From NCBI RefSeq assembly GCF_030845195.1, contig NZ_CP132543.1, positions 3,489,501 to 3,553,500 of the forward strand: 64,000 nt of DNA, written 5' to 3'. Shown in pieces: positions 1 through 64,000 of this stretch. A program made the position numbers and the translations under genes. The notes beneath the pieces were generated by a model. It was not told the origin of the DNA and ran no database searches. It worked only from the letters and a program-made list of their open reading frames with translations. This DNA is from Sanyastnella coralliicola. GTDB taxonomy: Bacteria > Bacteroidota > Bacteroidia > Flavobacteriales_D > Sanyastnellaceae. How positions within the stretch are numbered: the first letter of the stretch is position 1; every line of letters starts with the position of its first letter.

Positions 1-627
1 GAGTTATCCATTTCGTATAATATTAACATCGTCGGGGGAAGCATGCCTGAACTTGTCGATAATAAACTGTACAACGTTGGTTATCTCTGTAAACGCGATG
101 GTACCATCGAACGCTACGAGAAGCTTCACGTCACTCCGGATGAAGCCAAAGTATGGGGAATGCAAGGCGGACAAGAGTTGAAAGTATTCGACACCGATTG
201 TGGAAAGGTCGGTATTCTTGTGTGTTATGATTCTGAATTCCCTGAACTCAGCCGATTACTGGCTGATGATGGGATAGAAATCTTATTCGTACCATTCTTA
301 ACGGATACCCAGAACGGATACTCGCGAGTTCGTAACTGCGCCATGGCAAGAGCCATTGAGAATGAGTGTTATGTCGCTATCGCGGGAAGTGTAGGGAATT
401 TACCAAATGTGCACAATATGGATATTCAGTACGCTCAATCCATGGTGCTTACACCCTGTGATTTTGCTTTTCCGAGTAATGGAATCAAAGCTGAAGCAAC
501 ACCGAACAACGAAATGATTTTGATCGCAGATGTAGATATAGATCTGCTAAAAGAGCTGAACAAGTTCGGGAGTGTCCGAAATTTGCGAGACCGAAGAACC
601 GACGTTTATCGGTTGACAAGAATATAA
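1..627 (+). CDS. Carbon-nitrogen hydrolase (nitrilase superfamily), C-terminal part
   Basis: The reading frame is open from base 1, so the 5' end lies outside the window and 208 residues are visible. Two of the three nitrilase-superfamily catalytic residues are visible: the lysine in YEKLH (visible residue 41) and the nucleophilic cysteine in VCYDSEFPE (visible residue 75); the glutamate would be upstream. The C-terminal wording (AGSVGNLPNV, GSVRNLRDRR) resembles the hydrolase half of the Bacteroidota GNAT acetyltransferase/carbon-nitrogen hydrolase fusions, so an N-terminal acetyltransferase domain may lie before the window; this is inference. The substrate is unknown. The convergent polyamine operon next door raises N-carbamoylputrescine amidase as an alternative, but the fusion type fits better. 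It ends in a hairpin shared with the convergent gene. Confidence 0.85.
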   Translation, partial: ELSISYNINIVGGSMPELVDNKLYNVGYLCKRDGTIERYEKLHVTPDEAKVWGMQGGQELKVFDTDCGKVGILVCYDSEFPELSRLLADDGIEILFVPFLTDTQNGYSRVRNCAMARAIENECYVAIAGSVGNLPNVHNMDIQYAQSMVLTPCDFAFPSNGIKAEATPNNEMILIADVDIDLLKELNKFGSVRNLRDRRTDVYRLTRI

Positions 628-654
628 TGACCCCAGAAATGGGGTCATTATATT
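621..654. terminator. Bidirectional convergent hairpin holding both stop codons
   Basis: A perfect 14-bp inverted repeat (621-634 with 641-654) has a 6-base loop. The TAA of the upstream plus-strand gene (625-627) lies in the left arm and the TAA of the minus-strand gene (653-655) overlaps the right arm. There is no long T-tract, so termination efficiency is uncertain, but position and symmetry fit a shared terminator. Confidence 0.7.
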
Positions 655-946
655 AATCATCGTCTTCAGAATCTGATGACTCATAATCGTAATCATCAGA
701 CTCACTAAAGCTATCTAACGTGAAATCGCCGTCTGTGTGGTCATCAATAGCTTCAAGCATTCTTGTATCTATCTTGAATAGATAAAGAAAATCATCCGTC
801 TTGATCTCAAGACCTCTGAAGCTCGAACCATCCGCTTTGCGGAAAGTGATCAAATCCTCAATCTCAAACCCTTCAGGGTATTCTGCTGCTATCAGGTCTA
901 GGTGACGCTTTTCGATTGAGTTGTAGTCTTTAATTACTCTTTTCAT
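653..946 (-). CDS. Small acidic protein of unknown function, last gene of polyamine operon
   Basis: 97 residues. The N-terminal 70 residues are a mixed alpha/beta-looking segment (MKRVIKDYNSI..., a KADGSSFRGLEIKT stretch), and the last 20 or so are almost only Asp, Glu, Ser and Tyr. There is no signal peptide or membrane segment, so it should be cytoplasmic. Its start codon lies one base from the stop of the deoxyhypusine-synthase-like gene, so the two are probably translationally coupled. I do not recognise a family. A highly acidic tail next to enzymes whose products are polycations suggests a polyamine- or partner-binding role, but that is speculation. Confidence 0.75.
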   Translation of the reverse strand: MKRVIKDYNSIEKRHLDLIAAEYPEGFEIEDLITFRKADGSSFRGLEIKTDDFLYLFKIDTRMLEAIDDHTDGDFTLDSFSESDDYDYESSDSEDDD

Positions 947-947
947 G

Positions 948-1916
948 CTATCGATCTAATAACCAAGAAAACACTAATGGCGCCACGATCGTAGCGTCAG
1001 ATTCAATAATGTATTTCGGTGTATCAATGCCCAGCTTACCCCATGTGATCTTTTCATTCGGGACCGCTCCCGAGTAGCTTCCATAACTCGTGGTGCTGTC
1101 TGAAATCTGACAGAAATATGCCCAAAGTGGTACTTCCGGACGATCCATGTCTTGATGCAACATGGGTACGACACAAATTGGGAAATCTCCGGCGATTCCA
1201 CCTCCAATTTGGAAGAACCCAATGCCTTTGTCATCTGCTTCTTGCGTGTACCATTCAGCTAACCACATCATGTATTCAATTCCAGACTTTGTGGTGCTTG
1301 GTTTCGTATCGCCCATGAGGCAGTGCGCTGCGAAAATGTTCCCTAGCGTGCTGTCTTCCCACCCTGGACAGATAATCGGTAGGTTCTTTTCTGCCGCAGC
1401 TATCATCCAAGAATCCTTCGGGTCGATTTCGTAGTACTGTTCGAGTACTCCTGAGTTGAGTGCTTCGTAGAAGAATTCATGCGGGAACATGCGTCGGCCT
1501 TCGGCCTCAGCCTTCTTCCAAATATCAACCATGTGGCCTTCTAGACGACGAAAAGCTTCGTCTTCTGGAATGCAGGTATCGGTGACGCGGTTCAGTCCGC
1601 GATCAAGTAGTGCTTGTTCATCTTCAGCTGTCAAGTCGCGGTAGTGAGGAACGCGCTGGTAGTGGCTGTGTGCCACGAGATTCATCACGTCTTCTTCCAA
1701 ATTGGCTCCAGTACAAGAGATGATATGCACCTTGTCTTGGCGGATCATTTCGGCCAGTGTTTTCCCTAACTCCGCAGTACTCATGGCACCCGCGAGAGAG
1801 ATTAACATCTTCCCACCTGCTTCCAGGTGACGCTCATATCCTTTGGCCGCATCTTTAACGACAGCGGCGTTGAAGTGGAGGTAATGCTCCTCAATAAAAT
1901 CTCTGATTGCTCCCAT
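948..1916 (-). CDS. Deoxyhypusine synthase-like protein
   Basis: 322 residues, close to the length of the family. In eukaryotes and archaea deoxyhypusine synthase moves an aminobutyl group from spermidine to a lysine of eIF5A using NAD. Visible family features are the NAD-site-like CTGANLEEDV near residue 70, the Gly-rich IGGGIAGDF near 240, and the catalytic lysine of the WGK motif (W292-G293-K294, in ITWGKLG). Bacteria have no eIF5A, so the acceptor must differ; bacterial relatives include homospermidine synthases, while many are uncharacterised. It lies 3 bases after the agmatinase-like gene and just before the small acidic gene, so a role in polyamine metabolism is well supported by context, but the reaction is not. 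Confidence 0.88.
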   Translation of the reverse strand: MGAIRDFIEEHYLHFNAAVVKDAAKGYERHLEAGGKMLISLAGAMSTAELGKTLAEMIRQDKVHIISCTGANLEEDVMNLVAHSHYQRVPHYRDLTAEDEQALLDRGLNRVTDTCIPEDEAFRRLEGHMVDIWKKAEAEGRRMFPHEFFYEALNSGVLEQYYEIDPKDSWMIAAAEKNLPIICPGWEDSTLGNIFAAHCLMGDTKPSTTKSGIEYMMWLAEWYTQEADDKGIGFFQIGGGIAGDFPICVVPMLHQDMDRPEVPLWAYFCQISDSTTSYGSYSGAVPNEKITWGKLGIDTPKYIIESDATIVAPLVFSWLLDR

Positions 1917-1919
1917 AAC

Positions 1920-2780
1920 TCAGGAATTAAAACAGTACGAAAGTATCTTGTAATACAGCTTTGCAGCTAAGAAATCTGAAGGTTTGCTGTGTTCATTTGC
2001 AGCCAATTCCACAATGTCGAATCCAACCACTTTACCGGTCTTGCAAAGGGCCTTGAGCAAGCGCAGCACTTGGTACCACCCCAAACCTCCAGGTTCCGGT
2101 GTTCCGGTATGTGGAACGATCGATGGGTCGAAACCATCGAGGTCAATGGTAATGTAAACGTGGTCTGTGCACTTGGCTAATACTTCGCTCATCCACTCAA
2201 CATCCGGACGATGGTTGCAATCATGGGCCATCCAGGTCTTGGATAGATCCATGTGCTCCTTCTCCGATACATCCATGCTGCGGATGCCTACTTGCAAAAG
2301 ATTCGTGTTGTAGCGCGCCCAGTGCAGGGCACAGGCGTGATTGCATTCGCTGCCTTCGTAGGTCGGTCGTAAATCGGCATGAGCATCAATTTGGAGGACG
2401 GTGAGTTCTTCGTATTTCGCAGCATGTCCTTGGATTGATCCGATGGAGATTGAGTGTTCACCCCCGAACAACGTGATCATTCTATGCGATTCGAGTGAAG
2501 CGTCGACTCTTCTTCGCACCTCATCGGTCATGGCTTCAGGAGATCGGTTCACGGTGACGTCTGGGGCAAGCCAAATTCCTTGGCGATACACCTCGCTGTC
2601 TGTCTCGATATCGTAGAGCTCCATGTTTTCGGCGGCTTCCAAGAAGGCTTCCGGACCATGATCAGCTCCTTTACCCCAGGTAGACGTGCCATCATAGGGT
2701 ACACAGATCAATTCTACCGCTGCCGATTCCGCGCTAGCGAATTCAGCAGGAATACCAGCAAAAGTGCGCTCCTTATTCAT
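1920..2780 (-). CDS. speB: Agmatinase / arginase-family ureohydrolase
   Basis: 286 residues, normal for ureohydrolases. All six binuclear manganese ligands of the family can be placed: H109 in GGEHS, D132-H134-D136 in DAHADLR, and D213 and D215 in DLDGFDPS. Agmatinase splits agmatine into putrescine and urea. The agmatinase reading over arginase comes from the partner: the start codon overlaps the end of the arginine decarboxylase gene by 8 bases, so the decarboxylase product is the likely substrate. Formiminoglutamase or guanidino-acid hydrolase activity cannot be excluded from sequence alone. The segment encoding residues 14-18 contains one copy of the 13-base motif reported below. Confidence 0.88.
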   Translation of the reverse strand: MNKERTFAGIPAEFASAESAAVELICVPYDGTSTWGKGADHGPEAFLEAAENMELYDIETDSEVYRQGIWLAPDVTVNRSPEAMTDEVRRRVDASLESHRMITLFGGEHSISIGSIQGHAAKYEELTVLQIDAHADLRPTYEGSECNHACALHWARYNTNLLQVGIRSMDVSEKEHMDLSKTWMAHDCNHRPDVEWMSEVLAKCTDHVYITIDLDGFDPSIVPHTGTPEPGGLGWYQVLRLLKALCKTGKVVGFDIVELAANEHSKPSDFLAAKLYYKILSYCFNS

Positions 2781-4170
2781 AGCCTAAGATCTTTAGCATG
2801 TCTTTGCTTTCTTGCTCTTCACCAAAGACTTCAACCGTCAATTCGCCCTTTTCATCGCGATCAATCAAGATGTGCTTTGGCCCTGGAATCAGACAGTGAT
2901 GGATTCCACCATAACCGCCCAAGGTGTCTTGATAAGCTCCGGTATTGAAGAAGGCAATATAGAGGTCTTTTTCTTTGGAATACACGGGTAAATAAATGGC
3001 GTTGACGTGTTGTTCAGAATTGTAGTAGTCGTCGCTATCACAGGTCAAACCACCCAAGAACACACGCTCATAGGGCTTCTCCCAGCCATTGACCGGAAGC
3101 ATCATGAAGCGCTTATTGATCGCCCAACTGTCGGGCAAGGTGGTCATGAAAGAAGAGTCGATCATGTTCCATTTCTCACGATCGTTTTGTTGCTTTTGAT
3201 AAAGCACTTGGTAGATCATACCTCCAGACTCTCCTACTGTGAATGAGCCAAATTCAGTGTAAATATGTGGAATGTCAACGCCTTCTTCTACACAGACGTT
3301 TTTGATCAACTCGATAATGGCGTCGATCATGTAGTAATAATCATAATCGAAGCCCAAGGAATTCTTGATGGGGAAACCACCTCCGATATTTAGACTGTCC
3401 AGAGTTGGGCAAATACGCTTCATCTCACAGTATACCTTGAGGGTCTTGGAAAGCTCATTCCAGTAGTAGGCAGTATCGCGAATTCCAGTATTCACAAAGA
3501 AGTGCAACATCTTCAACTGAAGATTGGCATTGCTCTCTTGCATTTTCCGATAGAAAGGTAGGATTCGCTTATAGCCAATTCCTAACCTCGAAGTGTAAAA
3601 CTCGAATTTTGGTTCTTCTTCCGTGGCAATGCGAATACCGACTTCCATCGGTTGTTCGATGTGCTTGCCGAATAGCTCCAATTCAAAATCATTATCAAGA
3701 ATTGGAAGAATGTTATTCATTCCGCCTTGAACGAGTCCGTTGATTTTTTCAATGTACTCCTCTTCTTTGAATCCGTTGCAAATGATGCGTTGGTTGTCAG
3801 AGATCACCCCCTTCTTTCGCAGGGACGCCACCAAGTCAAGGTCAAATGGAGATGAGGTTTCTATATGCGCTCCGGCTTTCACTGCCGTCTCCAAGACAAA
3901 ACTAAAATGGGAGCTTTTTGTCACATAGCAATAGTGATATTCCGCCTTGTAATCGTGCTTATCCATAGCGGATTTAAACCAGCCTTTGGTTCGTTGAATA
4001 TTGTGCGCGATTCTTGGTAGATAATTGAATTTGAGCGGCGTGCCGTACTTTTTCGCCAAATCCATTAGAGGAATGTCGTGGAACTGAAGATTCCCTTCTT
4101 TTCCGAAGGTGAATTCTTCTTGGGGCCAGTCGAAGGTTTGTTCAACCAGGTCGATGTATCGTGTTTTCAT
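2773..4170 (-). CDS. speA: Arginine decarboxylase, fold III PLP enzyme
   Basis: 465 residues from the chosen ATG; an in-frame ATG 36 bases upstream (4206) would add residues not expected for the family, so the MKTRYIDLVEQ start is preferred. The protein is an alanine-racemase-type PLP barrel decarboxylase. K85 in YVTKSSHF is the likely Schiff-base lysine, a glycine-rich NIGGGFP segment follows near residue 260, and the C-terminal GLTCDSDD holds the conserved active-site cysteine region. It is much shorter than the 658-residue E. coli SpeA, as is usual in Bacteroidota. It starts the polyamine operon (speA, speB, DHS-like, acidic protein) and is preceded by a probable structured leader. Confidence 0.88.
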   Translation of the reverse strand: MKTRYIDLVEQTFDWPQEEFTFGKEGNLQFHDIPLMDLAKKYGTPLKFNYLPRIAHNIQRTKGWFKSAMDKHDYKAEYHYCYVTKSSHFSFVLETAVKAGAHIETSSPFDLDLVASLRKKGVISDNQRIICNGFKEEEYIEKINGLVQGGMNNILPILDNDFELELFGKHIEQPMEVGIRIATEEEPKFEFYTSRLGIGYKRILPFYRKMQESNANLQLKMLHFFVNTGIRDTAYYWNELSKTLKVYCEMKRICPTLDSLNIGGGFPIKNSLGFDYDYYYMIDAIIELIKNVCVEEGVDIPHIYTEFGSFTVGESGGMIYQVLYQKQQNDREKWNMIDSSFMTTLPDSWAINKRFMMLPVNGWEKPYERVFLGGLTCDSDDYYNSEQHVNAIYLPVYSKEKDLYIAFFNTGAYQDTLGGYGGIHHCLIPGPKHILIDRDEKGELTVEVFGEEQESKDMLKILGYE

Positions 4171-4212
4171 GGGAAATGTTGAGTCGATTCTAAAGATGTT
4201 TACCAAACACTT

Positions 4213-4338
4213 GCACGTAGCAAGGATGGGTCCTCTCGGATCACCGACTCAGAGTCTAATGGGCAAATAGCACCACACTGGCACAAACCACTCATGGAGT
4301 TGGGCCAGCAGAACAGAGGTCATATGGATGCTACGTGC
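4213..4338 (-). ncRNA. Candidate structured leader RNA of speA
   Basis: A perfect 10-bp inverted repeat (4213-4222 with 4329-4338) encloses further possible helices: CCTCT/AGAGG (4232-4236 with 4315-4319), a hairpin CTGGC/GCCAG (4278-4282 with 4304-4308) with an inner ACTC/GAGT stem (4290-4293 with 4297-4300), and GACT/AGTC (4246-4249 with 4253-4256). The element ends 42 bases before the speA start, so on the minus strand it forms a closed multibranch 5' leader. I do not recognise it as a named riboswitch. The rest of 4171-4447 holds no gene; the other strand carries the upstream region of the gene at 4448, so the strand is an inference. Confidence 0.5.
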
Positions 4339-4447
4339 TATCATTTCGCAGTGCAATGTTAGAACAAAGATTCTTCAGTTTGACAGAATTCGATTTCAAA
4401 TCAAAAAAATTTGAGATTACTATCTTGGGACTACTAAAACCCAAACT

Positions 4448-5947
4448 ATGAAAACCTTAATCACCATGCTGAGCGCATTGCTACTCAGTAGTTTTGCCTT
4501 TTCCCAAGCTACCGGACTAAGTGTAGATGTCTATGCCGTTCATGACGGAATGGTTGGTACAACCGATCTTGCCGGTTACCAAACTTATCGCGTTTATGCT
4601 GAGTTTACTGATTCAAGTGATGAACTCTCAGCTTTGTATGGTCTTCTCATGGACGATGACCAACCTGACGAACAAGATTTGCTTATCTCAACCAACGGAA
4701 GTTGCTTTGACCATGACATGGGTGGCTTCACCCCGACCCACTCATGCAACGACTACGCTATGAATCCGGAGTTGGAATATGACACCTATTACACCCTGGA
4801 TGCCACAAGCTCTTGCGACCCAGAAGACGTGGGTGCCTATCCTACAGTGCCAAGTATCATCCCATCTGCAGTTTGTAATAGTATAATAGATGATGGTGTG
4901 ATTACAGCTTGGGATCCTGTTCCTGTTGGAGATGACCATCGCGTTCTTATTGCACAGGTAACTACAGACAGCTTCTTTGGCATTAACCTTTGCCTTCAAG
5001 TCTTCAACGACAACTGGGATGACGAACAACAAGAGTGTTTTGAGCTTCAGAATATTCTCGGCGGGTGCACAGATCCTACAGCAAGCAATTATGATGTCAA
5101 TGCCACCGTCGATAATGGTACGTGCATGATTCCAATGGTTTTCGGTTGTCTTGATTCTGAGGCATGTAACTATAATGCAGAGGCCAATGCAGATGATGGT
5201 TCATGTGTATATCCTGGCTGTATGGATGCGAATGCTTGTAACTTCAATTCAGACGCTGGATGTGACGACGGAAGCTGCACCTTCCCTGGGTGCGACGATG
5301 CAGAAGCATGCAACTACGACGCTGCCGCTGGTTGCGATGATGGGTCATGCACTTACCCAGGTTGTCAAGACATTCTTGCATGTAATTACGATGCCGACGC
5401 CGGATGTGAAGACAATTCACTCTGTGACTATATGGTCACTTATTCCGTTGGAGGGGCGACTGACGTAATTGAAGCTTCTATCGTCACTTATGATTATCAA
5501 GAAACAGCAGAATCCACCTACGCTTGGGAAATCGAAGGGGGTACGGTTGATTCAGGACAAGGGTCTGCCTCCGTACAAGTGCTATGGGGTGAACCTGGAA
5601 ACGGAATTGTACGCGTCATTGAAACCGATGCCACAGGGTGTATCGGTGAAGCCGTTGAAATTCAAATCACCATTGATCCAGATTTGAATGTACTCGAAAC
5701 AGATCAACTGAACATGATTTTGTTCCCTAACCCAGCTAACGATGTAGTAACCATTCAAGTGCCTGAAAACCTCAAAAACATGCCGTTTGAAATCGTGAAT
5801 GTGGTTGGCCAGCAAGTGCTGAATCTGGGCAATCTCCAACGACAGCAAGAGCAAATCGATGTGAACATGCTTGCTACGGGTGTTTATTTTGTCAAGGCGA
5901 CGAACGCCAACGGACATTTCACCCAACGATTGGTCATCAAACGATAA
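4448..5947 (+). CDS. Secreted Cys-repeat protein with T9SS type A sorting domain
   Basis: 499 residues with a clear signal peptide (MKTLITMLSALLLSSFAFSQA). Residues about 22-200 form an unrecognised domain shared with the next gene (GMVGTTDL, YGLLMDDDQPDE, CFDHDMGG, SCDPE). Five tandem Cys-rich units of the form GCxDxxACNYDxxAxxDDGSC follow (about 202-325), likely disulfide-bonded and perhaps calcium-binding. A beta-sandwich-like segment comes next (SVGGATDVIEA..., WEIEGGTVDSG), then a T9SS type A C-terminal domain with FPNPANDVVTI and a terminal KR. The product is therefore expected on the cell surface or released. Function is unknown. Confidence 0.9.
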   Translation: MKTLITMLSALLLSSFAFSQATGLSVDVYAVHDGMVGTTDLAGYQTYRVYAEFTDSSDELSALYGLLMDDDQPDEQDLLISTNGSCFDHDMGGFTPTHSCNDYAMNPELEYDTYYTLDATSSCDPEDVGAYPTVPSIIPSAVCNSIIDDGVITAWDPVPVGDDHRVLIAQVTTDSFFGINLCLQVFNDNWDDEQQECFELQNILGGCTDPTASNYDVNATVDNGTCMIPMVFGCLDSEACNYNAEANADDGSCVYPGCMDANACNFNSDAGCDDGSCTFPGCDDAEACNYDAAAGCDDGSCTYPGCQDILACNYDADAGCEDNSLCDYMVTYSVGGATDVIEASIVTYDYQETAESTYAWEIEGGTVDSGQGSASVQVLWGEPGNGIVRVIETDATGCIGEAVEIQITIDPDLNVLETDQLNMILFPNPANDVVTIQVPENLKNMPFEIVNVVGQQVLNLGNLQRQQEQIDVNMLATGVYFVKATNANGHFTQRLVIKR

Positions 5948-5967
5948 TTAACTTTCCAGTTATAGAT

Positions 5968-5994
5968 AAAGGCGGCTCTTTCAGTCGCCTTTTT
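5968..5994. terminator. Rho-independent terminator
   Basis: AAAGGCG and CGCCTTT arms with partly paired inner bases and a CTTTC loop are followed by a T-run. It lies 20 bases after the stop of the first Cys-repeat gene. Confidence 0.8.
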
Positions 5995-6076
5995 CATTGC
6001 ATGCAACCAAGCGCCTTTCGTCTCGGTCCTTTAAATAGGAATCCAACCATAAGGTTCCCGCAGAAAACCACAAACT

Positions 6077-7696
6077 ATGACTGTCTCTACGAATGGATTC
6101 GTTCCAAAAGCGAAGGTAATTGCCGCTATTCTCTCCTTTTTTCTACTCAGTATTTCTTCGTTCGCCCAAGAAGGGTGTACCGACCCTTCAGCCGCAAATT
6201 TCAACCCCTTTGCCTCCGTTGATGATGGCTCATGTGCGTATGCTGGATGTATGAATGAATTCGCATGCAATTATGACGCTAGCGCGGAAGTGCCTGGTCC
6301 TTGTGAGTACCCTTCATGTAGTGATCCTGAATCAAACAACTACAACCCCAATGCACTTTGCTTTGATGATGAGCTCTGTCAAGGATTGACCATCCCATAT
6401 TTAACGGCCGTCACAGACACAGTGCACCAAGGCATGGTGGGAACAACTGACCTCACGGGCTACATCACTACACGGTTGTACTTGAATCTTGTCGAAGAAG
6501 CTCAACTAGCTGCGATGTATGGATTAATCATGGAAGACGAGAACCCTGATGAAAACGACATTAACGTCGAATTCGAGTGTGATTGCTTCGACCATGAGTT
6601 AGGAGGCTTGCTTGCAAATGATCATTCTTGTCTGTTCTACGACTCATTCCCTGAACTTGAGTTTGACAGCTACTTCACGATTAATCAAGAGAACTCGTGT
6701 GATCCAGGGTTTACAGCTGAAGCGGTGACTGTTCCATCTGGGTTCAATGAAGACTTCTGTGATACATGGATCGATGACGGTGCCATCTTTACCTTGTTCG
6801 ATTCAGAAAACTCCTATGCAGACGAAAACAATCAAGTATTCGTAGCGCAGGTGACGACTTGCGGCAATTTCGAAATGGGGTTTTCGGTTCAATATTTCGT
6901 CGAAGGTGAGGTTGATGGGGGTGGAAACCCAACGCCTATGATGAATTATGTTTCCATCAGCGTTCAATTCGGATGTACCGACATCGAAGCCCCAAATTTC
7001 AACCCCTACGCGAACAGCGACGATGGCTCATGTGAAGCTCCGTTAGTAGAAGGTTGTACTAATATTTTTGCGTGTGACTATGACCCAGAAGCTGAACTGG
7101 CTACGGCCTGCACTTACCCTGAATGCAACGATATCAACGCGTGCAACTATGTTTCTAATGTTGAGTGTTCTGATAGTGCCCTCTGCTTGTACCCAGCCAC
7201 TGGAAACCTTGCTGGCGAGGCATTCCCGCTTCTCGAAAACACATACACCTACACTTACGACGGCGATCCAAACGGCGACTATGAATGGCAAGTTACTGGA
7301 GGGACTATCGTAGAAATGCCTGCGCCGAACGTCATTGTAGTAGAGTGGGATGAACTTGGTCAACAAATCATCACCGTCCTTCACAACGATGGTGACTGTC
7401 CTGGATTTGGTCCTTCGTTCGATGTATTCGTAGACCAAATCGACAACGTAGATCTACTAGAGCAGGAAACGCTCAATGTCTACCCTAATCCAGCCCATGA
7501 ACTCCTCACCTTCGAGGTTCCGGAGAACTACATTGGCATTGCTTACACCTTGACATCAACCAACGGCAAGGTGGTTAGACAAGGCGTCATTAACAGCACC
7601 CGCCAGGTCATCAATGTTACAGATCTAGCCTCCGGCACATACTTGTTGACCTTAGATCAACCGATTGTGGTTCCGGTGACAGTCGTAGTTCGTTAA
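6077..7696 (+). CDS. Secreted Cys-repeat protein, paralogue of preceding gene, T9SS type A
   Basis: 539 residues. The hydrophobic segment at 13-30 ending SSFAQ is a signal peptide with an extended n-region; no closer ATG is better placed. Three Cys-rich units come first (about 32-95), then the same roughly 180-residue domain as in the preceding protein (QGMVGTTDL, YGLIMEDENPDE, CFDHELGG), then three more Cys units (about 297-370), a sandwich-like segment (YEWQVTGGTI) and a T9SS type A sorting domain starting at VYPNPAHELLTF. The domain order is thus rearranged relative to its neighbour: one array sits before the shared domain and one after. The pair probably arose by tandem duplication. Function is unknown. 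Confidence 0.9.
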   Translation: MTVSTNGFVPKAKVIAAILSFFLLSISSFAQEGCTDPSAANFNPFASVDDGSCAYAGCMNEFACNYDASAEVPGPCEYPSCSDPESNNYNPNALCFDDELCQGLTIPYLTAVTDTVHQGMVGTTDLTGYITTRLYLNLVEEAQLAAMYGLIMEDENPDENDINVEFECDCFDHELGGLLANDHSCLFYDSFPELEFDSYFTINQENSCDPGFTAEAVTVPSGFNEDFCDTWIDDGAIFTLFDSENSYADENNQVFVAQVTTCGNFEMGFSVQYFVEGEVDGGGNPTPMMNYVSISVQFGCTDIEAPNFNPYANSDDGSCEAPLVEGCTNIFACDYDPEAELATACTYPECNDINACNYVSNVECSDSALCLYPATGNLAGEAFPLLENTYTYTYDGDPNGDYEWQVTGGTIVEMPAPNVIVVEWDELGQQIITVLHNDGDCPGFGPSFDVFVDQIDNVDLLEQETLNVYPNPAHELLTFEVPENYIGIAYTLTSTNGKVVRQGVINSTRQVINVTDLASGTYLLTLDQPIVVPVTVVVR

Positions 7697-7701
7697 CCTC
7701 A

Positions 7702-7784
7702 CAGGCGTTAGGCGTTAGGCGTTAGGCGAATGAACGATATAACCATTCGTTCCACATTCTACATTCCACGTTCAACAACGCTAG
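7702..7784. repeat. Degenerate 7-base-period array
   Basis: This gap before the MBOAT gene holds three copies of GGCGTTA followed, after a short break, by related heptamers CCACATT, CTACATT, CCACGTT and CAACAAC. Similar arrays lie at 14526-14684, 20776-20812, 21590-21780 and 21985-22125, all outside genes. Confidence 0.75.
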
Positions 7785-7828
7785 CTTCACTCTGCTGAGA
7801 GGAAATTTGTTCTTTTGCGAACGAAACG

Positions 7829-9256
7829 ATGCTGTTTAACTCGCCGGAATACCTGCTCTTCTTGCCTTTGGTCTTTGCCCTATACTGGGCATTGAACAAG
7901 CGAAATTTGCGGTGGCAGAATGTGCTGCTGCTGGCGAGCAGCTACTTCTTCTACGGTTGGTGGGATTGGCGTTTCCTTTCTTTGATCGCTTTCAGTACCG
8001 GAGTTGATTACTTCGCTGGGATCTACACTGAAAGGGCCCAAGGAAGGACGAAGAAATTCTGGCTTGGACTGAGTTTGACGGTCAATTTGGGGATGCTTGG
8101 GCTCTTCAAATATTTCGATTTCTTCGTTGATTCATTACGTGAAGGTCTGGCTAACGCCGGAATAGCTTGGGAAATGCAATCGTTGGAGTGGGTGCTACCG
8201 GTGGGGATCTCCTTTTACACCTTTCAAACGCTTTCATACACCATGGACGTTTACCGTGGGAAGCTCAATCCAACGCAAGATTTCATTGCTTTTGCTGCCT
8301 TTGTGAGCTTCTTCCCGCAGCTTGTTGCTGGTCCGATTGAACGCGCAACACACCTCATCCCTCAGATTAATACCCGCAGGAAGTTCAGCTATACACAGGC
8401 CCGAAACGGACTGCGATTAATCCTCTGGGGCCTTTTCAAGAAGGTGGTTATTGCAGACACCTGTGCTCGCTATGTTGACCAAGCATTTCAGCTGTCTGAG
8501 CATCAGTCGGCGACTACATTGATCCTTGGAGCCGTGCTTTTTGCTGTTCAGATTTACGGTGATTTCTCCGGCTATTCTGATATCGCCATTGGAACAAGTA
8601 AGCTCTTTGGAATAGAGCTAATGTCGAACTTTCGCTTCCCGTATTTCTCGCGCAACATCGGTGAATTTTGGCGACGTTGGCACATCTCCCTGTCAACGTG
8701 GTTCAGAGACTATTTGTACATCCCATTAGGGGGTTCTCGCGTCTCCAAAAGCAAAGCGATTCGCAATGTCTTTATCATCTTTTTAGTCTCCGGATTCTGG
8801 CATGGGGCGAATTGGACTTTCATTGCCTGGGGAGGAATTCATGCAATGTTATTCATCCCTTCCTTCATCAGTGGAAATAATAGAAAGCACCTCAGCAAAA
8901 CCATCGCTGAAGGACGACTATTCCCTTCGTTTCGAGAACTAGGAGCGTTGCTTTACACCTTCATTGTAGTCACCCTGGCGTGGGTTTTCTTCCGCGCAGA
9001 TAGTATTCAAGACGCGCTTGACTACCTCAGCGGTATGATCGTCGGCGAATGGAAAGCGCCGGTGCGTTTTGCCACCTCATCAACACTTTTGGTTCTCTTC
9101 CTTTTCGCAATGGAATGGCTTGGAAGAACCAACGAACGTGCCCCCTTCCGTTTCATCCCAAGACGCTGGATGCGATGGGGCCTCTATTGCTTGCTCGGTT
9201 GGCTCGTGTTGAAAGGCCTGTACAATCCGTCTAACTTTATTTACTTCCAGTTCTGA
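7829..9256 (+). CDS. MBOAT family membrane O-acyltransferase (AlgI/DltB-like)
   Basis: 475 residues with about ten hydrophobic segments. The family signature is visible: SGFWHGANWTFIAWGGIHAM near residues 321-340, holding the two conserved histidines (about 323 and 337), preceded by the FWRRWHISLSTWFRDYLYIPLGG segment. Such proteins move acyl groups from a cytoplasmic donor across the membrane to polysaccharides, teichoic acids or other surface molecules. The stop codon overlaps the next start (TGATG), so the product most likely works with the SGNH-like protein encoded there, as AlgI does with AlgJ/AlgX and DltB with DltD. The modified polymer is unknown and no glycan gene is visible nearby. 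Confidence 0.93.
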   Translation: MLFNSPEYLLFLPLVFALYWALNKRNLRWQNVLLLASSYFFYGWWDWRFLSLIAFSTGVDYFAGIYTERAQGRTKKFWLGLSLTVNLGMLGLFKYFDFFVDSLREGLANAGIAWEMQSLEWVLPVGISFYTFQTLSYTMDVYRGKLNPTQDFIAFAAFVSFFPQLVAGPIERATHLIPQINTRRKFSYTQARNGLRLILWGLFKKVVIADTCARYVDQAFQLSEHQSATTLILGAVLFAVQIYGDFSGYSDIAIGTSKLFGIELMSNFRFPYFSRNIGEFWRRWHISLSTWFRDYLYIPLGGSRVSKSKAIRNVFIIFLVSGFWHGANWTFIAWGGIHAMLFIPSFISGNNRKHLSKTIAEGRLFPSFRELGALLYTFIVVTLAWVFFRADSIQDALDYLSGMIVGEWKAPVRFATSSTLLVLFLFAMEWLGRTNERAPFRFIPRRWMRWGLYCLLGWLVLKGLYNPSNFIYFQF

Positions 9257-10149
9257 TGGGTAAGTTGGTCAAAGAAATAGCGCTCTTTATTGTGTTCTTC
9301 GCCCTCGCGGGCGGAACGCTAATGCTTCCTGGATTCTTCCATGACGGCTACGAAGATGCCTTCTTCGGTTCACCTCGCGCTGGTGGGGCAACGAACCTAA
9401 GAATCCCTGAATTCGACTCCCTACTCATCGCGGAGGAAACCATAGACTACCTGTTCGTTGGATCAAGTACATGCTACCGCGGAATCGATCCTTCAGTCAT
9501 GTTTGAAGACGAGGTCATTGCCTACAACCTATGTTCGTCGTCACAGCAAATCATGAATGCTCGTCCACTTGTAGAATGGGCGCTCGACCATACTCAAGTC
9601 AAGCATTTAGTCATTGACATCCATCCTGAGATTTGGCCATTAAGTGGTGTGGAACCAGCACGAGACCATTTACGAAACAACAACCTTGTTGGTAACGAGA
9701 CCTTCTTCGATATGGCGGCAACCACTGGGGATCCGTACACCATGTACATGTGGTCATATTTCTCTTTGCGTCGTCATTTCGAGCCTCTCGAACCCATGCA
9801 TGCCAAGCGGGATGAATACCTCGGAAAAGGATTTGTCTATTCAAATAACCAACCGGCAGATTCCTTGGTCTGTGAAGAGATGTTTGAAGACATGAACCTT
9901 GGCTGGAAAGACTTGAAAGCCCTGCGATCATTGGTTGAATCGATTGAATCACAAGGTGGTAAAGTGACCCTCTTGGTACCGCCAGTCAAGTGTTTAAGCT
10001 CATTTGAGCTTCCAGAAGACCTAGCGCATTTGAAGGTAATTGATGGACGTGAATGTCAGATTCCTGACTCACTGTACTACGATGAGAACCATATGATCGG
10101 CGCTGGAGCACACTTATACTCCGCATGGTTAGCTAAGCAGCTGAAATAA
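9256..10149 (+). CDS. SGNH-hydrolase-like partner of the MBOAT acyltransferase
   Basis: 297 residues with one N-terminal hydrophobic segment ([17 protein letters not shown]) that should anchor it in the inner membrane or act as signal. Residues 68-72 (VGSSTC) fit the nucleophile-serine block of the SGNH/GDSL fold and [11 protein letters not shown] near the C-terminus fits the block holding catalytic Asp and His. Translation is coupled to the MBOAT gene by a TGATG overlap. By analogy with DltD or AlgJ it would transfer or accept the acyl group on the outer face of the membrane; this rests on context and fold-like motifs, not on a confident family match. Confidence 0.75.
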
Positions 10150-10246
10150 GCTCCTTATACCTAGCATTCCCAGCATTTGGCGAAGTTCCTCGGTATCAAT
10201 ACGATATTCTCCGTATCTTAAGGCCTCGTTTCGAAAACTAACCAAT

Positions 10247-13200
10247 ATGCGCTTTAAATTGACTGTGGTACTAGCAGCTTTGCTAGTAAGCGTGGGTATG
10301 CTTGCTCAAAATTCCGAAGGAAAGATCAAGGATGAGATCCTGCGGAATGGATCCAAAGAAAGACTTACAGAACAAGATATTCGTTCTTCAGTGCTTCTCA
10401 GAAGCATTGAAAACAAAGTAGGATATACCTACCACTACATGCAGCAGCATGTAGACGGAATCCCTGTACACAATGCGATCATGAACGTTGTGCTGACGCC
10501 AGAAGGTGTGCTGCGTAGTGTGAACGACACGTACGTAGCGGGAATCGATCGTTCGATTGGTGTGAGAGCGCCGGGAATGACCCCAGAAGCGGCTCTCAAT
10601 GCCGCGGCAAATCACCTCAAGGCAGGAACGGCTTCACCTTCAATTGTTGAATCTCCGCAAGGTGCGGAACAGAAGGGTAAGTTCACTGCGGCAGGTGTTT
10701 CCCTCGAAGAAATTCCATTCCAATTGGTTTACACTCCAATCGAAAATGGTCAGGTTATCCTCTCTTGGGAATTTGTGATCCGTACACTTGATCACCAGCA
10801 CTGGTGGCAAATTCGCGTAAACGCGAGCAACGGAGACTTCCTAAGCAAAAATGACTGGATCACAACGTGTGGTTTCGGAGACGAAGTGCACTCACACAAT
10901 GCAGAATGCGCTAAGGTAGAAGGACGTAACCCATTGCTCACGCCTGCTTCACCAGCATTGCCGTTGGCAAACTCTTACCGTGTTTACGAAGAGCCAAAAG
11001 AATCGCCATACGATGGTGACCGCACACTCGTAGCTTCTCCATGGAACGCTAACCTGACTGCTTCTCCTTTCGGATGGCACGATACGGACGGTGCTTCTGG
11101 AGCAGAATTCACGATTACGCGTGGTAACAATGTCTGGGCGCAAGAAGACCGAAACGGTGATAACGGAACTGGTTTCTCTCCTGATGGAGGCGCATCCCTC
11201 GATTTTGATTACGCTCTTGACTTGACCCAGGCTCCTGTGACTTACCAGGAGGCGGCAATCACAAACCTTTTCTACTGGAATAACCTCGCACACGACGTGC
11301 TTTACAACTACGGTTTCGATGAGGCCAGCGGAAACTTTCAGGTAAACAACTACGGCAATCCAGGACTCGGAAACGACGAAGTTTTGGCGGATGCTCAAGA
11401 TGGATCAGGTGTGAACAACGCCAACTTCGGAACACCACCTGATGGACAACAACCGCGTATGCAGATGTTCGAGTGGGACGTTGCTCCTGCCCCAACATTC
11501 ACGGCAAACGGTACAGCTTACAATGCCATCACTGCTGCCTTTGGTGCACAAACAGGTTCTTGGTCAGGCGAACTCGCCTTGGCTGACGATGGCACTGGAG
11601 CACCAACAGAAGCGTGTAGCGCACTCATCAATGGTGGGGACGTATCTGGAAAATTCGCTTTGATAGACCGCGGCTCATGTAACTTCACTCAGAAGGTATT
11701 GAACGCACAAAACGCCGGTGCCATCGGTGTTGTTGTTGTACAAAATACAGGTGATGCTCCATTCTCAATGGGTGGTGCAGACGCGACGATCACCATTCCT
11801 GCCGTGATGGTTTCACTGGCTGATGGAAACGCAATCAAAGCAGCACTTACTTCGGGAACAGTAAACATTGTACTCGACCTTCCAAGCGCAGTGAACCGAG
11901 ACAGTGATCTAGATAACGGAGTAATCGCTCACGAATATGGGCACGGAGTGTCAAACCGCTTGACTGCAGGTGGTGACATCGTAAGCTGTCTTTTCAACAC
12001 AGAGCAAATGGGTGAAGGATGGAGTGATTACCTCGCTCTCATCTTGACGATGAAACCAGGAGATGCAGGAACTGACGCTCGTGCGATTGGTAACTACTCG
12101 CTTGGTGATGGACCAGCAGGACCGGGTATTCGTCCGTTCCCATATTCAACGGATCTAGGTGTCAACCCAATGACCTACAACACGATCAACTCTGTGAGTG
12201 TACCTCACGGTGTCGGTTCAGTATGGTGTACAATGCTATGGGACATGACTTGGCTCTTAATCGACCAGTACGGATGGGATCCAGACCTGTACAATGGAAC
12301 GGGTGGTAACAACATCGCTCTCCAACTTGTGCTTGAAGGAATGAAGCTTCAGCCATGTTCTCCAGGATTTGTGGATGGACGTGACGCGATTCTACTCGCA
12401 GATCAAATGCTTTACGGTGGGGCTAATGAGTGTCTTATCTGGGAAGCATTTGCTCGCCGTGGTCTTGGTGCCGGTGCCGATCAAGGAAGCTCTGGTAGCG
12501 TAGCTGACGGTGTTGAATCATACGACCTTGGAGGTGCATGTGTACTCAACATCTCAAAGACTTCAGCGGAAACAATGGAAGCTGGCTCGAACATGGTTGT
12601 GACAGTGGAGGTAACGAACAACACTGACGCTGATGTAACGAACGTTCAGATCACAGACGTGATTCCAGCAGAAGTAAACTACGTTGGTGGTTCAGCTTCA
12701 TGTACAGCGAACTTCAGTGCAGGTACGTTGACTCTTGACCTTGGAACGATGGTTCCAGGCCAGACGATCGTATGTACTTACGAAGTATCAGCTCCGGCAT
12801 CGCCATTCTCAATCATCAATTTCCAAGATGATCTGGAATCTGGAACCGCCGCTTATACCACTAGCGAAGTGGGCATCTACTCTTGGGCACTTAGCTCGAA
12901 CCGAGTGAACAGTGGCGCGAACGCATGGTTCGCCTCAAACCCTGGAGAAGAGTCAGATCAATACCTTGTCTTACCAAGCGTATCAGGTATCACAGCTCAG
13001 ACATTCTTGAGCTTCTGGCACCTGTACAACACAGAGCTGAACTGGGACGGATGTGTTCTTGAAATCTCTACAGATGGAGGTGTCAACTTCACAGATGCAG
13101 GCGGACTCATCACCCAAAACGGATACAACGGAACCATCAATACCAATCCACAATCAGCGATTAGCGGACAAAGCGCATGGACTGGTGGTAGCGGGAACTT

Positions 13201-14524
13201 CATTCAGACGATTGTTGATTTGAGCAGCTTCGCTGGACAGACCATTGACATTCGCTGGAGATTCGCTTCTGACCAATTCGTTGCGGCTGAAGGGTGGTAT
13301 GTAGATGATATTTTCATCGGAGACGCACTGATCGACTTCACAAATACCGCATGTGTTTCAAGCACTGAGACGTCTACTTACTGTGACTCTCAGTACACGA
13401 TGATCCTAGAAAACGTAGCAGGAGTTGAAGGATGTACCGATCCGACAGCGTGCAACTATGATCCAGCTGCCAACCAAGACGATGGAAGCTGTGAATCACT
13501 GAGCTGCGCAGGTTGTACTGATCCAACGGCATGTAACTACGACCCTACTGCTACCATCGATGACGGTGGATGTCTCACGTTCGACGAATGTGGAAACTGT
13601 GGTGGTACGGATACTTCAGGGTGTACTGATGCTGGTGCATGTAACTACGATCCAGCAGCTGACTGTGATGACGGAAGCTGTGAATTCCTATCATGCGCTG
13701 GATGTACTGACCCAACTGCTTGTAACTACGATGCGACAGCAACTATCGATGACGGTGGATGTCTCGCACTTGATGAGTGTGGAAACTGTGGTGGAACAGA
13801 TACATCAGGGTGTACTGACGCTGGTGCATGTAACTACGATCCAGCAGCTGACTGTGATGATGGAAGCTGTGAATTCCTAACGTGTGCAGGGTGTACAGAC
13901 CCAGCAGCATGTAACTACGATGCTACAGCAACGATCGATGACGGTAGTTGTCTCGCATTTGATGAGTGTGGAAACTGTGGTGGAACAGACACCACGGGTT
14001 GTACAGACCCATTAGCATGTAACTACGATGTTGATGCTGATTGTGATGATGGAAGCTGTGAGTTCGCAACATGCCAAGGTTGTACTGATCCTATAGCATG
14101 TAACTACGATCCAACAGCCACTATCGACGATGCAAGCTGTCTACTCCCAACAACGTGGTACGCTGACAACGATAATGACAACTTCGGTGACCCAGACAAC
14201 AGTTTGGAGGCATGTACACAACCAGCAGGTTACGTAGCTGACAACACTGACTGTAACGATAACAACAACGCCATGTACCCAGGAGCTCCTGGAACAGGCG
14301 AAGACATCGATAATAACTGTGACGGCTCTATAGAAGGCGCAGAAGCTGCCCCATGTCTAGGAGACTTCAATGACGACGGCCTTATCAACGTAGCAGATCT
14401 CTTGATCTTCCTCGCTGACTTCGGCTGTACCGAAAACTGTATCGCAGACATGAATGGTGATAACGCCGTGAACGCAGGAGATATGTTGATCTTCCTTGGG
14501 GTGTTTGATTCTGAATGTCCTTAA
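10247..14524 (+). CDS. Secreted M36 (fungalysin-type) metalloprotease with PA, DUF11-like, Cys-repeat and dockerin-like regions
   Basis: 1425 residues. In order: signal peptide (1-20); fungalysin-type propeptide to about 205 ([16 protein letters not shown]); M36 catalytic domain interrupted by a PA domain around 430-545 ([10 protein letters not shown]); zinc motif HEYGH at 562 with a downstream glutamate in GEGWSDY; DUF11-like domain about 770-850; a MAM/jelly-roll-like domain about 860-1030; eight GCTDxxACNYD units about 1064-1290; a MopE-type metal-binding segment about 1303-1362 ([20 protein letters not shown]); and two dockerin or EF-hand-like units ([30 protein letters not shown]) at the end. 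It should be an exported zinc endopeptidase. No type A or type B T9SS sorting domain is recognisable, which is odd for a protein of this layout. Confidence 0.92.
13511..14077 (+). repeat. Three 189-bp tandem repeats inside the M36 protease gene
   Basis: The unit beginning GGNTGTACNGAYCC starts at 13511, 13700, 13889 and (partial fourth) 14078, exactly 189 bp apart. Each copy encodes two Cys-rich GCTDxxACNYD modules joined by a [11 protein letters not shown] linker. Long stretches are identical at DNA level, so the array is likely recent or kept similar by recombination. Confidence 0.93.
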
Positions 14525-14525
14525 G

Positions 14526-14684
14526 AAGGCATAAGGCTTAGGGCGTATGGCTTTAGGCTTTTACAAATTGATATTAATGGGCTCCTGGCGGAGCCCATTT
14601 CTTTTACTAAATCATGCCTTCAAGAGTCAGCAACTTAAGCCATAGGCCTTAGGCCATAAGCCTCTTAAGGCTTTAGCCGAAAGA
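14526..14684. repeat. Two inverted 7-base-period arrays flanking a terminator
   Basis: 14526-14566 reads as heptamers such as AGGCATA, AGGCTTA, GGGCGTA, TGGCTTT; 14636-14684 carries the same words in the opposite orientation (TTAAGCC, ATAGGCC, TTAGGCC, ATAAGCC). The two arms lie on either side of the terminator at 14576. No gene is present in 14525-14799. Confidence 0.7.
14576..14606 (+). terminator. Rho-independent terminator after M36 protease gene
   Basis: A perfect 10-bp stem (14576-14585 with 14590-14599) with loop TGGC is followed by TCTTTT. Confidence 0.85.
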
Positions 14685-14748
14685 TTACCGTTCAACAGAA
14701 AATCTGACACTTCAGGCCCCAATTTTGATTCTTTGGCAGATTTGTGTC

Positions 14749-14777
14749 TTTGGTCCGCTCTTTGCGGCCTAGCTTTG
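14749..14777 (+). promoter_or_regulatory. Bacteroidetes-type promoter
   Basis: TTTG at 14749-14752 and TAGCTTTG at 14770-14777, 17 bases apart, match the TTTG and TAnnTTTG elements of Bacteroidetes sigma-ABfr promoters. The start codon at 14800 is 22 bases further on. Confidence 0.7.
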
Positions 14778-14799
14778 TAATTGCGATAATTATTCCATT

Positions 14800-15384
14800 A
14801 TGTCTGCAACTCATGCCTTCAGATGGATTGGCCTTATGGTCATCTTTCTGATCGGCGTTAGTTCGCTTCAAGCTCAAGAGAAAGAATGTCCGTCTGGACT
14901 TATTAAGCCCTCTCTCTCATTTGGCTACTTGAGCGGAGCGACCTTGTCGCCGAACCAATTTGACTTTGCTGCCGGCTTTAGCGGTCGCGGCGGTTTTGAG
15001 ATCCAGGTCTCAGAACGACTCTCAACAGGACTTTCATTCGGGTTCAACCAATTCGGTGAAGAGCGATTCCTTCCATTTGGGATCAACCTTTATTACAAGA
15101 ACCCTGACAAACTGGCTGGAATCTATTTCGAGACCGGATACACCAGTGCAACTTCTCAGCTAGAGGAAATCAACAACCGCTACGAACTCCATGGGGGAAT
15201 CCACATGACGATGACGAGTAAGTGGACGATTCCAATCAGCGAAAAACTGGCTATTCAGCCTGAAGTAGGGTTTACCATTCACGGTTCTGAAACGCAATAC
15301 ACCCCTGAGTCCGCGCCTTCCTACAGCATCGACCAACAACGTGTAGGGGTGCTGTTTAGAACTGGAGTGCTCTTCAATCGATGA
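14800..15384 (+). CDS. Outer-membrane beta-barrel protein (porin-like)
   Basis: 194 residues. A signal peptide (LMVIFLIGVSSLQAQ) is followed by alternating hydrophobic/polar strands with aromatic girdle residues (FGYLSGATLSPNQFDFAAG, GGFEIQVSERLSTGLSFGFNQ, LNLYY-like strands), ending RVGVLFRTGVLFNR, so an eight-stranded barrel of the OmpW/outer-membrane beta-barrel type is likely. It is the first gene after a good promoter and its stop overlaps the start of the CotH-type gene by 4 bases (ATGA), so the two are co-translated. The barrel may help display or retain the secreted CotH protein; that link is inference. Confidence 0.8.
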   Translation: MSATHAFRWIGLMVIFLIGVSSLQAQEKECPSGLIKPSLSFGYLSGATLSPNQFDFAAGFSGRGGFEIQVSERLSTGLSFGFNQFGEERFLPFGINLYYKNPDKLAGIYFETGYTSATSQLEEINNRYELHGGIHMTMTSKWTIPISEKLAIQPEVGFTIHGSETQYTPESAPSYSIDQQRVGVLFRTGVLFNR

Positions 15385-17528
15385 AACGCATCCTCCTCCA
15401 TATCGCCATTTTCTTTGCTCCCGTTTCCGCGCTAGCGCAATTCGTGGTATTGAATGAATATGGAGTAGAAAACGATCGCATCACTTGGGTAGAACTCTAC
15501 AACCCGCTTGAAGAAGAGGCGTCATTGAACGGCTGGAGCATTGCCATTGGCGATAGCTTGATTCATTCATTGGCGAGCGTCACTGTTGAAGCAGAATCAT
15601 ACGCCGTTGTCAACCTTCAGGGCTCCAACTTCGAGCTCCGCAAAGACCTCTACTCTTTTGCGATTGAAAGCGAACAAGAAATTGTGGTGTACAATAATAA
15701 CGGTCAGCCGATGACCGCATTAGACCTGGTGTGTGTGCCGGAAGGATACAGTTTCGGTGCGAATTCAGGTTGGCCGCAGCAGATTCACTTCGCCACAAAA
15801 ACTCCAGGCACCGAGAACACGGATGCAATTGATCTTTCGCGCCAATACCTTTCGTTTGAAGGACCAGAGCACATCTCAAATGAATCAAACTTTGTGATTG
15901 CTGAAGGGGCTTCCATTGACCACTTAATCCGCTATGATATGGCGGGTAATTTGGTCCACAAGGGAAGCGCAATGTGGCCCAATGAAGGAATGACTCTTGA
16001 TGCGTCGAACATCAACAACACAGAGCTTTCGCTGATTCCGGCCAGTGGTATTTACCTACCTCCTGTTGGAGAACAAGATCAAGCACATACGATTACCATC
16101 CAGAGTTATCACAACGGATGTCCGACATCAACGTCGGAACGCAAGACTTTCTTGGTCGAACTCGGCGACGAAAACCCATACGACTTACCTGTTGTGGCCA
16201 TCACAACCGAAGATGACAACCTCTTTGGTGACTCCGGAATTTACGGTTACGGCGAGACGGGAAATAACTTTGCCTTCCGAGGAAGAAAATGGGAACGCGA
16301 AGCTACTATTCAATACTTTAACGAAGACGGAGAAGAATTACTACATCAAAACGTAGGACTGCGTATTCGCGGAAACTCTTCTCGTTTCTCTCCACAAAAG
16401 TCATTCAAAATCTACGCACGCAACAGCTACGGAGAAGGATGGCTTGACAATGTGTTCTTCCCTGAATCTGGGGTAGAAGAATTGAAACGTTTCAACCTAC
16501 GAACGCCGCACAACGACTTCATTCGAAGCTTGACCACCGATCATATTTCTATGAACGCCGTAGGTGACCTCAACATCGATGCTCCTGATTCTAAGCAAGT
16601 GATCGTATTCCTGAACGGTGAATTCTGGGGGCTTTACGCTCTACAAGAGGCCATGGATGATTACTTCCCGGAAAGCCACTATGGCGTGAACGATAACGAT
16701 GTGAGCTTGATTGAGGACGAAGATTATGGAGAGCGCTATGCATCAATATTGCAATACGCCAAAGACAAAGACCTCACCATCCCTGAAAATTACGAGTACC
16801 TCACTTCGCATTTCGACATGCCGTCGCTAATTGATTATTACGCGGCGCAAATCATTGTAGCCAACTGGGATTGGCCTTACAAAAATGTCAAGATGTGGTA
16901 CGAAGAGGATCTTGGGAAAATCCGCTACTACTTCTTTGACTGCGATGCCTGTTTGAACGAAGTCAATCACTCCACGCTCGAGCAATTCTATCCAGAAATC
17001 AACACCAGTTCTTCACGGGTGATCTTCTCTCGACTGTTGCAAGTGCAAGAGTTCAGGCAGCAATTCGGCGCACGCCTCATTTCCATCTTGAACAATCAAA
17101 TGTCTGTGGAGAACCTATTAGAGCTCACGCGTCAAGAAAAGTTGCGTATTGAGCCCATCGTTTCAAGACAGATCAGTCGTTGGCGATACCCACAGAGCTA
17201 CAGTATTTGGGAAGCTTCTACAGAAAGCATTGAGTACTTCTTGATTGAACGTCAACTAGAGATGATTCACATTATCGAGCAAATGATGAACGAAGACCTC
17301 ATGGTGTATCCAAACCCTGCGGCTCCGAACTCAATCCTCAATGTCAAGAGCTACGGCATGCTTTCAGAGCAGTTTGACTACGAGATCACCGATCTTTCAG
17401 GACGAATCGTTCAGCAGGGATCAGGCTACAATGAGCAGCTCGATATTCGAGGATTATCTACCGGATTGTTTGTCTTACGCGTTCAGAAAGACGGCTATCT
17501 GCTGTCTTCGCGATTTGTCGTGCGTTAA
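15381..17528 (+). CDS. Secreted CotH-kinase-fold protein with lamin-tail-like domain and T9SS type A sorting domain
   Basis: 715 residues. A signal peptide ends at ALAQ (about 20). Residues 21-115 resemble a lamin-tail domain (VVLNEYGVENDRITWVELYN, LNGWSI). Residues about 230-600 are a CotH domain: GLRIRGNSS near 331, SFKIYARNSYG, RFNLRTPHND, FWGLYALQEAMDDYF, and the metal-site-like YFFDCDACLN near 515. CotH proteins are atypical extracellular kinases in spore formers. The last 75 residues form a T9SS type A domain (YPNPAAPNSILNV to RFVVR). Expected location is the cell surface. The stop codon overlaps that of the convergent anti-sigma gene by two bases. The phosphorylated target, if any, is unknown. 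Confidence 0.9.
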   Translation: MKRILLHIAIFFAPVSALAQFVVLNEYGVENDRITWVELYNPLEEEASLNGWSIAIGDSLIHSLASVTVEAESYAVVNLQGSNFELRKDLYSFAIESEQEIVVYNNNGQPMTALDLVCVPEGYSFGANSGWPQQIHFATKTPGTENTDAIDLSRQYLSFEGPEHISNESNFVIAEGASIDHLIRYDMAGNLVHKGSAMWPNEGMTLDASNINNTELSLIPASGIYLPPVGEQDQAHTITIQSYHNGCPTSTSERKTFLVELGDENPYDLPVVAITTEDDNLFGDSGIYGYGETGNNFAFRGRKWEREATIQYFNEDGEELLHQNVGLRIRGNSSRFSPQKSFKIYARNSYGEGWLDNVFFPESGVEELKRFNLRTPHNDFIRSLTTDHISMNAVGDLNIDAPDSKQVIVFLNGEFWGLYALQEAMDDYFPESHYGVNDNDVSLIEDEDYGERYASILQYAKDKDLTIPENYEYLTSHFDMPSLIDYYAAQIIVANWDWPYKNVKMWYEEDLGKIRYYFFDCDACLNEVNHSTLEQFYPEINTSSSRVIFSRLLQVQEFRQQFGARLISILNNQMSVENLLELTRQEKLRIEPIVSRQISRWRYPQSYSIWEASTESIEYFLIERQLEMIHIIEQMMNEDLMVYPNPAAPNSILNVKSYGMLSEQFDYEITDLSGRIVQQGSGYNEQLDIRGLSTGLFVLRVQKDGYLLSSRFVVR

Positions 17529-18313
17529 AGCACTACAGAAGCCACCAAGTTTTCTACTGTAGCATGATCGCTACCCCCAGCCTTTTCAATGGTAATGTTC
17601 AAGCTTTCGGCATTCGCCAAAAAGCCCACTTCAACCGGCGCATCGCTTTGAGCTAGAACGCCCACACTCACCATTTCACCCTCAACGTCTGCCCACATCT
17701 GGAAGCATTGTCCGTTGTCTAGCGCAGGTAGGTTCTCAGGCTGCAAGAAAGCTCTTTGATCACTATCGTTCCAATACGCCACTACCTTGAGTTCTGGAGC
17801 TTTTGCAAGTCCACTTAGAATCAACTTCTGCGTATTTGGGTCAGTAATCAAGGCGCGTTCTGCCATCAATTGTTCTTCGCTAGCGCGGAATCGTTGCATA
17901 GCTTCAGCCAGCTCAGTGTTGCGCTTATTGACCTCAGCCAATTGCTGCTCTAATTGTCCGACTTTATACATATTCCAGGCGGCGAAAGAACCAATAATAA
18001 CAATGGCCGCCGCTGCTGCAACACGCGACCAATTCAGGCTTCGCTTCGCAGGCGCAGGCATCTCAGCTGCCTGTCGGCTTTGTACATCGATGTCGGCCAT
18101 CACGTTGTGCAATACGGCCACCGGTGCTGGTCTTTTCGTCTTCTCGGAAACAAATTGAAGGTCTTGTTGAACGATCATCCATGCTTCTTCAATCTGAGGG
18201 ACCGTTGTAATAAGGGTTTCTACCCGTTCCGCGTTAGCGTGTTCACGACCTTGCAACGCATAAGCTTCAAGCTCACCCGAGTCAATAAATGCTATGATCT
18301 CTTCGTGCGTCAT
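17525..18313 (-). CDS. RskA-like membrane anti-sigma factor
   Basis: 262 residues from the ATG at 18313, which overlaps the sigma-factor stop as ATGA; a TTG three codons upstream is less likely. The N-terminal 90 residues are a cytoplasmic sigma-binding region without an obvious zinc HxxxCxxC motif, followed by one membrane segment (about 95-115, VAAAAAIVIIGSFAAW), a coiled coil (about 118-150) and a C-terminal extracytoplasmic RskA domain (VVAYWNDSDQRAFLQPENLPAL, CFQMWADVEGEMVSVGVL). It should hold the co-transcribed ECF sigma factor inactive at the membrane. Two copies of the 13-base motif lie in this gene (17878 and 18227). Confidence 0.9.
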   Translation of the reverse strand: MTHEEIIAFIDSGELEAYALQGREHANAERVETLITTVPQIEEAWMIVQQDLQFVSEKTKRPAPVAVLHNVMADIDVQSRQAAEMPAPAKRSLNWSRVAAAAAIVIIGSFAAWNMYKVGQLEQQLAEVNKRNTELAEAMQRFRASEEQLMAERALITDPNTQKLILSGLAKAPELKVVAYWNDSDQRAFLQPENLPALDNGQCFQMWADVEGEMVSVGVLAQSDAPVEVGFLANAESLNITIEKAGGSDHATVENLVASVVL

Positions 18314-18906
18314 TTGTTCCAAAGTGTGAGGAGGATCCAGAGTATCAACGGGTCACCATATACTTTTCGCAATTCTCGCAAGCCGATGCGCAACCTTGAT
18401 TTGATGGTACCAAGAGGAAGGTCAAGTGCCTTGCTCGCCTCTTCTTGCGTCAAACCAAGGAAAAAGAGCGCATGAATCACTTTGCCATAGCGTTCATCAA
18501 GCTGTGAAACATGTTGTGCGATGTCTAAATGATCCGGGTTGACCGGCCGCTCTACCTTATATACGTCTTCCAGCTGCTTTTGGATCATATGATCTTGGCG
18601 TCTTCCATCAGCACGCATGCGATCGATGGCTGCATTGCGTGTAATGCGGAGAAGCCATGTGAATAGACGTGCCTTGTCTTTATCGTAATCCAAGGCGCGT
18701 TGCCAGACCTTTAAGAGGCTCTCCTGAAGAATGTCTTTGGCGGCTTCGTCGTCGCCAGTCATTGTGCACACCACCCCATACAACGTATCACCATAATGAT
18801 CATAGATCAGGCGAATCGCTTTCTTCCGGTCAGTGACCAGTAGGCTAATGATTTGTTCTTCACTCGAACTCACGGCCGGGAAGGTAGTGATTTCAGCTTT
18901 TAACAT
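18310..18906 (-). CDS. ECF-type RNA polymerase sigma factor
   Basis: 198 residues. Region 2 is visible at about 25-100 (RLIYDHYGDTLYGVV, DILQESLLKVWQRALDYDKDKARLFTWLLRITRNAAIDRMR) and region 4 at about 135-190 (ALFFLGLTQEEASKALDLPLGTIKSRLRIGLRELRKVY). There is no region 3, as expected for ECF factors. The pairing with an RskA-type anti-sigma gene, coupled by a 4-base overlap, and the divergent fasciclin gene 80 bases away match the SigK-RskA arrangement in mycobacteria, whose targets include fasciclin-domain proteins. Autoregulation is likely but no ECF promoter could be defined. Confidence 0.95.
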   Translation of the reverse strand: MLKAEITTFPAVSSSEEQIISLLVTDRKKAIRLIYDHYGDTLYGVVCTMTGDDEAAKDILQESLLKVWQRALDYDKDKARLFTWLLRITRNAAIDRMRADGRRQDHMIQKQLEDVYKVERPVNPDHLDIAQHVSQLDERYGKVIHALFFLGLTQEEASKALDLPLGTIKSRLRIGLRELRKVYGDPLILWILLTLWNK

Positions 18907-18986
18907 TCGTTTACATCTCGTCGTGATCCAAACATGGGTTGAGCGGCGTAAGTATCACGAATCATTTATCACCAAAAACAAACACA

Positions 18987-19556
18987 ATGAAGATTAAGTT
19001 CATTTTAGCGTTGCTTGTAGCATCACTTATCGGGTTTACGAGCTTCGCACAATGCGGCAACAAGAGCAACAATCATCACGCTCAACAAACCAGTAACAAC
19101 TGGCATCACCAAAAAGACATTGTCGATATCGCGGTTGGAGACGACGACTTCAGCACACTTGTTGCTGCACTGAAAACAGCCGGACTTGTTGGCACACTTC
19201 AAAGCGATGGTCCGTTCACTGTATTTGCTCCTGTGAATGCCGCTTTCGCCAAGCTTCCTGAGGGAACGGTAGAAAGCCTGCTTCAACCAGAAAACCGTCA
19301 GACACTCACTAAGGTGTTGACTTACCACGTAGTGGCTGGGAAATTCAACGCTGCTGATGTAGTAGCTGCGATCAAGAACTCTGGAGGCGAGTTCAAGATC
19401 GAAACTGTGAGTGGAGACATTCTGACTGCCAGCTTAAGCGGTGGTACAGTATTGCTCACTGACGAAAAAGGAAACGTGGTCGCTGTGACCCAAACGGATG
19501 TGAGTGCTTCGAATGGAGTGATCCATGTGATTGACTCTGTGGTTTTGCCTAGCTAG
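18987..19556 (+). CDS. Secreted fasciclin (FAS1) domain protein
   Basis: 189 residues from the ATG at 18987; an upstream TTG frame would add residues before the signal peptide and is rejected. The signal peptide (MKIKFILALLVASLIGFTSFAQ) is followed by a short His/Asn-rich linker (CGNKSNNHHAQQTSNNWHHQ) and one FAS1 domain (about 48-188) with FTVFAPVNAAFAKLP and the LTYHVVAGKF and NGVIHVIDSVVLP blocks. FAS1 proteins act in surface adhesion. The gene is divergent from the sigma/anti-sigma pair, so it is a likely target. The His-rich linker could bind metal, which is speculative. Confidence 0.93.
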   Translation: MKIKFILALLVASLIGFTSFAQCGNKSNNHHAQQTSNNWHHQKDIVDIAVGDDDFSTLVAALKTAGLVGTLQSDGPFTVFAPVNAAFAKLPEGTVESLLQPENRQTLTKVLTYHVVAGKFNAADVVAAIKNSGGEFKIETVSGDILTASLSGGTVLLTDEKGNVVAVTQTDVSASNGVIHVIDSVVLPS

Positions 19557-19582
19557 GCGCTTACAATTACTCAATCTGATCT

Positions 19583-19618
19583 AAACGCCCGCTGAAACGT
19601 CAGTGGGCGTTTTTTTTG
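19583..19618 (+). terminator. Rho-independent terminator after fasciclin gene
   Basis: AACGCCC (19584-19590) pairs with GGGCGTT (19605-19611), with an inner CTGA/TCAG stem, and runs into eight T residues. Confidence 0.9.
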
Positions 19619-19654
19619 GCTTTTACCTTGAGTGATTTCAAGTAACTTCAACAC

Positions 19655-20773
19655 ATGAAATTCACTCCTATGTTGTCTATTTCTCTTTTGATGATGTCTG
19701 TTCTTTTCGCTTGCGCGGAACCGCAGGCCCCTGAAAACCAAGATCCGGTTTCCACAGATGTCAACTACGAATTAGTCGTTGATGGGCTTTCTGTTCCATG
19801 GGCGATGGCTTGGCTACCTGATGGCTCCATGCTAATCACCGAGCGAGACGGAAGACTCATTCAATTTAAGGATGGAAACAAGACAGAGATTGGTGGTGTC
19901 CCAGTGGTAGTCGCACGCGGACAAGGAGGACTGTTAGACATCTGTTTGCACCCTGAATACGCATCAACTGGTTGGATTTACTTGACTTATTCCTCTCCTG
20001 ATGGGGAAGAACGTGGAGCACACACTGCCTTGATGCGTTGTAAACTAGAAGGTAATTCGCTTACTGACCAGGAGATTTTATACAAAGGCGCTCCTAATAC
20101 ATCCAAAGGACATCACTTCGGATCACGCATCGTATTTGACAACGACGGTTACCTCTATTTCTCGATCGGTGAGCGTGGCGAACGTGATGAAAATCCGCAG
20201 AACATCTACCGCGACGGAGGTAAGATCTACCGCCTGAACGACGATGGAAGCATCCCTAAAGACAATCCCTTTTGGAACGACAATAGCGCCAAGAAAGCCA
20301 TTTGGAGCTATGGCCACCGTAATCCTCAAGGCCTAACCAAACATCCTGAAACTGGTGTCATCTGGGAGCACGAGCACGGACCGAAAGGCGGCGATGAGCT
20401 CAATATTATAGAACCAGGTAAGAACTATGGCTGGCCAGTCATTACTTATGGTATCAACTACAGCGGCACCAAAATCACCGACGAAACCCACCGCGAAGGC
20501 ATGGAGCAACCTATCCACTACTGGATTCCATCGATCGCCCCAAGCGGGATGACCTTCGTTGATTCCGATAAATATCCCGATTGGAAAGGCGACCTTCTGG
20601 TGGGCTCACTTTCATTCCAATACCTCGAACTCGTAGAAATGGATGGTGATCAGGTCACCGGACGCCAACGCCTCATGGAACGCATCGGCCGTGTGCGTGA
20701 TGTACGTCAGGGTCCTGACGGGTACATTTATGTAGCGGTGGAGAATGAAGGGATCTTCCGCATCCTACCGTGA
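19655..20773 (+). CDS. PQQ-dependent sugar dehydrogenase family lipoprotein (Yli-I/GSDH type)
   Basis: 372 residues. The N-terminus has a lipobox (LMMSVLFAC, Cys at 20), so the protein is a lipoprotein. The rest is a six-bladed propeller of the glucose/sorbosone dehydrogenase family: SVPWAMAWLPDGSMLITERDGRL, GGLLDICLHPEY, GHHFGSRIVFDNDGYLYFSIGERG, YGHRNPQGLTKHPETG, WEHEHGPKGGDELNI, and a C-terminal GRVRDVRQGPDGYIYV. The expected reaction is PQQ-linked oxidation of aldose sugars in the periplasm. The gene stands alone between terminators, and no PQQ biosynthesis genes are visible, so the cofactor would need another locus or uptake. The lipobox codons contain one copy of the 13-base motif. Confidence 0.92.
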   Translation: MKFTPMLSISLLMMSVLFACAEPQAPENQDPVSTDVNYELVVDGLSVPWAMAWLPDGSMLITERDGRLIQFKDGNKTEIGGVPVVVARGQGGLLDICLHPEYASTGWIYLTYSSPDGEERGAHTALMRCKLEGNSLTDQEILYKGAPNTSKGHHFGSRIVFDNDGYLYFSIGERGERDENPQNIYRDGGKIYRLNDDGSIPKDNPFWNDNSAKKAIWSYGHRNPQGLTKHPETGVIWEHEHGPKGGDELNIIEPGKNYGWPVITYGINYSGTKITDETHREGMEQPIHYWIPSIAPSGMTFVDSDKYPDWKGDLLVGSLSFQYLELVEMDGDQVTGRQRLMERIGRVRDVRQGPDGYIYVAVENEGIFRILP

Positions 20774-20775
20774 TT

Positions 20776-20812
20776 GTTGGACGAGGGACTAGGGTCTAGA
20801 GACTAGGGACTA
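20776..20812. repeat. Short 7-base-period array
   Basis: Between the stop at 20773 and the convergent gene end at 20829 the sequence reads as heptamers GGGACTA, GGGTCTA, GAGACTA, GGGACTA. Confidence 0.7.
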
Positions 20813-20828
20813 GAATTTGGGGCTTTTT

Positions 20829-21482
20829 CTAGCTGATCCAGATGTTGTGTGTTCTGGTCAACGTCCATTGACCATCTATTAACTCGTATCGGTGAAAATC
20901 TCCGTGACCAAGTAGGTCGTCACACATGACTCCTATGTAGATAACGCCTATGTTTCGTTCTCGATTAAACACAGGTAAACTCATACTCAGGTGGCATCCA
21001 AATCCCGCTTTGTGAAATTTCTTCCAATATCGCTTTCCACGAAAGCCGAGCCACTTTGGTCTTCTAGACCATTTTCGGTACTTGTTATGCTGAGTGATTG
21101 AACCCAGCTTGGAGTGGTTCCAAAGTTTACCTTCAGCTAATTGAATTTCCTGGTCAATTTGATCCATTTCTGCACTGTCTACAAGCAGCATAATTTTAGC
21201 AAGACCAAGGAATTGCTCATAGTTGAACCCCTCGATATCAACCTCGGGCTCCTCATTTATATAATCAATGGCTTCATGGATAAAAAAAGTACTCACAGCG
21301 GAGCTAACCACTATTTCAGGAGGAAAATCAACAACCTCGTTCAAGAAAGCATATGCTAAAGAGTCATTATACATGCAAGGATGATCCATGTTATCTCGAA
21401 TGGCCCTTTTGCATGCGAGCTTTCTGCCAGGAACACAAGAGCACATTGCGACTACATATACGCTGATTAACAACAACCTCAT
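20829..21482 (-). CDS. Probable lipoprotein of unknown function
   Basis: 217 residues from the ATG at 21482, chosen because it places a signal sequence with a lipobox-like end (MRLLLISVYVVAMCSC) at the N-terminus; an upstream in-frame ATG at 21536 would precede it by 18 residues. The mature part is mixed, with acidic helical segments (INEEPEVDIEGFNYEQFLGLAK, MDQIDQEIQLAEGKLWNHSK) and a C-terminal beta-like part (GFGCHLSMSLPVFNRERNIGVIYIGVMCDDLLGHGDF). The last part suggests a small domain where conserved-looking SLPVF and DLLGHGD could matter, but no family is recognised. It is a single gene followed by non-coding repeat DNA upstream. Confidence 0.7.
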   Translation of the reverse strand: MRLLLISVYVVAMCSCVPGRKLACKRAIRDNMDHPCMYNDSLAYAFLNEVVDFPPEIVVSSAVSTFFIHEAIDYINEEPEVDIEGFNYEQFLGLAKIMLLVDSAEMDQIDQEIQLAEGKLWNHSKLGSITQHNKYRKWSRRPKWLGFRGKRYWKKFHKAGFGCHLSMSLPVFNRERNIGVIYIGVMCDDLLGHGDFHRYELIDGQWTLTRTHNIWIS

Positions 21483-21589
21483 TGACGAATCTCCATGATA
21501 TGAGATGAAAATATAGTGAAGGCTTTTCGTTGGCAAGACTAAAGGTTCGAATTAAGATTTCGATAACGTAGTTGAATAGGCGAGGGATT

Positions 21590-21780
21590 AGGGGCGTGGT
21601 TCGTGGTTCGTGGTTCGTGGTTCGTGGTTCGTCAATATGACTATAGGCTTTAGGCGTTGGGCGTTAGGCGTTAGTTCTGGTGGTTGTTAGTGCTTGGTCC
21701 TTGGTTATTGATTATCGATCATAGTTTATCGATTCTGGACCCTAGACACTCGTCTCTTGTCTACCCCCAGAGTCTTGTAG
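21590..21780. repeat. Long 7-base-period array, first copy
   Basis: Starts with about five copies of TCGTGGT (21594-21631), continues with GGCTTTA, GGCGTTG, GGCGTTA, GGCGTTA (21654-21678), then changes to CTTGGTC, CTTGGTT, ATTGATT, ATCGATC, ATAGTTT, ATCGATT and CTAGACA words. The period of 7 is kept while the word drifts. Confidence 0.75.
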
Positions 21781-21984
21781 TCAAAGACCGGAACAGTCAG
21801 TACTTCAGAAAAATTAAAAATCCACCACCCACCTTGAGCCCGCCGCTCCCGCGGGCCCACCCACCCCCAGACGCGGGCACAATGTATGTTCAAACCTTCT
21901 GATTTCCATCGTTTTAAACGTTTAACTAGGCACAACTTTGTGGGCGTTGGTTCTGATTTTACGAGTGATGTATGGTTCTTCCTT

Positions 21985-22125
21985 TTTGGAGGCTTTAGGC
22001 GTTGGGCTATAGGCGTTAGATATTTTGGGTTTTTGGTTCTTGGTGGTTGGTCATTAGTTATTGGTTATCGATCATAGTTTATCGATTCTAAATCCTAGTC
22101 ACTCGACCCTCGCCTCTCGACCAAA
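21985..22125. repeat. Long 7-base-period array, second copy
   Basis: Shares the GGCTTTA-GGCGTTG start and the ATCGATCATAGTTTATCGAT core with the array at 21590-21780, about 350 bp away, and ends in TCACTCG, ACCCTCG, CCTCTCG words. Likely a duplicated and drifted copy. Confidence 0.75.
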
Positions 22126-22235
22126 ATCGCATCGAATTTGCATCACTTTTTGCCGACAAACGACCAATTTTTGACGAAAAAATGGGTGCTGAAAAAATGT
22201 GTGTTTTTTATCTATCCGTCTGACAGGGAATTTTC

Positions 22236-22255
22236 AAAAAAAGCCGTAAGACGGC
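22236..22255 (-). terminator. Terminator-like hairpin on the minus strand with no gene upstream
   Basis: On the minus strand GCCGT-CTT-ACGGC (22251-22255 with 22243-22247) is followed by seven T residues. The stem is short. No minus-strand gene lies between it and nrdB, so a short divergent RNA is possible. Confidence 0.4.
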
Positions 22256-22405
22256 CTTCAAAAATGGGCCTGAAAGGCGCGGAAAATCTAGAATCAAACT
22301 GAGGTTCACCGACTTAGCAAATAGGCCTCTTTTAGGGCTTGTTTTTATACCCAAAAAAGCGTAATCCAGGCCCAAAATCGAGCTTTAAAAACGCCCGAAA
22401 CCCCT

Positions 22406-22445
22406 GTCAACACTGTGTTCCAGAAGTTACTGTGAACATTGTGTT
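22406..22445. promoter_or_regulatory. Tandem near-palindromic repeats upstream of nrdB
   Basis: GTCAACACTGTGTT (22406-22419) and GTGAACATTGTGTT (22432-22445) match at 12 of 14 positions and are 26 bp apart; the core AACACTGTGTT is a perfect odd palindrome. Position upstream of ribonucleotide reductase suggests an operator. The AT-rich centre typical of NrdR boxes is absent. A weak promoter (TTAG, 19 bases, GAAATTTG at 22489-22496) follows downstream. Confidence 0.5.
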
Positions 22446-22528
22446 AATAGCTTCTCCGCGAGTTCTTAGCTTCAGACATTTTTCCTTCGAAATTTGTGTA
22501 AGTGCTCGTTTAATCAATTCAAATCACC

Positions 22529-23803
22529 ATGGAAATAACCCACATCATCAAGAGAGATTTCTCTACGCGTCCTTTCAATTTGGACAAGGTCACAAACGCG
22601 ATCATGAAGGCGATGAAAGCCGCCAATCGTGAAGACGTTCAAGGTGCCCATATGGTAGCTGGTGATGTGCATAACCGTCTGCTCGAATTGAAGGTGAAAG
22701 ACCCAGCGTTTACACCAACCGTTGAGCAGATTCAGGATATCGTGGAAACACGGTTGATGGAGAGCAACTATCCGGAAGTGGCTAAAGTCTACATCCTTTA
22801 CCGTAACAAGCAGGCTGAAAAGCGTAAGTCGAACATCTTCGAGAAGCGCATCAACCTCAAGCCTTACGAGTACCCGCAGCTGTACGAATACGTACCTGCG
22901 ATCCGTCACTCATACTGGATTCACACTGAGTTCAACTTTACGAGCGACATTCAAGATTTCAAATCGCGTCTCACAGACACTGAGCGCAGCGCGATCAAGA
23001 ACACTATGCTTGCCATCTCCCAGATTGAGGTAGCTGTAAAATCATTCTGGGGTGACCTATACCACCGCATGCCTAAGCCTGAAATCGGGTCTGTAGGATC
23101 TACATTCGCGGAAAGTGAAGTGCGTCACGCTGATGCATACTCTCACCTTTTGGAGATTCTTGGGTTGAACCAAGAGTTCCACGAGTTGAAGCGCAAGCCA
23201 GTGATCATGAAGCGTGTTGCCTACTTGGACACTGCACTTCGTAACTCGAAGAGCACTGATGACAGAGAATACGCTGAGGCGGTTCTCCTGTTCTCATTGT
23301 TCATCGAGCACGTATCCCTCTTCTCTCAGTTCCTCATCATCATGGGCTTCAACAAGCACAAGAATATGTTGAAAGGAATTTCAAACGTTGTTGAGGCGAC
23401 TTCAAAAGAAGAGCAGATCCACGGTGACTTTGGAATCGACTTGATCAAAATTCTGAAGGATGAACACCCAGAGTGGTTCACTCCAGAATACTTCACATCA
23501 GTTCAGACAATGTGCCAGAAAGCATTCGAAGCAGAATGTGGGCTCCTTGACTGGATTTTCGAAGAAGGAGAGCTTGACTTCCTTCCGAAGAATGTGATCA
23601 TTGAATTCATCAAGAACCGTTTCAACAACTCATTGGAGAGCATCGGAATCGAAAAGATCTTCGACGTAGATGAGACATTGGTTTCTGAAACTGACTGGTT
23701 CGATGAAGAGATCACAGGAACTAAGCACGGCGACTTCTTCGTGAAGCGCTCTGTTAACTACAGCAAACGCACCCAAAGTATCACCAGCGACGACCTATTT
23801 TAA
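22529..23803 (+). CDS. nrdB: Ribonucleotide reductase small subunit with N-terminal ATP-cone
   Basis: 424 residues. Residues 1 to about 95 form an ATP-cone (MEITHIIKRDFSTRPFNLDKV, AIMKAMKAA, VAKVYILYRNK), normally found on the large subunit. The ferritin-like core follows with metal ligands E167, E197 and H200 (EVRH), E260 (FIEH) and E295/H298 (EEQIH), and Y204 at the radical tyrosine position. The C-terminal tail ending SITSDDLF is the large-subunit-binding peptide. It makes deoxyribonucleotides with NrdA, whose gene starts 3 bases after. ATP-cone NrdBs are known from flavobacteria such as Leeuwenhoekiella blandensis, where dATP causes tetramerisation of the small subunit; whether this one uses iron-tyrosyl or dimanganese chemistry cannot be told. 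Confidence 0.97.
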   Translation: MEITHIIKRDFSTRPFNLDKVTNAIMKAMKAANREDVQGAHMVAGDVHNRLLELKVKDPAFTPTVEQIQDIVETRLMESNYPEVAKVYILYRNKQAEKRKSNIFEKRINLKPYEYPQLYEYVPAIRHSYWIHTEFNFTSDIQDFKSRLTDTERSAIKNTMLAISQIEVAVKSFWGDLYHRMPKPEIGSVGSTFAESEVRHADAYSHLLEILGLNQEFHELKRKPVIMKRVAYLDTALRNSKSTDDREYAEAVLLFSLFIEHVSLFSQFLIIMGFNKHKNMLKGISNVVEATSKEEQIHGDFGIDLIKILKDEHPEWFTPEYFTSVQTMCQKAFEAECGLLDWIFEEGELDFLPKNVIIEFIKNRFNNSLESIGIEKIFDVDETLVSETDWFDEEITGTKHGDFFVKRSVNYSKRTQSITSDDLF

Positions 23804-23806
23804 GAC

Positions 23807-25600
23807 ATGAAGATCGAAGAAAGAACCACCCAAGAAACGCAACAAGCAACAAGCTTAAACGAGCAACTGATCGATGCTCGTAAGAAATCACTCGCTGAGC
23901 AACAAGCCTCTGAAGAAACTTCAGAAGGATTTGCTTGGTTGAATGAAGAAAGCCGAAAATTCCTACACGCTGGTTACCTATCTCCAGGAGTGTCGGCTGA
24001 ACAACGCATTCGCGAAATCGCTGAACGTGCTGAGACTATCCTCGGTATGCCAGGATTTGCAGATAAATTCTACGGATACATGTCTGAAGGATTCTACTCA
24101 TTGGCTAGCCCAGTGTGGTCGAACTTCGGAAAAGAACGCGGTCTTCCAATCAGCTGCTTCGGATCACATATCGATGATGACATCGGCAACATCCTTTACA
24201 CGCAGTCTGAGGTGGGTATGATGTCTAAACTAGGTGGAGGTACTTCAGGGTTCTTCGGTAAGATCCGTCACCGTGGTGCGGCTATCAAGAACAATGGTGA
24301 AGCTTCTGGTGCAGTTCACATCATGCGCTTGTTCGAATCAATGGTAGACGTAGTAAGCCAAGGGTCTGTGCGTCGTGGTCGTTTCTCACCTTACCTACCA
24401 ATCGAACACAAAGACATCATGGAGTTCTTGGAAATCGGTACCGAAGGGAACGCGATCCAAGAGTTGACTCACGGTGTAACTGTGACGAACAAGTGGATGG
24501 AAGAGATGATCGAAGGTGACAACGACAAGCGCGCTATTTGGGCGAAAGTTCTTCAGCGTCGTGGTGAAATGGGTTACCCATACATCTTCTTCACTGACAA
24601 CGCGAACAACAACGCAGCAGACGTATACCAAGACAAGAATCTACCGATCTACGCAAGTAACTTGTGTACGGAGATTATGCTTCCTTCAAACCAGAACTGG
24701 TCGTTCGTTTGTGTACTCTCAAGCATCAATGTGCTCGAGTACGACAAGTGGAAAGACACAGACGCGGTTCAGACAATGATCTACTTCCTAGATGCTATCA
24801 TCACTGAATTCCTTGAAAAACTAGAATCATACCGTGATTCTGCTGATAACGATGACCGTCAGACATTCCTCTTCATGGAGCGCGCTTACAACTTCGCTAA
24901 GGAGAACCGCGCACTTGGAATGGGAGTACTCGGATGGCACTCACTACTTCAGTCGAAAATGTTGGCATTCAACAGCCAAGAAGCATACGACTTGAACAGC
25001 ACTATCTTCAAGACGATCAAAGAGCGTTCTTACCAAGCTTCTGAAGAGCTTGCAGCACGTTTCGGAGAGCCTGAAGTATTGAAAGGATACGGACGTCGTA
25101 ATGCGACATTGAACGCTGTAGCACCGACTACATCATCAGCATTTATTCTCGGACAAGTGTCTCAAGGAATTGAGCCGATCTGGTCGAACATCTACGTGAA
25201 AGATATCGCGAAGATCAAGACGACGATCAAGAACAAGTTCCTCGTGAGCCTTCTTCAGGAAAAAGGAATGGATACTCCAGAAGTATGGAAAGACATCCTT
25301 AAGCACGATGGTTCTGTACAGCACGTAGACTTCCTGACTCAAGAAGAAAAAGATGTATTCAAGACCTATTCTGAAATAGATCAGATGGATATCGTTTACC
25401 AAGCGGCTAACCGTCAAAACCACATCGATCAAGGTCAGTCTGTAAACATCATTGTTCACCCTGACATGCCAGTAAAAGAGATCAACAAGATCCACGTTAC
25501 CGCTTGGAAACTCGGATTGAAGTCTCTCTACTACCAGCACAGCATGAACGCTGCACAGAAATTCAAGCAGAAGAAAGAGTGTGTGAGCTGTGAAGCTTAA
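23807..25600 (+). CDS. nrdA: Ribonucleotide reductase large subunit lacking ATP-cone
   Basis: 597 residues, shorter than E. coli NrdA (761) because the N-terminal ATP-cone is absent. Catalytic residues are visible: C117 (PISCFGS), N285-C287-E289 (SNLCTEI), C302 (FVCVLSS), the radical-transfer tyrosine pair in LYYQHSMN near 580, and the C-terminal redox pair in ECVSCEA. The nucleotide-binding GGGTSGFFGKIR loop is near 143. Together with the cone-bearing NrdB it forms a class I enzyme whose overall activity control must sit in the small subunit. A 3-base gap to nrdB and a terminator at 25620 make it a two-gene operon. Confidence 0.97.
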   Translation: MKIEERTTQETQQATSLNEQLIDARKKSLAEQQASEETSEGFAWLNEESRKFLHAGYLSPGVSAEQRIREIAERAETILGMPGFADKFYGYMSEGFYSLASPVWSNFGKERGLPISCFGSHIDDDIGNILYTQSEVGMMSKLGGGTSGFFGKIRHRGAAIKNNGEASGAVHIMRLFESMVDVVSQGSVRRGRFSPYLPIEHKDIMEFLEIGTEGNAIQELTHGVTVTNKWMEEMIEGDNDKRAIWAKVLQRRGEMGYPYIFFTDNANNNAADVYQDKNLPIYASNLCTEIMLPSNQNWSFVCVLSSINVLEYDKWKDTDAVQTMIYFLDAIITEFLEKLESYRDSADNDDRQTFLFMERAYNFAKENRALGMGVLGWHSLLQSKMLAFNSQEAYDLNSTIFKTIKERSYQASEELAARFGEPEVLKGYGRRNATLNAVAPTTSSAFILGQVSQGIEPIWSNIYVKDIAKIKTTIKNKFLVSLLQEKGMDTPEVWKDILKHDGSVQHVDFLTQEEKDVFKTYSEIDQMDIVYQAANRQNHIDQGQSVNIIVHPDMPVKEINKIHVTAWKLGLKSLYYQHSMNAAQKFKQKKECVSCEA

Positions 25601-25619
25601 TCACCTTCGAACATAATTG

Positions 25620-25651
25620 GAAAAGCCCTCGCAGATGCGGGGGCTTTTTAT
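25620..25651 (+). terminator. Rho-independent terminator of nrd operon
   Basis: AAAAGCCC...GGGGGCTTTTT arms with an inner CGCA/TGCG stem and a following T-run. Confidence 0.88.
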
Positions 25652-25706
25652 TTGCATTAACTTCAGAACCAATAAAACCAAGGGCTTTTCAGCCATACTG
25701 TTCTAC

Positions 25707-26903
25707 ATGTTGTTGATTGACTCAATACTCTTCGACTTCAACGAGAAAAGCTCTGTTCTCGTCCTTTTTGGTGTGCAGTGTCTCCTGTTTGCTGTCTTGT
25801 TCTTGCATATTGGGATCACCGAAGGCAAACGTCACCCCAAATGGCTCGCGGCTTTTATGCTGCTAGGTGCTCTTTACCTTGGTCCGTTTTTATTCGGATA
25901 TGCCGGATGGTATTCACGCGCCCCATATCGCCATATCATGTTCTTCGTTCCGTTCAAACAGCTCTTCCTTATCGGACCTGTTTATTACTTCTTCGTCAAG
26001 TCGCTGTTGACTCCGAAAGTCAAGTTGAATAAAAAAGACCTGCTGCATTTCATTCCGGCGATAGCCTATTTTGTCTATAGCCTCATCGTGTTCATTGTAG
26101 ATAAGTTCATTCTAGATGAATTCTACTTTTACGCTGACGGAAAAGACAAAGACCTTTCAAATTGGTATCAAATCGCCGGATTCTTATCCATGGTATACTA
26201 TCTCATGCTCAGCTTGAGGTACTATATGCGATACCGAAAGCGATCGTTGGAAGAGGTGAGCTTCGCAGATGAAATCGCATTCAAATGGGTCAAACACTTT
26301 GCATTGGCTTTTGGCGTGATCGTCTTTCTGAGAGTACTCTTCTTCATACTTAATCCAGAATGGTGGAACTTCGGAAATAAGTTCTGGTATTACCTCTGCT
26401 TCTCCATCTCGCTCCACTACATTTCAATTGTGGGCTACTCATATATGAAGCGTAGCTACATTCAGCCCGTCATTGATGTTCCACTTGATAGTTCTCTTGT
26501 TAGCTCTTCAGAACAGGAAATGACTTCTGTAGAATATCAGGTTCAAGAACCAGAGTCAGACCTATCTTCTTGGAAAAAGCGCATCTTAGACTTATTCAAA
26601 ACAGAACAACTGCACACCAACCCAAGCCTAACACTGACTGAATTAGCCCACGCATTGAATACGAATAGAAGTGTTGTCTCGAAGGTGATTAACCAAGAGT
26701 TCGAAATGAATTTTAACGACTTCATCAACAAACAGCGTGTATTGGCGGTCATTGAAAAGTTGCAAAATGGAGAGCATAAAGAAAGCACACTGTTAGGCTT
26801 GGCCTATGAATGTGGCTTCAATTCTAAAACCACCTTTAACCGGGCATTTAAGAAGCATTTAGGTATAACTCCTCAACAGTATATTCACAAAAACCAACTT
26901 TAA
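25707..26903 (+). CDS. AraC-family regulator with N-terminal membrane domain
   Basis: 398 residues from the ATG at 25707; a frame open further upstream runs through the nrd terminator and is rejected. Seven or so membrane segments occupy residues about 12-245 (VLVLFGVQCLLFAVLFLHIGI, WLAAFMLLGALYLGPFLFG, LLHFIPAIAYFVYSLIVFIV). A linker leads to two C-terminal helix-turn-helix units (TLTELAHALNTNRSVVSKVIN and LLGLAYECGFNSKTTFNRAFKKHLGITPQQY), the classic AraC DNA-binding domain. Such membrane AraC proteins are common in Bacteroidota and probably sense an envelope or extracellular signal. The likely target is the serine hydrolase gene 71 bases downstream. Confidence 0.93.
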   Translation: MLLIDSILFDFNEKSSVLVLFGVQCLLFAVLFLHIGITEGKRHPKWLAAFMLLGALYLGPFLFGYAGWYSRAPYRHIMFFVPFKQLFLIGPVYYFFVKSLLTPKVKLNKKDLLHFIPAIAYFVYSLIVFIVDKFILDEFYFYADGKDKDLSNWYQIAGFLSMVYYLMLSLRYYMRYRKRSLEEVSFADEIAFKWVKHFALAFGVIVFLRVLFFILNPEWWNFGNKFWYYLCFSISLHYISIVGYSYMKRSYIQPVIDVPLDSSLVSSSEQEMTSVEYQVQEPESDLSSWKKRILDLFKTEQLHTNPSLTLTELAHALNTNRSVVSKVINQEFEMNFNDFINKQRVLAVIEKLQNGEHKESTLLGLAYECGFNSKTTFNRAFKKHLGITPQQYIHKNQL

Positions 26904-26908
26904 ACTTG

Positions 26909-26930
26909 GGTTCAAATCGTCATTTGAACC
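26909..26930. promoter_or_regulatory. Perfect inverted repeat between AraC regulator and serine hydrolase
   Basis: GGTTCAAAT and ATTTGAACC (26909-26917 with 26922-26930) form a 9-bp stem with loop CGTC, five bases after the regulator's stop codon. It is followed by only three T residues, so it could be a weak terminator, an attenuator or an operator. Confidence 0.55.
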
Positions 26931-26974
26931 TTTCGTATCGATTGATTGGTCGAGGTTAGCCGAAAACAAACACG

Positions 26975-28624
26975 ATGGTAAAGCACCTACTCCTCATTAT
27001 TTTCAGTTCCTCACTCATTCTCATCTCGAGAGCACAATCCGACCAAGAAAACACGGCTCTAGCGATCCAAAACATTGTACAGCAACATGTCAACGAAGAC
27101 GATCCAGGAGCAGCAATAGGCATCGTTAAAGACGGAGAAATTCTACACGAATTCTATTTCGGCAAAGCAAATCTTGACCACCAAATTGATGTTGATGAGA
27201 AAACTCGATTTAACATCGCCTCGAATTGCAAACAGTTCACAGCGCTCTGCATTCTCAAGTTGATGGAAGAGGGTAAACTTAAGCTCGAGGAGGATTTCAG
27301 AACATACATTCCTGATATGTTCGAAAATATTGAACAAACGATCACTATCAACCATCTGATTAGCCACACGAGCGGAATTCGAGATGTTTACGACCTATAC
27401 GCGTTACATGGTCAGTCTTGGTGGAAACTTTTCATTGATAACAACGATGCAATCAATATGCTCAAGTCTCAAAAACACTTGAATTTCCTACCGGGTGAGC
27501 AATTCCTCTACAGTAACTCGAACTACCTCATCTTGGCAGAAATCGTTGAAGTTGTCACAGAAAAACGATTCAGTGACTTCGCTAAAATGATGTTTCAGGA
27601 TTTGGGGATGGAGTCAACTGAGTTCTTGCGTTACTATAGCCTCGTCGTTCCGAATAAGGCCACAGCATATGGAGATTGGGGAAGTGGTTGGCGTGAATGT
27701 CCGGCTGTTGCTTCAGTGCATGGAGATGGGAGCCTATACACCACATTGCATGACCAATTAATTTGGGAACAAACCATCCAACAGAACAACGGGACAAAAT
27801 TGTCGCAAGACCTGATCAACCTAAGTCAATCAAACATTTATGAGAATCACGGTTTCGGCACCGTTTCTGGAATTGATCGAGGAATCGATTACATCTACCA
27901 CAACGGGGCTACGTGCGCTTACAATGCCAATTTCTTGCGTCTTCCTGAAGAAGGAATTTCCATTGTAGTGATGTCTAATGGTGCACGCGCTACCGCGGAA
28001 TACATTTCGTGGCAAGTGGCTGAATTACTCGTAGATTTTCAGGAGAACGAGGCAAGGGAATACCCTGCAAAACCTGACAACACGGAACGTCTGCGCAACA
28101 AAGAATCCGTCGTAGGAACCTATCAACACGAAGACGGAACCATCATTCGTATCACCCTGAAGAACGACACCCTCAGTCGTGAAATGTACCAACGAGACCC
28201 TATCGCGCTCATTCCTGAAAAAGGTGGTTTGTTCGAATATTCGACAATCGCCGACCTTATGCTGAATTTCGAAAATATCGGTACCCCCAACCAGCAATTC
28301 ACCATATACAAGGCTACTCAAGCTCCAAGCACTTACCATAAAATTCCAGATATAGAGCAATCGAACTTCGATCTAGCGGAAGTGGAGGGCGAATACTACA
28401 ATGATGAAACTGACACTCAAATAATCATCAAACACGTAGAAGCAGATCTTTTTGCCATTACCAAAAATGGAAAGGAACGCGAAGCGATCATGATGAGTCC
28501 TGATCGGTTTAGGATGAACAATTACATCATCACGACCACGCGCAATGATCAAAACAAAGTCACCGGTCTGCTGGCCACAAAAGAGAGGATCATGAATGTC
28601 ACGTTTGAGAAACTCAGCCAATGA
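26975..28624 (+). CDS. Secreted serine hydrolase (class C beta-lactamase-like)
   Basis: 549 residues with a signal peptide (LLLIIFSSSLILISRAQ). The penicillin-binding-protein-like fold shows the SxxK motif (IASNCKQFTA, about residues 79-82), the YxN motif (LYSNSNYL, about 178-180) and the HxG-type third motif (YHNGATCAYNA, about 309-311). A C-terminal extension of about 170 residues (YQHEDGTIIRITL..., VEGEYYNDETDTQIIIKH) resembles the lipocalin-like tails of Bacteroidota serine hydrolases. The protein should be periplasmic or exported and act as peptidase or esterase; drug hydrolysis is not implied. It probably belongs with the upstream membrane AraC regulator. Confidence 0.92.
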   Translation: MVKHLLLIIFSSSLILISRAQSDQENTALAIQNIVQQHVNEDDPGAAIGIVKDGEILHEFYFGKANLDHQIDVDEKTRFNIASNCKQFTALCILKLMEEGKLKLEEDFRTYIPDMFENIEQTITINHLISHTSGIRDVYDLYALHGQSWWKLFIDNNDAINMLKSQKHLNFLPGEQFLYSNSNYLILAEIVEVVTEKRFSDFAKMMFQDLGMESTEFLRYYSLVVPNKATAYGDWGSGWRECPAVASVHGDGSLYTTLHDQLIWEQTIQQNNGTKLSQDLINLSQSNIYENHGFGTVSGIDRGIDYIYHNGATCAYNANFLRLPEEGISIVVMSNGARATAEYISWQVAELLVDFQENEAREYPAKPDNTERLRNKESVVGTYQHEDGTIIRITLKNDTLSREMYQRDPIALIPEKGGLFEYSTIADLMLNFENIGTPNQQFTIYKATQAPSTYHKIPDIEQSNFDLAEVEGEYYNDETDTQIIIKHVEADLFAITKNGKEREAIMMSPDRFRMNNYIITTTRNDQNKVTGLLATKERIMNVTFEKLSQ

Positions 28625-28631
28625 CCTCAAC

Positions 28632-28656
28632 AAAAAAGCCTCGCAAATGCGAGGCT
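28632..28656. terminator. Terminator hairpin, copy of the tRNA-Leu terminator
   Basis: AGCCTCGC/GCGAGGCT stem (28637-28644 with 28649-28656) with a T-run on the minus strand. It follows the broken tRNA copy A exactly as the intact tRNA is followed by its terminator, and may also stop the serine hydrolase transcript. Confidence 0.8.
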
Positions 28657-28664
28657 ATTTCTTT

Positions 28665-28731
28665 GTACCCGGAGTGGGAATCGAATCTACCTGACTAACG
28701 TCAGGCAGACAGGCCCACACTACAAAGAACC
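28665..28731 (-). pseudogene. tRNA-Leu 3'-end fragment A with 28-base palindromic insertion
   Basis: 28665-28685 is identical to the last 21 bases of the intact tRNA-Leu region (29261-29281). A 28-base insertion (28686-28713) containing CCTGAC-TAAC-GTCAGG follows, then CCCACACT resumes the T stem and variable-arm sequence (28714-28731, with two changes and one missing base). The 5' half of the tRNA is absent, so this is not a functional tRNA. The GIY-YIG stop codon (28720-28722) lies inside it. Confidence 0.88.
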
Positions 28732-28974
28732 AATAGACTTCAATTTTCTTTTCCCTGTCCCTGATTTCCAGTACTTTTCTCTGATTCGAGCCTCAGGTCT
28801 TGTGGCAACCTCTTCTGAATATATCAACTCAAAAGGTGCATAGGGTCGCGTTGTTTTTTCATATCCTCGATTATGTCTCTCCAGTCTTGCACCGATGTTA
28901 GATGTCAGACCAACGTATATATAATTACGGTGTAAGCTTCTGATTGCATAAACTGTCCAGACTTCCTTATTCAT
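28720..28974 (-). CDS. Small stand-alone GIY-YIG endonuclease
   Basis: 84 residues, typical of the YhbQ/UPF0213-like single-domain GIY-YIG nucleases. Visible active-site residues are Y9 and Y20 (VYA ... YIYVG), R30 or R33 (ARLERHN) and E66 (REKYWK), with N35. There is no DNA-binding extension, unlike homing endonucleases. The last codons and the stop codon lie in sequence derived from the tRNA-Leu variable arm (GGTTCTTTGTAG matching the tRNA's TGTTCCTTTGGAG), so the gene is physically fused to broken tRNA copy A. Copy B and the intact tRNA lie upstream on the same strand. A role in making or using these tRNA duplications is inference. Confidence 0.88.
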   Translation of the reverse strand: MNKEVWTVYAIRSLHRNYIYVGLTSNIGARLERHNRGYEKTTRPYAPFELIYSEEVATRPEARIREKYWKSGTGKRKLKSIGSL

Positions 28975-29153
28975 GGCGCTAAGAACGCACTCTGATGAGC
29001 TAACTCATGTATCACAGGCACGGAACTTTACGGTCGTTAGCTTATCATTCACAACTGTCTAAGATTTCGACCTAGATACCGCTTGGTAGACCGGCCTAAA
29101 ACCCTTCGGAAATTCAGCTAAAAACCCCCGACATAAGTCAAGGCTATTTCTTT

Positions 29154-29218
29154 GTACCCGGAGTGGGAATCGAATCTACCTGTCTAACGTCAGGCAGACA
29201 GGCCCACACTCCAAAGGA
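29154..29218 (-). pseudogene. tRNA-Leu 3'-end fragment B with 28-base palindromic insertion
   Basis: 29154-29174 repeats the last 21 bases of the tRNA region, 29175-29202 is the same 28-base insertion as in fragment A with one base change (CCTGTCT/AGACAGG arms), and 29203-29218 matches the tRNA through CCAAAGGA. A degenerate copy of the terminator follows at 29124-29146. The stretch between this fragment and the nuclease start (28975-29123) holds no recognisable gene. Confidence 0.88.
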
Positions 29219-29226
29219 GTTCCAAT

Positions 29227-29253
29227 AAAAAAGCCCCGACTCATGTCGAGGCT
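29227..29253 (-). terminator. Terminator of tRNA-Leu
   Basis: On the minus strand AGCCTCGAC pairs with GTCGGGGCT (one G-U) around loop ATGA and runs into six T residues, directly after the tRNA. Confidence 0.85.
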
Positions 29254-29261
29254 ATTCTTTG

Positions 29262-29342
29262 TACCCGGAGTGGGAATCGAACCCACACTCCAAAGGAACA
29301 CGAGTTTGAGTCGTGCGCGTCTACCAATTCCGCCATCCGGGC
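29262..29342 (-). tRNA. tRNA-Leu (anticodon CAA)
   Basis: The 81-base cloverleaf on the minus strand has a 7-bp acceptor stem (GCCCGGA with TCCGGGT), a D arm, an anticodon stem CACGA/TCGTG around loop CTCAAAC giving anticodon CAA (reads UUG), a 12-base class II variable arm and T arm GTGGG-TTCGATT-CCCAC. The discriminator is A and CCA is not encoded. Two partial copies lie downstream on the same strand. Confidence 0.95.
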
Positions 29343-29365
29343 TTGGCCTATGTGTTTAGGGTCTG

Positions 29366-29395
29366 CAAATTTATTAATTCTTCTTTGACCAACAA
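29366..29395 (-). promoter_or_regulatory. Promoter of tRNA-Leu
   Basis: On the minus strand TTG (29395-29393) is followed after 19 bases by TAAATTTG (29373-29366), an exact match to the Bacteroidetes TAnnTTTG element. It ends 23 bases before the mature tRNA. Confidence 0.75.
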
Positions 29396-29396
29396 G

Positions 29397-30941
29397 CTAA
29401 AAATCAAGTCGACCAAAACGATACTGTTTTCGGAAGCGCGCATAGATGAACAATTCACCTGATTCAGGAGAGATATGAACCTTTGGTTTCAGTACCGTTT
29501 CCTCCTCCTTGCTCTTGAACATGGTCTGTCGAGTCATCGTCCCATCAAGCCCCACGGCAACTTTTGTGACAACGCTGCTCTTCAATGAATTAAAGGTCTT
29601 CGGTGAATTCTCAGGGTTCTCCTTGAGGTATTCTTCATTTGCGGGATCGTCATTGAATAGAATGTAAATGCTATCCTGATCAGCCGTCAATGCATAGGAA
29701 CTATACGGACCCTTATCATTCGATGAAATCTGCTCCTTCGCGATTCGTTTGGTCCAATTTACTTTGCCATCGGCAGCTACATCCACAAGAATAATGTCGT
29801 TGTAGTGGTAGTAGTTGATGATCTCTTGACGTCCGGTGGTAATATCACTGCGATAACGCGAAACAATGTAATACTGCTCAGCAACGAGGGTAGCGCCGCC
29901 ATCCGGACGTCTCACCATGTGATCGAAATAGAAGTCGTTCAACTCATCTCCACGGTCTGCACGTCGGTCACTCATGAACTTCTTCAAGAAACTCGTTTCA
30001 AAGGGTTCAAGGCCTGAGGAAATCACCTTCTTTGTTTCTGCGCTTACGCGGAAAAAGAAACTACCCGCAATCGAAAAGTAGCGGTCGTTACTGTAGAATC
30101 CTCCAATGGCGAGGTCACCTTGATCATCGATGGCGAAGGTGGTAGCAATAACCCATTTGTCTCCAAGGTCTACCTCCAACTCCTTGACCTTATTTGCTAC
30201 CGGATCGTAGCTAATCACGATGTACCTTTTCTCACTCAGACGACGTTCATTCTGTGCGTTGTTTCGTTTGTCAGAGGCAATGCCCGACATCATGTGCAAC
30301 TGGCCTTTGCTATCGAGCAGATACTGATTGATCTCCAACAACTCCGAACGGTACGGTAGCTCTAGTTCTTTCTTCCAAACGGTTTCTAAATCGAGGTCTA
30401 CCACTTTGAATGAGAAGCGCTCGTTGGAACGACGGTCTAGGGTGCTTTCGTTGTAGATGAACACCATGGAACTATCCTCACTCAGCTGAATACCGAAGGT
30501 TTGATTCTCATTCCTTCTGTTCAATGTAATCTGACTCAACAATACCGGTAGATCCAAAGCTTGTCCTTCCTTGCTCATCCAAGTACCATAGAGGGAGCGG
30601 ATATCACTGCGTTTTTCAATGAATGAGGTGATAAGCAACAAGCGGCCATCAACCATCATCAACTGATAAAAGCGTGTCTCTTCACCATCTATCGTAGGAA
30701 GGGTCAATGAAGCGCTGCTTTTCAGCTTCATTGAGGCCCTGTCAAGCACCTCAATGCGATGTTCTGGGTCTTTGCCTGTGATTCCCTTGTAAACGAAGAA
30801 GTCGTCGCCATGAGCGCCTAACATACGAATGACATTCTCGCGACGTTGGATCTTGTATGAATCAGTCCATGTCACGGGTGATTTCTGCGCTAGCGCGGAA
30901 AGATTAACAAGGACGACTATAAGACAAATGATCTGCTTCAT
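29397..30941 (-). CDS. Secreted protein of unknown function
   Basis: 514 residues with signal peptide MKQIICLIVVLVNLSALAQ. The mature part has repeated beta-rich units with acidic, aromatic and GG features (FFVYKGITGKDPEHRIEVLDR, GKVNWTKRIAKEQISS, YILFNDDPANEEYL, VHISPESGELFIYARFRKQYRFGRLDF), consistent with a beta-propeller-like fold, but no family is recognised and no T9SS sorting domain is present. The start codon overlaps the stop of the CRTAC1-like gene by 4 bases (ATGA), so it is the last gene of a four-gene operon. Two copies of the 13-base motif lie here (30041, 30888), the second in the signal-peptide codons. Confidence 0.8.
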   Translation of the reverse strand: MKQIICLIVVLVNLSALAQKSPVTWTDSYKIQRRENVIRMLGAHGDDFFVYKGITGKDPEHRIEVLDRASMKLKSSASLTLPTIDGEETRFYQLMMVDGRLLLITSFIEKRSDIRSLYGTWMSKEGQALDLPVLLSQITLNRRNENQTFGIQLSEDSSMVFIYNESTLDRRSNERFSFKVVDLDLETVWKKELELPYRSELLEINQYLLDSKGQLHMMSGIASDKRNNAQNERRLSEKRYIVISYDPVANKVKELEVDLGDKWVIATTFAIDDQGDLAIGGFYSNDRYFSIAGSFFFRVSAETKKVISSGLEPFETSFLKKFMSDRRADRGDELNDFYFDHMVRRPDGGATLVAEQYYIVSRYRSDITTGRQEIINYYHYNDIILVDVAADGKVNWTKRIAKEQISSNDKGPYSSYALTADQDSIYILFNDDPANEEYLKENPENSPKTFNSLKSSVVTKVAVGLDGTMTRQTMFKSKEEETVLKPKVHISPESGELFIYARFRKQYRFGRLDF

Positions 30942-32791
30942 TCAATAACTACAAAAGGAATGTGGTGCATTCCGTTTTCATCGATAATGGTGCAATAATA
31001 ATGCCCTAGACCCAATTCTTGTTCCAATGAAAAACGCTCTCCTGATGATCTACCCGACTTTGAATACACTAAAGCTCCTTTAGGATCACGAATCGTCAAC
31101 TCAAATTCGCCCGGGTGAATACCCGACAACGAGATGATTCCAAGAGATGGATTTGGGTAAAGACGCAACTCATATGAAGGGTCGCACCCCGGAACGTAAA
31201 CTCCGCATAACTGCGATAATAGAACGCTTTCATTCAAAGGAATGTTGTCAAACTCTTCCACACACCCGTCTGGCCAACGTACTTCGATGAATTCAATACT
31301 CTGAGCGTTCCCCAGTCCAACGTGCAATACCTTTGAATGTGCACTGGCATAACTCCCTCCTCCGGTGAGTTCCGCAATGAATTCTCCTTCGTCGGTATGA
31401 ACTACCACGACCGCTCCAATGCCATCGCGGTTTACAGTATTCATGTTGCCTTGCATCTTGACCTGAACCCAATTTGCCTGAGGGGTCTCGTTTAGGTAAA
31501 TCCGAACACGATCATCATAGACAAACTCCTCCTGATACAAGTTGCTCAGCACAATGTCTTGATCGCCATCATTATCTAAATCACCAATGGCACATCCTCG
31601 GCCGATTCCCTCGTCATTCAAACTGCTCTGGGCTGAGGCATTTGAGAAATACCCCGTGCCATCATTAATGTAGAGCTGATTCTGATCGAACACCACATTC
31701 TCTAGCATAGGTATAGTTGGCATATGACCATTCACGACATACAAATCGGGATCGCCATCACTTTCTACATCTAAAAACGCACAGCCCCATCCCGTATGAA
31801 TCAAGCCATTTATGGGCTCATTTATCACACCTCTAATTACAGATTGATCCTCAAATGTGTCAAGGTTACTAATCATCAAGATGTCAGGACCCATATTTGT
31901 TACATACTGATCGAATACTCCGTCTCCATTCACATCTGCCGACGCAATACCCATACCATAAAGGCCTTGATCTAAACCCATTAGCCCTGCCTCTTCGATG
32001 ACAATTTCACCGCTGGCTGAATAGACCTTATTCGGCGAAACGAATTGCCCAAAATCATTAGCGATATAAAGTGAGGGCTCAGGAATACCACTCTTCAAGT
32101 GCACATTGCTAAGGGCTAATACACATCCTTCATTGTTCATTCCTAAGCTTGACGCAGATTCAATGAAATTTCCATAACCATCGCTTAGATAAAGAAGGTC
32201 TTCATAGCACTCATGATCAAAACCTGTGATTTGTCCGGTTTCAGGGTCAATGATAAATTGAACATCATCGATATAACCTCCTACATGAATGTCTAGCCAT
32301 CCGTCGCCATTGATATCAAGGAAGTTGGCCGCAAAGCTGTTAATCGGCTCGTCAATTTCAAGGTCTACAGACACATCAGTGAAGGTACCGTCGCCATTGT
32401 TCTCCCAGAGCATGCAAGGGGCCATGGCGTTTCCTGAAGTATAGCGGCTCGTACTCAAGAAGACATCTTGATCGCCATCATTGTCGTAGTCTGCCACCAC
32501 AACGCCTGTTGTATTCGCTTCGGCGGTAGCCAAAATACCTGCCTCTAGACCTAACTCTTCGAATGTTCCATCTCCAAGATTGCGATATAGGCGATCACGG
32601 GTCAATCCACCACAGATATAGATGTCTTGCCATTGATCATTGTCGTAATCGAAAATCGCAACGCCACCACCCATCAGTCCCATCGGAACGGCAACATCGT
32701 CAACCCCCAATGCCAATGCCTGCTCAGAGAAGGACTGCCCATAGAATTCCGCGCTAGCGAAAAGAAATATGAAAAGCAGAAACCGACGCAT
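30938..32791 (-). CDS. CRTAC1-like FG-GAP/ASPIC-UnbV secreted protein with T9SS type A sorting domain
   Basis: 617 residues with signal peptide (FLLFIFLFASAEFYG). Several FG-GAP/VCBS blades with calcium-binding DxDxDG loops follow: VAIFDYDNDQWQDIYI, VVADYDNDGDQDVFL, NFLDINGDGWLDIH, ADVNGDGVFDQYV, DVESDGDPDLYV, GDLDNDGDQDIVL. An ASPIC/UnbV domain sits near 440-525 (NRDGIGAVVVVHTDEGEF, ASAHSKVLHVGLG, VEVRWPDG-like). A T9SS type A domain (LYPNPSLGIISLSG) ends the protein. It is expected at the cell surface as an integrin-like propeller. It abuts the Kelch gene without a gap and overlaps the next gene by 4 bases. Confidence 0.92.
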   Translation of the reverse strand: MRRFLLFIFLFASAEFYGQSFSEQALALGVDDVAVPMGLMGGGVAIFDYDNDQWQDIYICGGLTRDRLYRNLGDGTFEELGLEAGILATAEANTTGVVVADYDNDGDQDVFLSTSRYTSGNAMAPCMLWENNGDGTFTDVSVDLEIDEPINSFAANFLDINGDGWLDIHVGGYIDDVQFIIDPETGQITGFDHECYEDLLYLSDGYGNFIESASSLGMNNEGCVLALSNVHLKSGIPEPSLYIANDFGQFVSPNKVYSASGEIVIEEAGLMGLDQGLYGMGIASADVNGDGVFDQYVTNMGPDILMISNLDTFEDQSVIRGVINEPINGLIHTGWGCAFLDVESDGDPDLYVVNGHMPTIPMLENVVFDQNQLYINDGTGYFSNASAQSSLNDEGIGRGCAIGDLDNDGDQDIVLSNLYQEEFVYDDRVRIYLNETPQANWVQVKMQGNMNTVNRDGIGAVVVVHTDEGEFIAELTGGGSYASAHSKVLHVGLGNAQSIEFIEVRWPDGCVEEFDNIPLNESVLLSQLCGVYVPGCDPSYELRLYPNPSLGIISLSGIHPGEFELTIRDPKGALVYSKSGRSSGERFSLEQELGLGHYYCTIIDENGMHHIPFVVIE

Positions 32792-34081
32792 TTAACGCTT
32801 GACTTTGATGATCTCAGGTAAATAACCCTCGGTTTGTAGATGAACGATCAACAAGCCGTTGAAAAGGCTCAAATCAACCGGCTCACCTTTACGGGTTTTA
32901 CCCTGATAGAGCAACTCACCTGTAGCTGCATAGACTTGAATATCAACTGTTTGAGATGTATTTACGGCTAGCTGATCATTGACCAACACCCATTCTAATT
33001 CAGAGAATGCGGCGCTTCCCACACCCACACTTGGGTCGTAGGTTAACAACCATGTGCTGGTCAAAACGTTCTGATCTGGGCCAATACCACCGCAAAGAAT
33101 CCAGCTCGTTTCATCAACCTTTCCAATACCTCGAAAATCCATGACTTCTTCAGGAGTGGTGAAACCATCTTCCCAGAAGTCGATGCCTGCGTAATAGGTC
33201 AAGATTCTAGGAACCGGTGCTACAACGCCTGAACCATTGTACGCCAGTGCATCAAAGTTGTAAGCGACCCCACCACCACCAATCCAGAATAAACGGTCAT
33301 TCCACACAGCAGCTGCCGAACGATACCCTGGTTCGCCTGGAGAATTATCCAGTTGTGACCAGTCGATTTGAGTTGGGTCATCTTCATTAATCACTCCTTT
33401 GCGCATCCGGCTGTTCGCTACAAAACTGAACGAGCCTGACACCCCACCGTGGTAATAAATCGTATCACCAACGATTTCACCTGAAGCTCCGAAAGCCTTA
33501 TAAATTGAGTTGTTTGGCGTAGATGTGCCCGCCGACCATTGATCTAAATAGGTATCGTAAATCTGAACATCGTTCACATTGCCGTTATCGCTCCATCCTG
33601 TAACTACGTAGATCAAGCTATCGCGCCATGTGACTTGAACTTGATCGTCAATCGGAACCGGAATAACCGCTCCGTCATCCAGCCAACTGTCAGTTTGAGG
33701 ATCGAAAATGTGGATGTCGTCCGAAGAGGTCTCAGAGAAATTGTCTTGAACATAGTAGCCACCAACGACGTAAATAAGTCCGTTGACGTAGCTCGCTCCT
33801 GCAGCAATTTTTCCCTGAGAGTCCGGCACATCGGCCAATTGAGACCATTGCTGACTCAGAGTATTATACTTGAATGTCTTGAGGTGAATGCCCTGAGGCT
33901 CTAGCGTTTCATCGATGCCTGCAAAGGAATAAACGCACATGGTATCATTGCTCATGGCCGATACTACCGCGTTGTTAGCTACGGCTTCAGGCATGTCTGG
34001 CAATGGCTCCCACGTCCATCCTGGCTGGGCAGCAAGGCCGAGAGTGCAAAAGGTTAAAATGAAGAGTAGGGTGCTTTTCAT
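32792..34081 (-). CDS. Secreted Kelch-repeat protein with T9SS-like C-terminus
   Basis: 429 residues from the ATG at 34081, which opens a signal peptide (MKSTLLFILTFCTLGLAAQ); an ATG five codons upstream is less good. Kelch blades are visible as GG-rich strands with spaced Tyr/Trp: WEPLPDMPEAVANNAVV, INGLIYVVGGYYVQ-like, DSLIYVVTGWSDNGNVNDVQIYD, DTIYYHGGVSG, NDRLFWIGGGGVAYNFDAL, TSWILCGGIGPDQNVL. The C-terminal 75 residues (LEWVLVNDQLAVNTSQTVDIQV to IIKVKR) look like a short T9SS type A domain lacking the usual YPNP start. A surface binding protein is likely; the ligand is unknown. Confidence 0.88.
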   Translation of the reverse strand: MKSTLLFILTFCTLGLAAQPGWTWEPLPDMPEAVANNAVVSAMSNDTMCVYSFAGIDETLEPQGIHLKTFKYNTLSQQWSQLADVPDSQGKIAAGASYVNGLIYVVGGYYVQDNFSETSSDDIHIFDPQTDSWLDDGAVIPVPIDDQVQVTWRDSLIYVVTGWSDNGNVNDVQIYDTYLDQWSAGTSTPNNSIYKAFGASGEIVGDTIYYHGGVSGSFSFVANSRMRKGVINEDDPTQIDWSQLDNSPGEPGYRSAAAVWNDRLFWIGGGGVAYNFDALAYNGSGVVAPVPRILTYYAGIDFWEDGFTTPEEVMDFRGIGKVDETSWILCGGIGPDQNVLTSTWLLTYDPSVGVGSAAFSELEWVLVNDQLAVNTSQTVDIQVYAATGELLYQGKTRKGEPVDLSLFNGLLIVHLQTEGYLPEIIKVKR

Positions 34082-34095
34082 ACCCTGAAGGTACA

Positions 34096-35613
34096 CTATC
34101 CCTCGCGCTTAAGCATGATTCTGAAAGTCGTTCCTTTTCCAATCTCGGAACGCTTAACGAAGATTTTACCGTCATGGTACTCTTCTACAATTCTCTTGGT
34201 CAAAGACAATCCTAGTCCCCACCCTCGCTTCTTTGTCGTGAATCCGGGCTGGAATACCGTTTTGAATTGGCCTTTCGGCAACCCTTTACCGGTATCAGTG
34301 ATGTCTACGTAGATCATGGTAGCGTCTTCGCCAATTTCAGCCTTCAAAGAGCCAACACCCTCCATCGCATCTACCGCGTTCTTTACCAGGTTCTCCAACA
34401 CCCAACTAAAGAGCGGAACCGAGACCTTCACGGGGTAATGATCAACCTGCTTTTCGATAGTGAATTCAACCTTTCTAGAAATTCGTGTCTTCAAATAATC
34501 AAACGACTTCTCAACGAGTTCACCGAGGTCTTCTGAAGTCGGTTCGGGCTTGGAGCCAATCTTCGAGAATCGGTCGGTGATCGTGTTTAGTCGATCAACG
34601 TCCTTGTTCATCTCAGCAATGGTAGCCGCATCTACTCCTTGGGCTTCTAGTAAGGCCATCCAAGCCATCAGAGAAGACATTGGGGTACCCAGCTGGTGGG
34701 CTGTTTCCTTCGCCATTCCTACCCAAACCTGGTTCTGTTCAGCCTTTCGGAAAGTGGAGAAGATCAAATACGAAGTGAAAAGGAAGACAGCAATCAACAC
34801 GAGCTGAACAACGGGGAAGAATCGCAGCTGACGTATGACCAAGGACTCCTCGTAAAAGATATAGTTCAACCCACTTTCAGGAAGGTCAATGGCAATGGGT
34901 TCGTTTTGATCAGCCATAGAGGCCAACTTCTTCTGTAGAGCCTTCGGGTCTTCGAGGGTTAAACTGTCGATGCGCTCCGCCCTCAAGACTTGGGTTTGAG
35001 AGCTGTCTGTGAGGACTACCGGAACACTCGCACTATTGATCACCGTTTCAGAGATGAAACTATTGATGAGATCCTGCATTACGCTTTTCAACTCAGAGAA
35101 TCGATAGCTTTCATTGTAGACAATGGTATGACCAACGTCTTTCAGCAAAATGGGCTCGTTTCGCTTGAGCATTTCAGCTCGTAACGAATCTGTGTATGCT
35201 TGATTTCCCTGCTTCCCGGGTGGTAAATTGATGGCATACAGGATTGAATCGTTGCTATCATAGATCAACACCGGAATCGTCTTGTTTGACCAGAGGTATT
35301 CTGTGACGAAGGTGAGGTCCATGTCTGGAGGAGGGTCGTTGATTAGCCCGTAAGCCTGGGCGAGTCGATCTGCTTTGTCTCGTTCCTCTTGACGCAGCGA
35401 TTCGAAGAGATCTTGGGTGTAGTTTACTAGCTCGGCCCGCTGTTGGATGGCTTCAGACCACAGTTGAACCTTCAGCTGCTCTTCTTGTCTGATCTTTTCC
35501 GCGATAGCGTTAGAATACCACAAAGTGATACCCACGATCACCAAAGCAGCAATCAAGAGGAAGATTTTCCAGCGTTGTTTATTGGAATAGAGGTTCACGG
35601 TCTTGCGATTCAA
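34096..35613 (-). CDS. Membrane sensor histidine kinase
   Basis: 505 residues. Translation seems to start at TTG (35613): an in-frame stop lies 12 bases upstream and the next ATG is beyond the first membrane segment (16-35). A periplasmic sensor region lies between that and a second membrane segment (about 265-285). The H-box is AKETAHQLGTPMSSL (H near 307); the N-box ENLVKNAVDAMEG, G1 DTGKGLP and G2 GWGLGLSL boxes of the ATPase follow. No response regulator lies next to it, so its partner is elsewhere or the kinase acts on another pathway. It leads an operon with three exported proteins and could sense surface state; this is inference. Confidence 0.9.
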   Translation of the reverse strand: MNRKTVNLYSNKQRWKIFLLIAALVIVGITLWYSNAIAEKIRQEEQLKVQLWSEAIQQRAELVNYTQDLFESLRQEERDKADRLAQAYGLINDPPPDMDLTFVTEYLWSNKTIPVLIYDSNDSILYAINLPPGKQGNQAYTDSLRAEMLKRNEPILLKDVGHTIVYNESYRFSELKSVMQDLINSFISETVINSASVPVVLTDSSQTQVLRAERIDSLTLEDPKALQKKLASMADQNEPIAIDLPESGLNYIFYEESLVIRQLRFFPVVQLVLIAVFLFTSYLIFSTFRKAEQNQVWVGMAKETAHQLGTPMSSLMAWMALLEAQGVDAATIAEMNKDVDRLNTITDRFSKIGSKPEPTSEDLGELVEKSFDYLKTRISRKVEFTIEKQVDHYPVKVSVPLFSWVLENLVKNAVDAMEGVGSLKAEIGEDATMIYVDITDTGKGLPKGQFKTVFQPGFTTKKRGWGLGLSLTKRIVEEYHDGKIFVKRSEIGKGTTFRIMLKREG

Positions 35614-35657
35614 AAGCCTTAACGGCTAAGATAGGCAAGCAGTATACAATTGGGTAC

Positions 35658-35690
35658 AAAAAAAGGATCCTGCCATGAGGATCCTTCTTT
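35658..35690. terminator. Rho-independent terminator, minus strand, after hybrid kinase
   Basis: AAGGATCCT/AGGATCCTT (35663-35671 with 35678-35686) form a 9-bp stem; on the minus strand it is followed by TTTTTTT. It separates the hybrid kinase gene from the next minus-strand operon. The rest of 35614-35835 shows nothing else. Confidence 0.87.
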
Positions 35691-35835
35691 CAACTTTTCA
35701 GTTTAAGACACAGCTTTTTCGATGAGTCAACCAAAACCTTCACAAATAGCTCGCTGCGTCAATTCCCCTTACGGGTATGACTCAAAATGGTTTCGTTTGA
35801 ATCAAAAAAAGTGAAGAATTCGCTAGAAATGTGGG

Positions 35836-38427
35836 TTAGCTGGCCTTTGAGACCTTGGCCAAGTTGCTGCGGATCGCCGAAACCAGCTTTGAAGTATCAA
35901 TTGGTTTCAAGACGTGTTCATCCATGCCAGCAGCCTTCATGGCTTCCACTTCTTCCGGCAAAGCCGAAGCGGTGAGTGCGATGATCGGAAGCTTTGAAAT
36001 CGATGGGTTGTGAGAACTACGAATGGAGCGTGTGGCATCCATACCATCCATATTCGGCATCTGGATGTCCATCAACACCAGGTCATACTCACCTTTTTCT
36101 GCCATGTCAACGGCCATTACTCCATCGGTAGCGATATCAAAAGCCACACCCCAGCGCTTCAGGATCGCCCCAATCACAGCTTGATTCAACTCGTTGTCTT
36201 CTGCAATTAAGAATTTGCGGTCGGAGAACTCTCCTTGCTTCGCATCTTCTTCTTCAAGCAGCAAATCTGGAGCACTGACTTCTTCAACTGGTAATGAAAT
36301 CGAGAAGGTAGAACCAACACCTGCCTCACTATTCAAAGCTACATGGCCACCCATGAGCTCTACTAACCCCCGAGAAATCGATAGTCCTAATCCTGTACCA
36401 CCGAATGTTCTTGTAGTGGTGGTTGAAGCTTGAGTGTACGCATCGAAAATGGAATTCTGTTTCTCAGCTGGAATTCCAATGCCTGTATCTATCACAGACA
36501 AATCAAGCCGGGATTGATTCATTGTTGCCTTGATGGTGATTGAACCATTAGGTGTGAATTTGACCGCATTCGAAACAAGATTAGACATCACTTGCATCAG
36601 TCTCAAGTCATCAATCATCAAGTACTTAGGAAGGTCGCTATCAAATGCTTCGATAATCTTGAGCTCTTTTCTGGCTCCCATTGCCTTCGCCATTTTCACC
36701 ACCTCATCTAGGAAGGAATAAATTGAAACGGGTGTTTTATCGAGCTCGATTTTACCTTCATTTAGTTTGCTGAAATCGAGAATGTCGTTCAAGAGATCTA
36801 GCAGGTGTTTTGAAGCAGATCCTACCATCTGAAGTTTCTCTATCTGGTCTTCTCTTGGCGATTCCTTCATCAATTCTCGATTCATCCCAATGATACCATT
36901 GAGCGGTGTCCGAATCTCATGTGACATCACAGAAAGAAAATCTGTCTTAACTCGGGAAGCCCTGTCTGCCTTGTCTCGAGCAATAATCAATTCTTCAGCT
37001 TGTTCTGAAAGCTGGTCATTCATTTGTGAAAGTCGAGAACGGCTAAAAAGGACCCTAACCATGATGAAAATCAGCAAAAGAATCAATGCGACGGCAAGAA
37101 TAAGAATGGTCCGTTCGAAACTACTGCGTTCTTCTTCTTGCGCTAGTTTCGTTTGAAGCACTTCTCGTTCTGCAAGTCGTTGGGTCTCCTTCTTCTGAAG
37201 CTCATTGAGACGACGTGATCGTTCAATGGAACGAACAGATTTCAGGTTGATAAACGAAGAATATTCCTCCTGATATTTTGTAGAAAATTCGTAGGCGCTT
37301 TTATAATCTCCTTTCTCCGCAAGGAGATTTGGAACGTAAGGAATTAACTGCTCGTAAACACGACGGTCTTTATCATATTCAACGGCCTCTAGTGCGAGCT
37401 CAATTGCTTTATCAAGATTTCCCTTTCCATAATTCAAACGAGAATAAAACAGCAAAATATTCGCACGTCTATACTCAGGATACTGTTCACCCACCCAAGA
37501 GGTCGTTTCCGCTCTTTCTGCATATTGCACAGCCTTGTCCTCCTCACCTCTTATGAGATAGTAATCTGCTAAATCAAGCAAAGGGTTCGCGGCATTAGGT
37601 GAACTATGCTCTTCAAAAAGCTCTACCGCTTGCTCGGCATGATTAATCCATGTAGTTGTATCTCCTTTCTCTCGAGCGATAATACCAATGAAATGCCATG
37701 CCTTAGCGTAAATTTCTCTTTCGGCACCATTGTCTATCTCACCTACCTCATCTACCGCGCGTTGAAAAAACTCCTTTGCCGAATCAAAATCACCCATTCG
37801 ATGGTATAATATTCCAATTCTATACTGATCGTAGAACGCGCTTTCACGGTACAATTCAGGAATGTCAAAGTTCAAGACTTCAATACTCATCTCAACCGCT
37901 AAATCATATCTTCCAATGGAGGAATAACCCTGAATAAGTGCTCTATCAATTGTCGTTAGAATGAGATTATAGTATGGTTGGGGCTTGATTTCCTGCGCGA
38001 TGAATCGATCTCTGGCCTTTACGAGAAACTCGAGTGTGTCTCCTTCATATTGATAAGCGGTCATTCGGTATTGAATTCCACTTAACGATTTGGCCAAGTA
38101 GTTATCTCCATTCTCTCCTCCTGCATACGCCAACCAAAAATTGATGTCTTCTTTCAATTCTTCCCTTCTTTCAGCATAAAGCGCGGAACTTAAATGCTGG
38201 CGTAAGAGCTCGGCGAAAAGTACTGGATATTTCGTGTTCTGAACGTTGAGAGCCTGTTTGGTCAACACCATGTTAGAGTCTGGCTGAGATGCGGCCAGCG
38301 AATGGAGTCTTTGAAGGAAGATTTCAAATTCAAGAGAATCAGCAAACACCACTTCTTGCGCCCTCAGATTCGGGGAAACACACGCTAAACCCAGCGCCAC
38401 AAGAATACAGCGTAGTAAACCTCTCAC
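35836..38427 (-). CDS. Hybrid sensor histidine kinase/response regulator with TPR sensor
   Basis: 863 residues, starting at GTG (38427); no ATG precedes the signal peptide (LLRCILVALGLACVSPNLRAQ). The periplasmic part (about 25-430) is made of TPR helices (ILYHRMGDFDSAKEFFQRAVDE, YYLIRGEEDKAVQYAERAE). A membrane segment at about 437-456 and a coiled coil lead to the HisKA motif MSHEIRTPLNG (H near 506), HATPase boxes (VSNAVKFTPNG, DTGIGIP, GTGLGLSISRGL) and a receiver domain with phospho-acceptor Asp in VLMDIQMP (near 785). No DNA-binding domain is present, so output is by phosphotransfer. It is divergent from the giant adhesin gene 190 bases away. Confidence 0.95.
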   Translation of the reverse strand: MRGLLRCILVALGLACVSPNLRAQEVVFADSLEFEIFLQRLHSLAASQPDSNMVLTKQALNVQNTKYPVLFAELLRQHLSSALYAERREELKEDINFWLAYAGGENGDNYLAKSLSGIQYRMTAYQYEGDTLEFLVKARDRFIAQEIKPQPYYNLILTTIDRALIQGYSSIGRYDLAVEMSIEVLNFDIPELYRESAFYDQYRIGILYHRMGDFDSAKEFFQRAVDEVGEIDNGAEREIYAKAWHFIGIIAREKGDTTTWINHAEQAVELFEEHSSPNAANPLLDLADYYLIRGEEDKAVQYAERAETTSWVGEQYPEYRRANILLFYSRLNYGKGNLDKAIELALEAVEYDKDRRVYEQLIPYVPNLLAEKGDYKSAYEFSTKYQEEYSSFINLKSVRSIERSRRLNELQKKETQRLAEREVLQTKLAQEEERSSFERTILILAVALILLLIFIMVRVLFSRSRLSQMNDQLSEQAEELIIARDKADRASRVKTDFLSVMSHEIRTPLNGIIGMNRELMKESPREDQIEKLQMVGSASKHLLDLLNDILDFSKLNEGKIELDKTPVSIYSFLDEVVKMAKAMGARKELKIIEAFDSDLPKYLMIDDLRLMQVMSNLVSNAVKFTPNGSITIKATMNQSRLDLSVIDTGIGIPAEKQNSIFDAYTQASTTTTRTFGGTGLGLSISRGLVELMGGHVALNSEAGVGSTFSISLPVEEVSAPDLLLEEEDAKQGEFSDRKFLIAEDNELNQAVIGAILKRWGVAFDIATDGVMAVDMAEKGEYDLVLMDIQMPNMDGMDATRSIRSSHNPSISKLPIIALTASALPEEVEAMKAAGMDEHVLKPIDTSKLVSAIRSNLAKVSKAS

Positions 38428-38560
38428 ACAATCACTTTTTGTCAGTTAGTGTCAAATTTAGTCAACTATTTCCTACGAGGATGTAGGAATTTTCCCTTCT
38501 TAACTAGTATGTAGTGAATACTTTATGTGAAAACCCCTCGAAACTGAAACTATTTATCAC

Positions 38561-38617
38561 TACTTCGTATAACAACGCGTAACTAAACCGACCCGAAATA
38601 TTCGGTGATACGAAGTA
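38561..38617 (+). promoter_or_regulatory. Inverted repeat closing on the adhesin start codon
   Basis: TACTTCGTAT (38561-38570) and ATACGAAGTA (38608-38617) are perfect complements; an inner CCGAA-ATA-TTCGG hairpin (38593-38605) lies between. The right arm ends on the first base of the ATG. In mRNA this would place the start codon at the foot of a stem-loop. Confidence 0.5.
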
Positions 38618-41600
38618 TGATGAATCCTGCCCTAAGATTTCGCATGCTGCGATCAGCCTTTTTGATCGCACTCTGCACCCTATTCTCAACGAGCATTTTC
38701 GCTCAGTTCGACACGCACTTTTGGATGCCCCCAATTTGGGACACCGGAGGTGGAACACACAACAACCCTTCGGAGTTGTTCATTACCACCCCATCGCCAA
38801 TGCCTGTCGATGTCCACATTGAAACTGCTGACGGCACCACATTTGTCCTAGACACCACCGTGGTTGCAGGTACTCCACTCCAAGTTGAGCTCACTCCAGC
38901 ATTGGGACAACTCGATGTCGCGAACCAGGTGAATGTCACCAACTCGCTCATCGTAACCTCATCCCAAGCAATTCAATGTGTACACAAGATTTCCGGCGTG
39001 CACAATCAAACCCTGGTTACCCTCAAAGGCCGCAATGGTCTAGGACAGGACTTCTGGGCAGGAAGTCAGGTTCGAAACATGAATGCCAATTACGACCCAG
39101 ATGAGTACCACTTCATCACCGTAATGGCCACCGAAGACAACACGACTATTGAAATTGAAACACCATTTGCCATGTATGAAGATGGTGGTGGTAACCTTCC
39201 CAACCCCATGACCATTACATTGGATGCGAAGGAATCATACCTCATCCGAGGACACAACCCTATCGAACACGTTTGTGGTTCACACATTACTTCTGACAAA
39301 GACATTCTTGCCATCTCTGGTTCAACGCACACTAGAATCGCAGGTGGCGGTGCCGCTGATGGTGGTACAGATCAGCTAGTACCTATAGAATTGATGTGGA
39401 AAGACTTCGTTGTAGTGAAAGGTGACAACGATGATCCATTTGATTACGCAACCATTGTCGCAACGGAAGACAACACGAACATCTACCTCGATGGTAACGC
39501 TACTGCCGTAGCCACCATTGATGCCGGTGAATATTACGATTACACCCTCACCGGAAATTTCGGAGACCCGCACTATCTAAGAACTGATAAGCGGGCATAC
39601 TGCTACCATATGACTGGAGCCTCGCAAGATGACGAGGTGGGAATGTCTGCAATCCCGCAAATGGATTGTACCGGTAGCCGATACATCGAGTTCTCGCTCT
39701 TTGATGTGAATACAGTGAATCAGGTAATGAACCTCATCGTTCCACCAGAGGCAGAAGGAACGCTTCAAGTGAATGGCGTTGACTACCAAAGTGTCCCTGG
39801 AGTGATCTTCAATAATGTACCAGGTCTCACAGACTGGACTTCTGTATCCTTACCGAATGCCTCCTTGGCAACAAACAACGTCATTACATCTGAGGGCTTC
39901 TTCCATGCTGGTTTCATGACTGGTAACGGTGGTGCGACCGGAACTTATGGTTTCCTTTCAGGATTTAATGACGCCTACGAATTCCAAGATCCGGTTACCG
40001 GACTTCCAAGCACGATATACACCGTTGACACGCTTTGTCCGGGTGAGACAATCGACCACTGTCTGCTCGTCTACAGTTGTGCAGATGATCACAACATTAT
40101 TAATGTAGAAGGGAACGACGGAAACGTTGTCGTGACTCCTCCTTCGGAGCCATTTGACACGTGTTTCAGTTACACAGCACCATTTGACTATGCTGGTAAT
40201 GACACGATCACATTCACCGTAGAAAACAGATTCGAATTCACAGGAACCATTGACATTGTATTTGTCGTGGTCAACCCAGATACACCTATTAATGCTGGTG
40301 ACGCTCAAGAAGTGTGTTCCGAAACTACGGGCACCCTTTCAGCAGTTGACCCAGACCCTATGGTGAGTGGAACATGGACCGTTCTCCAAGGAGGATCAAC
40401 CATCACAGACCCGAATTCACCAACAACAGGAGTCACCGATTTGCAGCTCGGGAATAACGTCTTCCTGTGGTCACAAGACTATGGTTGTCAAGTCAATCAA
40501 TCCTTGACACAGATAACGGTCTATGATGGCGATGCACCCGATGCGGATGCCGGGCCTGATGTTGAACTCTGTTCTGACGCGAACAACTATGTGATGCAAG
40601 CGAATGATCCTGGGGTCACCGCCACAGGTACTTGGGAGATTAACCAAGGAACGGCCACCATCTTTAACATCAACAGTGGCAACGCGACCGTTACCAACCT
40701 TGGTATTGGTGAAAATATCTTCCAATGGAACATTGACAACGGAGCTTGTCCGGGTGAAGCGACTGTAGATGACTTGAGCATCTTCGTATTTGACGCGAAC
40801 CATCCAGACGCTGATGCCGGTGAAGACCAGGAGTTCTGTTCTGGTGCTTTGAATGAAACGACTATTTCAGCCAATGCTCCTATTTTCCCCGCTACCGCGG
40901 AATGGACCTTGGTCTCGGGAGTAGGTACCATCGTCACTCCAAACGAAACGACGACCGTAGTAACCAATCTCGGTATCGGTGAAAACGTCTTCCAATGGAC
41001 CATCGACAATGGAGTATGTGGTACATACACTGACACTGTAACGATTACGATTTACGACTCTGGAGTAGTTAGCACCGATGCCGGTGCAGATGCAGAATAC
41101 TGTACTCCAACCACCTCTCATGACCTCGAAGCAACCGAACCTTCAGGGCCTGGAACAGGAACTTGGACGGTGATCTCTGGTTCAGCTACGTTCTCAGATG
41201 AAAACGATGCCAATGCTACTGCAAGTAACCTTGGAGTAGGAGAAAACGTGCTTCAGTGGACGATTGACAATGGCCCTTGTCCGTCAACCGGACAATTTGA
41301 TCAAGTAACGATCACTATTTACGACGATTCCACACCAGATGCAGATGCTGGTGAAGACCAAGAATTATGCATCGACGCACTTGGAACGGTTACCCTCGAT
41401 GCCGTTGGGGTGGATGCCCCAGCTACCGGCTCTTGGGCGGTGACCGCTGGTGGAGCTTCGGTGACCGATTCTTCCGATCCGTCTTCAGAAGTTACTGGCT
41501 TGACGGTAGGTGAAAACACCTTTGAATGGACGGTAGATAACGGTCCTTGTGGTGCGCCAACGACAGATACTGTTACCATCATCGTCTTTGACAATTCAAT

Positions 41601-44600
41601 CGCATCTGCAGATGCTGGTGAAGACGTAGAATTCTGTACTCCAATCAGTACATACATCATGCAAGCGACAGCCGTTGTTGGCCCAGCCAATGGTGTTTGG
41701 ACATTGGAATCAGGAACAGGAACGATCTCTGATGTCAACGATCCAAATGCAGATATTTCAGGACTAGGTATTGGTGAAAATATCTTCCGTTGGACGGTTG
41801 AAAATGGCCCTTGTGCTGGTCCTGCCAACTTCGACGAGATGATCATCTACATCTTCGATGAAAACCAACCACTAGCGGATGCTGGAGATGATCAGGAATT
41901 CTGTTCTGACAACGTATTACCTACGGTGACGAACCTCGAAGCAAACGCAGCCATCTTCCCTGGTGAAGGCACCTGGACGTTGATTCAAGGTTCTGGAAAC
42001 ATCCTAGATGTCAATGACCCAACGACTCAAGTCACCGCACTTGGTATTGGTGAAAACATCTTCGAATGGACCTTAGAAAACGGAGCATGTGACCCTTCTA
42101 CTTCGAGCGATCAAGTGAGCATCTTCATCTACGATCAAAACCAAGCCGCAGCTGATGCCGGTGATGATCAAGATGTATGTAGTGACCTGCCTGAAACAAC
42201 ACTTGATGGTAATTCAGTGACCTTCCCTGCCATTGGAACTTGGGTTCTGGTGAGTGGTGAAGGAGATATCACGGACCCTAATGACCCAAACACCGAAGTG
42301 ACTGGATTGGGTCTAGGTGAGAACGTATTCGAGTGGTCCATTGCTAACGGACCATGTACTCCGGCATTGACAACGGATCAAATGACCATCACGGTCTTTG
42401 AAGGAGCCCTATCTCCTGCTGATGCTGGCGACAATCAGAACATTTGTTCTTCTGAACCAGGGGTGTTCCTTAACGGAAACACACCCATTTCTCCAGCAAC
42501 TGGAGAATGGACTTTGGTAGCCGGAACAGGAAGCATCCTCGACGCAACGGATCCAAACTCTGAGGTTACTGGATTGAGCGTTGGAGTGAACACTTTCCAA
42601 TGGGAGGTCTTCAACGGTGCCTGTTCAGGGTCTACCACAGATCAAGTAGATATTATCGTATTCGACACAGACATGCCTGCAGCAGATGCCGGAGATGATC
42701 AAGAACTGTGTCTTCCAACGACAACAACGAACATGACAGCCACGGCTCCAACCTTCCCTGCAACGGGTACATGGGAGCTTGTGTCAGGAAGCGGTTCAAT
42801 CACTGATGATAGTGATCCAAACACGGAAATCACCGGCCTAGCCGTTGGTGAAAATGTATTCCGTTGGACCGTGACTAACGCCCCTTGTTCACCAGCCACG
42901 ACGATTGACTTAGTGTCAATCTTCATCTATGACAACACTCAAACTGTAGGTGCCGGAGCAGATCAAGAATTCTGTAGCCCAGTATCTTCAACAATTCTAG
43001 ATGGAAATGCACCAACCTTCCCTGCAACGGGTACATGGACACTCGTGAGTGGGTCTGGTAGTATTGTGAACCCAAGTAACCCAAATTCTCAGGTGACAGG
43101 ACTTGGTCTTGGTGATAACGTCTTCGAGTGGACGATTGCCAACGGACCTTGTGCAGGTCAACCGCTAAGTGATCAGGTTACGATTACCATCTTCGATAAC
43201 ATGCAGGCGGATGCCGACGCTGGAGAAGACCAACAGGTCTGTACACCAGCTACCAGCACTACGCTTGAAGGTAATGATGCTGTATATCCAGCTAGCGGCC
43301 AATGGACCGTGGTCTCTGGTACAGCTACTATTGCTGACCCTTCTGACCCAACGACAACCATTACAGATCTAGTAGTAGGAACAGTTGTTCTTGAATGGAC
43401 GATTAACAACGGCCCTTGTTCGCCTTCTTCAACCAGCGATCAAGTGACCATTGAAGTATTAGATAGTGGTGCCGCTGCAGCAGACGCAGGTCCTGATCAG
43501 GAACTCTGTCTTCCAATCGCTAGCGCTACTATGGCAGCGAATAGTGCAGTCGATCCTGCAATTGGAACATGGACACTTGTTTCAGGAGCTGGTAGTATCG
43601 TTGATCCGAACGATCCGAACACAACTATCAACGGTCTCGCCGTAGGAATTAACGTATTCGAATGGAGTATTGATAACGGAGACTGTGGTGGGGTTTCTAC
43701 CGACACCATTACCATTACCGTGTTCTCGAACAACTCACCAAACGCGAACGCAGGACAAGATCAAAACCTCTGTACACCTGAGACGACAACAATGCTCGAA
43801 GGTAACAGCCCGATCTTCCCAGCAACTGGAACATGGACATTGGTTTCAGGAACAGGTGATATCACCGATCCAACTGACCCAGGTTCTGAGGTAACAGGTT
43901 TGTCAATTGGAGAGAATGTCTTCGAATGGACCATTCTCAACGGACCTTGTGGCAACGCTTCTACGTCTGACCAGGTTTCAATCTTTGTTTTTGATGGTGG
44001 TGCGCCTCAGGCTAACGCCGGAATTGATCAGGAACTTTGTACACCAAACACCGCAACAGCGATGGACGCTGATCCTGCGGTTGATCCTGGTGAAGGAACT
44101 TGGACCCTCTTCTCGGGAACGGGAAGTATTGACGACGTCAATGATCCGACAACAGCAATCACTGATCTCGCCATTGGTGAAAACATCTTCGTTTGGACAC
44201 TAGACTACTCAACATGTGGTGTTCAACAAGATTCAATTACGATTACGGTATTCGATAGCACTCTTCCTCCGGCAGATGCTGGAGACGATCAAGAATTGTG
44301 TACTCCAACAGAGAGCACTACACTTGATGGAAATGCAGTAAATGCTCCTGCGGAAGGAACTTGGATGTTGATTAGTGGTTCTGGTCAAATTGATGACCCG
44401 AACGATCCGAACACCTCTGTGAGTAACTTGACAATTGGTGAAAACATCTTCGTTTGGTCTGTCTACAACGGAAACTGTAGTCCGCTTGAAGACCGTACAG
44501 ATACCGTGAGTGTATTCGTCTTTGACTCAACATTACCTGTGGCAAACGCTGGTGATGATCAAGAACTATGTACACCAAACACGTCTACAACGCTTGAAGG

Positions 44601-47600
44601 AAGCGAGATTGTCTTCCCTGCCCAAGGAACTTGGACCTTGATTAGCGGAGGCGGAGTTATCGCCGATGCAAACGATCCAAACACTGTAGTTGACAACCTT
44701 CCTGTAGGTGAAAATATCTTCGAATGGACAGTCGACAACGGCTCTTGTCCTGATGGAATTACAACTGACCAAGTCAGCATCTTCGTTTTTGACGAGACAC
44801 AAGCAGATGCCGATGCTGGTCCAGATCAGTCATTGTGTACTCCTGTGCCTTCGATCAACCTTGACGCGAACGCGGTGATCTTCCCAGCAGAAGGTACTTG
44901 GACATTGGTTCAAGGTGCCGGAACGATTGCTGACATCAATGATCCGAACACCGTAGTAACTGATCTCGCTGTAGGTGAGAACATCTTCAGTTGGGAGATT
45001 TCCAACGGCCCATGTGGTGCCCCTACGATTGACTACGTGAGCATCTTCATCTTCAACCAATTCAACCCTGACGCTGATGCAGGAGAAGATCAAGAGCTGT
45101 GTTCACCAGACTTTAGTACCACGCTAGAAGGCAACAGTCCGCAATTCCCTGCTGGTGGAACTTGGACCCTTTTCTCAGGTGCGGGTACGATTGATAGTCC
45201 GAATAACCCGAACACCTTGGTTACTGACCTTGAAATCGGCGAAAACATCTTCGTTTGGACGGTTGACAATGGTCCTTGTGCTAACGGTATTACTTCTGAT
45301 ACTGTGAGTGTGTTTGTCTTTGACGCTAACGCGGAATTGGCAGATGCCGGAGCAGATCAAGAGCTATGTACACCAGGAGTTACAACGAACCTTGATGGTA
45401 ACACGCCTCAATTCCCAGGCTCAGGTACATGGACATTAGTGAGCGGAAGTGGAACTATCCTAGATCCTAGCGATCCATCTACCGAAGTTCAAGACTTGGC
45501 GGTAGGTGAAAACGTATTTGAATGGACCATCTACAACGGACCTTGTGCGCAAAGCGGATCAAGTGACCTCGTGAGCATTTTCGTCTTTGACGAAAACCAA
45601 CCAGATGCTGACGCCGGACCTGATCAACAACTGTGTACTCCACAGATTAGTACGACCATGGCAGCCAATGATGTCACCTTCCCAGCAGAAGGTACATGGA
45701 CGCTATTCCAGGGGTCAGGAACGATCGTGGATGAGAACGATCCGAACACCATCATTACTGACCTTGCGCCAGGAACAAACATCTTCGTTTGGACGATCTC
45801 CAACGGTCCGTGTGCGAATGCATTGACTACGGATACCGTGATCATTTCTCTCTTCGAGTTTGATGCTGAAGATGCTGTAGCTGGGCCAGATCAAGAATTC
45901 TGTCTTCCAATCACATCAACTACACTTGACGCTCAAGAACTACTTGGAGCAGCGACAGGAATGTGGACTGTGGTTCAAGGAAACGCGACCTTCGATGACC
46001 CTACGTTGTATAATACCGGAGTTACCGACCTCGGAGTAGGTGAGAACATCCTTGAATGGACCGTAGATAACGGCCCTTGTGGTTCTACTTCTGACCTCGT
46101 TTCGATTTTCATCTTCGATCCAGAAGCAGAAGAAGCGAACGCAGGTGAAGATCAGTTCTTCTGTACTCCAATCAGTACGACGACTCTTGAAGGAAACGTA
46201 CCTGATGCTCCAGGAGTAGGAACGTGGGAACTCGTATCTGGAATGGGTACTATCGAAAACCCGAATGATCCGAACACCGCACTTAGTGGTCTGACCATCG
46301 GTGAAAATATCTTCTCGTGGACTATCTACAATGGCCCATGTGAAGAACCTACGACAGACCTCGTTTCGATCTTCATTTACGATGAAAACATGCCAGAAGC
46401 AGATGCCGGAGACGACATCGAACTCTGTTTGCCAGTTTCAACAACAACACTTGACGCGGAAGCAGCCATTTTCCCTGCCTTCGGTACATGGGAATTGATT
46501 ACCGGAAACGGAACCATTGGCGATGTGAACGATCCAAACACGATTGTAAGCGGACTTGAACTTGGAATCAACACCTTCGTTTGGACCATCAACAACCTTC
46601 CATGTCCTGGAGGAATCTCTAGCGATACGGTAACGGTATTTGTCTTCGAAGAAGGAATCGAAGCAGCTTTCGCTGGTGATGATCAGTTCTACTGTTCGCC
46701 GACCAGCACAGCAGTGCTCCAAGCCGACGAACTCACGGAACCGAACACTGGTACCTGGGAGTTGGTTGCTGGAGACGGTGTCATCGGTGATCCATTTAGT
46801 CCAACGACTCCAGTAAGCGCGCTCACCGTAGGTGAAAACATCTTCGCTTGGACTGTGTACAACGGACCATGTGATCTTGCCTTAAGCAGCGACACCGTTT
46901 CGATATTCATCTATGATGAAAACCAACCGCCAGCAGATGCCGGTGAAGATCAAGAACTATGTCTTCCAACGAATTCAACTTTCTTGGAGGCCAACAACCC
47001 AATCTTCCCAGCTACAGGATTCTGGAACTTGGTAGAAGGAAGCGCCAACATCGTGGATCCATTCGATCCAGAAACGATGGTGACCGACCTTGGTTTAGGT
47101 GTGAACACCTTCGAATGGACCATAGACAATGGGCCATGTGAAGATGCTATTACAGTTGATTCAATTACCATTCTGGTCTTCTCAGAAGACGCTGCAGTTG
47201 CAGACGCCGGAGACGACATTGAAATCTGTACACCTGAAAGCCAGGTAACACTTGGAGCGACTGAACCTGAAATCCCAACGACGGGAACTTGGGAAGTGAT
47301 TCAAGGTGATGGAAGTGTTTCTGACGTGAACGATCCAAACGCTGTTTACAGTGGATTGACGGTTGGAGAACATATTCTTCAGTGGACGATTTACAACGGA
47401 CCTTGTTTGAATAACAACACCTTTGATTTCGTAACAATCCACGTGTACGACGCTACTTCACCATTGGCTGAAGCAGGTAATGATCAAGAACTCTGTTCAC
47501 CAGAAGAAACAGCACAGCTGGATGCAGCACCCCCAATCTTCCCTGCGGAAGGAACGTGGTCTGTGGTTCAGGGAGCTGGTTCGATTAGCGACGTAAATGA

Positions 47601-48819
47601 CCCTCTTGCTATGATCTCTGGACTAGAAATTGGCGTAACGGTGCTGAGCTGGTCTGTGAATAATGGTCCTTGTGGTGGAGAATCGATTGATACAGTGACG
47701 ATCACTGTCTTTGATCCGGACTCACCTGATGCAGATGCTGGTGCTGACCAGAACTTCTGTACACCATTTGGTGGGGCTACACTCGAAGGAAACTTCCCTG
47801 CGGAACCAGCCTTCGGCACATGGACACTCATTTCCGGCGAAGCCGAGATTACGAACGCATCATTGCCGAACACCACGGTATTTGACCTTGGTCTAGGTGA
47901 GAATATATTCGTTTGGGAGATCTACAATGGCCCATGTGCAAATGGAATCACAACCGATACGGTATCGATCTTCATCAATGATCTCAGCGTAGCACAAGCA
48001 GATGCTGGTCCTGACCAGAGCTTCTGTGGTCTTCAAGACGAGATTCAGATGCAGGGTAGTGAGACCATTGGTAATACCGCTACCGGTGAATGGACGGTGA
48101 TTGCTGGAGAAGGAATCTTCGAAAATGAAACAAACGAGTTCAGCTACGTTGTCAACGTTCCTGTAGGTGTCAATACTTATGTATGGACAGTAGACAACGG
48201 TGAGTGTGGAACGTCTTCTGACACTGTGAACGTCATCATATACGACCCAGACATACCTTCCGCATTTGCCGGCGGGGACGTCGAGATTTGTGAAGATGAC
48301 TTCATTCCATTCCAACTAAACGCCTCAGAAGCGCCATTCCCTGCAGAGGGTGAATGGACGATTCTGAACGGACCTATCGAACTCAACTCGAATACCGACC
48401 CAATGGCTGGGGTTCTTGACCTCGGTACCATTGACGGACCGTTTGAAGATGTATTCAGTTCGATCCTTTGGACTGTTGATAACGGTGTATGTGGAACGAC
48501 TTCAGACACCTTGAATCTCGCATTGATTGATTGTTTGACAATCGAAGTACCTGATGCCTTCTCTCCAAACAGTGATGGTATCAATGACTTCTTCGAGATT
48601 CCAAACCTCTACAAGTACCCGAACAACTCAATCAAGATCTTCAACCGTTGGGGAGCCTTGGTGTACGAAGCTTCACCATACCAGAATGACTGGGATGGAC
48701 GCTCAGACCACCCAGCAACCATCGGTGAGGAACTACCGGTTGGTACGTATTACTACATCCTAGATCTGGGGGTTGACCACCTCGAAGTAGTGACAGGATA
48801 TATCTTCCTTAAACGATGA
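38617..48819 (+). CDS. Giant repetitive surface adhesin with IgGFc-binding-like N-terminus and T9SS type B sorting domain
   Basis: 3400 residues from ATG 38617 (a second ATG follows directly; an upstream GTG is rejected). After the signal peptide (SAFLIALCTLFSTSIFAQ), residues about 30-450 resemble an IgGFc-binding N-terminal domain (FWMPPIWDTGG, NPSELFITT, YHFITVMATEDNTTIEIE). About residue 555 begins a run of 31 units of about 88 residues with the pattern ADAGxDQELC...GTWTLVSG.G.I.DPNDPNT.VTGL..GENIFEW...NGPC...VSIFVFD; each has two cysteines, probably one disulfide. The last 90 residues are a gliding-motility-type (type B) sorting domain (PDAFSPNSDGINDFFEI, NRWGALVYEA). It is expected to be a long stalk on the cell surface, exported with help from the SprF-like protein encoded next. 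Confidence 0.95.
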   Translation: MMNPALRFRMLRSAFLIALCTLFSTSIFAQFDTHFWMPPIWDTGGGTHNNPSELFITTPSPMPVDVHIETADGTTFVLDTTVVAGTPLQVELTPALGQLDVANQVNVTNSLIVTSSQAIQCVHKISGVHNQTLVTLKGRNGLGQDFWAGSQVRNMNANYDPDEYHFITVMATEDNTTIEIETPFAMYEDGGGNLPNPMTITLDAKESYLIRGHNPIEHVCGSHITSDKDILAISGSTHTRIAGGGAADGGTDQLVPIELMWKDFVVVKGDNDDPFDYATIVATEDNTNIYLDGNATAVATIDAGEYYDYTLTGNFGDPHYLRTDKRAYCYHMTGASQDDEVGMSAIPQMDCTGSRYIEFSLFDVNTVNQVMNLIVPPEAEGTLQVNGVDYQSVPGVIFNNVPGLTDWTSVSLPNASLATNNVITSEGFFHAGFMTGNGGATGTYGFLSGFNDAYEFQDPVTGLPSTIYTVDTLCPGETIDHCLLVYSCADDHNIINVEGNDGNVVVTPPSEPFDTCFSYTAPFDYAGNDTITFTVENRFEFTGTIDIVFVVVNPDTPINAGDAQEVCSETTGTLSAVDPDPMVSGTWTVLQGGSTITDPNSPTTGVTDLQLGNNVFLWSQDYGCQVNQSLTQITVYDGDAPDADAGPDVELCSDANNYVMQANDPGVTATGTWEINQGTATIFNINSGNATVTNLGIGENIFQWNIDNGACPGEATVDDLSIFVFDANHPDADAGEDQEFCSGALNETTISANAPIFPATAEWTLVSGVGTIVTPNETTTVVTNLGIGENVFQWTIDNGVCGTYTDTVTITIYDSGVVSTDAGADAEYCTPTTSHDLEATEPSGPGTGTWTVISGSATFSDENDANATASNLGVGENVLQWTIDNGPCPSTGQFDQVTITIYDDSTPDADAGEDQELCIDALGTVTLDAVGVDAPATGSWAVTAGGASVTDSSDPSSEVTGLTVGENTFEWTVDNGPCGAPTTDTVTIIVFDNSIASADAGEDVEFCTPISTYIMQATAVVGPANGVWTLESGTGTISDVNDPNADISGLGIGENIFRWTVENGPCAGPANFDEMIIYIFDENQPLADAGDDQEFCSDNVLPTVTNLEANAAIFPGEGTWTLIQGSGNILDVNDPTTQVTALGIGENIFEWTLENGACDPSTSSDQVSIFIYDQNQAAADAGDDQDVCSDLPETTLDGNSVTFPAIGTWVLVSGEGDITDPNDPNTEVTGLGLGENVFEWSIANGPCTPALTTDQMTITVFEGALSPADAGDNQNICSSEPGVFLNGNTPISPATGEWTLVAGTGSILDATDPNSEVTGLSVGVNTFQWEVFNGACSGSTTDQVDIIVFDTDMPAADAGDDQELCLPTTTTNMTATAPTFPATGTWELVSGSGSITDDSDPNTEITGLAVGENVFRWTVTNAPCSPATTIDLVSIFIYDNTQTVGAGADQEFCSPVSSTILDGNAPTFPATGTWTLVSGSGSIVNPSNPNSQVTGLGLGDNVFEWTIANGPCAGQPLSDQVTITIFDNMQADADAGEDQQVCTPATSTTLEGNDAVYPASGQWTVVSGTATIADPSDPTTTITDLVVGTVVLEWTINNGPCSPSSTSDQVTIEVLDSGAAAADAGPDQELCLPIASATMAANSAVDPAIGTWTLVSGAGSIVDPNDPNTTINGLAVGINVFEWSIDNGDCGGVSTDTITITVFSNNSPNANAGQDQNLCTPETTTMLEGNSPIFPATGTWTLVSGTGDITDPTDPGSEVTGLSIGENVFEWTILNGPCGNASTSDQVSIFVFDGGAPQANAGIDQELCTPNTATAMDADPAVDPGEGTWTLFSGTGSIDDVNDPTTAITDLAIGENIFVWTLDYSTCGVQQDSITITVFDSTLPPADAGDDQELCTPTESTTLDGNAVNAPAEGTWMLISGSGQIDDPNDPNTSVSNLTIGENIFVWSVYNGNCSPLEDRTDTVSVFVFDSTLPVANAGDDQELCTPNTSTTLEGSEIVFPAQGTWTLISGGGVIADANDPNTVVDNLPVGENIFEWTVDNGSCPDGITTDQVSIFVFDETQADADAGPDQSLCTPVPSINLDANAVIFPAEGTWTLVQGAGTIADINDPNTVVTDLAVGENIFSWEISNGPCGAPTIDYVSIFIFNQFNPDADAGEDQELCSPDFSTTLEGNSPQFPAGGTWTLFSGAGTIDSPNNPNTLVTDLEIGENIFVWTVDNGPCANGITSDTVSVFVFDANAELADAGADQELCTPGVTTNLDGNTPQFPGSGTWTLVSGSGTILDPSDPSTEVQDLAVGENVFEWTIYNGPCAQSGSSDLVSIFVFDENQPDADAGPDQQLCTPQISTTMAANDVTFPAEGTWTLFQGSGTIVDENDPNTIITDLAPGTNIFVWTISNGPCANALTTDTVIISLFEFDAEDAVAGPDQEFCLPITSTTLDAQELLGAATGMWTVVQGNATFDDPTLYNTGVTDLGVGENILEWTVDNGPCGSTSDLVSIFIFDPEAEEANAGEDQFFCTPISTTTLEGNVPDAPGVGTWELVSGMGTIENPNDPNTALSGLTIGENIFSWTIYNGPCEEPTTDLVSIFIYDENMPEADAGDDIELCLPVSTTTLDAEAAIFPAFGTWELITGNGTIGDVNDPNTIVSGLELGINTFVWTINNLPCPGGISSDTVTVFVFEEGIEAAFAGDDQFYCSPTSTAVLQADELTEPNTGTWELVAGDGVIGDPFSPTTPVSALTVGENIFAWTVYNGPCDLALSSDTVSIFIYDENQPPADAGEDQELCLPTNSTFLEANNPIFPATGFWNLVEGSANIVDPFDPETMVTDLGLGVNTFEWTIDNGPCEDAITVDSITILVFSEDAAVADAGDDIEICTPESQVTLGATEPEIPTTGTWEVIQGDGSVSDVNDPNAVYSGLTVGEHILQWTIYNGPCLNNNTFDFVTIHVYDATSPLAEAGNDQELCSPEETAQLDAAPPIFPAEGTWSVVQGAGSISDVNDPLAMISGLEIGVTVLSWSVNNGPCGGESIDTVTITVFDPDSPDADAGADQNFCTPFGGATLEGNFPAEPAFGTWTLISGEAEITNASLPNTTVFDLGLGENIFVWEIYNGPCANGITTDTVSIFINDLSVAQADAGPDQSFCGLQDEIQMQGSETIGNTATGEWTVIAGEGIFENETNEFSYVVNVPVGVNTYVWTVDNGECGTSSDTVNVIIYDPDIPSAFAGGDVEICEDDFIPFQLNASEAPFPAEGEWTILNGPIELNSNTDPMAGVLDLGTIDGPFEDVFSSILWTVDNGVCGTTSDTLNLALIDCLTIEVPDAFSPNSDGINDFFEIPNLYKYPNNSIKIFNRWGALVYEASPYQNDWDGRSDHPATIGEELPVGTYYYILDLGVDHLEVVTGYIFLKR
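40288..48540 (+). repeat. 31 tandem protein repeats of about 264 bp in the adhesin gene
   Basis: Counted by the recurring DAGxDxxxC opening. Units are 87 to 93 residues long; the first, the last two and unit 22 are the most divergent. DNA identity between units is low to moderate, so the array is old compared with the 189-bp array in the M36 protease gene. Confidence 0.92.
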
Positions 48820-49754
48820 ACATGACTATGAAAGCCTTGAAATACACCCTCGTATTTGCCATTGCCGCATTCTCGTTCGGGAAGGTGTCGGCACAGCAAG
48901 ATCCGATGTACACCCAGTACATGTACAACATGCTGGTAGTGAATCCTGCTTATGCGGGAAGCGCTGATCTATTGACCATGAACGCCATGTATCGTGATCA
49001 GTGGGTTGACTTTGATGGAGCACCACGAACTCAAACCTTCTCCATGCATTCACCGCTCAAGCGTGAGAGCATCAGTGTGGGAGGTAGTGTGATCAATGAC
49101 TCCCACGGAGTGATGCGTCAAACGATGGTCTTTGGAGACATCAGCTACCGCATCTTCTTTGACAAGAGTAAGCTCGCCTTTGGATTGAAGGCAGGAATCA
49201 ATCTGTTACAGGCCAATCTTCAAGATTTGAACCCTGTGACTGATGGTGATCCGGCCTTTCAGGAAAACATCAACAACAAACCACTTCCAAACTTTGGCGC
49301 AGGAGTCATGTGGTATACTGACCGCACCTATGTGGGGGTCAGTGTACCGAAGTTGTTGGCGAACAAACTGATCGACGGAAGCCTTCCTGATTTCAATGCC
49401 AATACGGAAAGGCAACACTTCTTCTTGATTGCCGGAACCGTCATTGAAATCAACAATTACGTGCAATTCAAGCCTTCAGGTGCCTTGCGCGTTGTGAACG
49501 GAGCCCCGCCATCATTTGATGCAACGGCAAACTTCTTGTTGTATGAACGACTATGGATCGGTGCGATGTACCGATTCCAGGAATCAACAGGAATGTTGTT
49601 CCAATATGAAGTAAACAACCGACTGCGTGTGGGGTACTCGTACGATTATTCCTTGACTGATATTGGGAACTACTCATCGGGATCCCATGAGATCATGCTT
49701 GGTCTTGACCTCGGTAAAAACGCAGGAGCGGATGTTTCTCCGCGATTCTTTTAA
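48816..49754 (+). CDS. PorP/SprF family outer-membrane protein
   Basis: 312 residues with signal peptide (LVFAIAAFSFGKVSAQ) followed by the family start QQDPMYTQYMYNMLVVNPAYAGS. The body has beta-barrel strands (ISVGGSVINDSHGVM, LAFGLKAGINLLQANLQDLN, LWIGAMYRFQESTGMLFQYEVNNRLRVGYSYDYSLTDIGNYSSGSHEIMLGLDL). In Flavobacterium johnsoniae SprF is needed to deliver the type B-domain adhesin SprB to the surface, and such pairs are usually adjacent. Here the start overlaps the adhesin stop by 4 bases (ATGA), so this is very probably the dedicated partner of the giant adhesin. Confidence 0.95.
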   Translation: MNMTMKALKYTLVFAIAAFSFGKVSAQQDPMYTQYMYNMLVVNPAYAGSADLLTMNAMYRDQWVDFDGAPRTQTFSMHSPLKRESISVGGSVINDSHGVMRQTMVFGDISYRIFFDKSKLAFGLKAGINLLQANLQDLNPVTDGDPAFQENINNKPLPNFGAGVMWYTDRTYVGVSVPKLLANKLIDGSLPDFNANTERQHFFLIAGTVIEINNYVQFKPSGALRVVNGAPPSFDATANFLLYERLWIGAMYRFQESTGMLFQYEVNNRLRVGYSYDYSLTDIGNYSSGSHEIMLGLDLGKNAGADVSPRFF

Positions 49755-49781
49755 TTGCTATTCAGTTATTGCCATCTATCT

Positions 49782-51950
49782 ATGAAGATCTTCAAATACA
49801 TACCTATCCTCATGATCCTCGGACTGGCAGCTGTTCCGCTCCATTCGCATGCTCAGAAGTTCAAGCTGAAGCTAGCGGAGGAGAGTTACAACGCCTTCAA
49901 CTTCCGAAAGGCAGCTGAGATCTATGAAGATATCATCGAGAAGAACCCTGATGACGCCTCATCTACTCGCCGTGCTGGGGAGTGTCGTATGCGCATCAAT
50001 GATTTCGATGTGGCGGTACAACACTATCGCACACTTGACAGCCTGAAGGAGAGCACTCCTGAAGACCTCTTGAACTATGCCTATGTTCTGAAGGTAACCC
50101 AGCAATATGATGCCGCGGTGGTCGTATATGAATACTATATGGCCAACAACGAAGATGAATACCTCGTTGGCTACACCGACGTGGATTGGGCCAACCGTAT
50201 TGTTCGAGACAGTTCGCGTTTCGAATTGACAGAGATGTCGATTAACAGTCCTCAAAGTGATTTTGCTCCCGCTTTCGCGGAAGAGGGAATCGTCTTTTCC
50301 AGCGCCCGAAAGCAAGGGAAAGGGAAGCGAAACATCTACTCTTGGACGGATCAGAGTTACTTGAATCTCTACGAAGCAAAAATCGATACTGATTCCACCT
50401 TGATGGATCCGAAGGTGATGAAGAATAAGGCGAATAGTCGTTTCCACGAGGGAACGATCACTTATGATCTTCAACAGAAAATCATCTACTTCACAAGAAA
50501 TAACTACCTCAAAGGGAAACAAGACGATGACGGCGGACGATTGAACCTTGGTATCTACTACGCTAGCTATGCCGAAGGCAAGATCAAGAAGCTCAAGCCG
50601 TTCCCATTCAACGACCCAACATACTCTGTTGGACACCCCGTGATTTCTCCGGATGGCAAAGCGATGTACTTCGTCAGTGACCAACCAGGAGGTCAAGGAG
50701 GAACTGATATTTATGTCTCTTACCGAAACCTAGACTTCTGGTCTGAACCTGAAAACTTGGGCCCAAAAGTCAATACCCCAGGAAATGAGATGTTCCCGTT
50801 CATTGACGAACAAGGAACCTTCTACTTCGCTTCCGATTGGCACCCTGGTCTAGGTGGGCTCGACTTGTTCTACACGGAACTCGATGAGGAAAGCGTACCC
50901 GTGAAGAACTTCGGTTACCCAATTAACAGTAGCTATGATGACTTTGGTTTGATCACTTACCCTGATGGATTGAGAGGTTACCTCTCGAGTAATCGTCCGG
51001 GAGGAACTGGGGATGATGATATTTATGCCTTCAAGATCAATCCGGCAACCATGGTGCAGATCAGCGGACGTCTGCTCGATCAAGCCACCGGAAACCCGAT
51101 TCCAAATGGTACCATTCTGTTGAAAGATCAGTTCAACCAGGAAGTTCTTGAGGTGGTTGCAAATACCGACGCAGAAGGGCGTTATCAATTCGACGTTCCG
51201 TTCGATGAAACCTATACCATTATGGGGGTGAAGAATGGCTACTTCCAAGCGGAGAAGAAAGTCAACAGTAGCGACAAATCTGGGTTCCTCGATAGAGTAG
51301 ATCTAGAACTGACCGCCTATGATTACGCAGCAGAAGGACGCGTTCTGTACAGCGACACAGGGTTGCCTGCAGTTGGCGCCACCGTGACCTTGACAACGAT
51401 CGAAGGCGAGGAGCTTCAGCAAATGTTGGCCGAAGACGACGGAAGCTACTTCTTCGGTCTAGACCCAGAAACGCAATACATGATAGAAGCGATCAAGGCT
51501 GGATATCCGCCTCAAAGCATCGAAGTAGATACGCGAGGAAAGCCGGCGACTGTGATCCATTCAGACCTCCGTCTCTTTAAGTATGAAGAGGGAACCGTAG
51601 TGCGACTTGACAATATCTACTACGACTACAACAAGTCTGAAATTCGTGATGATGCTCGTCGTGACCTTGACCGATTGGTTCAGATCATGAATGAAAATCC
51701 GAACATGAAAATTGAGTTGAGTTCCCACACAGATGCACGTGGTACTGACAGTTACAACCTTCGTCTATCAGACCGCAGGGCAAAGGCTGCAGTGAATTAC
51801 CTCGTATCGAAAGGTATTGACAAGAAACGAATGACAGCCAAGGGCTACGGTGAAACGAAACTGCTCAACGATTGTGGAAACGACGTGGAGTGTACGGAAC
51901 GTGAACATCAATTGAACCGACGAACAGAGTTCAAGATCCTTGACATATAA
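49782..51950 (+). CDS. OmpA-family protein with TPR, PD40 propeller and carboxypeptidase-regulatory-like domain
   Basis: 722 residues from ATG 49782; a TTG at 49755 is rejected because it precedes the signal peptide (IPILMILGLAAVPLHSHAQ). TPR helices occupy about 25-125, PD40-type propeller strands about 170-430 (VISPDGKAMYFVSDQPGG, PGNEMFPFIDEQGTFYFASD), two transthyretin-like segments about 435-600, and an OmpA peptidoglycan-binding domain about 610-722 (NIYYDYNKSEIRDDARRDL, SSHTDARGTDSYNLRLSDRRA). Proteins of this layout accompany PorP/SprF and type B adhesins and may anchor the complex to peptidoglycan. The gene starts 27 bases after the SprF-like gene and ends the operon. Confidence 0.95.
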   Translation: MKIFKYIPILMILGLAAVPLHSHAQKFKLKLAEESYNAFNFRKAAEIYEDIIEKNPDDASSTRRAGECRMRINDFDVAVQHYRTLDSLKESTPEDLLNYAYVLKVTQQYDAAVVVYEYYMANNEDEYLVGYTDVDWANRIVRDSSRFELTEMSINSPQSDFAPAFAEEGIVFSSARKQGKGKRNIYSWTDQSYLNLYEAKIDTDSTLMDPKVMKNKANSRFHEGTITYDLQQKIIYFTRNNYLKGKQDDDGGRLNLGIYYASYAEGKIKKLKPFPFNDPTYSVGHPVISPDGKAMYFVSDQPGGQGGTDIYVSYRNLDFWSEPENLGPKVNTPGNEMFPFIDEQGTFYFASDWHPGLGGLDLFYTELDEESVPVKNFGYPINSSYDDFGLITYPDGLRGYLSSNRPGGTGDDDIYAFKINPATMVQISGRLLDQATGNPIPNGTILLKDQFNQEVLEVVANTDAEGRYQFDVPFDETYTIMGVKNGYFQAEKKVNSSDKSGFLDRVDLELTAYDYAAEGRVLYSDTGLPAVGATVTLTTIEGEELQQMLAEDDGSYFFGLDPETQYMIEAIKAGYPPQSIEVDTRGKPATVIHSDLRLFKYEEGTVVRLDNIYYDYNKSEIRDDARRDLDRLVQIMNENPNMKIELSSHTDARGTDSYNLRLSDRRAKAAVNYLVSKGIDKKRMTAKGYGETKLLNDCGNDVECTEREHQLNRRTEFKILDI

Positions 51951-51978
51951 TACTGCTTGCTCACACTAACATGACAAA

Positions 51979-52008
51979 AAAAGGACGCTTTGAGAGAGGC
52001 GTCCTTTT
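51979..52008. terminator. Bidirectional rho-independent terminator
   Basis: AAAAGGACGC (51979-51988) pairs with GCGTCCTTTT (51999-52008); T-runs follow on both strands, fitting convergent transcription from the adhesin operon and the minus-strand gene. Confidence 0.9.
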
Positions 52009-52037
52009 TTCTTGCTTAGTGATGTAATTCATAGTTT

Positions 52038-52964
52038 TTACTCTTCCGTAGGGAAAGAGAAGGCACCATAACCTTCGGTAGAGATTGTATGATTCATGTC
52101 TCGTTCGATCTCTACAACTTCCATATGTGTTTCGTTGCCATCTTCATCGACAACATCCATTTCCATAATCATTCCTTGAGGGTAACCCTCAGGGAGTGCG
52201 TTTTCTTGTTTCTTCTTGTCTTGTGAAGACATCGCCATCAATCCTTTATAGATCTGAAGGTCGTCTTCCTCATTCACCCAACAGTTGCCAGATGACTCTT
52301 CACTTTTGAAAACGTATTCATGACAAGTGTATCCAAGAATTGTTTTCGTGCGGCCCGTTTTTTTGAACTCACCCATGTCATATGACTCATCATCTTCTTC
52401 AGTAGTTGCATATGCCGCCGGATCATAATCCATAGACATCGCAAGTTTCTGACCTTCCATATCAGTCAAAATGATCATCTGGTTGCGCGCCACGTCAAAG
52501 ATCATGGTAGAGTTGACGTCTTCCATTTTTGTCTTCATTGCGAATTCTCCGCTCTCGTCATTGACAAACATGGTAGAACGTACAGTCTGAGTCTCCTTCT
52601 TATCGGTGATTGTCATATCCATTTTAACCATGTGGTCAAATGAATAGCTCTCTTCCATATCGACCTTGCTGAAAAAGCCGCTGAATCCGCCTGAAGTCTC
52701 GTCTGAAGAAGAAGCTTTCTCATTTGAATCGGATGAGTCTGAGTCATCGTCTTTCTTCTTCTTCTTTGATTTGTCTTTCTTCTTAAATAGACCTTCGATG
52801 GCGTCAAGGCTCTTGTCGATCCCTTGATCTACCTTTTGGTCGATGCGGTTATTGGTTTTGTTTTTAGCACTCTCTTTCGAGCGGTCAACAATTTGAGATT
52901 CCGCGTTTAGCGAAAGAAGAAAAACAAGACAAATTGAGAATAGCGTGTGTAGGATAGCTTTCAT
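52038..52964 (-). CDS. Secreted protein, probably DUF4412-type
   Basis: 308 residues with signal peptide (LHTLFSICLVFLLSLNAESQ). Next comes a highly charged segment of Lys and then Asp/Ser (about 55-90, FKKKDKSKKKKKDDDSDSS), probably unstructured. The rest (about 95-308) is beta-rich with family-like landmarks: STMIFDVARNQMIILTDMEGQKLAMSM, TKTILGYTCHEYVFKSEE, NCWVNEEDDLQIYKGLM. This pattern fits the DUF4412 proteins of Bacteroidota, whose function is unknown. The gene is monocistronic. The charged linker is unusual, and a one-base-longer variant of the 13-base motif lies at 52899-52912 in the signal-peptide codons. Confidence 0.78.
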   Translation of the reverse strand: MKAILHTLFSICLVFLLSLNAESQIVDRSKESAKNKTNNRIDQKVDQGIDKSLDAIEGLFKKKDKSKKKKKDDDSDSSDSNEKASSSDETSGGFSGFFSKVDMEESYSFDHMVKMDMTITDKKETQTVRSTMFVNDESGEFAMKTKMEDVNSTMIFDVARNQMIILTDMEGQKLAMSMDYDPAAYATTEEDDESYDMGEFKKTGRTKTILGYTCHEYVFKSEESSGNCWVNEEDDLQIYKGLMAMSSQDKKKQENALPEGYPQGMIMEMDVVDEDGNETHMEVVEIERDMNHTISTEGYGAFSFPTEE

Positions 52965-53056
52965 GAGGTTGGTATTTAGGGCGAAGGTATGTTCAACCTT
53001 TGCGCTGCCCTTCCTTCATTGAGCAGTTGGTCACATCGAATGAGTAATTGGTCAAC

Positions 53057-53794
53057 TTAACCGGCAAACAGTTGTAAAAGGCTGTCTTTTCGGCTTCGAG
53101 AAACGGGAACTTGAACATCGTTCTCCATGACCAGATAGCCACCGCTACCCTTGACATAGCGCGAAACGTAGTTCAAATTCACAATGTGCGAATGGTGCAC
53201 ACGGAAGAATCCGTGACCGCTCAACATCTCTTCGATTTCTTTCAGTGTGCGAGAAACAAGAATCTTCTTGCGCTCTTTGAAAAAGACCATCGTGTAATTC
53301 GACTGTGATTCACAATGCATGATTTCATCTGGTGAGACAAAGTCGAGTCCTTCAGATGAAGGAAGCGCAATCTTATTAAACCCGCTGTCTTCCAGTCGAT
53401 TGAAAAGGATGTCAAGCTGAGCATTAGACAGGCGAGCTGAACCCAATTCTTGAAAACGGGCCACTGCGCGTTTCAGGTCATCGCTACTCACAGGCTTCAA
53501 GAGGTAATCGATGGCGCTGTATTGAAAAGCGCGCAAGGCGAACTCATCATAAGCTGTAGTGAAGATTACTCCAAACTTTGGATCTTCAATCGATTGCAAG
53601 AGTTCGAATCCATTCAATCGAGGCATTTCGATATCTAAGAATAAGATCTCCGCATCGCTATTGACCAATGCATCTCTCCCTTCGATTGGGTCATTGTATA
53701 CTCCGATGATTTCGATGTCTGGAACATGGCGAGACATTTCATACTCTAGCGTTGCCGAGCAGTGTTTTTCATCGTCGATAATAATTGCTTTCAT
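53057..53794 (-). CDS. LytTR-type response regulator
   Basis: 245 residues. Receiver domain 1-120 with acidic pocket D7/D8, phospho-acceptor D54 (LFLDIEMPRLNG) and K104 (LLKPVS); LytTR DNA-binding domain about 140-240 (DEIMHCESQSNYTMVFF, ILVSRTLKEIEEML, FFRVHHSHIVNLNYV). It lies 9 bases after the sensor kinase gene on the same strand, so the two form a LytS/LytR-type pair. Target genes are unknown; no direct repeats of the usual LytTR site were recognised in this window. Confidence 0.95.
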   Translation of the reverse strand: MKAIIIDDEKHCSATLEYEMSRHVPDIEIIGVYNDPIEGRDALVNSDAEILFLDIEMPRLNGFELLQSIEDPKFGVIFTTAYDEFALRAFQYSAIDYLLKPVSSDDLKRAVARFQELGSARLSNAQLDILFNRLEDSGFNKIALPSSEGLDFVSPDEIMHCESQSNYTMVFFKERKKILVSRTLKEIEEMLSGHGFFRVHHSHIVNLNYVSRYVKGSGGYLVMENDVQVPVSRSRKDSLLQLFAG

Positions 53795-53803
53795 TACAAG
53801 TAA

Positions 53804-56800
53804 TTAGTTGATAGGTATAAGCATTTTGATTCTAGTTCCGGCGGGAGAGCCATCTTCATGGTATAAGTCTTCTATAGAGAGTTGACGTTCTGCTTCGCTT
53901 CCGCCTTCCATACGCAATAGGCGGTTTCGCGTGATATCCATTCCCATGCTTTTCTCTCGGGAAACGGTTTTAGAACGCATTTCAGCCGCTTTCACACGGC
54001 CAATTCCATCGTCTTCAATAATGCACACTAAGTGGTCTCCTTCAATGGAGATATCAACCAATAATCGTCCGGCTGACTTCTTGTGAAGAAGTCCGTGCCA
54101 GATGGCATTCTCAACAAACGGTTGAATAATCATTGGTGGTACCTCGATGAATTCTGTCTGCACGCCTTGAGCCACTTGAAGGTCAAACTCAAATTGCTGA
54201 TCGAAGCGCAGTGACTCCAGGTCAACGTAGAGGTCGAGTGCTTCCAGTTCTCCTGAAAGCGGAATCAATTCTGATTTACTGTTCGTCAAAATCAGACGAA
54301 TCAAGCGGCTGAATTTCGTGAGGTAGTCGCTTGCTTGATCGGTTTCCTTATTGATAATGAAGAACTTGATGCTATTCAAGCAGTTGAACAAGAAGTGCGG
54401 GTTCATCTGTGCTCGTAGGGCAGACATCTCTACTTCTACCAGCTTTTGTTGGTACTGAGCACGTACTCGTTCTTCCTTCTTCACACGACGCAAACGAGCC
54501 GTATAAATGATGTAGCTGAGGGATACGATCACCAAAAACACCAGAATTGCGAACCATGAGGTTCTGTAGTAAGGGAGTTTGACGTCGATTTGAATCCGGT
54601 ATGGGGTTTCCATCATCTCCCCTCGCTCATTCGAGGCGTTTACTTCGAGTGACATCCCTCCTTCCGGAAAGCTGTAAAAACTCAACGTAGGATCGGCGAG
54701 ATAGCTCCATGGTTCATCAGGACTTTGACGGAAGTAATATTGGTAACTCTCGGGCTTTACAAAGCCAATGGCTTGGAACGTCAAATCAACACGAGAATCA
54801 TAATCTACTTCCAGACTTACAAAGTCTGCTCCGGGCTGCTTTGAACCATCGATTACACACTCGGCAACAATCAGTTTCTCTGGCGTGGGTTGGGGTTTTA
54901 GGTCGTCAGGGTGGAAGTAACAGATTCCTAGCCCTGCGCCCACAACGATTTCTCCCGATGAGAGTGCGGTGATTTCCTTACGTATCAAGTCTGTAGCGAC
55001 TAGCCCATCGAGCGCATTGTATACAGATAGTGGGTCTTCTTTACTGATATCAAGACTGAACATTCCTGCAGCAGTGAGTCCCCACACGCGGCCTTCAGTG
55101 TCGACTTCCATTTCAGCTACGCGCATATTTGGGAGTCCATCCTTTCGGCTATATCGAGTCAATTCGTTGGTAACAACATTATATGTGTAGAGCCCCTTCT
55201 CCATAGCCCCAAACACTACTAAGTCTCCCGTGACCACAAGTGACTCAAGGTTGAGTGCTCCCAATCGTTCATACTCCTCTGATATTTCACTGAGATGGGT
55301 GATTACACCATCTCGAAACCGGTAAACGCCTTTACTAGCACCAATCCACACGTCGCCATTGTTCGCGATATCTAATTCGTAGACTAAATTGTTCAACCCG
55401 TCAATCCTGGTGGTATCAATAGTATAATGCTCATAGCTTTCAGTTTGAGTGTGATACACCCCTACGATATTATCGTCAGTTCCAAACCAACAATCATTTC
55501 CAGAAGTCATGAGGGTGTTTACACTTGGCGGCATCCCCGTCAAATTCAAATCACCGTAAAGATCTACCACCGGAAAAGCTTTGTCTGTGAGGATGTCAAT
55601 CTCATAAAGTCGTCCACGATATTGCGTGAAGACATGACCATTACTTGTTGCTCGGATGGTATTACCGGAGATTCCTTTGTCTACAATCTCATCATATCCA
55701 GTAATTCCTAGGATCTCTTTTGTTTCAGCATCCAATACATAGAAGCCATTACTCGAAGTTGATGTGACAATCCATTTATCTCCTACGTTTTGCACCTGTT
55801 GATAGGCAAAGAGCCGAGGATTTCCAGAACCTTCCATCCATCCGATATACTTGTACTTCATTTGATACACGTATGGACTTTTTAAGCTCAACCCTTCAGC
55901 CATGGCTATCCAAACCAATCCGCGAGAATCAATCAATAGGTCTCTCGAGCTGATATGGAAAATGGAATTCGCTCGAGAAGCATCGTGCTTGTAAAAGGCG
56001 AATGTGGAATCTGCCATATTCAATAACCCGAAGCCTTTATCTGCTGTATTGACCCAATAATTACCTTCACCGTCAGGTGTGAATTTTCTGATGGCATTTC
56101 GGTTTGAGTCCCGTTGATTATTTGGGTCATAAGTAAGTTCCGATTTAAACTCTCTTGTGTCAGGATCGAAAAAGACAATACCGCTTCCCCACGTAGCAAT
56201 CCACATTTGATCGCCAATCCATTCCATTTGCTGATAGTAGTTTCTGCGCTTAGTGTACCTCACAGGGTCTTCAATCATCTCGACCTCTCTTGATTGGAGA
56301 TCAAGCAGCATGAAGTCCCTTCCTGTGGCCCAAATTTTATCTGGGTCTGATTTATCTCGCAGTAGAGCCGTACACTTAGGAACATCTGCGAAAACCGGAG
56401 TCTGTTCCATTGTCTGGGTTGAAAGCAAAGTCAATCCACCCAAATAAGGCGATTGTTGTTGATAGGCAATTAGAAACTCATCGCCGTCTAACGGAAGAAT
56501 ATCATGGACATACTTGAAAGCGAATTCTGATCTTTCCTCTGTTAATTTGAATTCTTGAAATTGCTCAGTTGCCGGATCATAAAGACAGATCCCACCTCGT
56601 TTTGTGCCCACCAACATTCGGTTATCCGGAAGCACGTGGATGATCGTTATGTAGTTTCCGACCACTGCGCCTTGGCCATCATCCTTTAGGAATTGCCGGA
56701 AGTTTATTCCGTCAAATCGATTCAATCCTTCTTCGGTTCCGATCCAAATAAAGCCCGTGCTATCCTCAGCCAAACATGTAGTGTTCGATGAAGTAAGTCC

Positions 56801-56920
56801 GCTTTCGAAAGTGTAATTCACAAACGACCCGTCGAGTTGCTGCGCAAGCAACCCCCAGGAAACAAGAGTGAACACTACCGTCAGTACAGACCATCTCATA
56901 TTCGAATATACCACTTGCAT
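53804..56920 (-). CDS. Two-component sensor with regulator-propeller sensor and LytS-type kinase
   Basis: 1038 residues from ATG 56920, chosen because AAGGAG lies just before it; ATG 56899 seven codons later is an alternative. After the signal peptide (VLTVVFTLVSWGLLAQ) comes a periplasmic double propeller of two-component-propeller repeats (TTCLAEDSTGFIWIGTEEGLNRFDG, NGDVWIGASKGVYRF, MEVDTEGRVWGLTAAG), a Y_Y_Y-like domain (about 735-775), one membrane segment (about 787-810), and a His-kinase domain with MNPHFLFNCLNSIKF (H near 841) and a GHKL ATPase. The layout resembles the polysaccharide-sensing hybrid systems of Bacteroidota but with a separate LytTR regulator. The sensed ligand is unknown. 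Confidence 0.94.
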   Translation of the reverse strand: MQVVYSNMRWSVLTVVFTLVSWGLLAQQLDGSFVNYTFESGLTSSNTTCLAEDSTGFIWIGTEEGLNRFDGINFRQFLKDDGQGAVVGNYITIIHVLPDNRMLVGTKRGGICLYDPATEQFQEFKLTEERSEFAFKYVHDILPLDGDEFLIAYQQQSPYLGGLTLLSTQTMEQTPVFADVPKCTALLRDKSDPDKIWATGRDFMLLDLQSREVEMIEDPVRYTKRRNYYQQMEWIGDQMWIATWGSGIVFFDPDTREFKSELTYDPNNQRDSNRNAIRKFTPDGEGNYWVNTADKGFGLLNMADSTFAFYKHDASRANSIFHISSRDLLIDSRGLVWIAMAEGLSLKSPYVYQMKYKYIGWMEGSGNPRLFAYQQVQNVGDKWIVTSTSSNGFYVLDAETKEILGITGYDEIVDKGISGNTIRATSNGHVFTQYRGRLYEIDILTDKAFPVVDLYGDLNLTGMPPSVNTLMTSGNDCWFGTDDNIVGVYHTQTESYEHYTIDTTRIDGLNNLVYELDIANNGDVWIGASKGVYRFRDGVITHLSEISEEYERLGALNLESLVVTGDLVVFGAMEKGLYTYNVVTNELTRYSRKDGLPNMRVAEMEVDTEGRVWGLTAAGMFSLDISKEDPLSVYNALDGLVATDLIRKEITALSSGEIVVGAGLGICYFHPDDLKPQPTPEKLIVAECVIDGSKQPGADFVSLEVDYDSRVDLTFQAIGFVKPESYQYYFRQSPDEPWSYLADPTLSFYSFPEGGMSLEVNASNERGEMMETPYRIQIDVKLPYYRTSWFAILVFLVIVSLSYIIYTARLRRVKKEERVRAQYQQKLVEVEMSALRAQMNPHFLFNCLNSIKFFIINKETDQASDYLTKFSRLIRLILTNSKSELIPLSGELEALDLYVDLESLRFDQQFEFDLQVAQGVQTEFIEVPPMIIQPFVENAIWHGLLHKKSAGRLLVDISIEGDHLVCIIEDDGIGRVKAAEMRSKTVSREKSMGMDITRNRLLRMEGGSEAERQLSIEDLYHEDGSPAGTRIKMLIPIN

Positions 56921-57326
56921 TGGCTCCTTATAACCGCCATTGAGTAGTTGGTGTATTCCAACGTGTAACTTGCACCGTTCTGAAGCCTGCATCCAGCCTG
57001 TGTTTCGGAAGACGGTGTGATTTTCTCCGGTTTTTGCTCTGAACCAAAAAACCGTTCCCTTGGATATTTTGACCGTTTACTGGAAAATCGAACCGCTCCC
57101 AAACCCAAGAATCTTGAGCGTACTTCCAACGTATCTTGAAGTAAGCTATTGAAGCTTAGTTGTTTTCGAAATATTGAATTTAATACCTGTGTGTCATGAA
57201 GAAATACGATCATCAAATTGGGATGTCTGGCGTACAAAAGATCTGGATCTTCAGTGACCTTTGATCAACGTCAGATTCTATCCTAACTCTCTCCAAAAAA
57301 GCCTGCGATTGTGGGCTTTTTTCGTT
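56921..57326. other. Non-coding gap before the sensor kinase gene
   Basis: About 400 bp without a credible gene. It holds the terminator of the next minus-strand gene at 57295-57322 and presumably the kinase promoter; no TAnnTTTG element with good spacing was found. Confidence 0.6.
57295..57322 (-). terminator. Rho-independent terminator
   Basis: AAAAAAGCC (57295-57303) pairs with GGCTTTTTT (57314-57322); on the minus strand it lies five bases after the stop of the 1143-residue gene. Confidence 0.85.
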
Positions 57327-60300
57327 TTAGAAAGTGGCGCGCACCTGCACACTTCCGACATGGACCGCCGGTGTATCGGCGGCTGTTCTACCATTATAGA
57401 GCAAGTTGAGCTGCAACGTTCGAGAAATAGACCGTTGTATGCTCATTTGCCATGTCGCATTTCGCCCGGGTTGAAGTCCTTCCAAGAGTTCAAATGCCAA
57501 CGTATTATTCGCAGTGCCATCAAACGCGATGTCTAGCCAGTTGAATCGAGCTTCGAACAATCCCTTTCCTGGATCTGAAAAACGTGCTGCCAAACCAATG
57601 TCAGCGATGCGGCTGCTTTCCCCGGTGCCTTCTTGTTCATTTACTTTTTCAACCCACCTTCCATTCAAGGTAACTCGGAAGGTATTTGACGGTTGCCATT
57701 GTAATTCGGGAGATGCAGAGGTATAATCAATCATGTAGTTCCTACCCGTGAGGAAATCAGAGCTGGTTGATTTCGTTCCCTCCTTCAGTGTGACGATCAA
57801 GGTGAATTCACTCAAGATGCTCTTTCGAATTTTCACCTCATTGAACTCCTCACTTCTGGTCTCAAATCCGTTGGCCAACAATGCTTTGTTTCCAAGGTCT
57901 TGGTAGGTGTATTCTAGACCGAAATTCGGATTTGATCGGTCGAATGAAAGGGTGTTTCGAAGGGAAGACCCAAGGCTGATGAGGCTCGTATCAGCGAGTC
58001 CGCTTTCCAGTGGGTTTAGACGCTCCCACCCCTCTCCATCTGTCGTTTTACGATCAAGGCGAATGGAGGCCGCATTGCTAAATCGCGAGATAAATTTCTT
58101 CGTGCCTGTTTCATTCGCCCACGCTCGAGCGGGCTGGAATTGCGCGTTGGCTGTGAATTGATTCGTGAATGTTCGTAGGTATTCATCTGAAGGAACGAAG
58201 GTTCGGATATAATTCGCTTCATAGGCGAAGTTGGCAATTTCGAATTCGTTCAGGTCACGAATGCCATCTCCGTTATAATCCACCCAGATGTAGTTTCCTT
58301 GACCGGCGGGTACTTCGATGTAAATGAACTGTCGCGCCTGTTCCAGTCCTGAACCTGTTTGATAGAAAACCTGTCCGCTCAAGATATTGTTGAAGAAGCT
58401 TCCCGCTCCTTCCAAACGTCCTAGCAAGGTTTCTTCAGGTTGGTTCGTCGTCAAGGCGGAATCAACAACCGAAAGACGCCGTTGACTAACGTTCCAGCTG
58501 ATTCTCCGTTGTTTCTTCGATGTCCAGCCCCCTTCAACACCATAGGCTTCAGCTTGGGTAGCCAAAACTAGGTCACTGCTGAGTGGCAATCGGTCTGTAC
58601 GTTCGCTGTAGAACAACTTCCACTTGAAGGCCTGTTCTTCGAGGCTTCCCAACCACCCTTGCCATTCGTGAAAGCGATAGGAGTTCAGTGCTAAACTATC
58701 GCCCACAAAAAAGCGGTTCCACTCAAAGTCATCAATGTACCCGATACGAACAGGACCCACTGGTATGGCTAAGTCAGTTTTCTGTCTCAGGTAATTTGTC
58801 TCTCGTAAACCGTCGCTTTGCGTAGCACTACCTTGCCAGTTCAGTTTTCGTCCCTTTTCAGCATAACGGATGAACGAACTTCCGCGATAGCCAGTAAATC
58901 CTGATCCAGATTGAAAAGTAGAAGCTTCAACACTCACGCTGTAGATGCTTGAATTGTTCATCTGAACAGCCACCCCCCCTACGTGTTGATCGCTAGACAA
59001 TACGAGGTCACGCACATTCCAATCACGATCAAATTCAACGGAGCGGAAGCGCTCGATTTCACTAAAATTCTCTGAGATGTACTCCTGGAATACCCGAACG
59101 CCCCATTTTGCTTTCGAATCTTTATTCCGCGATAGCGAACGTTGAATACGCCAATCAGTGAAGATTCCCAAACCACTATTATCTGCGGCATCTAAGGTGG
59201 AGAAGGTATTGTCGTCGCGAGAGGTAATGGCGGCCTCCACATAAAGTTGATGGTCCTCACTCCAGGTAATTTTCCCCCCTCCTGTAATCATCTGTCGCTT
59301 CTTCGGACTCACCAATTGTCGAACCGGAGCATGGTCACCATTCCGAACAAGGACATTGTTCACCGTATCAGGCGCCACCCATCGATAGACCCGTCCGTTC
59401 GCACCAAAGCCGTCTTCAACATAATCTCCGTTGCCAGCACCAACCAAGCTGAAAACTGCACGATATAAGGCCGTTTCTGAATTGTTGCTCAATACTAATA
59501 CGCTATCATATCCGAGGGTGTCAATCAGTGCATATAACACCTGGTCATCGGTAAACCCAACGCTGTCAATAGCGCTGTTGACGGCTGAAAGCACGTCGTC
59601 ACCCACATTGCTGAGCAAGGTTCGATCGTCCACATCCAAATCTTGTTGTAGCGGCTGGTTTTTGCTGTCTTGTTCTGCCAATGCATGCACAAACCAAGAG
59701 TACTTGCCTTGCTCTCCTTTGATCTCACCTTGCAGCAGGGAACGTGCATAGTTTCGATCAGCATATTGAAACTCCACCACAATCCTTCGATCCTTGGTGA
59801 TGAGGTTCTTCGGCGTGAATGTGACTTCAGCGGTGTTGTAGTCGATGGTATAGTCAAAGGCCTGTCCGCGTTGGAGCAACTTCCCATCAATGAAAACGCG
59901 TTCCGTTCCGGCCATGATGATGATAAATCGTTCATTTTCCGCACCAATCAAACGGTACGGCCCTTGGTTCCCTTCGACACCTTGGATGATATTTCGGGCA
60001 AACTTTCCTTTGCTAATCGCCGCGCTGGCCGAAGCTTCATAGGTACCTATAGAATCGCTCCACTGATAACTGGCTGTTCCCCCTCGTGCGCGTTTCTGAT
60101 ACCTCAAAAAGTGGTCTTCACGCTCTGTGATTTGAAAGTCTCCCGCCGTGATCAAGGTCTGGTCATCAAATACCTGAATGTAAACCTGATCAAAATCTTG
60201 CAGCTGCTGCGTATTCCCGTCTGGTTGGATTGGAATGTTATCGTCAGTGATACTAGCTAAAACACTGAAGCGCTCGGTGATCTTTCCACTTAATTGGAGA

Positions 60301-60758
60301 TTCAAGTTGCTGTTGACGGCCAAGTCTTGGCTATTTCCAAAGCTGATTCCACGGGCGATAGAACCCGCCTTGACCAAATCTCCTTGCTCATAACTCGTCT
60401 GCGGAAGGAGGTCATTCTGAAAAACAAACGGCTTGTAATCATCTGAATCACCGTTTCGGATCATGGTCGAATCCTTCTTCGCGTAGCTGATTTGTCTACG
60501 TAGAGCAATGGTGCTGTACTCAACTGTTATTGAGTCTGTTGGCGGTGGGTTCAGTCGTAAATAACCCGTCTTTGGATTGTACGAATACGACTGTGTGCTG
60601 TCACTTAAATGAATGGTGGATGGGAGTACCAGAAGGGAGTCTAAAAGCAGACTATCTGTCATAGGCGGGATCACGCTTCGGCGCAAGCCAGCATCATCCT
60701 GTCCGAACACAAATAAGGGACAGATAAAGAGGAATATGAGGATCGTTCTGGTCAACAA
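57327..60758 (-). CDS. Large outer-membrane beta-barrel-like protein of unknown function
   Basis: 1143 residues. The only usable start before the signal peptide (LTRTILIFLFICPLFVFGQ) is TTG: an in-frame stop lies 12 bases upstream and the next ATG is past the signal. The N-terminal part (about 20-340) has strand-rich segments with RGISFGNSQDLAVNSNLNLQLSGKI, ILASITDDNIPIQ-like and FIDGKLLQRGQAFDYTIDYNTAEVTF, reminiscent of the start of large Bacteroidota barrel proteins such as SprA. From about 480 on, many alternating strands with aromatic ends run to the terminal VHVGSVQVRATF, so a C-terminal barrel of 20 or more strands is likely. Function is not known. It follows the DUF2490 gene but has its own promoter. 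Confidence 0.8.
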   Translation of the reverse strand: MLTRTILIFLFICPLFVFGQDDAGLRRSVIPPMTDSLLLDSLLVLPSTIHLSDSTQSYSYNPKTGYLRLNPPPTDSITVEYSTIALRRQISYAKKDSTMIRNGDSDDYKPFVFQNDLLPQTSYEQGDLVKAGSIARGISFGNSQDLAVNSNLNLQLSGKITERFSVLASITDDNIPIQPDGNTQQLQDFDQVYIQVFDDQTLITAGDFQITEREDHFLRYQKRARGGTASYQWSDSIGTYEASASAAISKGKFARNIIQGVEGNQGPYRLIGAENERFIIIMAGTERVFIDGKLLQRGQAFDYTIDYNTAEVTFTPKNLITKDRRIVVEFQYADRNYARSLLQGEIKGEQGKYSWFVHALAEQDSKNQPLQQDLDVDDRTLLSNVGDDVLSAVNSAIDSVGFTDDQVLYALIDTLGYDSVLVLSNNSETALYRAVFSLVGAGNGDYVEDGFGANGRVYRWVAPDTVNNVLVRNGDHAPVRQLVSPKKRQMITGGGKITWSEDHQLYVEAAITSRDDNTFSTLDAADNSGLGIFTDWRIQRSLSRNKDSKAKWGVRVFQEYISENFSEIERFRSVEFDRDWNVRDLVLSSDQHVGGVAVQMNNSSIYSVSVEASTFQSGSGFTGYRGSSFIRYAEKGRKLNWQGSATQSDGLRETNYLRQKTDLAIPVGPVRIGYIDDFEWNRFFVGDSLALNSYRFHEWQGWLGSLEEQAFKWKLFYSERTDRLPLSSDLVLATQAEAYGVEGGWTSKKQRRISWNVSQRRLSVVDSALTTNQPEETLLGRLEGAGSFFNNILSGQVFYQTGSGLEQARQFIYIEVPAGQGNYIWVDYNGDGIRDLNEFEIANFAYEANYIRTFVPSDEYLRTFTNQFTANAQFQPARAWANETGTKKFISRFSNAASIRLDRKTTDGEGWERLNPLESGLADTSLISLGSSLRNTLSFDRSNPNFGLEYTYQDLGNKALLANGFETRSEEFNEVKIRKSILSEFTLIVTLKEGTKSTSSDFLTGRNYMIDYTSASPELQWQPSNTFRVTLNGRWVEKVNEQEGTGESSRIADIGLAARFSDPGKGLFEARFNWLDIAFDGTANNTLAFELLEGLQPGRNATWQMSIQRSISRTLQLNLLYNGRTAADTPAVHVGSVQVRATF

Positions 60759-60762
60759 TGTC

Positions 60763-60790
60763 CAAATCTAACGTTCTGCCCAGAGTTCAA
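60763..60790 (-). promoter_or_regulatory. Promoter directly abutting a TTG start codon
   Basis: On the minus strand TTG (60790-60788), 17 bases, TAGATTTG (60770-60763), then only four bases to the TTG start codon. Transcription should begin at or next to the start codon, so the mRNA may be leaderless. Confidence 0.65.
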
Positions 60791-60808
60791 CGTATACAGA
60801 ACGTAAGA

Positions 60809-61471
60809 TCAATCGATGTCAACGGTGAGTCCTACCAGCAGAATATGCTCTGAAAGCGGGTCATTCGCGAGGATCTCTTCTTGGTAGAGGTAACCTAGTG
60901 TCAGGTCAAATTTCTTATTCAACTTCCGTTCAACACTAGCGACGAAACGCCAATCTGACCAATAGAAACCTTCCGTACGCTGCGATTGGAAAAACTCGAG
61001 GGAGAGCGCCCCGCGAGTTCTCTTAATGATCTTCCGCTCCACTTTTAACTTGTAGCGGAAACCTTCTCTAAGGTCAGCGATGCCTTCACTTGCTGCTACT
61101 CCATTCCGCCCCGCTTGGTAGCGAATCCGGAAGCTCGCTTCTGGCTTACCAAAATCGTATTTGTAGTTCACATCAATACTCACACGCTGGCGGACTTCAA
61201 ACAGGTTCTGACCATTTTGGCGATGTCCGATACGGTAAGTCACCGTGGTGTTCAGCCCTTTCATGATCTTGTAGCGGAGACCAAAATCCCCAATGACCGC
61301 ATTATACCGCGTCATGCCTTGATCAAGACGAGCCTGAACCTCAGCGCGGAGGTCGAGGTCTTTAATGATCTTGTACTTGGTATCCATGCCAATCCAGGCC
61401 CCACCATCGGTGTATTGAGCCTGGCCTGCCAAGGCAAGCAAACAAAATAAAAGGAGGAGATTAATTCTCAT
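60809..61471 (-). CDS. DUF2490 outer-membrane protein
   Basis: 220 residues with signal peptide ([19 protein letters not shown]). The mature part matches the DUF2490 pattern: GGAWIGMDTKYKIIKDLDLRAEVQARLDQ, KGLNTTVTYRIGHRQN, ASFRIRYQAGRNG, GALSLEFFQSQRTEGFYWSDWRFVASVERKLNKKFDLTLGYLYQEE, ending in LLVGLTVDID. This predicts a small beta-barrel in the outer membrane. Its start overlaps the end of the lipoprotein gene by 11 bases, so these two are co-translated. Role unknown; context suggests an envelope function with the neighbouring barrel protein. Confidence 0.88.
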   Translation of the reverse strand: MRINLLLLFCLLALAGQAQYTDGGAWIGMDTKYKIIKDLDLRAEVQARLDQGMTRYNAVIGDFGLRYKIMKGLNTTVTYRIGHRQNGQNLFEVRQRVSIDVNYKYDFGKPEASFRIRYQAGRNGVAASEGIADLREGFRYKLKVERKIIKRTRGALSLEFFQSQRTEGFYWSDWRFVASVERKLNKKFDLTLGYLYQEEILANDPLSEHILLVGLTVDID

Positions 61472-61871
61472 CGTAGATCCAGATCTCTCCTAGGTCAATT
61501 TCCTCTCTTCGCTCTGTAATCTCTACTTCACGTATGATCGGCATGCGGTTTTGATCCACTCCAACCTGGCCAGTGGTGTCTCCACTGTACACGTAAATGG
61601 TGTAATTACCTCGACGTAAAAATTGGAATTCAAATTGACCGTCATAGCTTGTCAACACACGCTCATCTGGAGATAGGTTATCTCCGAAAATGACGAATAC
61701 ATCTTCGTCAGCTGCAGGGTATGTTGCCACTACTGAACCAGGGTTACTTAGCACGACACGAACTTCTTTCATGATCGTTCCTTTGATCGACGCGCCGCCG
61801 CCTTCACCCGGTTGTTTCTCGCATGACACTAGAAAAATGCCTGCGCATAGCAGAAATAATGCTGTTCTCAT
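61461..61871 (-). CDS. Small lipoprotein with transthyretin-like fold
   Basis: 136 residues from ATG 61871. The frame stays open further upstream, but that part overlaps the thymidine kinase gene on the other strand and would precede the lipobox, so it is rejected. The signal sequence [17 protein letters not shown] gives a lipidated Cys17. The mature part has a [23 protein letters not shown] segment typical of carboxypeptidase-regulatory/transthyretin-like beta-sandwich domains, and ends [13 protein letters not shown]. It is the first gene of the DUF2490 pair and is transcribed divergently from thymidine kinase. Confidence 0.85.
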
Positions 61872-61888
61872 AAGGTTCTCATTCCCTT

Positions 61889-61896
61889 CAAAAGTA
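61889..61896 (-). promoter_or_regulatory. -7 element of the lipoprotein promoter
   Basis: TACTTTTG on the minus strand matches TAnnTTTG and ends 17 bases before the lipoprotein start codon. No clear TTG element at the right distance. Confidence 0.5.
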
Positions 61897-61906
61897 CGCT
61901 TTTGGC

Positions 61907-61914
61907 TAACTTTG
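61907..61914 (+). promoter_or_regulatory. -7 element of the thymidine kinase promoter
   Basis: TAACTTTG matches TAnnTTTG; the ATG is only 8 bases further on, so the transcript would have a leader of a few bases at most. The -33 element is poor (TTC at 61887-61889, 17 bases upstream). Confidence 0.55.
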
Positions 61915-61922
61915 GCCTCTAT

Positions 61923-62600
61923 ATGACTCCAGAAAGTATCGATAAACGAGGAAGCCAGCGTGGTTGGATCGAGGTGATCTGCGGCTCGATGTTCTCTGGA
62001 AAGACCGAAGAGCTCATCCGGAGAATGCGTCGTGCGCAGTTTGCGCGCCAGAACGTTGAGATCTTCAAACCTATGGTAGACGTTCGTTATAGCGACACCG
62101 AAGTGGTTTCGCACGATAAGAAAGCGATCCCGTCTACCCCTGTCCCTCACAGTTCTCAATTGTTGTTGATGGGGTCTGGCGTTGATGTCATCGGCATTGA
62201 CGAGGCTCAATTCTTTGATGACGGTTTGCCTGAGGTCTGCAGCCAATTAGCCAACCAAGGTATCCGAGTCATATGCGCCGGTCTTGATCTTGACTTTTTG
62301 GGTCGTCCTTTTGGTCCTATGCCTGAATTGCTCGCTATCGCGGAATTCGTAACGAAAGTGCATGCGATATGTATTAAGACAGGAGATTTAGCCCACCATT
62401 CATTCCGACTAAATCAAGATAATAGCCTCGTGGCTTTAGGCGAAAAAGACCTTTATGTTCCGCTATCGCGGGAAGCGTTCCAGCGCGCAATGAAGGATCC
62501 GTCGTACATTACTGAGGAAGACCTTGCTGCCATTCGCAGCGTACTCGAAAAAGAAGAACCGGAACCAACCGAAGATGCTCAACCTGACGAACTTGCTTGA
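61923..62600 (+). CDS. tdk: Thymidine kinase lacking the structural zinc site
   Basis: 225 residues from ATG 61923; a TTG at 61902 lies upstream of the promoter element and is rejected. Phosphate-binding loop GSMFSGKT (21-28), catalytic E94 in [10 protein letters not shown], and the [15 protein letters not shown] segment are intact, so dTMP formation from thymidine and ATP is expected. The four zinc-binding cysteines of TK1-type enzymes are reduced to one: C150 remains in CIKTG, but the others are T153, S182 and A185 (PLSREAF in place of the usual PLCRxCY). The C-terminus is extended and acidic ([17 protein letters not shown]). It overlaps the next start by 26 bases. Confidence 0.95.
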
Positions 62601-64000
62601 ATCGCTTCCCAATGTTGAAGTGGTAGGTGCCTCTCCGGAGGGCTTCAAGCACTTTTCGATTGACACCCGTGTTCTCACTGACCCGAAAAGAGCTTGTTTC
62701 ATTGCCTTGACCGGTCCAAATCACGATGGACATCAATTCATCGCCCAAGCCTATGAATTGGGGGTGCGGCATTTTCTTGTCCATACTATAGAAGAGAAAT
62801 ACATGTCGGAGGCTACGTTTTATGTAGTTCCAGACACGCGCGAAGCGCTTCAGCAGATTGCGGGAGAACATCGCAAGAGTTTCTCGAACCCCGTCATTGG
62901 GATTACGGGAAGCAATGGCAAAACCATTGTAAAAGAGTGGCTGAATCATCTGTTAATGGATGAGTTTCAAATCGTGCGATCACCCAAGAGCTACAATAGC
63001 CAGATTGGAGTGGCTTTGAGCCTTCTAAACATTTCTCCACTTCACGAAATGGCCATTATCGAAGCTGGTATTTCTATGCCAAATGAGATGGCACGCTTGG
63101 AGGAAATGATTGCTCCCGACATGGCTGTCTTCACTCATTTGGGATCAGCTCACTTGGAGAATTTTGTAGACCAAAAAGCGCTCGCCCTCGAAAAAGCTCA
63201 GCTCTTCAAGAACGCACAAACCGCGGTCTACTGCAATGACGAGGAAGACATTACAGCGGCTCTCGACAGTGTCGGCTTCAATGGTCAACGAATTACTTGG
63301 GGAAGACAGAAGGGGGACATAATCCTTTCGGAAATCCGTCAAATGGGTGCAGGAGCTGAGTTGACCATTCAATTTGAAGGAAGAAGCTATGTCACGTCCA
63401 TCGTTGATGGCAGCGAAGCGTTCATCAGCAACACCATGACCGCGTTGACAATCGCTTCTCGCTTCACGAAAGAGTTTGATCGAGTGATTGAGGAATCATC
63501 CAAACTCAGCACGTTGAACATGCGTTTGGAGCGGCTTGATGGTTGGGGAGGTTCAAAGATTATTAGCGATGTCTATTCCAATGACCTTCCTTCTTTGCGC
63601 ATTGCACTTGACGAGCTCTCGAAGATGAAAGCAAGTCAACGTGTTGTTGTGTTGAGCGACATTCCGCAATCTGGGCTGAGTCAAGAAGAGCTATACGCTG
63701 TTGTCAACGAACAATTAGTTAGCCATAACATAGACCTACTTATTGCGGTAGGTTCCTCTATTTCTAAAGGTGCATTTGACGTAAAGACTGAAGCATATCA
63801 AAACACCGATAGTGTGATTGCGTCGCTAGATCAACTTGACCTGAATGACGCAGCCATTCTTTTAAAAGGTGCTCGAACGTTTGGTTTTGAGCGCATCACG
63901 AATGAACTGCAACAACGGGCGCACGAGTCTATTTTGTTGGTCGACCTTCGGAACCTCACAGAAAACCTGAATTTCTATCGATCAAGGCTAGATAATCAGA
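62575..64000 (+). CDS. murF: Bifunctional MurF ligase / alanine racemase, N-terminal part
   Basis: 475 codons are visible; the gene runs off the window. MurF joins D-Ala-D-Ala to the UDP-MurNAc-tripeptide. The visible ligase has the substrate motif FSIDTRVL near 25, the ATP loop GITGSNGKT (about 109-117), [10 protein letters not shown] (about 163), [10 protein letters not shown] (about 182) and a C-terminal ligase domain. The last 35 residues ([22 protein letters not shown]) match the beginning of an alanine racemase domain, so this is the Bacteroidota fusion of MurF and Alr. It starts at ATG 62575 inside the end of tdk (26-base overlap, different frame), so translation is likely coupled. Confidence 0.93.

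Follow-up and report, generated by a model that had tools for sequence, protein, structure and literature searches.

A tagged DNA mini-hairpin iterated through genes of a Flavobacteriales family is a candidate self-recognition signal for DNA exchange

Background

One clear mark that bacterial sex leaves in genomes is the uptake sequence; the literature that we found on such sequences concerns the Neisseriaceae (DUS) and Pasteurellaceae (USS). They are asymmetric, occur in hundreds of copies per genome on both strands and accumulate in place, not by insertion. The USS have a T-rich flank, and in Haemophilus influenzae uptake sequences have a large pool of single-mismatch variants. Chi sites, which also differ between species, are linear words of 5-8 nt that show a bias with replication. 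The parts of the literature drawn on here describe for uptake sequences an orientation bias in ORFs (PMC2346458) and lineage dialects (PMC3630211). The HIP1 and alternate HIP sequences of cyanobacteria are highly iterated and over-represented, with other words in some lineages (PMC4390886); they are palindromes tied to methyltransferases. The REP and the GTAG- and CGTC-tagged palindromes found with RAYT consist of a hairpin and a short foot and are in some cases intragenic (PMC3733652, PMC6006769); REPs are 20-65 nt long, lie largely between genes and insert.

Here we describe an iterated motif of Sanyastnella coralliicola, analyzed in a 64-kb stretch of its chromosome (the window), in its whole genome (G000) and in relatives. 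With DUS and USS it shares copy number, occurrence on both strands, asymmetry, orientation bias in ORFs, the T-rich flank and dialects, which are here conserved between close species. It differs from them in being, as far as sequence alone can tell, a hairpin with paired, mutually compensating arms, several loops and a tag, and in having no large pool of single-mismatch copies; its carriers belong to another phylum, not every carrier has a match to type IV pilus machinery (G001 has none), and its uptake role is putative. Unlike a HIP, it has arms that pair across a 4-nt loop, a tag on one side only and several stem sequences, with no fixed duplex palindrome. It is shorter than REPs (13-19 nt), lies mainly in genes, bears no clear sign of insertion and does not gather around RAYT genes. 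In density it resembles Chi sites, whereas it is, unlike them, a hairpin without replichore bias. To our knowledge, being kept as a structure is not a known property of uptake sequences or HIP1, and we did not meet with it in the portion of the literature on both that was consulted.

Results

The pattern CGCTWNCGCGGAA was found in 16 exact copies in the window, 10 on the plus and 6 on the minus strand, against a mean of 0.00 in 100 dinucleotide shuffles. The whole 4.10 Mb genome contained 802 copies (417 plus, 385 minus) and the reversed-pattern control none on either strand, while CGCTAGCGCGGAA alone was observed 58 times against 0.01 expected (order-3 model, 464 kb, long repeats masked). The strong over-representation claimed in the initial annotation was thus borne out, with counts far above Markov expectation and copies genome-wide rather than in the window alone. 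The span given there, 375-62474, was roughly right, though slightly wider than the copies, the first of which lies at 2727-2739 and the last at 62333-62345. By a simple ORF caller, 11 of the 16 copies were gene-sense, 4 antisense and 1 intergenic. They are listed here together with compensated stems that lie outside the originally annotated pattern:

2727..2739, minus strand, CGC-TAGC-GCG-GAA, sense in ORF 1920-2780 (arginase family, Pfam)
6277..6289, plus strand, CGC-TAGC-GCG-GAA, sense in ORF 6077-7696 (Por_Secre_tail protein, Pfam)
15425..15437, minus strand, CGC-TAGC-GCG-GAA, antisense in ORF 15381-17528 (CotH, Pfam)
17878..17890, plus strand, CGC-TAGC-GCG-GAA, antisense in ORF 17525-18322
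18227..18239, minus strand, CGC-TAAC-GCG-GAA, sense in ORF 17525-18322
19708..19720, plus strand, hairpin with variant loop TTGC, sense in ORF 19655-20773 (GSDH, Pfam)
27988..28000, plus strand, CGC-TACC-GCG-GAA, sense in ORF 26975-28624 (beta-lactamase family, Pfam)
30041..30053, plus strand, hairpin with variant loop TTAC, antisense in ORF 29397-30941
30888..30900, plus strand, CGC-TAGC-GCG-GAA, antisense in ORF 29397-30941
32519..32531, minus strand, GGC-TACC-GCC-GAA, compensated stem outside the pattern, sense in ORF 30938-32791
32747..32759, minus strand, CGC-TAGC-GCG-GAA, sense in ORF 30938-32791
35497..35509, minus strand, CGC-TATC-GCG-GAA, sense in ORF 34096-35613
40890..40902, plus strand, CGC-TACC-GCG-GAA, sense in ORF 38605-48819
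45324..45336, plus strand, CGC-TAAC-GCG-GAA, sense in ORF 38605-48819
50270..50282, plus strand, hairpin with variant loop TTTC, sense in ORF 49755-51950
51285..51297, minus strand, CTC-TATC-GAG-GAA, compensated stem outside the pattern, antisense in ORF 49755-51950
59125..59137, minus strand, CGC-TATC-GCG-GAA, sense in ORF 57327-60758
62333..62345, plus strand, CGC-TATC-GCG-GAA, intergenic by the simple ORF caller, covered by a 232-aa ORF (61902-62600) in another ORF call

In the G000 sample, 192 of 203 sites were inside ORFs (127 sense, 65 antisense), the reading frames coming from a simple purpose-made caller and not from annotation. Avoidance of intergenic regions, also proposed initially, was only mildly true (10 of 203 sites, where non-coding DNA made up about 8% of the sample). 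Some sites fall within tandem-repeat proteins (L051). Clustering of the G000 sites was not seen, and the suggested check for strand bias relative to origin and terminus, located from GC skew, revealed none (100 against 101 of 201 sampled sites). Exact copies numbered 201, copies with one mismatch 34 and with two 236; the single-mismatch class was close to the extrapolated background, with almost no excess.

To judge from its variants, the motif is a mini-hairpin with a one-sided tag, CGC-TANC-GCG-GAA (5'-TTC-CGC-GNTA-GCG on the opposite strand), rather than a plain word. The palindromic CGCTAGCG-like half described earlier was the wrong anatomy, as it is the arms CGC and GCG that pair around the TANC loop. 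With loop and tag fixed, alternative stems were almost solely matching pairs (GGC/GCC, CAC/GTG, CTC/GAG; 17 GGC/GCC and 4 CTC/GAG in the G000 sample), and the wobble or partial stems searched for in the stem table were nearly absent. The six most frequent stems, selected once an earlier stem table had been inspected, gave 222 paired and 4 mixed arms in G000, 164 and 5 in G002, and 38 and 3 in G031. Long self-similar stretches were masked ahead of the k-mer, gapped and tag scans; the pair tables were run unmasked and then masked, giving 209 and 4, 159 and 5, and 38 and 3, respectively. A single stem accounted for 84% of the tabulated paired G000 sites (186/222). When no stems were chosen and the dominant stem was left out, paired sites still numbered 49 against 10.5 expected in G000, 48 against 9.2 in G002, 15 against 2.1 in G031 and 37 against 3.7 in G001. 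These counts point to arms that pair, to a loop and tag under constraint and to a signal kept as a structure.

The G001 signal had a variable 5-bp stem, an RRAA loop and a GGATG tag, with 85 perfect stems and 1 with a single mismatch (64 and 1 after masking of long repeats); because the stem varies, a Markov k-mer search of this genome gave only weak motif fragments. In G030 a single GCC/GGC stem with loops of 3-5 nt was present at 25 of 43 GGCAAATG. At the other 18 the GCC arm was missing for loops of 3-5 nt; among these 18 one unpaired variant, GCACAA-GGCAAATG, recurred 9 times, 4 of them in one locus. The frequency of T in the stretch 5' of the motif was 0.42 at sense, 0.48 at antisense and 0.51 at intergenic sites (background 0.27). 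Folding of the 3-bp hairpins as free DNA was weak (-2.0 to -2.7 kcal/mol), and 12-35 of 200 shuffles folded equally well.

Comparison of orthologous positions, as proposed in the initial annotation, covered 169 kb of the G000 sample, the part alignable to the G002 sample, a shared site being counted once from either side. Of 44 sites 38 were conserved, whereas among 414 control windows 142 were (34%), and divergence was about 1% inside the motif against 8.2% in the flanks. The sites kept were 25 of 27 sense, 5 of 5 antisense and 2 of 2 intergenic, the latter two figures comprising 7 sites in all. Compensated arm changes were not found in the orthologous G000/G002 pairs, each loss being one or two base changes. 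These data argue that sites are kept in both gene orientations and conserved between the two species.

Alignment to homologs was limited to sites covered by a match with 35% identity or more; these made up 25 of the 192 coding sites in G000 and 22 of 65 in G001. The alignment was gapless at 21 of 25 G000 sites, with insertion-type gaps at 4% against 6% at control positions, and at 17 of 22 G001 sites, where insertion-type gaps (4/22, 18%) exceeded the 8% of control positions by a small margin read as noise. The sites thus appear to show little sign of insertion, a likeness to the in-place accumulation of uptake sequences, and a mobile mini-element was disfavoured by the gapless alignments.

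Copies of CGCTWNCGCGGAA numbered 802, 695 and 1 in the three congeners G000, G002 and G001, and 0-3 in the remaining 353 genomes searched in the order. The congener G001, without this abundance, has its own 5-bp-stem signal at similar density. Motifs were present in G030 and G031, a second dialect in relatives was GGC-ATNC-GCC-AAATG, and each dialect was confined to a single lineage among the genomes searched. Neither 59-60 kb of G033 and of G047 nor 96 kb of G057 yielded a recognisable tagged hairpin; these absences are weak because the 60-kb test, which detected G000, G002, G001 and G031 in 3/3 subsamples, misses G030 at times. A common tag was not found in the pooled loci of 79 named Flavobacteriales.

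Discussion

The hairpin signal behaves like a password for DNA exchange with its own kind, a candidate role. We give about an even chance to the motif being a genome-wide self-recognition tag for such exchange, read as a folded single strand and spread by molecular drive. The recognised form would be the short hairpin with its 3' tag, CGC-TANC-GCG-GAA, preceded by the T-rich stretch. Some factor of a DNA-exchange pathway may bind the folded tag, the likeliest pathway being natural transformation at a stage in which the incoming DNA is single-stranded, and homologous DNA that carries the tag would then be preferentially taken in or recombined. Such biased transfer would make and maintain the sites, a mechanism also put forward for uptake sequences, and a shift in reader specificity would lead to slow rewriting of the genome and hence to dialects. 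With slightly less confidence we suggest the wider reading that self-identity is encoded in a DNA structure able to fold, through its stem complementarity, loop class and foot tag, and not in a fixed word. This structure would be dispersed through genes by substitution and read from single-stranded DNA during gene exchange, with four or more dialects within a single Flavobacteriales family and perhaps comparable palindromes elsewhere in the order.

The uptake-like signal of the initial annotation stands as far as it is DNA-level, genome-wide, asymmetric, on both strands, conserved and lineage-specific, with dialects; its likeness to a HIP-like palindrome does not, the motif being a hairpin with one-sided tag and co-varying arms. 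Against an exchange tag count the weak free hairpins, the 84% of paired G000 sites on one stem and the absence of the candidate uptake pilus from G001, which carries signals. To these are added the GGCAAATG of G030 without a pairing arm, the want of compensated arm changes in the orthologous pairs, the insertion-type gaps of G001, the sites within tandem-repeat proteins and the small number (7) of antisense and intergenic sites behind the conservation figures. Classical uptake receptors select DNA while it is double-stranded, which also counts against a folded tag. The search for competence genes advised at the outset found ComEC in all three congeners. Riemerella, of the same order, is transformable via ComEC, DprA, ComF, RecA and four proteins of unknown function, in a model that, in the account drawn on here, names no type IV pilus (PMC8459023).

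If true, a structure-coded genomic self-recognition signal in Bacteroidota would have been invented independently and would work on another physical principle. The transformation machinery of Flavobacteriia, identified only in part (PMC8459023), would also become easier to approach, with the tag as bait for the DNA reader and the dialects as naturally occurring swaps of specificity. The folded-tag idea lends itself to direct testing with tags whose arms are broken or restored.

Pilus, RAYT/REP and HIP explanations fit poorly. It is unlikely that the motif is a classical double-stranded uptake sequence, bound as a word by a ComP-like pilin and pulled in by a type IV pilus. A full PilB/GspE ATPase was found in only 5 of 114 family genomes, many of them incomplete: the motif carriers G000, G002, G030 and G031, and G057. 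The pilus operon has pilin, secretin and platform genes, and its pilin exceeds the Pfam cut-off for ComP_DUS (28.9 against 27.3 bits). Such a reader seemed decisive at three genomes, and of a prediction fixed before G030 and G031 were inspected, the first half agreed with the motifs found in both. The second half, no signal in ATPase-free genomes, failed because G001 has its own hairpin signal, at similar density, yet no match to PF00437 (ATPase) or PF07963/N_methyl, which ruled against the pilus as reader. Moreover, a duplex-reading protein does not need arm complementarity, and the related system of Bacteroidetes is reported as involved in protein secretion (PMC6668835). The contig that carries the G057 ATPase match has a GC content of 0.44; four other sampled contigs have 0.49-0.54.

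A chromosome-maintenance or recombination signal of Chi, KOPS or nucleoid type seems just as improbable. The density of 1 per 5 kb is about that of Chi in E. coli, and Chi is likewise read in single-stranded form. However, replichore bias was absent, the motif is fully turned over between congeners, and we know of no Chi-, KOPS- or nucleoid-type site that is a hairpin.

Recognition, movement or processing of the hairpin and foot by a Y1/RAYT transposase, as for a REP-like element, is less probable still. The layout resembles the guide and hairpin of REP/IS200 (PMC6006769), and Y1 or RAYT-like genes were present in all five motif genomes (G000, G001, G002, G030, G031), the nearest lying 340 bp from a hairpin site in G002. 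On the other hand, such genes also occurred in G016, G033 and G047, sampled genomes without a recognised tagged hairpin; 3 of 4 inspected RAYT genes sit amid their own long extragenic palindromes; and Y1 loci of the motif-carrying genomes hold 0-2 motifs per 2.4-3.3 kb (G033 is without motif), so that the usual clustering of elements at the gene was missing. The sites resemble substitutions, not insertions, and G001 stems vary freely.

An RNA-level hairpin acting in messages (stability or processing) is very improbable. Sense sites are commoner in genes (127 against 65), but uptake sequences likewise show an ORF orientation bias (PMC2346458), and the conserved antisense (5/5) and intergenic (2/2) sites have the same T-rich flank. 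That the motif is an artefact, due to codon use, to a shared peptide or to dinucleotide composition, could be suggested by the dominance of one reading frame (A-x-A-E, 110 of 203 sampled G000 sites); the initial annotation had argued that codon bias or a peptide is not the whole cause. The artefact is already refuted by the zero counts in shuffles and reversed control, the antisense and intergenic copies, the arm covariation and the lone copy in the congener G001.

Other words look iterated as well, in samples too small for a claim. In 60 kb of each of three ATPase-free genomes these are CCGAAT-N4-ATTCGG in G041 (5 sites), GCTTCGCGAAGC in G016 (4 sites) and GGATTTGGCC in G045 (10 sites); in Nonlabens locus L097 it is GCTTTCGCGAAAGC (4 in 21.8 kb).

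Distribution of the motif

The sixteen exact CGCTWNCGCGGAA matches read in the window by the initial annotation were found again in the same number. The motif, CGC-TANC-GCG-GAA (arms CGC and GCG, loop TANC, 3' tag GAA), is also present outside the window, with 417 forward and 385 reverse CGCTWNCGCGGAA copies in the genome (G000; one contig, 4,097,636 bp, the window occupying 3,489,501-3,553,500), where the reversed-pattern control gave 0 copies. Among 114 genomes of the family, more than five copies occur only in G000 (802) and its congener G002 (695); the third congener, G001, has one. Counting of CGCTANCGCGGAA in 355 genomes of the order, each at least 80% complete, revealed a common word only in G000 and G002 (770 and 667) and 0-3 copies in the remaining 353. 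A G000 sample of 864 kb, made up of the window and 40 further stretches, matched the eleven fixed positions exactly at 201 sites and with one, two, three and four mismatches at 34, 236, 1734 and 9616 sites, indicating that one-mismatch sites hardly exceed background.

The source organism is a Flavobacteriales bacterium, one of the signs being Por_Secre_tail in 3 of 10 window proteins. The window also carries consecutive deoxyhypusine-synthase-like, arginase-family and PLP decarboxylase genes (948-4206), a polyamine-type cluster in a bacterium, and an open reading frame of 3404 aa (38605-48819).

Covariation of the arms

A wider class was obtained by fixing the loop TANC and the tag GAA and leaving the arms free. 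Across 884 kb of G000, this gave the arm pairs CGC/GCG (186 sites), GGC/GCC (17), CAC/GTG (11), CTC/GAG (4), GCC/GGC (2) and CCC/GGG (2), and the six-by-six table of these stems held 4 mixed sites, with arms from two different stems; in 770 kb of G002 the same table gave 164 paired versus 5 mixed. With long repeats masked, the counts were 209 paired and 4 mixed in G000 and 159 and 5 in G002. The six stems had been picked after a first pair table was seen; with all stems except the dominant one, 49 paired sites were observed in G000 versus 10.5 expected from the margins, and 48 versus 9.2 in G002. Since a dimer bound to duplex half-sites should tolerate mixed arms, it is arm-to-arm base pairing that is preserved. 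That the motif is a hairpin, taken as a claim by itself, is close to certain.

Tagged hairpins in related genomes

Lineage-specific versions of the hairpin were found in relatives. G031, of another genus, has GGC-ATNC-GCC-AAATG, and the GSCATNCGSCAAATG class has 703 copies in this genome and 75 in G030, against 0-2 per genome in the remaining 112 of the family. The G031 arms in 142 kb sampled were GGC/GCC (24), GCC/GGC (7), GCT/AGC (3), GAC/GTC (3) and GTC/GAC (1), with 3 mixed. In G030, GCC...GGC-AAATG is retained with loops of 3, 4 or 5 nt (10, 9 and 6 of 43 GGCAAATG copies). An unpaired variant, GCACAA-GGCAAATG, accounts for 9 of the 43, four of these lying together in a stretch of about 200 bp inside locus L225, and does not fit the hairpin reading.

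The congener lacking the original motif, G001, uses five freely varying pairs, a closing C-G pair, the loop RRAA and the tag GGATG. Across 400 kb of this genome, the five inner pairs had no mismatch at 85 sites and one, two and three mismatches at 1, 4 and 7 (64, 1, 3 and 6 sites for zero to three mismatches after masking). The CGC-cored subset of this hairpin occurs 516 times in the G001 genome and 0-1 times in each of the other 113. Its DNA folding energy was -8.6 kcal/mol, matched by 0 or 1 of 200 shuffles; the 3-bp hairpins gave -2.0 to -2.7 kcal/mol, and 12-35 of 200 shuffles did as well. The complementary-strand loops GNTA, GNAT and TTTT/TTCT/TTTC resemble classes that we take to be especially stable in DNA.

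Gene context and conservation

Of the 203 sites in the G000 sample, 127 run in the sense of their gene and 65 in antisense; 10 are intergenic and 1 lies at an ORF edge. The T content of the 12 nt upstream was 0.42, 0.48 and 0.51 in the first three groups, against a background of 0.27, and does not depend on coding. T enrichment was also seen 5' of the G001 and G030 hairpins (0.45 and 0.44) and hardly in G031 (0.30). No clustering of G000 sites was detected (9 neighbours within 300 bp versus 13.7 simulated), nor any strand preference relative to replication (100 versus 101 of 201 sites), origin and terminus being placed by GC skew.

In alignments with homologs, 21 of the 25 sites that could be compared in G000 were gapless, as were 17 of the 22 in G001; insertion-type gaps amounted to 4% versus 6% at control positions in G000 and 18% versus 8% in G001. 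When 169 kb of G000 were aligned to G002 (91.5% identity), 38 sites, out of 44 in G000 and 41 in G002, were identical at the fixed positions, compared to 142 of 414 control windows (34%). Divergence was 8.2% in the flanks and about 1% in the motif, minus its free base. G002 has kept the exact form at 25 of 27 sense sites and at all 5 antisense and both intergenic sites. Differing orthologous pairs showed one or two base changes each and no compensated arm, indicating that the covariation lies in stems of different sites and not in observed switches.

Candidate readers and a proposed biased exchange

Genes for Y1/RAYT transposases, the known readers of foot-plus-hairpin DNA (PMC6006769), are present in all five motif genomes (G000, G001, G002, G030 and G031). 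However, three of four RAYT genes inspected are surrounded by long palindromes of their own, and at none of the four was a mini-hairpin cluster found; the closest hairpin, a single site, lies at a distance of 340 bp. Arrays of long extragenic (REP-like) palindromes with RAYT-like genes lie at L174 1735-4254, L070 18564-20000 and upstream in L268; their repeats recur at intervals of, for example, 84, 121 and 247 bp.

A pilus was the first-favoured reader. The operons in question, of a kind that is rare among the family's genomes, are:

G000 C1 about 2,191,783-2,202,798 (L200 11783-19998 plus L045 508-2798): type IV pilus/T2SS-like operon
G002 C46 (L201): type IV pilus/T2SS-like operon

The operon carries genes for pilin, ATPase, secretin and platform proteins and for a peptidase-like product that scores under its Pfam cut-off; the pilin is just over the ComP_DUS threshold. 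A comparable Bacteroidetes system is reported to be involved in protein secretion and to branch with T4aP (PMC6668835). Among the 114 family genomes, a full ATPase occurs only in G000, G002, G030, G031 and G057, the last being probable contamination: its contig C59 (L240), bearing the GspE-type ATPase, has a GC content of 0.44 versus 0.49-0.54 in four other contigs of the MAG. Motifs had been predicted, before looking, in G030 and G031 and in no ATPase-free genome. Both have them, but G001, where the ATPase (PF00437) and pseudopilin (PF07963) present in G000 and G002 were not found, has the best-formed hairpins, and the pilus was dropped as reader.

We favour biased exchange, in which tagged DNA would be exchanged preferentially and the tag would have to pair with itself, the latter being the new element of the proposal. 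A self-pairing tag would most simply be met by its reader as single-stranded DNA. Such exchange would jointly explain origin in place, lack of replication bias, conservation across gene contexts, orientation bias in ORFs and the dialects; for the reading as a whole we consider the case evenly balanced. Uptake sequences likewise show orientation bias in ORFs (PMC2346458) and, in Neisseriaceae, dialects (PMC3630211). No description of this signal was recognised, among the matches listed, in openly licensed literature on Bacteroidetes/Flavobacteria uptake sequences, iterated palindromes, hairpin-type uptake signals or the literal words.

ComEC was found in all three congeners. In Riemerella, also of the Flavobacteriales, transformation requires ComEC, DprA, ComF and RecA, plus four proteins without a known function that have homologs mainly in Flavobacteriaceae; the model given there names no type IV pilus, though one protein has a predicted location in a fimbrium (PMC8459023). 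R. columbina is reported to prefer its own DNA, and a search for its commonest short words gave A-rich ones (PMC7965970); a signal with a varying stem could escape a search of this kind.

Other repeated words

In Nonlabens antarcticus (L097 1887, 3835, 8510 and 16127) the palindrome GCTTTCGCGAAAGC occurs four times in 21.8 kb, followed by GAAC in three, and is possibly a related signal in Flavobacteriaceae. Other iterated words were CCGAAT-N4-ATTCGG within genes (G041, L245-L247), GCTTCGCGAAGC (G016, L257-L259) and GGATTTGGCC (G045, L248-L250). A long dispersed repeat with GGCGTCCCTATCCGTGTA, unrelated to the hairpins, has about 90 copies in 400 kb of G001 (L054-L073). In G000 (L034-L053) a second word family surrounds GCCGGACGCCGGA, with 25 copies of CCGGCGTCCGGC in 464 kb; the GCCGGACGCCGGA family drops out of the top words once long repeats are masked.
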